Notes under the pieces: model-generated
Told to the model about the DNA's origin: nothing
What the model saw: the letters and a program-made list of their open reading frames with translations, nothing else
The model's database searches: none
Origin: a virus
Length of the DNA: 37,088 bases
Direction: 5' to 3' (one strand)
IMG/VR virus record: IMGVR_UViG_3300033553_000089
Coordinates: 1-37,088 of that record
Made by a program: the position numbers and the translations under genes
In this document: positions 1 to 37,088 of the stretch, one piece after another
How the letters are laid out: every line of letters starts with the position of its first letter
Position numbering within the stretch: the first letter of the stretch is position 1

Positions 1-306
1 AAGGCAAAAACTATCATGCACATGTTCTGGCTCTGGTTTCGCACCCCCATAAGTTTCTTCTATGTGGGTGGTGGGGACGACACTTCCAGCAGGAAATATG
101 ATTTGCTTCTCAAGCAGTTTCTTTTTCATGTTGGTATCGTGTGTGGCGATAAGGGCTTGCATTTCACTCTCGTATGTCGTCACTACTGACCTTTGGTGAG
201 CTGTTAGGTGTTCCCATTTTGTCGTGGGGTTCATAACATTACGCTTATCAAACATTTCTGCTGAGAATTTGAGCATTAGCTCTCGTAGTTCTATGTGGTC
301 ACTCAT
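1..306 (-). CDS. Hypothetical early protein, cut by the left edge
   Basis: An open frame of 102 codons starts at ATG 306-304 and runs off the left edge without a stop. The start is preceded by a clear AAGGAG ribosome site with six-base spacing, and its ATG overlaps the TGA of the upstream gene (ATGA). The visible part is soluble and charged, with a Pro/Glu/His stretch (GGAKPEPEHVHD) near the edge. I recognise no family. It is the last visible gene of the leftward operon. If the window ends are joined, its frame continues to a TAG at 37031-37029, overlapping the diphosphohydrolase-like gene by an unusually long stretch for this genome. Confidence 0.7.
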   Translation of the reverse strand, partial: MSDHIELRELMLKFSAEMFDKRNVMNPTTKWEHLTAHQRSVVTTYESEMQALIATHDTNMKKKLLEKQIIFPAGSVVPTTHIEETYGGAKPEPEHVHDSFCL

Positions 307-488
307 TTCTTCTCCTTACCTTTGAGGGTGGTGGCTTCATCTTCAAAACGCATATATATTTCCCTCGCTTCCCACATAGCTTTGTGAAAGCCATCAGCAA
401 AATCATCGGATACTGCTCTAAGGTCTTTAGCCTTGGTTATAACATCATCAGCCCGTATAGTCTCAGACTTAAAGTTTTCGTATTTCAT
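303..488 (-). CDS. Hypothetical early protein, 61 aa
   Basis: A small, charged, probably helical protein beginning MKYENFKSETIR and ending in a lysine-rich tail. I chose ATG 488 over the in-frame ATG at 500 because a GGGGGA ribosome site lies just before 488 and this ATG overlaps the TGA of the preceding gene in the ATGA pattern used throughout the operon. Its own TGA overlaps the ATG of the next gene, so translation of the three genes is probably coupled. No known domain is recognised. Confidence 0.7.
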   Translation of the reverse strand: MKYENFKSETIRADDVITKAKDLRAVSDDFADGFHKAMWEAREIYMRFEDEATTLKGKEKK

Positions 489-751
489 TTCTTCCCCCAT
501 TCCTTAGTAAGTGCTGTGCGGAGTTCAGCCCTGAATTTATTTCTAAAACTTGGTTCAATACTCTTTTGTGCGAAACTACTAAATGTATCAACTGGCTCAT
601 CTTCCCCCACAATCTTCAAAGCACGTTCAAGGTAAGCTTGGTCTAGGGCTTGCTTTGCTTTAGATTGTGAGCGTTGCATATCGTGTATACTTTCCCATTC
701 ACTATTTGCTTCCTCAAAAAACGTGTCTAGTATTTCAGATGTTTTACTCAT
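485..751 (-). CDS. Hypothetical early protein, 88 aa
   Basis: A mostly helical, acidic protein (MSKTSEILDTFFEEANSEW at its start) with no cysteine motif, membrane segment or recognisable family. The start ATG 751-749 overlaps the TGA of the tiny membrane-protein gene upstream, and its stop overlaps the next ATG. Position in the leftward early operon suggests a host-takeover or accessory role, but nothing in the sequence shows which. Confidence 0.7.
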   Translation of the reverse strand: MSKTSEILDTFFEEANSEWESIHDMQRSQSKAKQALDQAYLERALKIVGEDEPVDTFSSFAQKSIEPSFRNKFRAELRTALTKEWGKK

Positions 752-834
752 GCTACTACCTCAATTATGAACAAAAAATACAAACCGAAAACTATTAGCC
801 CAGTTACTATAATTATTAGTATGTCTTTAATCAT
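748..834 (-). CDS. Tiny single-span membrane protein, 28 aa
   Basis: A 28-codon gene whose product is almost entirely one hydrophobic helix (MIKDILIIIVTGLIVFGLYF, then LFIIEVVA), so a one-span inner-membrane peptide is likely. The start is well supported: AAGGA lies seven bases upstream and the ATG shares a base with the upstream TAA (TAATG). The TGA overlaps the next ATG. Function is unknown; early phage membrane peptides of this size are often exclusion or lysis-timing factors, which is only an analogy here. Confidence 0.6.
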   Translation of the reverse strand: MIKDILIIIVTGLIVFGLYFLFIIEVVA

Positions 835-908
835 TACTTATCCTTCAATCTTTCTAGCAAATCTTTCCACTCAAGAAGATATGCTTTGATGTGTTGCTTA
901 GTGGTCAT
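834..908 (-). CDS. Micro-gene, 24 aa helical peptide
   Basis: A 24-codon frame (MTTKQHIKAYLLEWKDLLER then LKDK) with an AAGGAG ribosome site eight bases upstream that lies inside the end of the preceding gene. It overlaps the preceding gene by a few codons and its TAA overlaps the next ATG. The product would be a short amphipathic helix. No function can be assigned; the good ribosome site and exact coupling are the reasons to call it. Confidence 0.5.
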   Translation of the reverse strand: MTTKQHIKAYLLEWKDLLERLKDK

Positions 909-1098
909 TAGATGTCTCCTTTTCATTAGTTGGGGTGGTTTCCAGCAGTTCTTGGCGTATTATCTTAACCCTCCAAGTGGCTTTTGATAGATGCAGTTTA
1001 CGAAGAAGCTTGTCATACCACCGTAGCCCTCTTGCGACCACAATAGCAGAGTAATCATCACCTCTAGCCATATCAACCCCTGTGAATTTCTTGTTCAT
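898..1098 (-). CDS. Hypothetical early protein, 66 aa
   Basis: Starts MNKKFTGVDMARGDDYSAIV. I chose ATG 1098 over the in-frame ATG at 1110 because GGAGGGG sits at ideal distance before 1098. The N-terminal pattern GVDMARGDDYSAIVVARG resembles the short 'D-x-A/G-x-G-D-x-S' strand-turn found in several small phage proteins and in RNase H-like folds, but the protein is too short for a complete fold. The rest is basic. No function is claimed. Confidence 0.65.
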   Translation of the reverse strand: MNKKFTGVDMARGDDYSAIVVARGLRWYDKLLRKLHLSKATWRVKIIRQELLETTPTNEKETSNDH

Positions 1099-1116
1099 AA
1101 TCCCCTCCACTCATAA

Positions 1117-1782
1117 TTAGTTAATCTCTTTCAAATCCTTGAGTGCCTTAGTAAGTTCAGGCGTAACCTCGTATTGTGTACCACCGATGTTGATACTTTC
1201 GGTTTTCTTATCTTCTGGCATACCAGTCTCTACCACGTCACCGTAAACGACATTACCCTCTAGCTTTCCGCAGGTGACGGTTGGTTCTGCGTTTTCATTC
1301 CACGGGTAAGGTGATATACCAGCAAATAGGCGAAGTTTGAACTTGAGCAGCCCCTTACAGGTAAGTTGTAGCCCGCAAGTGATACCACCTTGTATAGCCT
1401 TTATCCAGTCACCAGCCTCTATCCAGCCACCAGCCTTTATCGAGCCACCAGCCTTTATCGAGCCACCAGCCTTTATCGAGCTACCAGCCTCTATCCAGTC
1501 ACCAGCCTCTATCCAGTCACCAGCCTTTATCGAGCCACCAGCCTCTATCGAGCCACCAGCCTCTATCCAGCTACCAGCCTTTATCGAGCCACCAGCCTTT
1601 ATCGAGCCACCAGCCTTTATCGAGAGATATCCCGACACTTTAATACTAGATACTTTTATCCATCCCAAGTTAGCTTCAAACTCAAGGTTACCCTCAAAAT
1701 CAGTTAAATCTTCTTTACCTGTGTATTGACGATACCCCCCAATTAATTCAAAATCCTTCGCTGTAAGTTTCAAAATTCTCAT
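1117..1782 (-). CDS. Six-residue-repeat (predicted beta-helix) protein, 221 aa
   Basis: After about 50 ordinary residues (MRILKLTAKDFELIGGYRQY start) the protein enters a run of thirteen six-residue units of the form S/W-I-K/E-A-G-G/D/S, roughly residues 52-129, and ends with about 90 non-repetitive residues containing two cysteines. An isoleucine every six residues with small residues between is what hexapeptide beta-helices and bactofilin-like proteins show, so a stiff prism or filament-like rod is a reasonable inference. The start has AAGG seven bases upstream. It lies in the early operon, so it is probably not a tail spike. Similar AGG-type repeats occur in unassigned phage proteins (from memory). 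Function unknown. Confidence 0.8.
   Translation of the reverse strand: MRILKLTAKDFELIGGYRQYTGKEDLTDFEGNLEFEANLGWIKVSSIKVSGYLSIKAGGSIKAGGSIKAGSWIEAGGSIEAGGSIKAGDWIEAGDWIEAGSSIKAGGSIKAGGSIKAGGWIEAGDWIKAIQGGITCGLQLTCKGLLKFKLRLFAGISPYPWNENAEPTVTCGKLEGNVVYGDVVETGMPEDKKTESINIGGTQYEVTPELTKALKDLKEIN
1396..1629. repeat. Tandem 18-bp coding repeat, about 13 units
   Basis: Thirteen head-to-tail 18-base units, consensus on the plus strand agcctttatcgagccacc, run without gaps and keep the reading frame of the minus-strand gene. Units differ at only a few positions (cttt/ctct, cgag/ccag, cca/cta/tca), which toggle the encoded residues between S and W, K and E, and G, D and S. The last unit is degenerate. 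Confidence 0.95.
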
Positions 1783-1806
1783 TACTGCACCTTTCTTAAT
1801 TCATAA

Positions 1807-2298
1807 TTAGTTATCATCATTGGTTGCCTTTAGCTTGTCTCGCTCTGATTGAAGTGCCCTCATGTCAATGCCAGTAGTCTTGGTATACTCACCGCCAGTC
1901 CACCAAAACAAATCTTCTTTATTAGCTTCTAGCCTATCTAACATGTCTAGCTGTGATTGGGTGATGAGTTCGAGCAAATCATCTGCTAGGCGTTCAACCG
2001 TTAGTGATGCAAGCTCATGCAGATGTTTCTCGCTAGGAGTAAATAGTGGGGTATATTCTGGCTGTGTCGTATTGAGTATATTCAAAATACTGTTTCGCAA
2101 ATCACCCTTAATTGGTTTCGGTGGTGCTAATGATGAGAGCCTTGCTGAAAACTTTTGTACGAACTGTTCGTGCCCACCAAAGTCACTTGCAGTACTTCCA
2201 TACTTCCACTCTTTTTTTATATCATCAGATAGCTCTAGGTATTCAAATATATAGTTTGGTATTTCACCAATAATACTTTTTATCTTATCTTCGCTCAC
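1807..2298 (-). CDS. Hypothetical early protein, 163 aa, GTG start
   Basis: A soluble, acidic, largely helical protein with a WW-containing segment near residue 132 (EDLFWWTGGEYTKTTGID). The start is GTG 2298-2296, chosen because AGGAGGGG sits five bases upstream and GTGA overlaps the stop of the preceding gene. No family is recognised. Together with its neighbours it forms the accessory part of the early operon. Confidence 0.75.
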   Translation of the reverse strand: MSEDKIKSIIGEIPNYIFEYLELSDDIKKEWKYGSTASDFGGHEQFVQKFSARLSSLAPPKPIKGDLRNSILNILNTTQPEYTPLFTPSEKHLHELASLTVERLADDLLELITQSQLDMLDRLEANKEDLFWWTGGEYTKTTGIDMRALQSERDKLKATNDDN

Positions 2299-2528
2299 AA
2301 TACCCCTCCTAACTTATTTAATTCATATACACCAGTACTGTCTGGGGCAAGGTTTACCAACCCTGAGCGAAACTCTGGCGTAAATCCCCTCTCCCAGTTT
2401 GGTTTTGCAACTATGCAATCTTCCCATCTGACCTTGTACAGTTCGCACAGTTTGGCGGCGGATATGAAGTGCTTGTCACCGTCAGAGCGAGATATAACTA
2501 TCCCTGGGTGTAAAACGTATTTTTTCAT
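2295..2528 (-). CDS. Hypothetical early protein, 77 aa
   Basis: Begins MKKYVLHPGIVISRSDGDKH and contains HFISAAKLCELYKV, a helix-turn-helix-looking segment (residues 20-33), followed by a tryptophan-rich basic stretch. Proteins with this N-terminal layout occur as small unassigned phage proteins. The ATG overlaps the TGA of the preceding 37-codon gene and its own TGA overlaps the GTG of the next, so it is translationally coupled on both sides. DNA binding is possible but not shown. Confidence 0.7.
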   Translation of the reverse strand: MKKYVLHPGIVISRSDGDKHFISAAKLCELYKVRWEDCIVAKPNWERGFTPEFRSGLVNLAPDSTGVYELNKLGGVL

Positions 2529-2638
2529 AATTGCCCCATTTCATACACAGTCACCATTCTAGGTTGGCAGACTATACAGTGGCTTCCGTCTCTTGACATT
2601 AGGTGGTGGCCGTTTAGTGCGTAGAAGCTACAGGTCAT
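2525..2638 (-). CDS. Micro-gene, 37 aa, Cys/His-rich
   Basis: A 37-codon frame with AGGA seven bases before its ATG and ATGA overlaps at both ends. The product (MTCSFYALNGHHLMSRDGSH start) has three cysteines and several histidines, including HCIVCQPR, the spacing of a half zinc knuckle. It is probably a small metal-binding peptide. It directly follows the truncated methyltransferase gene. Confidence 0.6.
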   Translation of the reverse strand: MTCSFYALNGHHLMSRDGSHCIVCQPRMVTVYEMGQL

Positions 2639-3177
2639 TTGAATATCCTCTCAAACACATCTTGTATGACGTTAGTGGTGACGGCATTACCGCACATCTT
2701 GTAGCGTTGAGTGTCTGATATTGGCTCATCACCTATTCCATACTTAGTCCAATCATCAGGGAAGGCTTGTAGGCGTTCACACTCCACAGGTGTTAATCTT
2801 CTAATCTTTGGTGAATATAACATATTATCTTTCTGGACTGCCGTAAGAGTGTTAGATAATCCATCAAAGCGTGGTTCTAATTGTTGCTCAATCTCTCCAT
2901 CTTCGTTATATCGCCCACGTTGGGCTGCGATAAACGGTTGCCTATTACCACCCTGCATAGTATTGAGGGTTGGGCTTACTCCGTCTACTCCATAGACTCT
3001 ATCGTTGGAGTGAGTGGGCTGGTTGAGTTGTTTTATGTCTGCAACTACACTTCGCCTACTTTTAGCCAGGGTGTTTGTACCCTTATGACAGTTAGCTTTC
3101 CAGGCATTTTGTATTCCAATCTCAAATCCTCCAATTCCGCTAAATGTTGAAAAGTACTTGAATGTTTGTTTACTCAT
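2635..3177 (-). CDS. C5 cytosine DNA methyltransferase lacking catalytic core
   Basis: The N-terminus has the AdoMet-binding motif I of C5 methyltransferases (YFSTFSGIGGFEIGIQ), and the C-terminus has target-recognition and motifs IX-X: GVSPTLNTMQGGNRQPFI, RRLTPVECERLQAFPDDW and YKMCGNAV. Between them motifs II-VIII are missing: there is no Pro-Cys catalytic loop, no ENV and no QxRxR. The 180 residues compare with about 300-400 for the family. The frame is open, with GGAG seven bases before ATG 3177 (an in-frame ATG also exists at 3192). The protein cannot methylate DNA by the known mechanism. It may be an internal deletion product, a DNA-binding remnant or a decoy. The junction falls just after motif I, near residues 21-30. 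Confidence 0.85.
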   Translation of the reverse strand: MSKQTFKYFSTFSGIGGFEIGIQNAWKANCHKGTNTLAKSRRSVVADIKQLNQPTHSNDRVYGVDGVSPTLNTMQGGNRQPFIAAQRGRYNEDGEIEQQLEPRFDGLSNTLTAVQKDNMLYSPKIRRLTPVECERLQAFPDDWTKYGIGDEPISDTQRYKMCGNAVTTNVIQDVFERIFK

Positions 3178-3277
3178 TATCTCGCTCCGCATCTGAGTGG
3201 TCGAAATCTTCCTCTAGTGGTCGGCGGTCTATCGTAACGATAGCTCCATCTTCCGTGTATTTAATTAGATATTTCAT
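3170..3277 (-). CDS. Micro-gene, 35 aa, acidic tail
   Basis: A 35-codon frame, MKYLIKYTEDGAIVTIDRRP followed by an acidic tail, with a GGGGGTGAG purine-rich ribosome site immediately upstream. The ATG overlaps the TGA of the preceding zinc-finger-like gene, and the end overlaps the methyltransferase start. The beta-hairpin-like first half and acidic second half are all that can be said. Confidence 0.55.
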   Translation of the reverse strand: MKYLIKYTEDGAIVTIDRRPLEEDFDHSDAERDNE

Positions 3278-3465
3278 CTCACCCCCATCGTTCTAAGTAG
3301 ACGAGCTGTGCTTAGTGTGTCTATGCTGTCTAGTTTCTTCTCTATGTCCACAAGTGCCCAATCGTGCATATCTAGCTCGCTATAATGGTCGTCACATACA
3401 AACCCATATAGAAACGTACAGGCGTGTTTTGCCTTTCGCTTACATCCGTCATATTCACATTTCAT
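3274..3465 (-). CDS. Small Cys/His zinc-binding protein, 63 aa
   Basis: The first 30 residues hold a C-x4-C-x7-C-x7-C-x2-H arrangement (CEYDGCKRKAKHAC, then FVCDDHY), typical of a B-box or AN1-like zinc finger. The second half is a helical region ending LLRTMGVR. AGGGGG lies just before ATG 3465, and the predicted promoter at 3496-3525 sits about 30 bases upstream, making this the first gene of a second transcription unit. Role unknown; small zinc proteins in early operons often bind host nucleic-acid enzymes. Confidence 0.7.
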   Translation of the reverse strand: MKCEYDGCKRKAKHACTFLYGFVCDDHYSELDMHDWALVDIEKKLDSIDTLSTARLLRTMGVR

Positions 3466-3495
3466 TTTAGCCCCCTATGGTTACGTTACCCTTAC

Positions 3496-3525
3496 AGTAT
3501 AGCACAGAGCATGTACATATGTCAA
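3496..3525 (-). promoter_or_regulatory. Sigma70-type early promoter (copy A of shared element)
   Basis: On the minus strand: a perfect -35 TTGACA (3525-3520), an 18-base spacer and -10 TATACT (3501-3496) preceded by TGC (extended -10). The stretch GCTCTGTGCTATACT shares 11 bases, CTCTGTGCTAT, with four other promoters here. The -35 overlaps the TGA stop of the gene at 3522-3707, so this is an internal promoter that boosts the distal half of the operon. Confidence 0.8.
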
Positions 3526-3707
3526 GCCCTCTTTTTAACAAAAGCCTTCGCTGTATTGTATCTATCATCAAAGAACAGCTCGATTTCGCCACCAACCATA
3601 ACCTTAGCTTCCACCTGTCTATCAGTCTCTACAGTAACAACAGCATATTGGTCGCCATCTTTATTGGTGCGTTTTTCTACGGATAGTATCTTTGTGATTT
3701 TAGCCAT
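3522..3707 (-). CDS. Hypothetical early protein, 61 aa, beta-rich
   Basis: Starts MAKITKILSVEKRTNKDGDQ and continues with alternating beta strands (YAVVTVETDRQVEAKVMVGG), the look of a small OB- or Sso7-like barrel that could bind nucleic acid, though no family is recognised. ATG 3707 is chosen over a GTG at 3719 because GAG sits eight bases upstream, within the end of the NinG-like gene. The stop lies inside the -35 of the internal promoter. Confidence 0.65.
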   Translation of the reverse strand: MAKITKILSVEKRTNKDGDQYAVVTVETDRQVEAKVMVGGEIELFFDDRYNTAKAFVKKRA

Positions 3708-4254
3708 TAGTAGGCTCACTAAACTTTAAGATGTATTCTTTGGCGTCGTCTATTATCTCCTGCAACTCATCACGCCCGAACTTATACGTCGGATACTTTC
3801 TAGCCAAGTTCTCTAATTCTTCTGGCACTTCATCACCGTACTTCTCCGCCAATGCTAGACGGTACTTCTCATACTCACCTGAACGCATCTTGTTACATCT
3901 AAAGGAACACTGTAGGTTCACATTCTGGTCGTTGAACCTGACTATATGCTTACCCCTACTCACAAAGTGGCCGTTGTCCCAGCCCTTAGAATAGCGTACG
4001 GCCTTCGTAGGGCGGTTCTTAGCCGTTTCTGGGTCGAGATAGGCAACAACACCCGTCTTTGAGCAAGTGATACAAGTACCAGTCCAATTCTGCCCATCAA
4101 ACTCACAGTCCCTTAATCGTATATACCAGCTATGCCAGTCGTCTGCCCTTTTCCGTAGCTCCGTTATTGTTTCAACCTTTGGCTTCTTACCTAGTGGGAG
4201 CTTGGCTTTCATAGCTCTGACTTCTTTTTGCTGCTTAGTTAGTTTCTTCGCCAT
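3700..4254 (-). CDS. ninG: NinG/Rap-like recombination nuclease
   Basis: 184 residues, the usual length for lambda NinG (Rap). The order of landmarks fits: a lysine-rich N-terminus, WYIRLRDCEFDGQNWTGTCI with the zinc pair C-x2-C at TCITCSK, the NGHFVSRGKHI box with its conserved His, then VNLQCSFRCNKMRSG with a second cysteine pair and Y-x2-Y-x6-K-Y-G. NinG-family proteins are structure-directed endonucleases acting on recombination intermediates such as D-loops. The gene lies beside an SSB-like protein and upstream in the same operon as the RecB-like exonuclease, forming a recombination module. It overlaps its upstream neighbour by 20 bases. Confidence 0.85.
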   Translation of the reverse strand: MAKKLTKQQKEVRAMKAKLPLGKKPKVETITELRKRADDWHSWYIRLRDCEFDGQNWTGTCITCSKTGVVAYLDPETAKNRPTKAVRYSKGWDNGHFVSRGKHIVRFNDQNVNLQCSFRCNKMRSGEYEKYRLALAEKYGDEVPEELENLARKYPTYKFGRDELQEIIDDAKEYILKFSEPTNG

Positions 4255-4447
4255 TCTTGTTCCACCTAGCTTTAGCTGCTTTACTTGCTATTTCACTTCG
4301 TCTTTCAGGAGAGATAGATGCTGTCCTCTTACTAGGGTCGTAAGTGGTGCGAGACTTAGCTTGATTATCTTTATAGAACGCCAATAGAGCTTCCTCTGAG
4401 CCAAGCTTCTTCAACATCGTCTCTCGTATCTTCTCTGCGTGTGTCAT
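4235..4447 (-). CDS. Hypothetical early protein, 70 aa
   Basis: A basic helical protein ending in the pattern SPERRSEIASKAAKARWNKN, the 'K-A-A-x-A-R-W' tail common in small phage proteins predicted to bind DNA. It starts at ATG 4447, sharing one base with the stop of the SSB-like gene, and overlaps the NinG-like gene by 20 bases. Likely an accessory factor of the recombination module; function not shown. Confidence 0.65.
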   Translation of the reverse strand: MTHAEKIRETMLKKLGSEEALLAFYKDNQAKSRTTYDPSKRTASISPERRSEIASKAAKARWNKNGEETN

Positions 4448-4830
4448 TAGAATGGGATGCTCGCTAAGTCGATTGGCGCATCTTCATCGCTAGGTGTTTG
4501 GTCGTACTCTTGCCTAACTAGGTTGAAGAAATATCGAATATCTATGCCCGACTTGCCGTTAGATTTAACTGCGAATGTCTTATTAACTAAATCAGCTTTA
4601 CCGTTCTTGAAAGTGGCTTCCAGCAGACTACCTATCTGGCCAGACCCCATATCTAACTGACCCTTATCTGTAGTGACGGGGTAGAGCTTACGGAAACCGT
4701 CCTCATACTTCTCTGAGGTGAGCATACGCTTTGCGTCATTGTCCCACTTCTTAAAGGTGTATCCGCCCACTTCACTTACGGTGAACTGACTACCTACTAG
4801 CTCTGATAATTTTACAAACTTCTTGTCCAT
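4447..4830 (-). CDS. SSB-like single-strand-binding protein
   Basis: 127 residues with a beta-rich body (KLSELVGSQFTVSEVGGYTF start; later DIRYFFNLVRQEYDQT) followed by an acidic linker and the terminal sequence DEDAPIDLASIPF. Ending in acidic residues plus I-P-F is the signature of bacterial SSB C-terminal tips, which recruit partner proteins through that last Phe. I do not see a textbook OB-fold motif set, so the assignment rests on the tail, size, and position between NinG-like and KGG genes. It could instead be a host-SSB mimic competing for SSB partners. Stop and start of neighbours touch it at 4447 and 4830. Confidence 0.6.
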   Translation of the reverse strand: MDKKFVKLSELVGSQFTVSEVGGYTFKKWDNDAKRMLTSEKYEDGFRKLYPVTTDKGQLDMGSGQIGSLLEATFKNGKADLVNKTFAVKSNGKSGIDIRYFFNLVRQEYDQTPSDEDAPIDLASIPF

Positions 4831-5156
4831 TACTTTCTCCTTATTATCTCTTTGAATAATCTAACCATGCCGTTGCTACTCTCTAAACCATTTTCCTCAA
4901 GCACACTGGCTAACTCCTCGTCTATGCTTTGTACTTCTTTCGGGAACTCACCCGTAAAGATTGTGTCTTTCGAGCGACCCCTCTTAGATATTGTACCACC
5001 TACTTTTCCAGCTTCGTGTGGGTCTACCTTACCGTGGCCGAAGGCGTGACCTGTGCCAGCCTTGCCACCCTTAGAACCAATCCTCTTATAGAAGTCTGGG
5101 TCTTTAGTCTTGTTCGTTAGGGCTGCTTTTGCTCCCCCTGCTTTTGTTCCACTCAT
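4830..5156 (-). CDS. KGG-repeat small basic protein, 108 aa
   Basis: Starts MSGTKAGGAKAALTNKTKDP and carries Gly-Lys-rich boxes (DFYKRIGSKGGKAG and HEAGKVGGTISKRG) of the KGG type found in stress-induced and phage DNA-associated small proteins. The C-terminal third is a helical LASVLEENGLESS segment. ATG 5156 is preferred to 5168 because it overlaps the TGA of the gene upstream. A nucleic-acid-binding role is likely from the basic Gly-rich half; family known mainly by motif. Confidence 0.7.
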   Translation of the reverse strand: MSGTKAGGAKAALTNKTKDPDFYKRIGSKGGKAGTGHAFGHGKVDPHEAGKVGGTISKRGRSKDTIFTGEFPKEVQSIDEELASVLEENGLESSNGMVRLFKEIIRRK

Positions 5157-5287
5157 GCTATATTCCATTTCGTTATTATTGCGTTTACTACTGCTCTTTT
5201 ACCTTTAGTGGTGCGCTGCAACTTGCGTATGTTCTTCAACATGTCCGACACCTCTATAAACTTTGCTTCTGTTGTTATTACTTTCAT
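5153..5287 (-). CDS. Micro-gene, 44 aa basic helical protein
   Basis: A 44-codon frame with a textbook AAGGAG six bases before ATG 5287. The product, MKVITTEAKFIEVSDMLKNI followed by a strongly basic stretch (RKLQRTTKGKRAVVN), would be a small basic helical protein. Its TGA overlaps the start of the KGG gene. No family recognised. Confidence 0.6.
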   Translation of the reverse strand: MKVITTEAKFIEVSDMLKNIRKLQRTTKGKRAVVNAIITKWNIA

Positions 5288-5295
5288 GTCTCTCC

Positions 5296-5616
5296 TTACT
5301 TAAATTCTAATGCACATTTTTTACAGTTATCGAAGTCCTTAATTGGCTCAAACTCCTGCGTCCTACTCATTGGTAAAATATATACCTCTATACCACCATT
5401 CACCTGCTTTCTACAATCCTTAATGTCATCATAGCTGAAGTACTGCCACTCTGGTTCTGAACGTGCCTTGCTGAAGTGGAGCAGATAATGTTCCGTCCCC
5501 TCAGATATGTTACGGTCATAGATGAGTACGTCTTTAGTGCTGTAGCGTGGCTCCCAAATATAGTCGCCATTCTTGGCTTTTACTATATGGTGGTCAGCAT
5601 GCTTACAGAGTTTCAT
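5296..5616 (-). CDS. Hypothetical zinc-ribbon-like protein, 106 aa
   Basis: A beta-rich protein bracketed by metal-binding pairs: C-x2-H-x2-HH at the N-terminus (MKLCKHADHHIV) and C-x2-C at the C-terminus (DNCKKCALEF), which could meet in one zinc site. The middle is aromatic-rich (EWQYFSYDDIKDC). ATG 5616 is chosen over 5637 because GGA lies seven bases upstream within the end of the exonuclease gene, which it overlaps by 14 bases. Function unknown. Confidence 0.65.
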   Translation of the reverse strand: MKLCKHADHHIVKAKNGDYIWEPRYSTKDVLIYDRNISEGTEHYLLHFSKARSEPEWQYFSYDDIKDCRKQVNGGIEVYILPMSRTQEFEPIKDFDNCKKCALEFK

Positions 5617-6355
5617 GGTCTTTCCATTTACCGTCAAATTGGTGAATTACTTTACCCTGGACTTTCCAGCCGTTCGCAACCATCAGCCCCTCATACACCT
5701 GTAGCTGTTTCTTCCAGTAGGGTTTGTCCTCTTTATAGGAAATCTTGTAGTCCTCTATGATACAGGTCTTGTCACCGACTATCTGTAAGCGGTCTATTGT
5801 GCCAGCTCGCTTGCTCTTGTGGTCTACCACTAGCACCTCGTACTCGGCTTTTTCGTTCTCACGACCCCGATAGAAGCTCTCTACGATGTCTTTGAGGACT
5901 AGGTGGTTAGGTGTGTGATATTCCTTGTCTAGCGTCTTAGCAAGCACCTGGTACTTCCCGTATAGCTCTAGTGCTAGGTGTACTGTTGTGCCGAAGTCTC
6001 TTGAAACCTGACCACTCAATGACCAGAGCTTAGATATATCAGCAGGGTCTACATCAAACTTAGCTGCGACCTTGCCACTCATCATTACTGAGTCAAATGG
6101 TTTCTGCTCACCTTTGGCTATCTGTGAGGCTGAGTCATAGACTCGACCTTCCCACATATAAACGTGGTTTTCCTCGTCATAGTCAATTTCCTGACCGAAG
6201 AAGTCTACCTTACGGACGAAGTTACCCGCCTTAAAAGCTATCGGCGTCTCTGCGTAGTGATTGTAAAGTCTCTCAATCTCTTGGGCTTCACTCGGCTCAC
6301 CCTCTATCTCTATGAACCCGTATTGCTGGGTTGGGACGTGTGCTGTTATCTTCAT
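5603..6355 (-). CDS. PD-(D/E)XK exonuclease, RecB/Cas4-like
   Basis: 250 residues. The catalytic series of RecB-family nucleases is readable in order: the His of GTTVHLALELYGKY (about residue 124), E...GTIDRL around residues 180-190 with the metal-binding Asp, IIEDYKIS giving the D-x-K pair near residue 201, and QLQVYEGLM, the Q-x3-Y motif. Such phage enzymes digest DNA ends to load recombinases or degrade host DNA. SSB-like and NinG-like genes lie downstream in the same operon. The start, ATG 6355, follows GAGG and sits just after the upstream gene's TAG. The N-terminal 75 residues are an acidic extension of unknown role. Confidence 0.85.
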   Translation of the reverse strand: MKITAHVPTQQYGFIEIEGEPSEAQEIERLYNHYAETPIAFKAGNFVRKVDFFGQEIDYDEENHVYMWEGRVYDSASQIAKGEQKPFDSVMMSGKVAAKFDVDPADISKLWSLSGQVSRDFGTTVHLALELYGKYQVLAKTLDKEYHTPNHLVLKDIVESFYRGRENEKAEYEVLVVDHKSKRAGTIDRLQIVGDKTCIIEDYKISYKEDKPYWKKQLQVYEGLMVANGWKVQGKVIHQFDGKWKDHETL

Positions 6356-6448
6356 CTAAAATCCCTCTGGCCTTTCTAGGTCAATCTCTGGTTGTGGCGG
6401 AAGTGCCACGTTAAAAAACAGTAAGTTGCAGTAGTCGTTAGTTGTCAT
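6356..6448 (-). CDS. Micro-gene, 30 aa
   Basis: A 30-codon frame (MTTNDYCNLLFFNVALPPQP start) with GAGGT five bases before ATG 6448, overlapping the end of the upstream gene. It ends directly before the exonuclease start, whose GAGG ribosome site lies inside it, so a leader or coupling role for exonuclease translation is possible. No domain. Confidence 0.5.
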   Translation of the reverse strand: MTTNDYCNLLFFNVALPPQPEIDLERPEGF

Positions 6449-6575
6449 CTTTTACCTCAATCTTCTTACCCATGTGGGCTATTAACTCTGACCACCTATC
6501 ATTGGCGTCCACTTCCTTGAACCATACTTCTAATTTAGAAGGTGTCTCAGGTGGTGGCAAAACTACGTCTATCAT
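6438..6575 (-). CDS. Hypothetical early protein, 45 aa
   Basis: A 45-codon frame, MIDVVLPPPETPSKLEVWFK then a charged helical C-terminus ending KKIEVKDDN. The ATG overlaps the TGA of the preceding gene in the ATGA pattern. No recognised family; called because of coupling and because it fills the only space between two coupled genes. Confidence 0.55.
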   Translation of the reverse strand: MIDVVLPPPETPSKLEVWFKEVDANDRWSELIAHMGKKIEVKDDN

Positions 6576-6772
6576 TCTGGTCGTCCCCCATCATCAGGTT
6601 GATACACTAACTCATGGAATAAGTCTCTCGCAGCCTTCACCTGCTGCGCCACCATATCCATGTCATCTTCATCTAAAGCTTTTTCTATTAACTGAGCTGG
6701 TAGCGTATCTACGAAATAATCCATAAAGAACGCTGCTTCCTCTAGTAGCTCTTGGTTTGAATCTTGGCTCAT
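6572..6772 (-). CDS. Hypothetical acidic helical protein, 66 aa
   Basis: Strongly acidic and helical (MSQDSNQELLEEAAFFMDYF start), ending YQPDDGGRPE. ATG 6772 is chosen over 6784 because of a GGAG site six bases upstream and the ATGA overlap with the first gene of the operon. Small acidic early proteins can be DNA mimics or inhibitors of host enzymes, but nothing specific is visible. Confidence 0.65.
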   Translation of the reverse strand: MSQDSNQELLEEAAFFMDYFVDTLPAQLIEKALDEDDMDMVAQQVKAARDLFHELVYQPDDGGRPE

Positions 6773-7092
6773 GCTTTTCTCCAACTTCCACCGTAGTTAT
6801 CTGATACATACTCTCCTGGCTCAAATGTCTGAGAGGTAAGAACCACAGAAAGAGCCGTCTCTAATTGCTTGTACACCATACCCATATACTCAATTAAACT
6901 ATCTGGGTAGGGTTTATCTTCGTCGTCACCTTCAGGGAAACCGAGTATGTTTGCTATGTCACCATATACATTACCGTTGCCAAAAGGTCGCTTACAATCT
7001 ATAGATGGTGCGCCAAACTCGCAATCTACCCAGCCCACATTGGCGTTCTTTAGAAGTTTAATGTGCGACTCTGTTAATTTGAATTTACTCAT
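6769..7092 (-). CDS. First gene of early operon, 107 aa hypothetical
   Basis: 107 residues, MSKFKLTESHIKLLKNANVG start, with DCEFGAPSIDCKRPFGNGNV in the middle and a helical SLIEYMGMVYKQLETALSVV segment. It follows the predicted promoter at 7121-7148 with a leader of about 20 bases containing AAGGGG/GGGGG ribosome-site candidates. Similar small proteins with the 'SP.xDxKRPFGNS' pattern are common in phages and of unknown role (from memory). It is the promoter-proximal and therefore probably the earliest-made protein. Confidence 0.75.
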   Translation of the reverse strand: MSKFKLTESHIKLLKNANVGWVDCEFGAPSIDCKRPFGNGNVYGDIANILGFPEGDDEDKPYPDSLIEYMGMVYKQLETALSVVLTSQTFEPGEYVSDNYGGSWRKA

Positions 7093-7120
7093 TATTGCCC
7101 CCTTATTACTTTACCCCTTA

Positions 7121-7148
7121 AGTATAGCACAGAGTACACATAACACAA
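7121..7148 (-). promoter_or_regulatory. Main early promoter (copy B of shared element)
   Basis: Minus strand: -35 TTGTGT (7148-7143), a 16-base spacer and -10 TATACT (7126-7121) preceded by TGC. It contains CTCTGTGCTATACT, the shared early element. Placed right of the leftward operon, with the DnaA-box inverted repeat about 20 bases further upstream. Confidence 0.75.
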
Positions 7149-7168
7149 GCGTAAAATAAAGATAATTA

Positions 7169-7238
7169 CTAGACTTATCCACAGTCTAGCGTAGTAGTGT
7201 AAGAACCGAACGCTACGACACCACAGCTAGGGCTAGAC
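7169..7238. other. Candidate replication origin: DnaA box within competing inverted repeats
   Basis: A perfect TTATCCACA DnaA box (7175-7183) lies inside the inverted repeat CTAGACT-TATCCAC-AGTCTAG (7169-7189). The right arm is shared with a second inverted repeat, GTCTAGC (7184-7190) with GCTAGAC (7232-7238), which encloses TAGCGTAGT...GAACGCTACG (7187-7217). Thus one arm can pair left or right but not both. AT-rich sequence lies at 7141-7172. DnaA boxes beside AT-rich DNA and divergent transcription are typical of origins; origin activity is inferred. Confidence 0.45.
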
Positions 7239-7301
7239 ACCCCAATAATGTATATGCTAGTATAAGAGTAACTATTTACTTTCTGTCGTGGAAATAAATA
7301 G

Positions 7302-7334
7302 CCAGTAAAAGAAAAGACCCCGTATCGTGGGGTC
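7302..7334 (-). terminator. Intrinsic terminator, minus strand
   Basis: On the minus strand GACCCC-acgatac-GGGGTC is followed by TTTTCTTTT: a six-pair GC-rich stem plus U-tract, a complete Rho-independent terminator. It would stop leftward transcripts before they reach the DnaA-box region. Confidence 0.8.
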
Positions 7335-7355
7335 AGACGTTACTTCTGTCGTTAC
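7302..7355 (-). ncRNA. Possible very short leftward RNA
   Basis: The terminator is preceded on the same strand, about 20 bases upstream of its stem, by the start point predicted from a promoter at 7362-7389. No coding frame fits in the roughly 50 bases between. An orphan promoter-terminator pair next to a DnaA box could give a primer or a counter-transcript RNA, by analogy with plasmid and phage origins. The RNA itself is inferred. Confidence 0.4.
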
Positions 7356-7361
7356 TTAAAT

Positions 7362-7389
7362 AGTATCACGAGCAACACTTTTACGTCAA
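7362..7389 (-). promoter_or_regulatory. Promoter-like sequence for the short RNA
   Basis: Minus strand -35 TTGACG (7389-7384), a 16-base spacer and -10 GATACT (7367-7362), each one mismatch from consensus. The nearest downstream landmark is the terminator at 7302-7334. Confidence 0.45.
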
Positions 7390-7720
7390 TAGCCGAGGGA
7401 AGGGTTTTGTACACCCAATGGGCGGCTCTAAGAAACCCATTACACAGGCGAAAGCCCCACAGTACAAACAACGCTAGTCGTATGGCGGTAATACGAACTC
7501 TGCACTGCATGTGATGAACATTAACAATCATCTAGGTAAACTAATTAGCTTTTGCTCGTACTTAACATACAAACGGAGTACATTGGGGAAACCCAGACAA
7601 TAGCACTCAGTCTGCATAGATTGACCGCTCCCACCTCATGCAGGTAGAGCGCAAACGTAAGGTTCCCTCTGAGCTTCAACAGCAAAAATCTGAGGGTTAT
7701 TTGTCGTGACGTAGCGCACA
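7390..7720. other. Gene-free structured region
   Basis: No frame with a credible ribosome site was found on either strand. Small inverted repeats are present: TCGTAT-ggcggta-ATACGA (7478-7496), and CGCTC-cc-ACCT-catgc-AGGT-a-GAGCG (7626-7651), a nine-pair two-part hairpin. The density of pairing suggests an RNA or protein-binding role, but no known RNA family or tRNA is recognised. Confidence 0.4.
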
Positions 7721-7748
7721 TAGTCACCTACACGCTAAGTGGTATACT
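7721..7748 (+). promoter_or_regulatory. Promoter for the 51-aa membrane protein
   Basis: Plus strand TAGTCA (7721-7726), a 16-base spacer and TATACT (7743-7748) preceded by TGG (extended -10). The gene starts 31 bases downstream of the -10. Confidence 0.5.
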
Positions 7749-7779
7749 GTATAAGTAACTTATTTCAACGAAAGAAACT

Positions 7780-7935
7780 ATGAACATTCTTATCCGTCTA
7801 CTAATCGCAGTAATTGTATTCTTTGTGGCACAGTGGCTCATCGCCTTCACCCCAATCACATACCCACTAAACCTCTTACTGGCTGTAGCTATCGCTGCCA
7901 TTACATTTTGGCAAGCCCCTACATTCAAAGTTTAA
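7780..7935 (+). CDS. Small two-span membrane protein, 51 aa (holin-like candidate)
   Basis: A rightward 51-codon frame isolated in the non-coding region: MNILIRLLIAVIVFFVAQWL followed by a turn around ITYP and a second hydrophobic run LNLLLAVAIAAITFW, ending APTFKV. Two hydrophobic segments with a short loop give a hairpin membrane protein. It has its own promoter (7721-7748), only a weak purine-rich ribosome site (GAAAGAAA), and is followed at once by another -10 box. Holin or superinfection-exclusion roles are possible; the separate holin-like gene at 33838 makes the latter equally likely. Confidence 0.6.
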   Translation: MNILIRLLIAVIVFFVAQWLIAFTPITYPLNLLLAVAIAAITFWQAPTFKV

Positions 7936-8026
7936 TGCTATAATAAAAGAGCAGCTCACCCTGCACCCCCACATGCTCGCCCCCTTGCGTTCTAGTGGGG
8001 ATTAGCCCCCAGAAATGGGGGTTTTA
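7936..8026 (+). ncRNA. Predicted small RNA with switch-like terminator
   Basis: An extended -10 (TGC TATAAT, 7936-7944) begins directly after the stop of the membrane-protein gene. About 75 bases later CCCCC-agaaat-GGGGG-TTTT (8006-8025) forms an intrinsic terminator. No start codon with a ribosome site lies between. A GGGG at 7997-8000 can pair with the same C-run (loop attag), so two mutually exclusive hairpins exist, as in attenuators. RNA production is inferred. Confidence 0.45.
8006..8025 (+). terminator. Intrinsic terminator
   Basis: Five G-C pairs (CCCCC/GGGGG) around a six-base loop, followed by TTTT and AT-rich sequence; ends the predicted RNA or the membrane-protein transcript. Confidence 0.7.
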
Positions 8027-8154
8027 TGATATATATCACTTACAACCGTAAGCATTTAGGATACATTGAAACTTGATACCTGCCACCACAGGATATAGCA
8101 CCTACCAACTTACATGCGAACTACCTTCACACAGTACTGGTGGATACAAACACT
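8027..8154. other. Gene-free interval between two terminators
   Basis: Contains the perfect 12-base palindrome TGATATATATCA (8027-8038) directly followed by the hairpin CTTAC-aacc-GTAAG (8039-8052). No coding frame and no good promoter were found. An operator or protein-binding site is possible. Confidence 0.35.
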
Positions 8155-8182
8155 AAGCCCTCAACATCTTTGGGGGCTTTTT
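8155..8182 (+). terminator. Intrinsic terminator
   Basis: AAGCCCTC pairs with the GGGGGCTT region (one G-T pair) around a loop of about nine bases and is followed by TTTTT. It would stop rightward transcription before the oppositely oriented lysis cassette. Confidence 0.7.
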
Positions 8183-8202
8183 AGGTGGCGTCGCCAAGGT
8201 AT

Positions 8203-8230
8203 AAAAAAAGAGTGCCATTTCTGACACTCT
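8203..8230 (-). terminator. Intrinsic terminator of the leftward lysis-type cassette
   Basis: On the minus strand AGAGTG-tcagaaatgg-CACTCT is followed by at least six T residues. It lies about 20 bases beyond the last gene of the cassette and faces the rightward terminator at 8155-8182, isolating the two units. Confidence 0.85.
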
Positions 8231-8252
8231 AATTCTCCACATCATCATAAGC

Positions 8253-8480
8253 CTACCACGTTAAAACAAGTATAGCTGTAACCAACGCCCCGTAGATTGT
8301 CAGTAGTCCAACCCGATGTTTTCTCACTAAGTAACCAATGATATACCAGCTGCCTAATTTGGTCAATGGTTCAACCTTTTCAAGTCTCGCTGCCTTTTTA
8401 ACCGCCCACTTGCTAGGCTTCTTCGGGTTATCTAGTTCCATGTAGGAACTCATTACCCTGTCTTCTGCGTCTTTTGCCAT
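8253..8480 (-). CDS. Tail-anchored small membrane protein, 75 aa
   Basis: A hydrophilic, lysine-rich N-terminal half (MAKDAEDRVMSSYMELDNPK start), a short hydrophobic stretch SWYIIGYLVRKHRVG and a C-terminal membrane span LLTIYGALVTAILVLTW. ATG 8480 has AAGGGGG at good distance; an in-frame ATG at 8507 overlaps the upstream TGA and is the alternative (84 residues). Last gene before a strong terminator. Probably part of the envelope-disruption set beside the transglycosylase; a holin or antiholin is possible. Confidence 0.65.
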   Translation of the reverse strand: MAKDAEDRVMSSYMELDNPKKPSKWAVKKAARLEKVEPLTKLGSWYIIGYLVRKHRVGLLTIYGALVTAILVLTW

Positions 8481-8503
8481 TTTGTCCGCCCCCTTTAGTT
8501 TAT

Positions 8504-8680
8504 TCATTGTACTCTATACCCTGAGCCTTGCACTTGCACGCCACTACCTTGAATAGTGATTGGCGCACTTTGTTTGAACTCCGCTTTTTGTACTGTCACT
8601 GTCGTATTATCCTCGCCACCTTGGATATATTCCACCCCTACAGGTAGCAAGAACATTACTATTGCTAATAAAATTGTCAT
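8504..8680 (-). CDS. Small exported or membrane-tethered protein, 58 aa
   Basis: A short hydrophobic N-terminal segment (MTILLAIVMFLLPVGVEYIQ) followed by a beta-prone polar tail with repeated VQGSG/VQVQGSG turns. AAGGAGAG lies four bases before the ATG, and its TGA overlaps the possible ATG 8507 of the next gene. The pattern suggests a secreted or membrane-anchored peptide acting outside the membrane. No family recognised. Confidence 0.6.
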   Translation of the reverse strand: MTILLAIVMFLLPVGVEYIQGGEDNTTVTVQKAEFKQSAPITIQGSGVQVQGSGYRVQ

Positions 8681-8689
8681 TTACTCTCC

Positions 8690-8815
8690 TTAAAATGGTA
8701 TTAAGTCCATACCAGCCCAAAAGCTGAGACGTATACCGTTATTTTCTTTAATTCTTACACTCCAGTATCCAAGACCTTGCGTCTCGTCCACTTCTTGTAT
8801 CGTGATGTGTACCAT
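8690..8815 (-). CDS. Hypothetical protein, 41 aa
   Basis: A 41-codon frame (MVHITIQEVDETQGLGYWSV start, ending DLIPF) with AGGGAGA before its ATG and a five-pair hairpin GAGCC-acaca-GGCTC (8828-8842) just upstream of the ribosome site. Beta-rich, no recognisable domain. Confidence 0.55.
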   Translation of the reverse strand: MVHITIQEVDETQGLGYWSVRIKENNGIRLSFWAGMDLIPF

Positions 8816-8911
8816 TATTCTCCCTCTGAGCCACACAGGCTCGATTTAAGCTCTTTTATACCTACTTGTGCCTTATGACACCTCGCAACGTGCCACAAGG
8901 CTACAAGAGGC

Positions 8912-9130
8912 TTACTGATTGTCGTATTCTTCTTCTAGCTTTCTAATCTTTGGGCTAGTCTGGTACTTGTACACTTGGTACTCAAACCTTGTAGCCTTAT
9001 CTTTTTCGCCAATATCCCTCAGCCAATTTGTAATGGTGTCGCGGGCGTCTGTTGATGTTATGCCCACCACGTCAGTCCGCACAAGCCCCTGAAATTGCTT
9101 GATGAGTTTTGTAATGTCGCTGTCTTTCAT
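8912..9130 (-). CDS. Hypothetical helical protein, 72 aa
   Basis: Charged helical protein (MKDSDITKLIKQFQGLVRTD start; ends KLEEEYDNQ). It is the first gene after the promoter at 9159-9188, with AAGGGG seven bases before the ATG. No family recognised; likely cotranscribed with the three small genes to its left up to the terminator at 8203-8230. Confidence 0.65.
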   Translation of the reverse strand: MKDSDITKLIKQFQGLVRTDVVGITSTDARDTITNWLRDIGEKDKATRFEYQVYKYQTSPKIRKLEEEYDNQ

Positions 9131-9158
9131 GCTTGCCCCTTGTTTACGTTACATTTGT

Positions 9159-9188
9159 ATGATAGCACAGAGCATACGATTGTGTCAA
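9159..9188 (-). promoter_or_regulatory. Promoter (copy C of shared element)
   Basis: Minus strand: perfect -35 TTGACA (9188-9183), an 18-base spacer and -10 TATCAT (9164-9159) inside GCTCTGTGCTATCAT. The -10 and flank are identical over 15 bases to the promoter of the CAP-domain gene on the other strand at 20956-20970. Confidence 0.75.
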
Positions 9189-9194
9189 AACATT

Positions 9195-9539
9195 TTACAA
9201 AAAACTGAGGTAGCTACGATTGTTGTAAGCACTCCAAGCTGTAAAATTGCCACGCTCTTTGTACAACTGATATGCAACCCTCAGATTTATTGCAGGGTCA
9301 TAAAACTTCGTTACATCGCCACCAACTAGGTAAGCGTGTATATCGTTAATTTGCATTAGCCCATAATCTACTGAGCCATCTTTGTTTAGCCCCTTATTGT
9401 TTCTGTTGGGGTCGCCTCGACTCTCTGCCATGCAAATTGCGTAGGCTGTTCGTGTATCCCAGTCGTAAGACTTCACAGCGTTACAATCTTTCGGGGCGGG
9501 TTCAGCTTTCGGCTTTTCCTTTGGCTTTACTTCCGCCAC
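9195..9539 (-). CDS. Lytic transglycosylase / lysozyme-like protein
   Basis: 114 residues. After a Lys/Pro/Glu-rich linker (residues 1-17) comes an SLT/lysozyme-like fold: AYAICMAESRGDP with the catalytic Glu, DYGLMQINDIHAY, the GLMQI box of goose-type/SLT enzymes, then INLRVAYQLYKERG and FTAWSAYNN. Such enzymes cleave the MurNAc-GlcNAc bond of peptidoglycan. The start is GTG 9539 with only a weak CAGGGG site; in frame upstream there is soon a stop. With no signal peptide it probably depends on a holin or on the small membrane protein encoded just upstream. It could act as an endolysin alongside the CHAP-like enzyme at 33068. Confidence 0.8.
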   Translation of the reverse strand: MAEVKPKEKPKAEPAPKDCNAVKSYDWDTRTAYAICMAESRGDPNRNNKGLNKDGSVDYGLMQINDIHAYLVGGDVTKFYDPAINLRVAYQLYKERGNFTAWSAYNNRSYLSFL

Positions 9540-9544
9540 CCCTG

Positions 9545-9703
9545 TTATTTTTTTACTTCTGTACTCTGAGCCTGTTCAACTGCACTCTGTACTTCGGCTT
9601 GACGATTGCTCTGGTAGTTCATACCACACACAAACGCCACCACTCCAGTTATTAAAACAGCTATTACAACTGTCTTTACTGTCTCTATTACTTGTTTATT
9701 CAT
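9545..9703 (-). CDS. Small N-anchored membrane protein, 52 aa
   Basis: MNKQVIETVKTVVIAVLITG begins a single membrane span (about residues 9-28, containing one cysteine) followed by a polar Gln/Ala/Glu-rich helix ending TEVKK. AAAGGGTGA lies before the ATG. It sits directly before the transglycosylase gene, the position of i-spanins or signal-anchor helpers in lysis cassettes; that role is an inference from context and topology. Confidence 0.6.
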   Translation of the reverse strand: MNKQVIETVKTVVIAVLITGVVAFVCGMNYQSNRQAEVQSAVEQAQSTEVKK

Positions 9704-9716
9704 GCTCACCCTTTCG

Positions 9717-9875
9717 TTAATTAGTTAAATCTCTTAACTGCTCGCCCGTAGTCTTTATCAAAGCTACTTCGTCATAATCTCGTGTAATATCTGAGTATTC
9801 TGTAGCATTGAACATCTTTTCTAGTGCCTTGTCGATAAGCTTTATTTGCTTATCTGTTAATTGTACAGTTTTCAT
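9717..9875 (-). CDS. Hypothetical protein, 52 aa, first gene of cassette
   Basis: MKTVQLTDKQIKLIDKALEK start, a two-helix protein with no membrane segment. AAGGGGGATA lies just before ATG 9875, a strong ribosome site. It is the first coding sequence after the long structured leader driven by the promoter at 10277-10303. Similar 'VxLTxEQixxixxAL' phage peptides are common and unassigned (from memory). Confidence 0.6.
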   Translation of the reverse strand: MKTVQLTDKQIKLIDKALEKMFNATEYSDITRDYDEVALIKTTGEQLRDLTN

Positions 9876-10270
9876 ATTATCCCCCTTAGTTAATTTTCGC
9901 CCATAACATCACTCGTAATTGTGTTATAGGTTATGCGCCCACGCCTATCCGTATTACTAACACGCTACTTCTTGAGAGCGGTTTACATAGGATTTTAACG
10001 AACAGGTGACGGCGCACACATTCTATCTATACCAGTAGGCTGACCACAAGCCATGCACTACCGAGTGCGGTTAAGTGTTCTTTTAACTGTTGAAGCCAGA
10101 GCAGCTATAGCACTTACTTGTGCGCCCACCTGCTGATATAGATTAGATACGCCACCACTATCGACAGTAGCTTATTTAATAGCCATTCTCTGTACCGTTG
10201 TAGTGGTGTATCTTACGTTTCAAATTGTTAAGTTTCGTGTGATGAGTGTCGTTGTGTCTCATCTCACTGT
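9876..10270 (-). other. Long structured leader or non-coding RNA
   Basis: About 390 bases without a credible gene on either strand, lying between a promoter and the first gene of the leftward cassette. It holds several long-range inverted repeats: CACCACTA (10153-10160) with TAGTGGTG (10201-10208), extended by GATA/TATC; GGCGCACA with TGTGCGCC about 100 bases apart; and related copies of a CTATCTATACCAGTAGG-like block in opposite orientations. A regulatory leader, antiterminator RNA or stable RNA is possible; none matches a family I know. Confidence 0.45.
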
Positions 10271-10276
10271 CAATAG

Positions 10277-10303
10277 TATATAGCACAGAGCATACTATTG
10301 CAA
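10277..10303 (-). promoter_or_regulatory. Promoter-like site (copy D of shared element)
   Basis: Minus strand GCTCTGTGCTATATA: the shared 11-base element with -10 TATATA (10282-10277). The best -35 is TTGCAA (10303-10298) at a short 15-base spacing, so this copy may be weaker or activator-dependent. Confidence 0.55.
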
Positions 10304-10381
10304 TACCAATATGCATAGAATTGTAAGCTATCTTACAGAATACACTCACTTTGTAGGCCCTAACACCTTACCAACCAGCCA

Positions 10382-10410
10382 TTGCGCCACTAACGTTTAC
10401 TAAGTATAAT
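10382..10410 (+). promoter_or_regulatory. First late promoter
   Basis: Plus strand TTGCGC (10382-10387), a 17-base spacer and a perfect TATAAT (10405-10410). It drives the packaging genes. The first ATG lies only eight bases beyond the -10, so the mRNA is predicted to be leaderless or nearly so. Confidence 0.75.
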
Positions 10411-10418
10411 AGGAATCA

Positions 10419-10646
10419 ATGAAACATCTCACTGACATTACTATAGAACCCGCCACCGCCACCAAATACACTATGTCTATTCTTATACAGGATGGCGACA
10501 CTACAGACGCTATAGTAATAAATGGTGATGAGATAGACAGACTAATTGACTGGGCTGAATGGAAGATAACTAACACACTCTGCGATTTCGCCCACACTAA
10601 AGATAATAAAATAGAGGACTACGAAGAAGTAGACCGAGGAGTATAA
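10419..10646 (+). CDS. Hypothetical protein, 75 aa, first late gene
   Basis: MKHLTDITIEPATATKYTMS start, beta-rich first half, then an acidic helical half ending EEVDRGV. The ATG is about where transcription from the TATAAT at 10405-10410 should begin; AGGA at 10411-10414 would be upstream of the start point, so translation may be leaderless. It directly precedes the small terminase gene. No family recognised. Confidence 0.7.
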   Translation: MKHLTDITIEPATATKYTMSILIQDGDTTDAIVINGDEIDRLIDWAEWKITNTLCDFAHTKDNKIEDYEEVDRGV

Positions 10647-10647
10647 C

Positions 10648-11061
10648 ATGGCACACCCAGGCGGCCGCCCCACCCTATATAATAAAGAACTAACTAACAA
10701 AATATGTGAACAGATAGCTGATGGTAAATCTATTAGAACTATATGTAAAGCAGAAGACATGCCAGGAATGAGTACAATCTTCACATGGCTAGGAGAAAAC
10801 CAAGAGTTTCAAGAGCAATACACGCGTGCGAAGAGTATGCAATCAGACGCTTTCATTGAGGACATGCTAGACAAGACAGAGAACGTATCAACAGATAAGG
10901 ATAGCATCGCCAAAGCCCGGCTACAGGTTGACACCATGAAGTGGATAGCAAGCAAACTCAAGCCTAAAGTATACGGAGACAAGGTTGACGTTACCTCTAA
11001 GGACGAGAAGATACAAGTCATCCCCCTACTGGACATCCAACGCTTAAAAGACGAGGAATAA
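10648..11061 (+). CDS. Terminase small subunit
   Basis: 137 residues. GRPTLYNKELTNKICEQIAD and the following IRTICKAEDMPGMSTIFTWL form the helix-turn-helix DNA-binding domain typical of Sf6-like small terminases, followed by ARAKSMQSDAF-type helices for oligomerisation and a basic region (KLKPKVYGDKVDV). The small subunit recognises phage DNA and stimulates the large subunit. GAGGAG lies before the ATG and the large subunit follows after an 89-base gap. Confidence 0.85.
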   Translation: MAHPGGRPTLYNKELTNKICEQIADGKSIRTICKAEDMPGMSTIFTWLGENQEFQEQYTRAKSMQSDAFIEDMLDKTENVSTDKDSIAKARLQVDTMKWIASKLKPKVYGDKVDVTSKDEKIQVIPLLDIQRLKDEE

Positions 11062-11150
11062 TATCATATATGGTATATTGGTGGAACATTAGTGCCAGAA
11101 TATACGGGATTATATAAATTAGGTACTACAAACTAACTCATGGGTGATAT

Positions 11151-12317
11151 ATGTACGCTAAAACAACCGCATTAAAGAAAATAGTAAAGATGGACAGCCG
11201 TTACCGACTCATAGCAGGCGGCACATCAGCATCCAAGACAATATCAGCCCTACAGTACCTCATAGCCCTCGCCCAAACAGATAAGAAGCCAACCCTCGCA
11301 TCAGTAGTAAGTGAATCCTTCCCCCACCTACGCAGAGGCTCAATGCGTGACTTCCTCAACATAATGGGTGACCACGGCTACTTCAAAGACGATTCATGGA
11401 GTAAGACAGACTACACCTACACATTCGAGACAGGCTCAAAGATAGAGTTCTTCAGTGCCGACCAACCAGGCAAAGTCCGAGGACCGAGACGAGACAGACT
11501 ATTCGTCAATGAGTTGAACAATGTAGGACAAGAAGCCTTCGAACAGCTAGCAGTCCGTACCAAAGAGTTCATCATGGCAGACTGGAACCCAGTAGCAGAG
11601 TTCTACGCTTACAATGAATACATCGGCCACAGAGATGACGTAGAGTTCTTAGTCCTTACCTACAAGGACAACGAAGCCCTAAGTCAAGAGATAGTAGGAG
11701 AGATAGAATCTCGTAGAGGTAATAAGAACTGGTGGCTCGTGTATGGTATGGGATTACTTGGTGAATCAGAGGGTAGAATCTTCACTGGCTGGAACATCAT
11801 AGACGCAATCCCCCACGAAGCCAGACTAGAGAGATATGGGCTTGACTTCGGATACTCAAACGACCCCACCTCAATCGTAGCTATCTACTACTACAACGGA
11901 GGCTACATACTAGATGAGGTAGCTTACCAAAAGGGACTCTCTAACAAACAGATAGCAGACATCCTCAACAACCAACCCAGAGCCTTAGTACTCGCAGATT
12001 CAGCAGAGCCTAAGTCAATAGATGAACTCAAACTATACGGTATCAACGTACTCCCCGCCCAAAAAGGACAAGGCAGTATCAATCAGGGTATCCAGTACGT
12101 ACAAGACCAGCGTATCTCTATCACTAAGCGGTCAGTCAATGGCATCAAAGAGTACAGGAACTACCTATGGGAGACAGACAAAGACGGCAACATCACTAAC
12201 AACGCTATAGGTATATGGAATCACTTCATGGACGCAGTTAGGTACGGAATGGAATCACTCCGACCAAAGAAACCACATAAAAGGCAAGTGCCTAAGAAAA
12301 GGAAGCTGCATGTATAA
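11151..12317 (+). CDS. Terminase large subunit
   Basis: 388 residues. ATPase: Walker A variant AGGTSASKT (about residues 22-30) and Walker B LFVNELNN (about 118-125) with the catalytic Glu, the pattern of the PBSX/XtmB-type terminases. Nuclease: LDFGYSNDPTS (about 233), LADSAEPKSIDEL (about 280) and HFMDAVRYGM (about 358) supply the RNase H-like acidic residues. It packages DNA into the prohead and cuts concatemers. The length is slightly short for the family but complete. A GGTGAT site is near the ATG; the 89 bases before it show no gene. Confidence 0.95.
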   Translation: MYAKTTALKKIVKMDSRYRLIAGGTSASKTISALQYLIALAQTDKKPTLASVVSESFPHLRRGSMRDFLNIMGDHGYFKDDSWSKTDYTYTFETGSKIEFFSADQPGKVRGPRRDRLFVNELNNVGQEAFEQLAVRTKEFIMADWNPVAEFYAYNEYIGHRDDVEFLVLTYKDNEALSQEIVGEIESRRGNKNWWLVYGMGLLGESEGRIFTGWNIIDAIPHEARLERYGLDFGYSNDPTSIVAIYYYNGGYILDEVAYQKGLSNKQIADILNNQPRALVLADSAEPKSIDELKLYGINVLPAQKGQGSINQGIQYVQDQRISITKRSVNGIKEYRNYLWETDKDGNITNNAIGIWNHFMDAVRYGMESLRPKKPHKRQVPKKRKLHV

Positions 12318-12558
12318 AAAGTATATAAACTACTATAGAACCAGGCGAAGACTCTACGTCGCTTTGGGTTACCACAACGTGACAGGTGATTGTTATGTCT
12401 GGATTGACGGCAGGGTGACTGGACAACGCATTTGCAGTGGTAAGCACATACCATTAAGGAAAAGGAGGATACACTTCTTGTTGCGTAACTTAAAGCACAG
12501 CTATGCCCCAAGACTAAGAGTTAAGGTACGTACTATAAAACGGAGGCTACATGTCTGA
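12310..12558 (+). CDS. Very basic small protein, 82 aa
   Basis: Arg/Lys/Tyr-rich throughout (MYKKYINYYRTRRRLYVALG start), so probably nucleic-acid binding. It overlaps the end of the large terminase gene by eight bases. Its last residues, KRRLHV, mirror the terminase end, KRKLHV, because in both places the ribosome site and start of the next gene (GGAAGCTGCATG and GGAGGCTACATG) are embedded in the coding end. No family recognised. Confidence 0.6.
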   Translation: MYKKYINYYRTRRRLYVALGYHNVTGDCYVWIDGRVTGQRICSGKHIPLRKRRIHFLLRNLKHSYAPRLRVKVRTIKRRLHV

Positions 12559-12844
12559 CCTCAAGCATACTAAGGTAACTGAATACTCTCAAGAACCTGA
12601 CGGAGTTACTAAGATACATGCTAAGTCATACTATGAAGAACTCGCCCACGAAAAGGTAGAGTACGAGAAGAAGCTACTCACAGAACACGACACCATCCTA
12701 AAGGACTTCTTAGGTTGCTTAGACCTTGTTACTAGGCAGGAATCACCTGAAGTAGTGATAACAGTCAAGAAGGACACTCGAAGCGGTGGCTGGACTATAA
12801 CGAAGCGTTGGACGATAGAAAAGAGAAGCTTTAACCACCACTAG
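12551..12844 (+). CDS. Hypothetical protein, 97 aa
   Basis: Charged, helical in the middle (EELAHEKVEYEKKLLTEHDT) and beta-rich at the end (VVITVKKDTRSGGWTITKRW). Starts at ATG 12551 with GGAGG seven bases upstream. It is the last gene before the portal promoter. No family recognised. Confidence 0.65.
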   Translation: MSDLKHTKVTEYSQEPDGVTKIHAKSYYEELAHEKVEYEKKLLTEHDTILKDFLGCLDLVTRQESPEVVITVKKDTRSGGWTITKRWTIEKRSFNHH

Positions 12845-12854
12845 TCTTCGCCAC

Positions 12855-12883
12855 TAGCAATAGATAAATGGTAGTGTTATAAT
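12855..12883 (+). promoter_or_regulatory. Late promoter before the portal gene
   Basis: TAGCAA (12855-12860), a 17-base spacer and perfect TATAAT (12878-12883) preceded by TGT (extended -10). The leader (about 12890-12935) opens with TAGCGG and can fold (AGTAG...CTACT). The promoter at 28325-28354 has a similar early leader. Confidence 0.6.
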
Positions 12884-12935
12884 CAAAACAAAGTAGCGGT
12901 GCGCTTTGACGCTCTACTCCTCGGAACAGGGCAAC

Positions 12936-14879
12936 ATGGCTTTCTACGAAAAAGATGAAATCAAAGAAATCCTAGAGTCTGCAATCAGTGATGCCCGTGA
13001 GTGGCGCAGAGATTACAAAGAGTTTGAAAGACTCGCAGACAACGGACTAATTGAAGACCTTGACGAGTTTGAACCAGAAGTAAACGATGGCTCTCTAGCC
13101 TCTTCTCTATTCAAGCTCCCTAAACGAATTGTAAACTCTAACCTAACAGGCAGAGCAAAGGCTATGGACGCAGATGATGCGTGGATAACCGAACTCGCCA
13201 ATATAGTATGGGAAGAGAAGATTATACCTAATGCAAACACTCAAGCCCCTTTCCATAGGAAGTGGAAGGACGCAGTACGCAAAGCAGCTATTTACGGCGG
13301 CCAACCAGTCATCACTCTATTCGTAGAGAACGGAGACTATGTAGGCTCTGACTTCATCGTGCCACAAGCTCAAGATGTCTTCCTAGAGCCAGGTAAAGTA
13401 TCTGACTACGACTCTGACATTATCTTCTGGGAAGTCTACTACTCTAAGAAGCAAGTTAGAGACATGATTGAGCAAGCCAACAACAACACAGACGACTCCA
13501 AGTGGGATGTGAAACAGCTCAAGAAGATTGTTGAGATGAACGATGAACAGGAACGTGACCAAGACCGTGAACACGAAGAGCGTGACGACAAAGCCGTCAA
13601 GAAGGGCGGTATCAAGTTCTGTATCGTCTTCCAGCGTGGAGTCAACGCACCATTTTACATGTACCACAGTGGAACAGATGAAACAGTACGAGAGTGGGTG
13701 AACCCCGACCCAACAGGAGACATACCAGTCCACTACCTCTACTGTTATCAAGACTTAATCAATCCATACGGAATTGGGATAGTGAAGCTCGCAGGCGGTA
13801 CGCAGAATGTGTTAGATACCATGCGCCGGGCGGATGTTCTAGCTACCCAATTAGGCCTAAGACCGCCACGCCTCATTGAAGGCAATGCGGATGACATAGA
13901 TGAGGATTCTCTTGTCTATGCCGAAGATGCCAACTGGTACGTAGGAAACGCTAAGGTAACTCGTATGGAGATGGCTAACGGAATCTACGGTCAACTACCC
14001 GGTAGGATTCAGATGTACCAATCATCTCTCAACAAAGTCTTACCAATGGGCGACACTACTATTTCAGCTACAGCAGGCGACCCTATCCAATCCAAGACCC
14101 CAGCAGGTGTCAAACAAGCCAACGCTAGCCTTTCAATAGATGATGATGACTTCAAAGACAACCTATACATGACCTACGAAGCAGTAGCCAAGTCTATGAT
14201 TAACACTCACTTCGCCAACATGGAAGGCAACGACCTCATGAAGCTCAGTGATGAAGACCGAGACATCCTCGTACAAGCAGGACTACCATTCCCACTTGAC
14301 GAAGAAGGTAACCCAGCATCTAACGACCTTAATGTTATTTGGGATGAAGCCCGCGCCACCTTTAACTTTGAGATGGATGCAGAAGATGACAAGACTAAGG
14401 ACGAAGAGAAGCGACTTGAAGGACTACTCAAAGTCCTAGAGTTTGTCGGTGCAGACCCAACAGCCGTACAAGAGATGATGATGTCAGGTAAGAAGTTCAA
14501 CAAGGGCGAACTCTTAGCCACCATAGTAGGACTACTTACTGATAACAAGAAGATTATCCAAGACGCAACCCCAGAAGACGAAGCTAGTATGCAGATGCAA
14601 GGAATGGGTCAAGACCCTATGATGGGTCAACAAATGCCACAGGGTATGCCTGAACAAATGCCTCAGGGACAACCTCAAGAGATGCAAATGCCCGAGCAGA
14701 TGCCACAGCAAGCTCCACAAGAACAACCCCCACAAGACCCACAAGAAGTACAGCAACTCATGCAGGAGTGGGGAGTAGATGAACCAACAGCTAACGGTAT
14801 GCTTGCAGCAGTTAACGCAGGCTTCACAGCAGAGGAAGTAGTTAGTTACTTAGGAGGTCAAAGTGGCGCACAAGGATAA
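12936..14879 (+). CDS. Portal protein
   Basis: About 647 residues from ATG 12936 (MAFYEKDEIKEILESAISDA), chosen over 12906 because of a purine-rich GGAACAGGG site and because 12906 would lie near the leader start. Location after terminase, size and helical acidic layout (wing and stem with YLYCYQDLINPYGIGIVKLA in the crown-side core) fit podovirus portals. The C-terminal 100 residues are an unusual Met/Gln/Pro-rich run with PQGMPEQMPQGQPQEMQMPE-type repeats, then a UBA-like WGVDEPTANGMLAAVNAGFT segment. It forms the dodecameric DNA channel. Confidence 0.85.
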   Translation: MAFYEKDEIKEILESAISDAREWRRDYKEFERLADNGLIEDLDEFEPEVNDGSLASSLFKLPKRIVNSNLTGRAKAMDADDAWITELANIVWEEKIIPNANTQAPFHRKWKDAVRKAAIYGGQPVITLFVENGDYVGSDFIVPQAQDVFLEPGKVSDYDSDIIFWEVYYSKKQVRDMIEQANNNTDDSKWDVKQLKKIVEMNDEQERDQDREHEERDDKAVKKGGIKFCIVFQRGVNAPFYMYHSGTDETVREWVNPDPTGDIPVHYLYCYQDLINPYGIGIVKLAGGTQNVLDTMRRADVLATQLGLRPPRLIEGNADDIDEDSLVYAEDANWYVGNAKVTRMEMANGIYGQLPGRIQMYQSSLNKVLPMGDTTISATAGDPIQSKTPAGVKQANASLSIDDDDFKDNLYMTYEAVAKSMINTHFANMEGNDLMKLSDEDRDILVQAGLPFPLDEEGNPASNDLNVIWDEARATFNFEMDAEDDKTKDEEKRLEGLLKVLEFVGADPTAVQEMMMSGKKFNKGELLATIVGLLTDNKKIIQDATPEDEASMQMQGMGQDPMMGQQMPQGMPEQMPQGQPQEMQMPEQMPQQAPQEQPPQDPQEVQQLMQEWGVDEPTANGMLAAVNAGFTAEEVVSYLGGQSGAQG

Positions 14880-15189
14880 CGTACTATACAGTGGTCAAAC
14901 GAGTGTATCTCGTCGTGAGAGGCAGCAAGACAAGCGTACTGCTATAGAGACACAGAAGAACGAAGTCAGACCTTACGCTCAGTCCCTAGTTGCTCACGTA
15001 GAAGCAGAGAAGCAACGCATAGCAAGTGAAGTACTTGAGTATGTTAAATCAGACACAAGTACTGAAGACCTGAAGTCAACACTCATGGCTCTTAGGATGT
15101 ACGATGGTTACCTGACGCAACTCAGTATGAAGCTGGGTGTCATCTTGCGCCACAAGCCTAAGAAGGTTGCGGAGACTGAAAATGAGTAA
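14863..15189 (+). CDS. Hypothetical structural-cluster protein, 108 aa
   Basis: Charged helical protein from GTG 14863 (MAHKDNVLYSGQTSVSRRER), overlapping the portal end by 17 bases; AGGAGG lies about seven bases upstream. Contains two long helices. Its place between portal and scaffold suggests a head-assembly or internal protein; no family recognised. Confidence 0.65.
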   Translation: MAHKDNVLYSGQTSVSRRERQQDKRTAIETQKNEVRPYAQSLVAHVEAEKQRIASEVLEYVKSDTSTEDLKSTLMALRMYDGYLTQLSMKLGVILRHKPKKVAETENE

Positions 15190-15385
15190 TTGGAAGGAGG
15201 AACTAAAGCAAGACCAAGACGGTATGCCTAAAGAGCAGGTTATTGAAACTCTAAAGAAAGAAGCCGAGTATGTGCAGGACTTAGACAACTTCAAGCCAAT
15301 AGCCCATAACTGGATAGATAGAGGAGTCATCATGAGCTGTGAGGGTGCAGGACACCCATTCCATCAGACATCAAGGAAAAGGTAA
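15182..15385 (+). CDS. Hypothetical protein, 67 aa, half zinc motif
   Basis: MSNWKEELKQDQDGMPKEQV start, with GGAG upstream in the end of the previous gene. It ends MSCEGAGHPFHQTSRKR, holding one cysteine and two histidines. In the +1 frame from 15381 the sequence continues GNRCGCCPKKTAS to a stop at 15450-15452, which would complete a C-x4-H-x2-H...C-x-C-C metal site. Either a frameshift yields the longer form, a base is wrong in the AAAA run, or the resemblance is chance. Confidence 0.6.
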   Translation: MSNWKEELKQDQDGMPKEQVIETLKKEAEYVQDLDNFKPIAHNWIDRGVIMSCEGAGHPFHQTSRKR

Positions 15386-15509
15386 TCGCTGCGGGTGCTG
15401 CCCAAAAAAGACAGCATCCACAGGGGCTACCTCTTTACCCCAAGGGTCATGACCTACCATAGCGGCTCGCCACCGATTAAACAACGGCTGAGAATATAAA
15501 GGAGTGACC
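15386..15509 (+). other. Intergenic region with strong hairpin
   Basis: GGGTGCTG and CAGCATCC (15392-15399 and 15412-15419) form an eight-pair stem with one G-U pair and an A-rich loop. No T-tract follows, so it is more likely a structure for mRNA stability, processing or frameshifting than a terminator. The scaffold ribosome site AAAGGAGTG ends the region. Confidence 0.45.
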
Positions 15510-16328
15510 ATGGCTGTAGATGATACAACCGAGACAACTGAAGATACTGGCCTATCTGACGAAGTCGACACATCCGTAGACGATGGCAAGGATTTGGAAG
15601 AAGACGATACGTCGTTTGAAGACTTACCCGATGAAGATGACGAGGAGACGGCGGCCACCGAAACCGAGGAATCTGATGAAGCCGAAGACAAGGATGAGGA
15701 AGAGTCAACCGATACTGAGGAAGACGACGATGCTGAAGAGTCCATTGAGGACGAGGCAAAGGAAGAACCCGAAGTTGAAGAAGACAAACCAGACGAAGAA
15801 GAGAGAAAACGTCAAAATGACGAGTACGCTCGTAAGCGAATTGCAGACCGCGAAGAGAAGGAGAAAGCTAAGGCTGACTCACAATCTAAGTACCTGGAAG
15901 ACGCTGAAGATGACCGTGACCTCGCGCTTCGCCAACTACAGGTAAACGCCTATAACAATCAGGTAGAGAATAATAGGAATAAACTCCAAACTAGCGTAGA
16001 CAGGGCAGTAGCAGGGATTGACTTGTTCACCACTGGTACACCCGAAGCGAAAGAGGAGCTTGTTGCAGCCGTCGAAGAGTTTGAACGTGCAAACGTCCGA
16101 TACGACACGAACGGCGACCCTATCCAGATTAACGGCGATTTATATGAACATTTAACTAAAAAAGCTAACTCTATACGCCGACTAATGGAATCAGGCGCAA
16201 GGACGGCAAAAACTAGCCAATCTAAAACAAAGGCTCGAACAATACCCGTTCCTTCAAAGAAACCAAAAGAACCAACGGTCGACCCCGACCTAGCAGCGTT
16301 CGATGATGAAGTAGCAAAATACTTCTAG
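15510..16328 (+). CDS. Scaffolding protein
   Basis: About 272 residues from ATG 15510, with AAAGGAG seven bases upstream (GTG-led 15504 is the alternative). The first 100 residues are extremely acidic (EEDDDAEESIEDEAKEEPEV), followed by a charged coiled-coil (ERKRQNDEYARKRIADREEK) and a basic Pro/Lys tail that ends DDEVAKYF. An acidic disordered N-terminus, a coiled-coil and a basic C-terminal coat-binding region directly before the capsid gene is the standard scaffold arrangement. No head protease is seen nearby. Confidence 0.85.
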   Translation: MAVDDTTETTEDTGLSDEVDTSVDDGKDLEEDDTSFEDLPDEDDEETAATETEESDEAEDKDEEESTDTEEDDDAEESIEDEAKEEPEVEEDKPDEEERKRQNDEYARKRIADREEKEKAKADSQSKYLEDAEDDRDLALRQLQVNAYNNQVENNRNKLQTSVDRAVAGIDLFTTGTPEAKEELVAAVEEFERANVRYDTNGDPIQINGDLYEHLTKKANSIRRLMESGARTAKTSQSKTKARTIPVPSKKPKEPTVDPDLAAFDDEVAKYF

Positions 16329-16340
16329 GCGGTCGTATAG

Positions 16341-16356
16341 TTACCCGAAAGGGTAA
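16341..16356 (+). promoter_or_regulatory. GAAA-tetraloop hairpin before the capsid gene
   Basis: TTACCC-GAAA-GGGTAA: six perfect pairs closed by a GNRA tetraloop, immediately before the AGAGAGGA ribosome site of the capsid gene. It probably stabilises or delimits the capsid mRNA. Confidence 0.6.
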
Positions 16357-16368
16357 GAGAGGACTATA

Positions 16369-17205
16369 ATGGCTATTAACGCAGCAACTAAGTTTGCAGG
16401 CAAGACGAGTGAACTATTGTTCACCGCTCGACGCACCAAACTCGTAACAAACCAAGACTACTCTTGGGATGGTGTTGAGACTGTTAAGGTTTACACCCTA
16501 ACTGACCCAACAATCGGCAACTACGACCCAAGTGGTGGTGCCAGCCGATACGGCAACCCAACAGAAGTAGAAGACACAGTACAGACCTTTACATTAAGTC
16601 GTGACCGTTCATGGACGAAGACTATCGACAAGAGCAACTACCAAGACACTATGATGGTTCGCAAACCAGCTAAGTACCTTGCACAAGCTACTCGAAACGT
16701 CCTTGTTCCTGAACTCGACACATACATCATTGCAGCTATCTGTACAGCAGGTGCTACCTACAACCGTGACGATGTGGTTGCAGATGCAGCTACGACTAGC
16801 ACCAACGCTTACACGAACATCACCGACATGGTTGCCGACATTGTTGACAACGATGGCCCATCAGAGGGTCTAATCGGACTTGCAACCCCTGGATACGTCG
16901 CTAAGCTCAAGCAATCATCTTTGTTTGACTCAACAGACGTTGGTCTTGCAGACCGTAAGAGTGGTGTTGTTGGTACAGTAGATGGTGTCAAAATCGTTAA
17001 AGTACCTAGCTCACGCTTCCCAGCAAGCACTGACCTCGTGATTACTCACCCTATGGTTACTGTTGCACCTGAGAAGTTGATTGACTACACGCTTCACAAG
17101 AACCCTCAGGGTGTTTCTGGTGAATTGCTTGAGTACCGTCACCGATACGATGCCTTCATCGACGTTAACAAGATTAACGCCGTAGCTATTCACAAGACCG
17201 CTTAA
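16369..17205 (+). CDS. Major capsid protein
   Basis: 278 residues, MAINAATKFAGKTSELLFTA start, with YLAQATRNVLVPELDTYIIA, the 'V-x-P-E-x-D-x-Y' spine-helix region common to phage capsid proteins of this size, a glycine-bearing A-domain (SEGLIGLATPGYVAKLKQSS) and a beta-rich C-terminal VDGVKIVKVPSSRFP segment. Position after the scaffold and a strong ribosome site support it. HK97 fold is assumed from the family. Shorter than most (about 300 residues) but complete. No N-terminal delta domain is present, in keeping with a separate scaffold. Confidence 0.9.
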   Translation: MAINAATKFAGKTSELLFTARRTKLVTNQDYSWDGVETVKVYTLTDPTIGNYDPSGGASRYGNPTEVEDTVQTFTLSRDRSWTKTIDKSNYQDTMMVRKPAKYLAQATRNVLVPELDTYIIAAICTAGATYNRDDVVADAATTSTNAYTNITDMVADIVDNDGPSEGLIGLATPGYVAKLKQSSLFDSTDVGLADRKSGVVGTVDGVKIVKVPSSRFPASTDLVITHPMVTVAPEKLIDYTLHKNPQGVSGELLEYRHRYDAFIDVNKINAVAIHKTA

Positions 17206-17252
17206 TCAGGTTTAGTCTTCTACCTAAGTTTTAATTAACAAAGGAGAAAACA

Positions 17253-17423
17253 ATGCCCCTAACAAAAGAACAGATAATAGAGATTCAGGCAGCCGCCAAA
17301 TTCAATACTGAAAAACGTATTCGAGAAGCGAAGGAAGAAAAAGACTACAAGCAGAACCTCGCAGACGAGATTGCTCGTGCAAAACTTCCTAAGCCAGCGG
17401 TTGCAGAATCTAAGAAAGGTTAA
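17253..17423 (+). CDS. Small charged helical protein, 56 aa
   Basis: A 56-codon gene with AAAGGAG before ATG 17253 (MPLTKEQIIEIQAAAKFNTE start). The product is a single highly charged helix ending PAVAESKKG. Lying between capsid and decoration-like genes, it may be a head-associated or assembly peptide. No family recognised. Confidence 0.65.
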   Translation: MPLTKEQIIEIQAAAKFNTEKRIREAKEEKDYKQNLADEIARAKLPKPAVAESKKG

Positions 17424-17431
17424 TAACTAAC

Positions 17432-17809
17432 ATGGCAACAGTAGACTTAAGTGGTTTCGGCCACCAAAACGTAGTTGAAAACGCTGCTTCGACCCTTACC
17501 CTATCGCACACAGCGCATAGTGGTTTAGTCGTAAACACCACAGTTACTTCAGTGCTAACGCTACCAGCAGTCGTCGTAGGAATGATTTTCACCCTACGAG
17601 TAGGCGCACCAGGGATTACTATGACAATAAGCCCAGCAGCTCTAGACTTAATCGCAGTAGCAGGCGCAGCTAACGCAGGTGTAGGCGCAGACAACAAAGA
17701 CCTCGTCTTCACGAACCAACCAGCAGGTTCATGGATTCAAATTGCTTACGCAAGTGCAACCGGATGGGCTGTTACAGCTGTATCTGGCGAATTCACAGTA
17801 GAAGGCTAA
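17432..17809 (+). CDS. Decoration-like structural protein, 125 aa
   Basis: A compact all-beta, Ala/Thr/Val-rich protein (TLTLPA-type strands, MTISPAALDLI, then NKDLVFTNQPAGSWIQIAYA and GWAVTAVSGEFTVEG). This 'isomer of tail/decoration' pattern is seen in phage capsid-surface and tail-tip proteins. Its position right after the capsid gene favours head decoration. Followed by the inverted-repeat promoter region at 17827-17878. Confidence 0.65.
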   Translation: MATVDLSGFGHQNVVENAASTLTLSHTAHSGLVVNTTVTSVLTLPAVVVGMIFTLRVGAPGITMTISPAALDLIAVAGAANAGVGADNKDLVFTNQPAGSWIQIAYASATGWAVTAVSGEFTVEG

Positions 17810-17826
17810 TATAAATGGGAATAAAT

Positions 17827-17873
17827 AGCACCCACTGATAGCGTAGTCAGTAGACCAGAACGCTACGGGTGCT
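17827..17873 (+). promoter_or_regulatory. Two-part inverted repeat abutting a -10 box
   Basis: AGCACCC (17827-17833) pairs with GGGTGCT (17867-17873); inside, TAGCGT (17839-17844) pairs with ACGCTA (17860-17865). The inner TAGCGTAGT...GAACGCTACG matches 19 bases of the element at 7187-7217. The last T is the first base of a TATAAT, so the structure could be an operator or a transcription roadblock. Confidence 0.55.
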
Positions 17874-17878
17874 ATAAT
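17851..17878 (+). promoter_or_regulatory. Late promoter before the 221-aa structural gene
   Basis: TAGACC (17851-17856), a 16-base spacer and perfect TATAAT (17873-17878) preceded by TGC. The gene starts 18 bases after the -10 with AAGGA close to the predicted transcript start. Confidence 0.6.
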
Positions 17879-17896
17879 CCCACCATAAGGAAATAA

Positions 17897-18562
17897 ATGG
17901 ACTTCACAAAACTACAATCTCAAGCTAAAGAACGTGACGAAAAGATACAGGCTGGCAAGAAGACTCTTGACGCTCAAATGTCTAACATTGAGCTTCAGAG
18001 AACGATAGTCCGTTCATTTGCTTCACTCGTTGACTATCTCGATAAGAACACATCTAAAACCGAGGTCGTGAACCAGTTGAAACAAATCGGCACTCCTGAT
18101 GCTCTAAAGGTTGCTAAGTCTGTAGATTCACTCCATGATACGATAAAGTCACAAAAAACAGTTGACCTCACTGAAACTATCCAAGCTCTAACTCGTGTGT
18201 TGGACAAAGAAGAGATTGACGACCCTGACTACACAGAACAGCTAAAAGAAATACTCTCGGCTATAAAAGCCCACCAGACAGTTGTAGAAGCACCAGTGGT
18301 AAATGTTCCAGCCCCAGACCTAAAACCCTTTGAGAACGGCTTAAAAAGCGTCACAGGAGCAGTCAATAAGCTAGGTGAGTCAAACATCAAGGTAACTCAC
18401 ACCAACGTACTAGTAGATGAGAAGTTTGACGAGTGGCGACTTGTATTAAAAGATGAAGAGCCTATTGGTATACAATACTATCTAAATGATAAGAAGGTAG
18501 CAGAATTGAAGTATAAAATTAGGGACGAAAGAATAGTAGGCGTGAAGAAAGTAGCGTTGTAA
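17897..18562 (+). CDS. Coiled-coil structural protein, 221 aa
   Basis: Long charged helices over residues 1-130 (QAKERDEKIQAGKKTLDAQM), a Pro/Val linker (VVEAPVVNVPAPDLKPFENG) and a C-terminal beta domain (WRLVLKDEEPIGIQYYLNDK). This resembles phage proteins that link capsid or tail fibres to the particle. It is coupled to the tail fibre by a TAATG stop/start overlap and begins a unit with its own promoter. Probably a fibre-attachment or head-fibre protein; family not recognised. Confidence 0.65.
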   Translation: MDFTKLQSQAKERDEKIQAGKKTLDAQMSNIELQRTIVRSFASLVDYLDKNTSKTEVVNQLKQIGTPDALKVAKSVDSLHDTIKSQKTVDLTETIQALTRVLDKEEIDDPDYTEQLKEILSAIKAHQTVVEAPVVNVPAPDLKPFENGLKSVTGAVNKLGESNIKVTHTNVLVDEKFDEWRLVLKDEEPIGIQYYLNDKKVAELKYKIRDERIVGVKKVAL

Positions 18563-20733
18563 TGAACATTCAAGTAGACCCCAATACTGGCTTACCAATT
18601 ATAACTACGAATGAAAAGCACATCTACGGCGGTGGCTCACTCAATGGCGTCAAGAGTGTAGTAGCTGGCACTAATGTAACTGTAGATAATACTGACCCTA
18701 AAAACCCTGTAGTAAGTTCTACGGGGAGTGGTGGGACAACAGACCACGCTGCATTAAGTAACCTAGACTATGCAAGTGCAGGACACACGGGCTTCCAGCC
18801 AGCAGGCTCTTACTTAACAGATATTTCCAGCCAAGACCTATCTACAGCCGATAACACGACAAGCGCATTTATAACATCAAGTAGCTTACCAACCTCAGTA
18901 GATACACTCGGCCCATCACAAACAGGGAACAATGGTAAGTACCTAACTACAGATGGGACGAACGCTTCATGGGCTGCTCTAGCAGGCGGTGGAGATATGT
19001 CAGCCGCCACCTATGACCCTACTGCCGTGTCTGGTGATGCTTTTAGTATGGGCAACATGGCTGAAACTGCCACCAAGAAGATACTCTCTGATACAGAACG
19101 CACCGCTATCACTACTAACTCAGCTAAGGTTGGCATAACACCGACTCAGGCTAGTGATATTACAACCAACAACGCTAAACTAACAGCCGACACTACCAAC
19201 GTGACCGCAGCAGGGGCTTTGATGGACTCCGAGGTGACTAACTTAGCCCAAGTGAAGGCTTTTAGTAGCGCAGATTATGCAACCGCAGCTCAAGGCTCAC
19301 TAGCCGATTCAGCTCTACAGAACGTAGTAGAGGACACCACCCCACAACTAGGTGGTGCATTAGATGCACGAGGTAATAACATTATAGACCTAGCCGATGT
19401 TACATTTAAGACTGGTGTGGTTGGTGGAACAGTACGAACTGGTGTAAGTGCAGCCGATAAGTTTGAACTACAAGGTTACAAGACTGGTGTTGGTGCTGGC
19501 TACCAGAAGATGCTAGAGGTAGACGCAGGAACAAGCCCTACACTAGAGGTATTCTCCAACTCCTTTGGTATATGGGACGGCACTGATGAAACTAAACACC
19601 TTAACTTTGACGTAAGTGCTATAACAACAGGTACAAACAGAACCCTAACAATGCCTGACGCAAACGTGAACTTGGGAGATATAGCCACAAACAACGCCAA
19701 GATTTCATTCGACTCGACAAGCTCAACCAGACTAGCTAATACATCAGGAACGAACACAGGAGATAATGCAGGTGTAACATCAGTAGGTGCTACAGCCCCA
19801 GTTGCTTCAAGTGGTGGCAATACTCCAACTATATCTATGCCAGCAGCCACATCACTAGCTAATGGCTATGCAACCTCAATTCAGATAACTAAACTAGACG
19901 GTATTGCTACTGGTGCAACAGCTAACTCAACCGATGCCACTTTACTAGCAAGGGCTAACCATACTGGAACACAATTAGCCTCTACTATCTCAGACTTCTC
20001 AACTGCAACAGCAGCAACATCAGCAGTTACGGCTAACACAGCTAAGGTAACCAATGCTACTCACACAGGAGATGTTACTGGTGCAACTGCCCTAACAATC
20101 GCAAATAACGCAGTCACTAACGCTAAGATGGCTACAATGCTCACCAAGACCTATAAAGGTAATACGTCAGGTGTTACAGCAGTACCTACAGATGTTCCAG
20201 TAGCTACCCTAAAGACTGACCTTGGCTTAGTAAAAGGTGACGTAGGTCTAGGTAACGTAGACAATACCTCAGACGCTACGAAGAACTCGGCTACTGCTAC
20301 ACTAACGAATAAGACCTTAACTACCCCAACTATTGCTCAGATTAACAACTCAACAGCTCCAGGGGTAAAACTACAGCTTAGAACTCAGACGGATAACTCT
20401 GACACTGTGTCTTCCGCCACTACAGCAGGAGTATATGTACAGTATGGGTGGGGTCAAGTAGTCGGGAACGGCACAGCTACCATAGCGGAAACTGTAACAC
20501 TCCCAACTGCTTTCACAACTCCGTTAGGCGTTCAGGTAACACTATTGGGCGCAAAAGTTGGCGTGGCTACAGATGTAACAGGACTTAACCTCAACCTTAC
20601 AGGTGCTATTGGCTACACCTATGGGGCAGACTCGCTCACAACTACAAACTTCCGAGCAACACTAAATCGCAACACGGGTACGTTCGGTGCAACTGTCTAC
20701 TATGGCTACGCATGGGTAGCTTGGGGGGTATAG
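18562..20733 (+). CDS. Tail fibre / receptor-binding protein, 723 aa
   Basis: Thr/Ala/Asn-rich repetitive shaft with fibre signatures: AALSNLDYASAGHTGF near residue 60, GLGNVDNTSDATKNS near 560, and NKTLTTPTIAQIN. The C-terminal 130 residues are a beta-rich globular domain (QYGWGQVVGNGTATIAETVT, ending YYGYAWVAWGV), likely the receptor-binding head. No chaperone gene follows. ATG 18562 overlaps the upstream TAA. Such trimeric fibres determine host range. Confidence 0.85.
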   Translation: MNIQVDPNTGLPIITTNEKHIYGGGSLNGVKSVVAGTNVTVDNTDPKNPVVSSTGSGGTTDHAALSNLDYASAGHTGFQPAGSYLTDISSQDLSTADNTTSAFITSSSLPTSVDTLGPSQTGNNGKYLTTDGTNASWAALAGGGDMSAATYDPTAVSGDAFSMGNMAETATKKILSDTERTAITTNSAKVGITPTQASDITTNNAKLTADTTNVTAAGALMDSEVTNLAQVKAFSSADYATAAQGSLADSALQNVVEDTTPQLGGALDARGNNIIDLADVTFKTGVVGGTVRTGVSAADKFELQGYKTGVGAGYQKMLEVDAGTSPTLEVFSNSFGIWDGTDETKHLNFDVSAITTGTNRTLTMPDANVNLGDIATNNAKISFDSTSSTRLANTSGTNTGDNAGVTSVGATAPVASSGGNTPTISMPAATSLANGYATSIQITKLDGIATGATANSTDATLLARANHTGTQLASTISDFSTATAATSAVTANTAKVTNATHTGDVTGATALTIANNAVTNAKMATMLTKTYKGNTSGVTAVPTDVPVATLKTDLGLVKGDVGLGNVDNTSDATKNSATATLTNKTLTTPTIAQINNSTAPGVKLQLRTQTDNSDTVSSATTAGVYVQYGWGQVVGNGTATIAETVTLPTAFTTPLGVQVTLLGAKVGVATDVTGLNLNLTGAIGYTYGADSLTTTNFRATLNRNTGTFGATVYYGYAWVAWGV

Positions 20734-20784
20734 TTTACGAGTGCTACGCCTAGTCCGACACCCCTCTCTTGTGGTATAGACATC

Positions 20785-20814
20785 TTGTTGATTATGTGCA
20801 TATTGTGGTATTAT
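20785..20814 (+). promoter_or_regulatory. Promoter-like site after the tail fibre
   Basis: TTGTTG (20785-20790), an 18-base spacer and TATTAT (20809-20814) preceded by TGG. The transcript would begin about ten bases before the palindrome at 20827-20842. The region to 20940 codes for nothing I can see. Confidence 0.4.
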
Positions 20815-20826
20815 TACACTATCAGC

Positions 20827-20842
20827 TAGAACTAGAGTTCTA
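20827..20842. repeat. 16-bp palindromic operator-like site
   Basis: TAGAACT-AG-AGTTCTA, a perfect 7+2+7 inverted repeat just downstream of a predicted promoter; GTTG-gta-CAAC follows at about 20855. A dimeric regulator binding site is plausible; no regulator gene is evident. Confidence 0.5.
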
Positions 20843-20941
20843 CCTCACTCAAGTTGGTACAACCAAGCTCAACTAGGTAACCGTTCCACCGTCCTAGACT
20901 TTATCAAACAGAGGGGTTGCATTAACAATTAAAAACGGTGA

Positions 20942-20970
20942 TTGCAAAGAATACTGCTCTGTGCTATCAT
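20942..20970 (+). promoter_or_regulatory. Promoter of the CAP gene (copy E of shared element)
   Basis: TTGCAA (20942-20947), an exact 17-base spacer and TATCAT (20965-20970) inside GCTCTGTGCTATCAT. It is the only rightward copy of the early element. The ATG at 20977 lies six bases past the -10, the expected start point, so a leaderless mRNA is predicted. Confidence 0.75.
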
Positions 20971-20976
20971 AGATGT

Positions 20977-21474
20977 ATGAAGAAGTTTGTATTAGTAGCA
21001 CTCATAGCCATCAGTGGCTTTGTCGGGGTTGTATCATTGGGTACAGCACCAGCTACGGTGGTTCAGAAAACCGCCCCAGATACTACAGCGTTGTTTACCT
21101 TAGTGAATGAACAGCGTGAGGATAATAGTATCGCCCCACTACTACACTCTTCTAAACTAGATGCATCAGCACAAGACAAATGCAATGACATGGTAAAGCG
21201 TGACTACTGGTCGCATGAAGACCCAGACGGTAAGATGCCTTGGGATTTAATAGTAAACCGATACGGCAACTACTCAGCAGCAGGTGAAAACCTCGCTTAC
21301 GGGTTTAACACAGCAGACTACATAGTTTTCGGCTGGATGCACAGCCCAGGACACCGCGCCAATATCCTAAACGCTTCTTATAAAGAAGTTGGGTATGCTA
21401 CCTGTCATTCAGACAATTACATCGGACAAGGCGAACAATATATCGTCGTCCAACACTTTGCAACACCCTTGTAA
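20977..21474 (+). CDS. Secreted CAP/SCP-domain protein (moron)
   Basis: 165 residues from ATG 20977 (MKKFVLVALIAISGFVGVVS): a Sec signal peptide of about 25 residues, then a CAP domain (residues 37-165): LFTLVNEQREDNSIAPL, DYWSHEDPDGKMPW with the conserved His and Glu, SAAGENLAYGF, WMHSPGHRANILNASYKEVG (the CAP1 box) and a final GQGEQYIVVQHFATPL. Two cysteines may form a disulfide. Bacterial CAP proteins act outside the cell, some on lipids or cell-wall material. An upstream in-frame ATG at 20938 lies before the promoter -10 and is rejected. With its own promoter inside the late operon it fits a moron, probably from the host. Confidence 0.9.
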   Translation: MKKFVLVALIAISGFVGVVSLGTAPATVVQKTAPDTTALFTLVNEQREDNSIAPLLHSSKLDASAQDKCNDMVKRDYWSHEDPDGKMPWDLIVNRYGNYSAAGENLAYGFNTADYIVFGWMHSPGHRANILNASYKEVGYATCHSDNYIGQGEQYIVVQHFATPL

Positions 21475-21506
21475 ACAACAAAGATACTTAATTTTAGGAG
21501 TTTTTT

Positions 21507-22604
21507 ATGTCAGGTTTATTTTCTAATCCTGCCGACTGGCAGATTACTGATTCATTACAAGGTCAAGAGGGTGGAATCAACCCAGTAAAGGCTGCACTCA
21601 AATATACTACCCCCATTGGTGTTCTTGATATTGCGAAAGACAGCCTTGAGTCTACTGGGTTTGGTTCACCTAATTCAACTATAGACAACCCAACTGGTAC
21701 ACTTCCAGCAACTACAACACAACCAAACGTAACTCAGACTAACGACTTTAGTAACCTTGGCTCTGGTGGCTACACCGGGGGAACCAGTGGTAACTCACAA
21801 GACCTAGCTTTCGTTGATTCTCAGTCTCAGCTCATAGACAGGCTTATAGCTAGCCTTACTGGTCAACGAGCCAATGGGGTAGATAACATTAACACTGGTT
21901 ACCAGAGTGATGTAAATAAAGCTACTGAACAGCGTGACCGCGCCCTCAACCAGTACTCTACTCAGCGTGGCGACACCATAAACCAGAAACAGCAATCTAT
22001 TGGTAAAGTCGATGACTACGCTCGACAGCTCGCAAACAGCGTTCGTCAGCGCATTGGTCTAGCCTCTGGCTCGAACTCTAGCGCATACCAGTACGCCGCC
22101 CCTAACGCTATCGCACGAGACGCAAGTGGCAAACGTAACGACGTTCTACAGAATTATGCAGTAAACCTCCGTAACCTCGACCAATCAGAGACATACGCTA
22201 AAAACGACTTTGAGAGTCTTCTACAAGACTACATGAACCAGAAACAAGACAAGATGCGCCAATTTGATACTGGTCTAACTCAACAAAGACAAGGTCTAGT
22301 CTCCCAACGTGGCGACCTAGCAGGTGAAAAGGCTCGACTAACGGGTGCTGGATATGATGGTATACGCACAGCTCAACAGCCATACCTCAACCAATACAGC
22401 CAGCTTAATGATAAGATTGGTCAGTTCTTCCAGCAGTACAAGAACCCTGTCTACCAGACTCGTGACGTAGCTACGCAGAACCCAACACTACAGGACTACA
22501 CCGTAGACCAAACTGCTGTTAATGCTAACTCACAAGGCGGTGGCTCACAGTACTCACCTTACGCAAACTTCCTACAGAAGAAAAAAGACCAAAGTTACCT
22601 ATAG
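21507..22604 (+). CDS. Internal virion / ejection protein, 365 aa
   Basis: A Gln/Asn-rich protein with a disordered first 90 residues, a long helical section (YQSDVNKATEQRDRALNQYS and QDKMRQFDTGLTQQRQGLVS) and a disordered tail. AGGAG lies before ATG 21507. Coiled, Gln-rich proteins directly before a giant protein in a podovirus are typically core or ejection proteins injected with the DNA. No enzyme motif seen. Confidence 0.65.
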   Translation: MSGLFSNPADWQITDSLQGQEGGINPVKAALKYTTPIGVLDIAKDSLESTGFGSPNSTIDNPTGTLPATTTQPNVTQTNDFSNLGSGGYTGGTSGNSQDLAFVDSQSQLIDRLIASLTGQRANGVDNINTGYQSDVNKATEQRDRALNQYSTQRGDTINQKQQSIGKVDDYARQLANSVRQRIGLASGSNSSAYQYAAPNAIARDASGKRNDVLQNYAVNLRNLDQSETYAKNDFESLLQDYMNQKQDKMRQFDTGLTQQRQGLVSQRGDLAGEKARLTGAGYDGIRTAQQPYLNQYSQLNDKIGQFFQQYKNPVYQTRDVATQNPTLQDYTVDQTAVNANSQGGGSQYSPYANFLQKKKDQSYL

Positions 22605-22618
22605 AAAGAGGCTAGTAC

Positions 22619-25600
22619 ATGTCATGGTTAAGTGACAAGCTAAAAGAAGCTGAAGCCCAGATAAATATGCGCGACGGAGGACGAACCGCCTCCACTGTTC
22701 GAGCTAATCGGAAAACCCAACCAGCCAACACTCAAAAGGGCAATTACTATAACTTTGGTACAGCTAGTCTTACAAACAGAAACCCAAACCAAAACCCCGG
22801 CACACAAGCTAGAGTTGCTAAGGTTAAAAGTCAGCAAAGCATTGCTAACAGGGCTAGAGACTTTTTCGATGCAAACTCTGAACTAGACAAACAGAAGCGT
22901 CTAGCTGCTGGTCAGCCTAGCATGTACGCCACCCAACAAGCACAAATGGGGCTAAGGGCTAGAAACAACATAGGTGAGCAGATATTCGCCGCCCCAGTAC
23001 GAGTAGCCAACACAGCTAAAGCTGGCTTTGGTGCAGCTTACGGTCTTGGCAACATCGCCAAAGAGTCTGTATTCGGCACTGATAAAAGCTATCAAGACGC
23101 AGTAAACGGTGTCGGGCAGACACTCCAAAGAGACCTAAATCCACAGGGCGGTATGCTCAACTACGGAACGATATTTGACTCGCCAGAACAAGCACGTGAC
23201 ATAAGTGCTGGAGACTTAGCTAAGAAGTCTCTGGGCTACGGACTTGAAACGGCATCATTCGGTGTCGGTGCGCCAGCTCTCGGTAAGGTCGCACAGACTG
23301 GGCTGAGGCAAGGACTACGCCAATTAGCCACTAAACAGGGCGCAAAGAACCTAGCAACGCTCTCTGCTGGTGGTGCTATGGGTAACGGTGGCTACGAACT
23401 AGGCTCAAACCAGAACGCCTCACTACAATCCGTAGGTACTGCTGCTGGTATGGGTGCTTTAGCTGCCCCACTTATGGGTGTCGGACTCGGTGCTGCTGGT
23501 GCTGGTCTATCAAAAGGGTTTTCATCTATTAGCAAGCCCCTTCGTACTCCTGGTCTTACTGACGAGATGTTTAATAAGCGCGTCACTCTCATGAACGCTT
23601 ACACTGAGGCTCAACAAACAGGTAGGAAAGACCTAGCTAACGGAATAGCTAAACAGATAGACAACATCGACGCCACAGCTAAATCACAACTATCTATTGC
23701 TAAAGAGAAACTAGGTCTTACCCCACTTAACGAAATAGGTGCTGTAGGTAAGAATGTAAATAAGCTAGGTAAGACAGCAGGTCAAGGGGAAAACCCATAC
23801 ATAATACCTAAGAGCAACCCAACAGATGTTACTAAATTATCTAACAAAGACTTGCAGTATTTTGCCGAGAAAGGGCATACTTCAATCACAGATAGGTATG
23901 GAAATACTAGACAACTAACGCCAACAACATCACCAAACGCTGGTAAATTGAACGACCTTAACCCAACAGGTGGCGTATATGTTGATTACACTCCCAAAGC
24001 TAGAGCTACTATGCCTCTAGGTAGTGATATGACAACTCTAGCAAAAACATCTAAGGTATCACCAAATGAAATGGTTACTATATATAGAGGCGCACCAAGT
24101 TCTCAAAGTAAGATTGCTCCAGGAGATTTCATAACTACTAATAAAGATTTAGCAAAAAGTTATTCTGGCAATGGCAATGTGATTGAGACTAAAGTACCAG
24201 CCTCACACATACTTGATAGTAAATCGTCACCCCTAGGAGAAGAGTACATATACAGACCTACAAAGAACAAACTAGGGCTAACACCACTAGACCAAAGAGG
24301 GTCAGTCCGACTACCAGGTAAGGGGAAGCAAAGTCTTTCTGATTCATTACCTAATGATACCACAGCCCCACAAGTAGGTAAAGAGATAAAAATGAGAACC
24401 ATCAAAACTGCTGATGGGAAAACTGAGCATGTTGCACAGTTGGGTAATACTCTAACTGATAGGGTTGGGCGTTCAACTGGTTTCAAGGCAACAGATACAT
24501 CTCCCAATTTCAAAACTGAGGGCGAGATGAATAAATGGATAAAACAAAAGACAGATACCCCAGCCCCACAAGTAGGTAAGACAGGTAATATAATAGAACT
24601 GCAGAAAAACGCTGAAAGGGCCTACAAGCAAGCCGAACAACTAAGACAGAAATATAGTGGCAAGCCAAAAACTGCTGCTAAACTTTCACAATCTGAAAAA
24701 GCTGCGATAGACAAACAGTACAATGCCCTCAAGAAAACATACGAAGATTACTACACACAACACGGTGGATTTGAAACAGGTACAGGCACTTTAACCCTAA
24801 AAGACCAAAACGGGGTAGACCTATACAAGGGGGGTAGCCAAACCTCTAAGCCTACCCAAACAACCAAAGCACCAGCAATAAAAGCCCAGCAGCCAAAAGT
24901 AGTGCCAGAGCAAGCTGGAAATCAACCACAAATAAGAGAACTACCACCACAAGAACAGCCCCTTGCCAATCAGCCAACCAAGAAAGTTTCTTCAAGTAAA
25001 GCTCCTGTTAATACTAAAGATAATACTCCACTAGCACCCTCCAGTAAAGAATGGGGCGCTATGCTGCTACAGGCAGATAAGGAACTACCTTCGTTTAACG
25101 CTGTAGCTGCGGCTAAAGGCTCGAGTTCTGCTAAGAGACTCGCTGACGCCATAAACTCAGACAAAGCTATTACAAGGGCTGCCACTGAAGCACAGAACAC
25201 TGGTAAAGAGATAAACTTCTTTGCTAAGAAAGACACCAATGGACGAAGTGTTGGGGTCGAACGCTTCAACCCTAAGCAACACCGTATAGAGGCTGGTTTC
25301 GTCGTAGATAAGGACGGTAACGTACTCGGAAACCATATTAAGGTAGATGATACTGGTATACAAATAAACGTAGGTGGCGACCTTGTAAATATGGATAGGG
25401 TTATCGGCAACCCTAAAGACTGGGGTAACAAATACCGCGTGTCTGAAACGATGAGCCGAAACATAGATGCTAACGCGCCAAACAAGCAAGTAGCTCAACA
25501 AACCAAAGACTTCGTAATTGGCGCAAAGGTAAAAGCAGAAGCTAACTACCGTACAGAACTATCCACAGAATACAAGAACCTTGGAAAGAGAATCAAAGAC

Positions 25601-28348
25601 GTTCAAAGCGCACGACCAAAATCAGTAAGTAAAGACCAGTTCAAGGGTGACATATTTGACCTACTTGATGGGAAAAAGACAGATGCACAGATACGAGCTA
25701 GTTACGACAAGGCAACAGCAGATTCTATGCTCAAGTACAAGAAAGAAACCCGTACACTATATGACGGACTCCTCAAGAGAATAAATGCAGAGCGTGTGAA
25801 GTTTGGTCAAGCACCAATCGAGCCACGAAAGAACTACATCACTCACCTACAGGAACTCAACGGAAGCAAGTCATTTACTGGTGAAGTTTACGGCGCAGTT
25901 AAAAACAGCTTTACCGATGAGGGCGCACAACGAACTCGTGGTGGCGTACCTGGACAAATAGCAGGACGTACAGAGAACTTCCAGCCACGTTCAGCATACA
26001 ACCGCTTCCTACAGCGACGTAATGGAGAGAGGGCTATCAAAGACCCATTTGTGGCAGTACAAGAGTACCTAGAACCAGCCCTGTATAACGTACACATGAC
26101 CGAAGCAGCAGTACGAGCAAGGGCTGTTGAAACTGCATTTAGAACCGCTGGTGAGCTAAAAGCACTACAACCAGACCAAGTAGTTAAACAAGCCAACAGA
26201 CTACTAGAGCCTTACAAGAGCAGTACTGAAAATGGTAAGTTAGTATCTGGCTTCCAAGAGTACGCCAACGCTCTATCAAAGAAAACTCAGCGATGGGACA
26301 GACAGATTATAGACGCTAGCGATGCTACGGCTATGGGGCTCAAGGGTTGGCAAAAACTACAGACTGTAGGTGGTCAAGCAACTATTCTCGGCAACGTATC
26401 TTCTACGCTAGCCCAGCCACTTAACCAAGCTATCGGTCTTGCTGACGCTGGGCCTATAAACTGGATGAAGGGTATTACCAGAACTATTGGTAGGGATAAG
26501 ACTATTGACCAGTCACCATTCATTACTGCACGACGAGCCAAGGCTGTTAAGCCAATACGAGGTGCTGGGGAGAAAGCACTTGACGTTGGTGGTATACCAC
26601 TCCAAAAGGTTGAGATGGCTTCCATAGAGGTTATTTGGAACTCCCAACACTCTAAGGCTGTAAAAGCGGGGCTAAAGGGCAACAAGGCTATACAACAAGC
26701 CGACTTCAACACTGAACGCCTCGTAGCAGGGCGTGGTATCGCAGACCGACCAGAGGTATATAGGAGCACCCTAACTAATGGTTTACTCCAGTACACCCTC
26801 GAAGTGAGCGCACAGAATAAAGCATTTTGGAAAGACCTTAACCCCGGCCAAAAAGCAACTTTCTTGGTAGCAGCAGCAGGAATGAACTACCTGTGGAAAA
26901 ACGTGACGGGCTACAGCCCATTACCAGACTTCCTTGGTGCAGCCGTAGAAACGGGAAAAGAGTTCCAAGACCCTAAGAATGAAAAGACATCTGGCGAAAA
27001 GGCACTTGCTGGCGTACAGAGAGTAGCTGGTGAATATGTAGGCATGAACCCACTCACCTCTACTGCCGCAAACATTGCCCTCGACCAGAGTGACCGTAAA
27101 AAGCTATTTGGTAGCACGAGTGACGTTGGTAGGTTTGAGGGAACAGCAGCACCAGTCAAAGTGGTACAAAATGCCTTTGACGCTGGTAGCAACGCAATAC
27201 AGGGTAACTGGAAAGCAGCACGAGACTCTGCACTTAGGACAGTACCTTACGGGAACCAAATACGTAAAACAGTGACGGGCGCAGAATCTATCGCTAAGGG
27301 ATACGCTACGGACAAGGGTGGAAACCCAACATTTGCCGCCCCAACCTCAGCAGCAGAAAAAGCCCAAGCACTCTTATTTGGCCCATCTTCTACTAAGTCA
27401 GCCCAGAACTACTACAATGGTAGTCAGCGTGGTATCACAGGCGCAGCAGACGTACAGTCAATCAAGAACAGCTCTAACCCAGCGGAAACGGTTGCAAGCA
27501 TACAGGAGAGGCGTGCAGCAGTTAAGAACGGCGAATCTATGTCTCCTACTGACCAAGCTCGACAAGCCTTCACTACACCACTAGGTAAAGAAATGATGGC
27601 TCTGAGCGACACAGACAAAAAGGCGTGGGCGCAGCAATCAAAAGAGAACCAAGGCATTTACACGCAGTACTCAGCTATGAAGAAAGCTCTCAACGCTAAA
27701 GACGACATAATCAAGTTACCAAGCGACCTGTCTGATTCTAGCAGGGCGTATGCAGTCAGCTTCAAGCGAAAAGAAGCAGGGTTCACGGATAACGGTAAAG
27801 CAACGTGGTACAAGCAAACGCCGAAGAAAGGCACAGAGATTCTATACAATGAAGCCTCAAAGCTACTACCTAAGGACTTCGCCCCACTACCTAAGACCAA
27901 CGAAACGGTATCTAACTACATTACTTACCTAAACGCTTCTTCAAGGGCTAAAACTAACCTCGAAAAGAGCGACAAGCTAAAAGAGTTCACCCGAACGGCT
28001 TACAAGTCTACACTCAGCGACAACGCAAAACTCCTGTTCTCTAGTGGCACTTACACCAACGACCAGAAGATTGCAGCACTCCAGTCTGGGGATATAAGTA
28101 AGAAAGACTTTGAACAGGCTATCGCTATGGATAACTATCTGTACGATAAAGGTCTTAGTAGCTCACTCGCCATATCTAAGACTATTAGAAGAAAATTCGG
28201 CTATAGTACGCCTAGCTCTAAATCTAGCTCACGAAGCTCAGGTGGTGGTAAAATCTCTCAAGGTGAGTACAGCCTCTCTAAACTACTTGGTACGGTCAAC
28301 AGTTCAAATAAGTCGCTCGTAGACTTGCTAGAACAAACACTTGCATGA
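22619..28348 (+). CDS. Giant internal virion protein with ART domain, 1909 aa
   Basis: Order: a disordered N-terminus; a Gly/Ala-rich hydrophobic stretch, about residues 240-310 (MGALAAPLMGVGLGAAGAGL), that could insert in membranes; an ADP-ribosyltransferase-like domain, about 430-545, with Arg490 in TIYRGAP, DFITTN (503-508) at the usual Ser-Thr-Ser position and Glu541/Glu542 in GEEYIYRP; a Lys/Gln/Pro-rich linker (about 650-800); a long helical body; and a C-terminal region with ALLFGPSSTKSAQNYYNGSQ like the ends of phage polyvalent proteins. Size and place fit an ejected core protein. ART domains in such proteins modify host targets (known family); the exact target is unknown. AGAGG precedes the ATG. 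Repeats bracket the ART domain and the next segment. Confidence 0.8.
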   Translation: MSWLSDKLKEAEAQINMRDGGRTASTVRANRKTQPANTQKGNYYNFGTASLTNRNPNQNPGTQARVAKVKSQQSIANRARDFFDANSELDKQKRLAAGQPSMYATQQAQMGLRARNNIGEQIFAAPVRVANTAKAGFGAAYGLGNIAKESVFGTDKSYQDAVNGVGQTLQRDLNPQGGMLNYGTIFDSPEQARDISAGDLAKKSLGYGLETASFGVGAPALGKVAQTGLRQGLRQLATKQGAKNLATLSAGGAMGNGGYELGSNQNASLQSVGTAAGMGALAAPLMGVGLGAAGAGLSKGFSSISKPLRTPGLTDEMFNKRVTLMNAYTEAQQTGRKDLANGIAKQIDNIDATAKSQLSIAKEKLGLTPLNEIGAVGKNVNKLGKTAGQGENPYIIPKSNPTDVTKLSNKDLQYFAEKGHTSITDRYGNTRQLTPTTSPNAGKLNDLNPTGGVYVDYTPKARATMPLGSDMTTLAKTSKVSPNEMVTIYRGAPSSQSKIAPGDFITTNKDLAKSYSGNGNVIETKVPASHILDSKSSPLGEEYIYRPTKNKLGLTPLDQRGSVRLPGKGKQSLSDSLPNDTTAPQVGKEIKMRTIKTADGKTEHVAQLGNTLTDRVGRSTGFKATDTSPNFKTEGEMNKWIKQKTDTPAPQVGKTGNIIELQKNAERAYKQAEQLRQKYSGKPKTAAKLSQSEKAAIDKQYNALKKTYEDYYTQHGGFETGTGTLTLKDQNGVDLYKGGSQTSKPTQTTKAPAIKAQQPKVVPEQAGNQPQIRELPPQEQPLANQPTKKVSSSKAPVNTKDNTPLAPSSKEWGAMLLQADKELPSFNAVAAAKGSSSAKRLADAINSDKAITRAATEAQNTGKEINFFAKKDTNGRSVGVERFNPKQHRIEAGFVVDKDGNVLGNHIKVDDTGIQINVGGDLVNMDRVIGNPKDWGNKYRVSETMSRNIDANAPNKQVAQQTKDFVIGAKVKAEANYRTELSTEYKNLGKRIKDVQSARPKSVSKDQFKGDIFDLLDGKKTDAQIRASYDKATADSMLKYKKETRTLYDGLLKRINAERVKFGQAPIEPRKNYITHLQELNGSKSFTGEVYGAVKNSFTDEGAQRTRGGVPGQIAGRTENFQPRSAYNRFLQRRNGERAIKDPFVAVQEYLEPALYNVHMTEAAVRARAVETAFRTAGELKALQPDQVVKQANRLLEPYKSSTENGKLVSGFQEYANALSKKTQRWDRQIIDASDATAMGLKGWQKLQTVGGQATILGNVSSTLAQPLNQAIGLADAGPINWMKGITRTIGRDKTIDQSPFITARRAKAVKPIRGAGEKALDVGGIPLQKVEMASIEVIWNSQHSKAVKAGLKGNKAIQQADFNTERLVAGRGIADRPEVYRSTLTNGLLQYTLEVSAQNKAFWKDLNPGQKATFLVAAAGMNYLWKNVTGYSPLPDFLGAAVETGKEFQDPKNEKTSGEKALAGVQRVAGEYVGMNPLTSTAANIALDQSDRKKLFGSTSDVGRFEGTAAPVKVVQNAFDAGSNAIQGNWKAARDSALRTVPYGNQIRKTVTGAESIAKGYATDKGGNPTFAAPTSAAEKAQALLFGPSSTKSAQNYYNGSQRGITGAADVQSIKNSSNPAETVASIQERRAAVKNGESMSPTDQARQAFTTPLGKEMMALSDTDKKAWAQQSKENQGIYTQYSAMKKALNAKDDIIKLPSDLSDSSRAYAVSFKRKEAGFTDNGKATWYKQTPKKGTEILYNEASKLLPKDFAPLPKTNETVSNYITYLNASSRAKTNLEKSDKLKEFTRTAYKSTLSDNAKLLFSSGTYTNDQKIAALQSGDISKKDFEQAIAMDNYLYDKGLSSSLAISKTIRRKFGYSTPSSKSSSRSSGGGKISQGEYSLSKLLGTVNSSNKSLVDLLEQTLA
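23708..24311 (+). repeat. Imperfect direct repeats bracketing the ART domain
   Basis: KLGLTPLNEIGAV at residue 364 (DNA from 23708) and KLGLTPLDQRGSV at residue 551 (DNA from 24269) share the leading eight bases aaactagg and most codons after it. Both copies are in frame, with about 175 residues, including the ART-like domain, between them. Confidence 0.75.
24363..24579 (+). repeat. Exact 19-bp direct repeat, 198 bp apart
   Basis: CAGCCCCACAAGTAGGTAA occurs at 24363-24381 and 24561-24579, encoding APQVGK both times. The 66-codon spacing keeps frame, so the intervening segment (with LGNTLTDRVGRSTGF) is a removable module. Confidence 0.9.
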
Positions 28349-28354
28349 TATAAT
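28325..28354 (+). promoter_or_regulatory. Late promoter before the tail-adaptor gene
   Basis: TTGCTA (28325-28330), an 18-base spacer and perfect TATAAT (28349-28354) preceded by TGA (extended -10). It lies at the very end of the giant gene. The leader to 28431 starts with TAGCGG at nearly the same distance as in the portal leader. Confidence 0.6.
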
Positions 28355-28431
28355 GCACTTAATTAGCGGACTGCGTTTCATCGCCTCGCCACGGAGCAGA
28401 CGATGACGTTACCCGCCACTCTGAAACCAAA
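28355..28431 (+). other. Untranslated leader without ribosome site
   Basis: Seventy-seven bases holding GC-rich, pairing-prone sequence (tagcggactgcg, gcctcgccacgg) and no purine-rich ribosome site before ATG 28432. Shares TAGCGG and TGCG-TTT blocks with the portal leader at 12894-12912. Confidence 0.4.
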
Positions 28432-29307
28432 ATGTTAGTATCAGATTTCATAACCCTAGTAAATGATTCTTTACAAGGTGAGGACGGTGATGCCCCTGCT
28501 ACTGGTGTGGCTACTTGGCTCTACTGGGTCAGAACACTTAATAGGAAGAAGAACGAACTATACGAAGACGTAGTTAAGGACTGGGCTGAGACTTTCAAGC
28601 AAACCGCCCCTAACGAAGTAGGTACTGTCGCAACCGCTGGCACGACCACACTGACAGGTACAAGTACGTTCTTCACTGACTACCAAGTAGGCGATAAGAT
28701 TACTGTAGATGGTGAGACAGAGCGAACCATTGATACGATTACCTCCGATACTTCATTGACTGTAACTGTTGCTTTTACGAACACCGCCTCAGCTCTTACC
28801 TTTACGAGAAAGATAATCATCGTCAGTGGGGTAGAGTCCTACAACTTAAACCGTACTTTTATGAACCTAAGTGATAAAGTTTACGTACTAGATACAAACA
28901 GTGTCCGTCGCTACATAGAAGTCATAAAAGCACCTGCTCGTAGTACCCTAAAGCGAAACGTATTCATAACTGGGCTTACTCCAAAAGTCATAAACCTAAC
29001 CGACCTAGACCTAGCCGCTACTGACGCTATCGTAGGCGGTGAACTAGTAGTACCGGGCTATTACATGCCAGCAGATGTATCAGCAGCCACCGACCTCGTG
29101 CCACTCCCTGACCCGTACTGGGGTGTCGCAGCAGTCGCAGCAGACCTAGCTTTCGCTGACATTACTTACGAAGATAAAACTGAGACTCTTAACTCACGCG
29201 CTAACTATCTCTACTCTCTAATGACAAAAAACAACCGTCGAGGTACTTACGGTAACCCACGCACTGCTCCCTACAATCTAAGACGTATACGCGATACTCG
29301 GAGGTAG
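28432..29307 (+). CDS. Tail adaptor / tubular tail A-like protein
   Basis: 291 residues. An N-terminal helical part (MLVSDFITLVNDSLQGEDGD), an inserted Ig-like beta domain (about 65-130: TTTLTGTSTFFTDYQVGDKI), and a C-terminal helical part (DPYWGVAAVAADLAFADITY ... LYSLMTKNNRRGTYGNPR). The N- and C-terminal pieces match the layout of podovirus head-to-tail adaptors of the gp11/gp4 type. It precedes the nozzle-like gene in the usual order. No clear ribosome site is seen despite its promoter. Confidence 0.7.
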   Translation: MLVSDFITLVNDSLQGEDGDAPATGVATWLYWVRTLNRKKNELYEDVVKDWAETFKQTAPNEVGTVATAGTTTLTGTSTFFTDYQVGDKITVDGETERTIDTITSDTSLTVTVAFTNTASALTFTRKIIIVSGVESYNLNRTFMNLSDKVYVLDTNSVRRYIEVIKAPARSTLKRNVFITGLTPKVINLTDLDLAATDAIVGGELVVPGYYMPADVSAATDLVPLPDPYWGVAAVAADLAFADITYEDKTETLNSRANYLYSLMTKNNRRGTYGNPRTAPYNLRRIRDTRR

Positions 29308-29309
29308 AA

Positions 29310-31325
29310 ATGCCATACCAAGTAACCTCAAAAAGAAATAAACGCAAAGCCCGCAAAGATATAAATATTCACCAGAATAAGTTTCCTAAGGCATACATTT
29401 CTACTATCGCTAACTCTCGTCGCCCTACAGACTCTCTGTCAGACATGACTAATATAGAACTGGTACAGGATAGTGTGCTGCGACCGCGCCCACCACTAGT
29501 CCAATACGGAACGCAACCAGCTAACACAATCATTGGTAGGGGCAAGTACAAATACAACGGCAACCGCTACCTGATGTTTATGCAGAATGTGGCGGGAACG
29601 GGTAAAGTATATTACCAAATGGACGGCGGAGCATTTACTCTAGCAACGGGTACTAATTCCTACGACGACACCGCTTGGGCTTCTTGTGTGCAAGCTAGTG
29701 GTAGGGTATACATCTACAACGGGGTTGATAACCTAACATACGTAACGGCTTCAACTGGTGCTATTACTACTTATACAGCTCTCACAACGCCTGGTGCGCC
29801 ATCAGCAACACGTTCTGGGGCTGGTACAGGGACTTTCCCCCACTTCTACAAGGTTACTGCCAATAACGAAGTAGGCGAGTCTATAGCCTCTGCTGTGAGT
29901 ACAAACCACACCGACTCCACAAAACTTCGTGACGACTGGATTAGTGGCACAGATTATTTCACTATTACATGGAGTGCCGTCACCAACGCTACGAGCTATA
30001 CAATCTACTACGGTACTTCGGCTGCGAACTGCAACGAACTCTACACTGTAGACGGTAATGCAACGAACACCTTTGTAGACTACGGTACAACTGCGACAAA
30101 CCCATTCAAGCTCGCCCCAGAGGGCAACTCAACTCAGGGACAAATATTCACTTGGATGTACGTTGATAGTAAAAACTCTCAGATATTCGGAATAACCACA
30201 GATAACAAACTCTACTACTCAGCACCGGGTACAGGTGACTTCTCGCCGTATAATGGTGGCGGTTGGGTGGCTATCGATGAAGAGGGCGACACAACTCTTA
30301 ACTATGTTGACGGGTTCCGTAACGGTAAGGGCGACCCTGTTATCACGGTTTCCGCTAGGGGAGCTGCTGGATATGGCAAGCTCTTCCACGTTTCCTTTGA
30401 GTCACTAACTATTGGCGACACAATCATCAACTACCCTAACGTCTACGAGGCTAACGGACAGTCGGGTACTTACTCTGCTCGCGCCACAATCAAGGAGAGA
30501 GACGCCCTCTGGTACCCAACAGGTCAGGACTTCAAGAGTACTGGTACTTCTCAGAACATTGTTAACATCTTAACCACTAGTTCAATCTCTCAGGCTATTA
30601 TCCCAGACGTAGAGAGGATAGACCTAGCCAACTTACACAAGGCAGTCGCAGTAGCTTATAGGGACAGAATCTTCTGGTCGCTCCCAGTTGGGTCAACCGA
30701 GAACAATGAGATATGGATTCTTGACCTTTCTCGTAAAAATGCGTGGATTCTAAGATGGACGGTGGCAGCCAAAGACATGTGGCTATATGAAGACAACTCT
30801 GGGGCTACTCACCATTGCGTTTTGGTAAATAATGTGATTCTTGAATTTACCAGAGCTGGTTCGAGGACTCATCACGATAACAATGTGGCATGGCGTAGCC
30901 GAGTAGCGTACTCAGCCCTTGTATGGGATGAAGACGGGCTTTTGCTAGGGAAGATTCGCCGCCACTATCTGAAACTCCTCCAGCCTAAAGGAACAATCAC
31001 AGCCAACGACACGGGACTTACTCGACAAGGTACATCTACGGCAGTCGGAAACGACTCATTTACCGTCACGACCACTTCTACTGGTATAGGACAATGGCAG
31101 TACGGTGGAGCATTTTTAGCCAAAGACGCAGCCTATAAATACGGAGATGACCCTGGTTCTATCGACTCATACGGTAAGAGTGTGGCGGTGCTTTCTATTA
31201 AGCCAAAAGGTCTACTCGCAGAAATGAGTTGGGAAGTAGTCGGGGATAGCATTGGAACAGACTACATATTAAGTTCAAGTAACGTGAAAGGATTTGCACT
31301 AGAAGACCTAGTGCTGGTAGGATAA
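29310..31325 (+). CDS. Tail nozzle / tubular tail B-like protein
   Basis: 671 residues with a basic N-terminus, a beta-propeller-like body (repeating aromatic-Gly strands such as GKYKYNGNRYLMFMQNV and SGRVYIYNGVDNLTYV), a fibronectin-type III insert (about 165-270: HFYKVTANNEVGESIASA, ITWSAVTNATSYTIYYG) and IFWSLPVGSTENNEIWILDL. The order after the adaptor gene and the propeller layout fit podovirus gp12/gp10 stabilisation proteins. GGAGG lies before ATG 29310. Confidence 0.75.
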   Translation: MPYQVTSKRNKRKARKDINIHQNKFPKAYISTIANSRRPTDSLSDMTNIELVQDSVLRPRPPLVQYGTQPANTIIGRGKYKYNGNRYLMFMQNVAGTGKVYYQMDGGAFTLATGTNSYDDTAWASCVQASGRVYIYNGVDNLTYVTASTGAITTYTALTTPGAPSATRSGAGTGTFPHFYKVTANNEVGESIASAVSTNHTDSTKLRDDWISGTDYFTITWSAVTNATSYTIYYGTSAANCNELYTVDGNATNTFVDYGTTATNPFKLAPEGNSTQGQIFTWMYVDSKNSQIFGITTDNKLYYSAPGTGDFSPYNGGGWVAIDEEGDTTLNYVDGFRNGKGDPVITVSARGAAGYGKLFHVSFESLTIGDTIINYPNVYEANGQSGTYSARATIKERDALWYPTGQDFKSTGTSQNIVNILTTSSISQAIIPDVERIDLANLHKAVAVAYRDRIFWSLPVGSTENNEIWILDLSRKNAWILRWTVAAKDMWLYEDNSGATHHCVLVNNVILEFTRAGSRTHHDNNVAWRSRVAYSALVWDEDGLLLGKIRRHYLKLLQPKGTITANDTGLTRQGTSTAVGNDSFTVTTTSTGIGQWQYGGAFLAKDAAYKYGDDPGSIDSYGKSVAVLSIKPKGLLAEMSWEVVGDSIGTDYILSSSNVKGFALEDLVLVG

Positions 31326-31329
31326 TATT

Positions 31330-32298
31330 ATGGCAGCAACAGATTTATTTGTCGAAGTCGGCGACCCAGGAAGTGCAACCACTCTTGACGCCAACTACAC
31401 GGCAGCAGACTCAACAGTAACCGTGGTTTCAACGACCAACTGGCCTAGCACCGGGAAAGCCGTTATATTTGCAATAGACGAAGCAACCGTCGTTGATGGG
31501 GTGGAAGTACAGACCGCAGGTACATATAACGAGTTTGAGGGCACGGTAGCTTCTGCGTCTTCAATATCTAACGTAGCGTGGCAACGTGGTGCAGGTGATA
31601 GAAACTACTCAGCAGGCTCACTTACGAGGGTTTACATCCCTGTTTCAGCAGAACGTGAGAACCGACTTGTAGAAGGATTTGGAACTGAGCACAACATTAC
31701 AGACGGTACTCACTCGAACGTAACGGCTACAAGCGTCTCTACAGACACAATAAGCGAAGTCACAGCAGCAAATGGCGTAGCAATAGACGGCATGACAGTC
31801 AAAGACGGTGCTGTAGTAGGCGCATCTGGCAAGGGAGTTCTAAACTCTAGCCTTGGAACGGGTACGGGTGAACTAGGTGGGGCATGGCAATCATGGACAC
31901 CAACTTGGGTAAACGTAACGGTTGGCAACGGTACTATTGACTATGCAAAATACTTGCAAATTGGTAAAACAGTATTCTTCAGAATTAAGTTTACTCTAGG
32001 GTCTACATCTTCTATCACTGGTTCTGTAACCCTTGGCCTACCTGTTAATGCTTCAGCCACCTACGATGATGTAAACGAAGATACCGTAGCTGGTGCTTTG
32101 CTGTGTAGAGATACAAGTTTATCAGGTCTTAATATTGGTGGGCTGAGAATAGACACTACATCTACTCACAGGGTCATACCTTTCGTGGTGAATGCAGCTT
32201 CTACCTATGCTGGCGCAGTAACGCCCAACGGGTCAATACCTTTTACATGGGCTACTGGTGACGCTATATCTATGAGCGGTTCATATGAGGCAGCTTGA
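31330..32298 (+). CDS. Tail fibre or tail-tip protein, 322 aa
   Basis: A beta-rich N-terminus (TTLDANYTAADSTVTVVSTT), an attachment-like middle with VEGFGTEHNITDGTHSNVTA, and a C-terminal jelly-roll-like part (WQSWTPTWVNVTVGNGTIDY ... GSVTLGLPVNASATYDDV), typical of fibre or tailspike head domains. The HNTH-style 'ITDGTHSNVTA' box is common in tail proteins. AGGATAAT lies before the ATG. A second receptor-contact protein besides the fibre at 18562 is likely. Confidence 0.7.
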   Translation: MAATDLFVEVGDPGSATTLDANYTAADSTVTVVSTTNWPSTGKAVIFAIDEATVVDGVEVQTAGTYNEFEGTVASASSISNVAWQRGAGDRNYSAGSLTRVYIPVSAERENRLVEGFGTEHNITDGTHSNVTATSVSTDTISEVTAANGVAIDGMTVKDGAVVGASGKGVLNSSLGTGTGELGGAWQSWTPTWVNVTVGNGTIDYAKYLQIGKTVFFRIKFTLGSTSSITGSVTLGLPVNASATYDDVNEDTVAGALLCRDTSLSGLNIGGLRIDTTSTHRVIPFVVNAASTYAGAVTPNGSIPFTWATGDAISMSGSYEAA

Positions 32299-32300
32299 GC

Positions 32301-32756
32301 ATGAAGATTACGCTTTCAAACAATAAAGCTATGTTAGTAGACAGAAACGATTGGCGTATCTATGGTGGGCTTAGGTGGTACGGAGGCAAATATGCCTATA
32401 CACAAATAGATGGCAAAACAGTTTATCTACATAGGCTAATCCTAAATACCCCTGCTGGTTTAGAGGTTGACCATATCAACGGGGATAGTCTAGACAATAG
32501 GCGTAAGAATCTTCGTGTCGTAACACGCTCACAAAATGAGATGAATAAAGCTAAGCCCGCCCACAATACCTCTGGCTATAAGGGGGTGAGTATATATAGA
32601 GCAACGGGCAAGTTTAGTGCATATATAGAAATAAACCAAAAGAAAATACACATTGGATATTTCAAAACAAGGGAAGAGGCTGCCCATGTATATAACCAGT
32701 TTGCGAGTCAATTGTTTGGAGAATACGCTAAGATAAATGAGATAGGACCAGCATAA
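32301..32756 (+). CDS. HNH-AP2 homing endonuclease
   Basis: 151 residues. HNH motif: YLHRLILNTPAGLEVDHING with the His pair, followed by DNRRKNLRVVTRSQN; then an AP2-type DNA-binding domain SGYKGVSIYRATGKFSAYIE ... IGYFKTREEAAHVYNQFASQ. This two-domain set is a free-standing phage homing endonuclease that cuts intronless or uninvaded relatives. It starts at ATG 32301, three bases after the stop of the tail gene, and looks more AT-rich than neighbours, as expected for a mobile insert. No intron is seen around it. Confidence 0.9.
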   Translation: MKITLSNNKAMLVDRNDWRIYGGLRWYGGKYAYTQIDGKTVYLHRLILNTPAGLEVDHINGDSLDNRRKNLRVVTRSQNEMNKAKPAHNTSGYKGVSIYRATGKFSAYIEINQKKIHIGYFKTREEAAHVYNQFASQLFGEYAKINEIGPA

Positions 32757-32780
32757 TGAATAAAGGAAAGCAACTATAGT

Positions 32781-33071
32781 ATGTCTCCCGACGATAACTC
32801 CCAACCACCTAAAACGATGGCCGAGCTTGGCATACACTTTCACTATTTAAGAGAAGATGTGACAGAAATTAAAGGCTGGTTCGCTAAGTTTGACGAGAAC
32901 ATAGTCCCACGGGCAGAGTTCGACAAGTACAAAGACGGCGTAACTGAAAGGCTCGATGAACAAGACAATAAGATTTCCAAGCACTCTTGGGTTCAGATTA
33001 CCCTCACAAGCGTCGCCACTCTTATAGTCACCCTCTTAGTAACCTATTTTGTAGCAGGGGTAATCGGATGA
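32781..33071 (+). CDS. Coiled-coil, tail-anchored membrane protein, 96 aa
   Basis: A soluble coiled part (YLREDVTEIKGWFAKFDENI ... YKDGVTERLDEQDNKISKHS) and a C-terminal span (WVQITLTSVATLIVTLLVTY). This is the topology of XhlA-type hemolysin/holin partners. It overlaps the start of the CHAP-like endolysin gene in ATGA fashion and lies two genes before the holin-like gene, so it is likely part of the lysis set. Family assignment is by topology only. Confidence 0.65.
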   Translation: MSPDDNSQPPKTMAELGIHFHYLREDVTEIKGWFAKFDENIVPRAEFDKYKDGVTERLDEQDNKISKHSWVQITLTSVATLIVTLLVTYFVAGVIG

Positions 33072-33835
33072 AAGCACTCATACCCGTCAGATACCTAGTC
33101 GTCGGTAAGGTGGGCTGGTGCTTGAAGTACGCACGAGATAAGTTTGGCATCCAGTCCGTCTATGGAACGGCCGCAGAAGCTAGGGCACACGTTAAATACT
33201 GGCACCCAGCAAGCGAGCCACTACCGAACGTACCCGTATTCGTACATTTTGACTGGATAGGCAACCCTGACGACCACATAGCCGTCTACGACCCAGGTAA
33301 GGGAATCTACAGCTCTCCCCTGCACTCATATCAGCTACGAGTGATAAAACCCACCGTCCAAGACCTAATAGATTATTTCAAGCAAGACAGCAACGTAGTA
33401 CTCAAGTACCTCGGCTGGTCAGAAGATATAAATAACGAGCGAGTAGCTCAGGAGATAGACGAAATGATACCAGACAAAGACAACTACTACTGGCGATACG
33501 GTAAGAAACTAGCCATGCAAATTAGGGGCAGGGAATTATCAAGAAGTGAGTTCAGCAAGCACATAGCTGGGCAGACAAGCCTACGAGCGATTGAGATACT
33601 TTCAGATAACCCAGAAGCAACCAAGGCTCAGGCTTGGCAGGACTTGGGGAAGACCGCCACCAATGAGGACTGGAGCGGGCAGATAACTGACCTCAAGGTT
33701 AAACTCGCCGCCACTCAAAAGGCTGTAGACACGCTCACTGCTCAACTCTCGGTGCAATCTGGCGACACTCAACTATTAAATGGGTTCGGAAAACTATTAA
33801 ATCAACTACTAGTCCGATGGGGACTGAAAGGATAG
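33068..33835 (+). CDS. CHAP/NlpC-like endolysin
   Basis: 255 residues from ATG 33068 (MKALIPVRYLVVGKVGWCLK). Cys18 in VGWCLKYARDKFG and His70 in NPDDHIAVYDPG are placed like the catalytic pair of CHAP peptidoglycan hydrolases, with the aromatic HFDWIG strand between. The middle (about 100-190) may be a cell-wall-binding or linker part (SRSEFSKHIAGQTSLRAIEI), and the C-terminus is a coiled-coil (LTDLKVKLAATQKAVDT-like). It would cut cell-wall peptide bonds. Start chosen by the ATGA overlap. The transglycosylase at 9195 cuts the glycan. Confidence 0.7.
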   Translation: MKALIPVRYLVVGKVGWCLKYARDKFGIQSVYGTAAEARAHVKYWHPASEPLPNVPVFVHFDWIGNPDDHIAVYDPGKGIYSSPLHSYQLRVIKPTVQDLIDYFKQDSNVVLKYLGWSEDINNERVAQEIDEMIPDKDNYYWRYGKKLAMQIRGRELSRSEFSKHIAGQTSLRAIEILSDNPEATKAQAWQDLGKTATNEDWSGQITDLKVKLAATQKAVDTLTAQLSVQSGDTQLLNGFGKLLNQLLVRWGLKG

Positions 33836-33837
33836 AT

Positions 33838-34068
33838 ATGCAAACAATAAAAGCACTATGGCGAGGACTACCAGACTGGCTACAGCGAGCTATACACACG
33901 TTCTGGCAGACATTTGCCTCTACGTTCGTAATAGGGCTAGTACCAATCGTGGCTGACCTCACAAGCTTCTCAGACACAAAACTGGCACTCATAGCACTAG
34001 CGACTGCATCGTTCGCCTCGGCACTCTCAGCGTTCAAAGCAGTCTTAGTAACAAGGCTCAGGGCATAA
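33838..34068 (+). CDS. Holin-like protein, 76 aa
   Basis: MQTIKALWRGLPDWLQRAIH start, then two hydrophobic stretches (FASTFVIGLVPIVADL and TKLALIALATASFASALSAF) and a basic C-terminus (VLVTRLRA). A short two-span protein directly after an endolysin gene is the classical holin position. AAAGGATAGAT precedes ATG 33838; an upstream in-frame start at 33817 is rejected because the ribosome site lies after it. Confidence 0.8.
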   Translation: MQTIKALWRGLPDWLQRAIHTFWQTFASTFVIGLVPIVADLTSFSDTKLALIALATASFASALSAFKAVLVTRLRA

Positions 34069-34069
34069 G

Positions 34070-34489
34070 ATGGTCAGGTACCCATCTCGCAACGGTATAG
34101 CACTACCGACGAGCGAGATTGTGTTACCGACCTCAAAATACCCAGACCGACAAGGGTTCAAGAATAACCACCACCTCCAATTCGAGAAGGCTCGATACAT
34201 AGGTGGTGGTGTTTTATATCTCACCCTCAGAGACTTAGACCGTCTCCAGTACCAGATACCCAAAGACGTACACAACGCAGGGAAAGACACGCTACACACT
34301 CGGTACAGCGCACCAGTGTTCCCGACCCCATCACAGGCAATAGATTGTATCCTAGAAGCCTACCAGAATGGTGAGAGCCTACGGTTCGGTAGTGCGAGAG
34401 AGCCTGAGTACGTCCCACTAACTGAGGGCCTAGTTTACACAGTCCAACACCAAAGCTTCCAAGACCTACGGAGAAGAACAGATGTCTGA
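34070..34489 (+). CDS. Hypothetical protein, 139 aa
   Basis: MVRYPSRNGIALPTSEIVLP start; contains NNHHLQFEKARYIGGG and HTRYSAPVFPTPSQ. Several His and aromatic residues in the NNHHLQFE box suggest a metal or nucleotide site, but no family is recognised. It follows the holin-like gene by one base and overlaps the next gene by eight. Confidence 0.65.
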   Translation: MVRYPSRNGIALPTSEIVLPTSKYPDRQGFKNNHHLQFEKARYIGGGVLYLTLRDLDRLQYQIPKDVHNAGKDTLHTRYSAPVFPTPSQAIDCILEAYQNGESLRFGSAREPEYVPLTEGLVYTVQHQSFQDLRRRTDV

Positions 34490-34988
34490 ACAAAATAAAA
34501 TATTCCCAATACACTTCCAGCAGGAAGATGGCTCGACCATCACAGAACTCTGCACCAAAGAGAACACCTACATATTCACCCACGAAGAACAGATGTCAGG
34601 CGACCACACCTTTATAGACAAGTCCAAGGACGGGGAAACCCCAAAGGGAATAATGATTTGGCGCAGGGAGATGGTCGAAGTTGAGAGTGCCGCAAAGTAC
34701 GAGAAGATAGTCCGTGAGCTGTCTAGGATAGGTTGCCTTGAGATTAGGCGTGACTTTATGACCGAGGGCGACAAGAGATTGTACCACCAGCGATTCGGTG
34801 AGTGGCCAGAGGGTAGCGAAATCATACCCGCACTAGAGCCAGACGAAGAAGCCGAAGAAGTAGAGCTACTGCCTGTACCGAACGAGTTTATAACTCCACG
34901 CCGAGAGCGACTCATTACCATAGCGAGAAGTATGTTAGATGCAGAATATGTCATGGCCCACGACTTCGAGAACAGGATAATAGGGTGA
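34482..34988 (+). CDS. Hypothetical protein, 168 aa
   Basis: Acidic two-part protein: a beta-rich N-terminus (MSEQNKIFPIHFQQEDGSTI) and a helical C-terminus ending AHDFENRIIG, with a Glu-rich linker (EPDEEAEEVELLPVPNEFIT). GGAGAAGAAC lies before ATG 34482. No known domain. Confidence 0.6.
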   Translation: MSEQNKIFPIHFQQEDGSTITELCTKENTYIFTHEEQMSGDHTFIDKSKDGETPKGIMIWRREMVEVESAAKYEKIVRELSRIGCLEIRRDFMTEGDKRLYHQRFGEWPEGSEIIPALEPDEEAEEVELLPVPNEFITPRRERLITIARSMLDAEYVMAHDFENRIIG

Positions 34989-35182
34989 TGGAATATAGAC
35001 TACCAGAATATATGGGCTACCCAGAGCTAATTAGAAGGCGGGCTGAGGCTGAAACCAGAATGGAAATCGCAATAGCCGCTATAGACAGAGACGACTTGAT
35101 AATACAAACAATAAACGAGGTCATAGACGAAACCCTCAACCCAAGGGGCTACGAGTCCCCAGAAAGCAATGGCGGGATATGA
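34988..35182 (+). CDS. Hypothetical protein, 64 aa
   Basis: Small helical protein (MEYRLPEYMGYPELIRRRAE start) in TGATG overlap with the upstream stop. It overlaps the phosphoesterase gene by 14 bases. Role unknown. Confidence 0.55.
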   Translation: MEYRLPEYMGYPELIRRRAEAETRMEIAIAAIDRDDLIIQTINEVIDETLNPRGYESPESNGGI

Positions 35183-36419
35183 TATGGGCAGAGCTAAATA
35201 TGTGGGAGAACTCAGAGAGGACCTCATCAACCTCGACTGGACCGAGTTTCACCAGAAGCACCCCGACATCAAAAGAAATACATATAAAGGTAAGCGAAGC
35301 TACTGGGCCAAACAACTAGGACTAAACTTAAAGGAGATGCGTATGGAACGGGAAGAAGGAAAATTGACAAAAACGTGGGAAGTCTCGGCGTTCAACCGTG
35401 AGACTAACGAGTGGGAAACCACCACGAACCATGCCTACGACCACGCCATTGACCCAGAGGATATTTGGCAAGCTGAACCAGCCAACATCACCCCTAGCCG
35501 TAGGAAGCCAATACAGCGACCTGGCGTGAAAGAGGACATATTCATACTAACCGATACCCAGATAGGCTACAGAGCCATTATGAACCGTGAAACAGGTAAG
35601 AGAGAGCATGTACCACTACACGATGAACGCAAGCTACGAGTTGCCCGTAGAATAGCCTTTGACATTAGACCAACCATGATTGTAAACCTTGGCGATAACA
35701 TTGACCTAGCTGAGTTCTCGCACTTCGACCCAGACTCAGACCACTTCGATAACATGACCCTTGAACACTCTCTACAGACTGTGCATGACGAGTACGCTAA
35801 ATATAGGTCTGACCACCCAGACGCAGAGCTTATTGAAACATCGTCTAACCATAATGAACGGTTCAATAAGCTTATACTCAAAAAAGTTGCTGGAATGTAT
35901 AACGTCCGCAGAGCTGAGAGCGATAGCAAATACCCCGTCATGTCATACGCATACATGGCTAATCTAGAACACCTAGGAGTTGAGTTTATTGAGGGCTACC
36001 CAGTAGGTACACTCATCATACCAAGGGGCGATAAAGCACCGCTGAGGTTCGCCCACAACACCGAGACGAGTAGTGGTGCATCTAGCGCAGCAAGCAAAGT
36101 GATGAAAAATCACCCAGAGACGTTTAACTTCGGTGGTCACGACCACAAAGACTCAGAAGCATGGCATACCCTAAATAACGGTGAGCAAGTTGGTACGTTT
36201 GTATTTGGAGCACTCGCTAATGCTAGAGGGCTCGTACCAGGCTACCGCAGCGCAGTCACATCTTATGGTGAGCCAGTAGACTACCAACAGAACTGGACAG
36301 CCTCAGTGGGTCGAGTAAGACTATATGAAAATGATGAGGTAGAGGTTGAAAGAATAATGATAAAGCATGATGGCACGTCCATCTATAATGGAAGGTTTTA
36401 CGACGGAAATGAGAGTTAA
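35169..36419 (+). CDS. Calcineurin-type metallophosphoesterase, 416 aa
   Basis: An N-terminal helix-turn-helix-looking region (KRNTYKGKRSYWAKQLGLNL) precedes a metallophosphoesterase core: FILTDTQIGYR (motif I, with Gln where the usual DxH has His), VNLGDNIDLAEF (GDxxD), SSNHNERF (the GNH(D/E)-like motif), AHNTETSSGASS and FGGHDHKDS (GHxH-like). Such phage proteins are DNases or repair-type phosphoesterases. The gene may use ATG 35184 (after a GGGA site) instead of 35169. It is the last large gene of the rightward unit. Confidence 0.8.
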   Translation: MAGYDMGRAKYVGELREDLINLDWTEFHQKHPDIKRNTYKGKRSYWAKQLGLNLKEMRMEREEGKLTKTWEVSAFNRETNEWETTTNHAYDHAIDPEDIWQAEPANITPSRRKPIQRPGVKEDIFILTDTQIGYRAIMNRETGKREHVPLHDERKLRVARRIAFDIRPTMIVNLGDNIDLAEFSHFDPDSDHFDNMTLEHSLQTVHDEYAKYRSDHPDAELIETSSNHNERFNKLILKKVAGMYNVRRAESDSKYPVMSYAYMANLEHLGVEFIEGYPVGTLIIPRGDKAPLRFAHNTETSSGASSAASKVMKNHPETFNFGGHDHKDSEAWHTLNNGEQVGTFVFGALANARGLVPGYRSAVTSYGEPVDYQQNWTASVGRVRLYENDEVEVERIMIKHDGTSIYNGRFYDGNES

Positions 36420-36468
36420 TGCAAATAAATATAACAGTGAGATAAACACCTACCGACAGGAAGATTCT

Positions 36469-36651
36469 ATGTTCAATCACGCCCAGATAGTAGGGGACGA
36501 GAGAGTCCTATTTATGTTTGAACACTCTGCAATAACTGGCAGGGTATACAAGATGCTATTCGCTGCTGCGATGACCGAGAACTGGCACATGGACTTGAAC
36601 CAACAAGAAGTGCCTGAGTACGTTGTAGAAGCATCTAACGAGCAGACGTAA
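36469..36651 (+). CDS. Hypothetical protein, 60 aa
   Basis: MFNHAQIVGDERVLFMFEHS start, helical with aromatics. ATG 36469 is chosen because AGGA lies seven bases upstream; ATGs at 36409 and 36367 extend the frame into the phosphoesterase end. After its TAA the same frame reads FCGTCKFAPTF up to 36684, a zinc-ribbon-like patch. Confidence 0.55.
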   Translation: MFNHAQIVGDERVLFMFEHSAITGRVYKMLFAAAMTENWHMDLNQQEVPEYVVEASNEQT

Positions 36652-36732
36652 TTCTGCGGTACTTGTAAGTTCGCACCCACTTTTTAGGAGTGAGTTCTTC
36701 GTATTCGAGTAAAAATTTAATCATAAATAGGG

Positions 36733-36763
36733 TGTGTGCGGGTGGTCGATACGGCGGCACACA
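36733..36763. terminator. Possible bidirectional hairpin between converging genes
   Basis: TGTGTGC (36733-36739) and GCACACA (36757-36763) form seven pairs around a 17-base loop in the gap between the rightward operon and the leftward gene. No strong T-tract follows on either side, so termination is only likely. Confidence 0.35.
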
Positions 36764-36772
36764 ATTAGTATA

Positions 36773-37087
36773 CTACTTACTATCCAAATCATTCAACTCA
36801 GGTTTATTATCTTCGTAGTACATCAGAGCAAAAGCGTTAAACACTACCGCTGCTAGATGGTCCTCCTCAGTCTCACCTTCTCGCCACGCATAGATGTGTC
36901 GCAGGAGTGAAGCGTAGGCTCTTGAGTAGGGTTGCCCCTTAGCCCAGTTGTATTCATCGTATTTGATAGCCCCCCTAGCGTATAGGTCAGCTAGTCTCTT
37001 GAGTGGGCCGACAGGGATTAGGTCGTATCTAGGTTTCCCGTCTTGCTGGTCTCTGACCATGCCTGTGTCGAACTCTTGTCGCTTGCC
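36773..37087 (-). CDS. dATP/dGTP diphosphohydrolase-like protein, start beyond right edge
   Basis: The leftward frame is open to the right edge: GKRQEFDTGMVRDQQDGKPR followed by YDLIPVGPLKRLADLYARGA, AIKYDEYNWAKGQPYSRAYA and LLRHIYAWREGETEEDHLAA. This is the signature of the small phage domain called dATP/dGTP diphosphohydrolase N-terminal (DUF5664 type), with its His and Glu-rich helix pair. The internal ATG at 37060 is not the real start, because the conserved TG(M/A)VRD segment extends upstream of it. Joining the two window ends gives an in-frame ATG at 17-15. Related proteins in 2-aminoadenine phages alter dNTP pools, but the purine-Z genes are not seen here. Confidence 0.8.
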   Translation of the reverse strand, partial: GKRQEFDTGMVRDQQDGKPRYDLIPVGPLKRLADLYARGAIKYDEYNWAKGQPYSRAYASLLRHIYAWREGETEEDHLAAVVFNAFALMYYEDNKPELNDLDSK

Positions 37088-37088
37088 A

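Follow-up and report, generated by a model that had tools for sequence, protein, structure and literature searches.

Candidate promoters sharing an 11-base element at five sites in an uncultured phage genome

Features at the five sites

The stretch of DNA analysed here (the window; 37,088 nucleotides, IMG/VR virus record IMGVR_UViG_3300033553_000089) contains five exact copies of the 11-base element CTCTGTGCTAT. The copies are numbered as sites 1 to 5, and the features associated with them are as follows.

3496–3525, minus: putative promoter at site 1; TTGACA, 18-bp spacer containing CTCTGTGC (motif 3499–3509), −10 TATACT
3481–3489, minus: site 1 leader element GTAACGTAA, its first base, 7 nt past the −10 hexamer, the predicted +1; followed by AGGGGGC and ATG 3465
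Leftward from 3465, minus: operon headed by site 1; 63-aa ORF and truncated-looking cytosine methylase (2635–3192)
7121–7148, minus: putative promoter at site 2; TTGTGT, 16 bp, TATACT (motif 7124–7134)
7106–7114, minus: site 2 leader element GTAAAGTAA, spaced from the −10 as at site 1; followed by AAGGGGGC
From ATG 7092, minus: operon headed by site 2; nuclease/NinG
9159–9188, minus: putative promoter at site 3; TTGACA, 18 bp, TATCAT (motif 9162–9172)
9144–9152, minus: site 3 leader element GTAACGTAA, spaced from the −10 as at site 1; followed by AAGGGGC
9130 to a terminator-like site at 8209, minus: operon headed by site 3
10275–10303, minus: putative promoter at site 4; TTGCAA (10298–10303), −10 TATATA (15 bp) or, two bases shifted, TATACT (17 bp); motif 10280–10290
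10271–10300, no strand: perfect 9-bp dyad CAATAGTAT-N12-ATACTATTG spanning the motif
9890–10268, minus: stretch of ~380 nt downstream of site 4, predicted to be highly structured as RNA and without a convincing gene
9717–9875, minus: 52-aa ORF, the first gene past the structured stretch
9545–9709, minus: 54-aa ORF, small membrane protein; visual inspection shows one hydrophobic helix, and the resemblance to spanins is weak (PHROG Rz-like spanin, E 0.017)
9195–9539, minus: lysozyme-like transglycosylase (SLT_3, E 1.1e-13)
20942–20970, plus: putative promoter at site 5; TTGCAA, 17 bp, TATCAT (motif 20957–20967)
20977–21474, plus: CAP-domain secreted protein, 165 aa, with a signal-like N-terminus (CAP E 2.1e-17)

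The methylase gene seemingly lacks its middle: it encodes 185 aa, against 377 aa in a related phage genome, G007, and its C-terminal part matches Pfam positions 186–324.

The element recurs beyond chance expectation

The five-copy element on both strands described by the initial annotation, whose 15-base intervals are the 11-base copies with their flanks, is exact: four copies lie on the minus strand and one on the plus strand, with 0.06 expected from order-3 Markov simulation of the window (simulated maximum 1). The window contains neither further exact copies nor copies with one mismatch, and CTCTGTGCTAT is its sole 11-mer with at least four copies spaced at least 300 bases apart, overlapping versions of itself aside. 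In 150 simulations, no moderately complex 11-mer exceeded a dispersed multiplicity of 4, against the 5 observed; for 13-mers the same simulations reached 3, against four copies of TGCTCTGTGCTAT. In 40 earlier simulations run without a complexity filter, an 11-mer multiplicity of 5 was reached once. Taken alone, the multiplicity is strong evidence, short of overwhelming, and the remainder is carried by position and context. The sites are masked by antisense ORFs in a 14-mer discovery confined to non-coding DNA. Four of the five copies extend to TGCT-CTG-TGCT, a 7-bp direct repeat.

Anatomy of the candidate promoters

With the −10 hexamer starting at TAT, the element places CTC at −20 to −18, TGTG at −17 to −14, C at −13 and TAT at −12 to −10. 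Eight of its 11 bases are those of a textbook extended −10 (TGTG-C-TAT), and CTC, often as TG-CTC, is left over. The earlier description of an element reaching well beyond an ordinary extended −10 was right about the additional CTC and overstated its reach, as the bases outside TRTG-n-TAT number three in the motif and five in four of the copies. TG stands one base ahead of the −10 hexamer (TGC-TAT) at all five sites, at site 4 in the unshifted register only. The hexamers themselves are close to TATAAT, reading TATACT at sites 1 and 2, TATCAT at sites 3 and 5, and TATATA, or TATACT two bases on, at site 4.

Upstream of each element is a TTG-type −35 hexamer: TTGACA at 18 bp, TTGTGT at 16, TTGACA at 18, TTGCAA at 15 (17 if shifted) and TTGCAA at 17 for sites 1 to 5, so that the spacer falls within 16–18 bp at sites 1, 2, 3 and 5 and, in the shifted register only, at site 4. 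Sites 1 and 3 are the two top matches of a plain sigma-70 scan (12 kb), in which the total number of matches equals the level in shuffled sequence. Distances from the sites to gene starts are sensible except at site 4, which heads a long non-coding stretch.

Common to sites 1–3 is a leader, GTAAMGTAA (GTAACGTAA or GTAAAGTAA), which begins 6–7 nt past the −10 hexamer at constant spacing and is followed by a ribosome-site-like GGGGC and the ATG. The shorter pattern A[AC]G[CT]AA is also present in leaders of extended −10 promoters of genomes G001, G007 and G014; it occurs in 8 of 21 leaders, against 1.55 in shuffles (maximum 7), a post hoc count inflated by paralogous copies.

The initial annotation set these sites apart from four 'late' TATAAT promoters (10405, 12878, 17873 and 28349) said to lack the element. 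CTC is indeed absent from all four, but those at 12878 (TGTTATAAT), 17873 (TGCTATAAT) and 28349 (TGATATAAT) are extended −10 promoters too, with TG one base ahead. As predicted promoters, the motif sites differ from the 'late' ones by CTC and an imperfect −10 hexamer, not by the extended −10. The leaders past two of the latter, 12884–12930 and 28355–28410 (plus), look alike (tagcgg-tgcg-ttt-a-cgc...) and possibly share a hairpin.

The CAP gene at site 5

The CAP start codon at 20977 lies 6 nt past the −10 and coincides with the predicted transcript start, and site 5 would yield a leaderless CAP mRNA. The same leaderless layout precedes the CAP genes of two relatives, as TTGACA-17-TATAAT-6-ATG in G002 and TTGACA-17-TATATG-6-ATG in G006, and in a third, G014, a longer leader separates the promoter from the gene; none of the three has CTC. 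A −10 about 6 nt ahead of the CAP start codon is thus found in the window, G002 and G006, and not in G014. With relatives' CAP genes carrying promoters of their own at the same place, the earlier proposal that the CAP gene was captured into the set is not supported. Nor is a common early regulon: sites 1 and 2 head nuclease and methylase operons, but behind site 4 is a lysozyme cassette and behind site 5 a tail-region gene.

Promoter positions and promoter sets in relatives

Searches with the major capsid yielded 34 viral loci, and 21 viral records were searched whole for the exact motif. CTCTGTGCTAT was found in none of the 21 related records or the other loci fetched, and in IMG/VR it occurs at chance level. 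Combined with the strict leader pattern, the motif had no match in IMG/VR; combined with GTAA, it gave 19 single matches in unrelated contigs, about chance on a rough estimate of the collection size. Megablast of window positions 1–25000 against named phages gave no match. Orthologue searches returned one truncated contig for the site 2 protein and one genome (G014) for CAP, and none for the site 3 protein and the lysozyme. What is conserved by position in relatives is the promoter, not the exact motif: upstream of orthologous genes, where the initial annotation would have taken absence of the motif as a refutation, the 11-mer is absent while promoters are present.

G007 has a set of its own, comprising four CGTATGCTATATT-type promoters with GTATGCTATATT copies (three with CGTATG) and TTGnnT at exactly 17 bp. 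Its copy at 910 heads an operon orthologous to window genes 4235–4447, 2635–3192 and 303–500, which lie behind sites 2 and 1. Among 15 genomes, a repeated gene-proximal extended −10 set was found in the window and G007 only, and in the reversed control of neither. Across 620 kb of the phage group, the strict extended −10 occurs 22 times upstream of ATG ORFs, against 0 for the reversed pattern, and its distance to the ATG is most often 6 bases (count of 4). CTC is not enriched in relatives. Given the four-copy set of G007 and the lack of CTCTGTGCTAT in relatives, each promoter set therefore appears to be phage-specific. Comparison of relatives can in this way separate phage-private repeated promoters from conserved promoter positions.

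Two relatives of the phage are held in the MAG CALMKR01 (1.7 Mb; two organisms in the bin), where the exact motif occurs once, about the chance level. Two different 16S genes in this MAG (L076 and L077), which we take to look CPR-like, have GGATTAATTC at the 3′ end in place of the usual CCTCC; one has an insertion.

A structured stretch ahead of the lysis genes

Downstream of site 4, the minus strand from 10268 to 9890 folds with an MFE of −121.4 kcal/mol (z −5.03, 0 of 100 shuffles as stable; z −4.3 in a second shuffle set). A scan of the window in 240-base pieces gave a mean z of −0.17 (s.d. 1.3), and pieces at least as extreme as the site 4 stretch were 8761–9000 (minus) and 17761–18000 (plus). 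An Rfam search of the stretch found no family.

A parallel layout is seen in G007, with a promoter copy at 39523, a 367-base stretch (39534–39900; z −4.6), a 66-aa ORF that includes a hydrophobic helix, and a transglycosylase of which only the start precedes the end of the contig (PHROG transglycosylase E 6.6e-5; below cut-off with Pfam SLT, E 0.028). The structured stretches of the window and G007 have no sequence similarity by blastn, and what the comparison shows is a shared layout, not common descent of the RNA. It is possible, if doubtful, that these folded non-coding RNAs of ~370–380 nt, which lie directly ahead of genes for a small membrane protein and a transglycosylase, belong to a phage leader or regulatory RNA family not yet described that is linked to the lysis cassette and shares its switch with other phage operons. 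Recurring ahead of lysis genes in two distant members, the structured stretch is a lead worth following.

All five sites were examined for the dyad that spans the motif here; it is present at site 4 alone, and an operator of this form common to all sites was discarded. Just past the 72-aa gene of the site 3 operon, a very stable RNA structure is predicted at 8690–9000 (minus; z −8.5 for 8761–9000, from few shuffles, and z −4.2 for 8690–8911).

Interpretation of the shared element

The five sites are probably promoters for the host housekeeping RNA polymerase (sigma-70/sigma-A type), each combining a TTG −35 with a TATNNT −10 across a 15–18-bp spacer that has the extended −10 TGTGC at its end. 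In the shared 11-mer, three spacer bases, CTC, would then be followed by the extended −10 and the first half of the −10. The promoter reading of the initial annotation is supported by the −35 at all five sites, the sensible gene distances (site 4 excepted) and the positional counterparts in relatives. Because a TTG −35 lies at 15–18 bp at every site, these would be promoters of housekeeping type, and no special sigma factor is needed. The family may have arisen in part by duplication and drift of a promoter–leader cassette, since sites 1–3 resemble one another all the way from the −35 through the ribosome site; the spacers of sites 4 and 5 would have converged on the same optimum. In structures published for other bacteria, −18 to −12 is contacted by sigma region 3 and the beta-prime zipper (PMC5101437), and the polymerase binds more tightly where the spacer contains TG or TGTG (PMC8695583), which makes a preferred spacer directly upstream of the extended −10 plausible. 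A general polymerase preference for CTC is unproven, given its lack of enrichment in relatives. Counting against the housekeeping reading are the weak −35 at site 2 (TTGTGT at 16), the ambiguous register at site 4, and an invariant CTC beside −10 hexamers that vary (TATACT, TATCAT, TATATA), which is odd under selection for polymerase affinity alone.

That same invariance would suit a phage-encoded activator or repressor that recognises TGCTCTGTGCTAT over the promoter core and co-regulates the five sites, with protein and site private to each phage. Such a protein would agree with the 7-bp direct repeat in four of the five copies, with the different homogeneous set in G007 and with two features of site 4: a 9-bp dyad across the motif and a −10 possibly shifted by two bases relative to it. 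The other four sites lack the dyad, however, and in the subset of window genes whose proteins were scanned no helix-turn-helix or other regulator scored above the cut-off (sub-threshold matches such as HTH_7 in the terminase small subunit being ignored), nor was a repressor or integrase seen; on balance we regard this explanation as unlikely. If the copies were instead merely recent duplications of one promoter cassette, with CTC functionless, the run of TTGACA-18, motif, GTAACGTAA and GGGGC common to sites 1 and 3 and the restriction of the set to this phage would follow. Sites 4 and 5, however, have only about 13 bases in common with the others, below a plausible duplicated segment, and precede unrelated genes, one of them where relatives have an independent promoter, leaving duplication alone a somewhat unlikely account. 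At these two sites CTC may reflect polymerase contact, a phage regulator or descent, among which sequence does not discriminate.

The initial annotation suggested a particular host sigma factor or activator. An alternative sigma factor with its own consensus could explain a motif longer than an extended −10, but is most improbable: the −35 is at or near housekeeping spacing at all five sites, TGTG-n-TATNNT is a normal extended −10, and the orthologous CAP promoters keep TTGACA/TATAAT without CTC. Among the proteins scanned, no sigma factor exceeded the cut-off. From the housekeeping reading follow predictions of promoters and transcript starts that can be tested in this uncultured phage group, which has no close named relatives.

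Comparison with known systems

The five sites resemble housekeeping sigma-70/sigma-A promoters of the extended −10 class (TATAAT preceded by TGn or TRTGn) in their TGTGC-TATNNT and TTG −35 at 15–18 bp, and in such promoters sigma region 3 and the beta-prime zipper make contacts upstream as far as −18 (PMC5101437). They depart from typical examples in the invariant CTC at −20 to −18 and the imperfect −10 hexamers. Phage-specific repeated promoter or start-site elements are already a known kind. Like the SAS and ESAS of cluster K mycobacteriophages (PMC3203893, PMC12699233), the present element is a short phage-specific repeat before several genes, with a consensus that varies between related phages and a function that is inferred. 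The window set is nevertheless outside that family: SAS (GGGATAGGAGCCC) is located at the translation start, whereas the window motif is in the promoter core (the −10 region) and has far fewer copies, and ESAS has upstream 17-bp inverted repeats, which the window lacks, bar the one dyad spanning the motif at site 4. The CAP gene, with its ATG 6 nt past the −10, recalls leaderless genes whose −10 (TANNNT) abuts the ORF (Deinococcus-Thermus, PMC12340547; survey, PMC3160421). Unlike those, it is a phage gene, and it also has a −35 and an extended −10.

Elsewhere in the window, 1117–1782 (minus) holds a beta-solenoid-like tandem coding repeat (SIKAGG/WIEAGD), and at 7738–7935 (plus), within the leftward arm, a promoter-like AGTGGTATACT precedes a 51-aa hydrophobic ORF.
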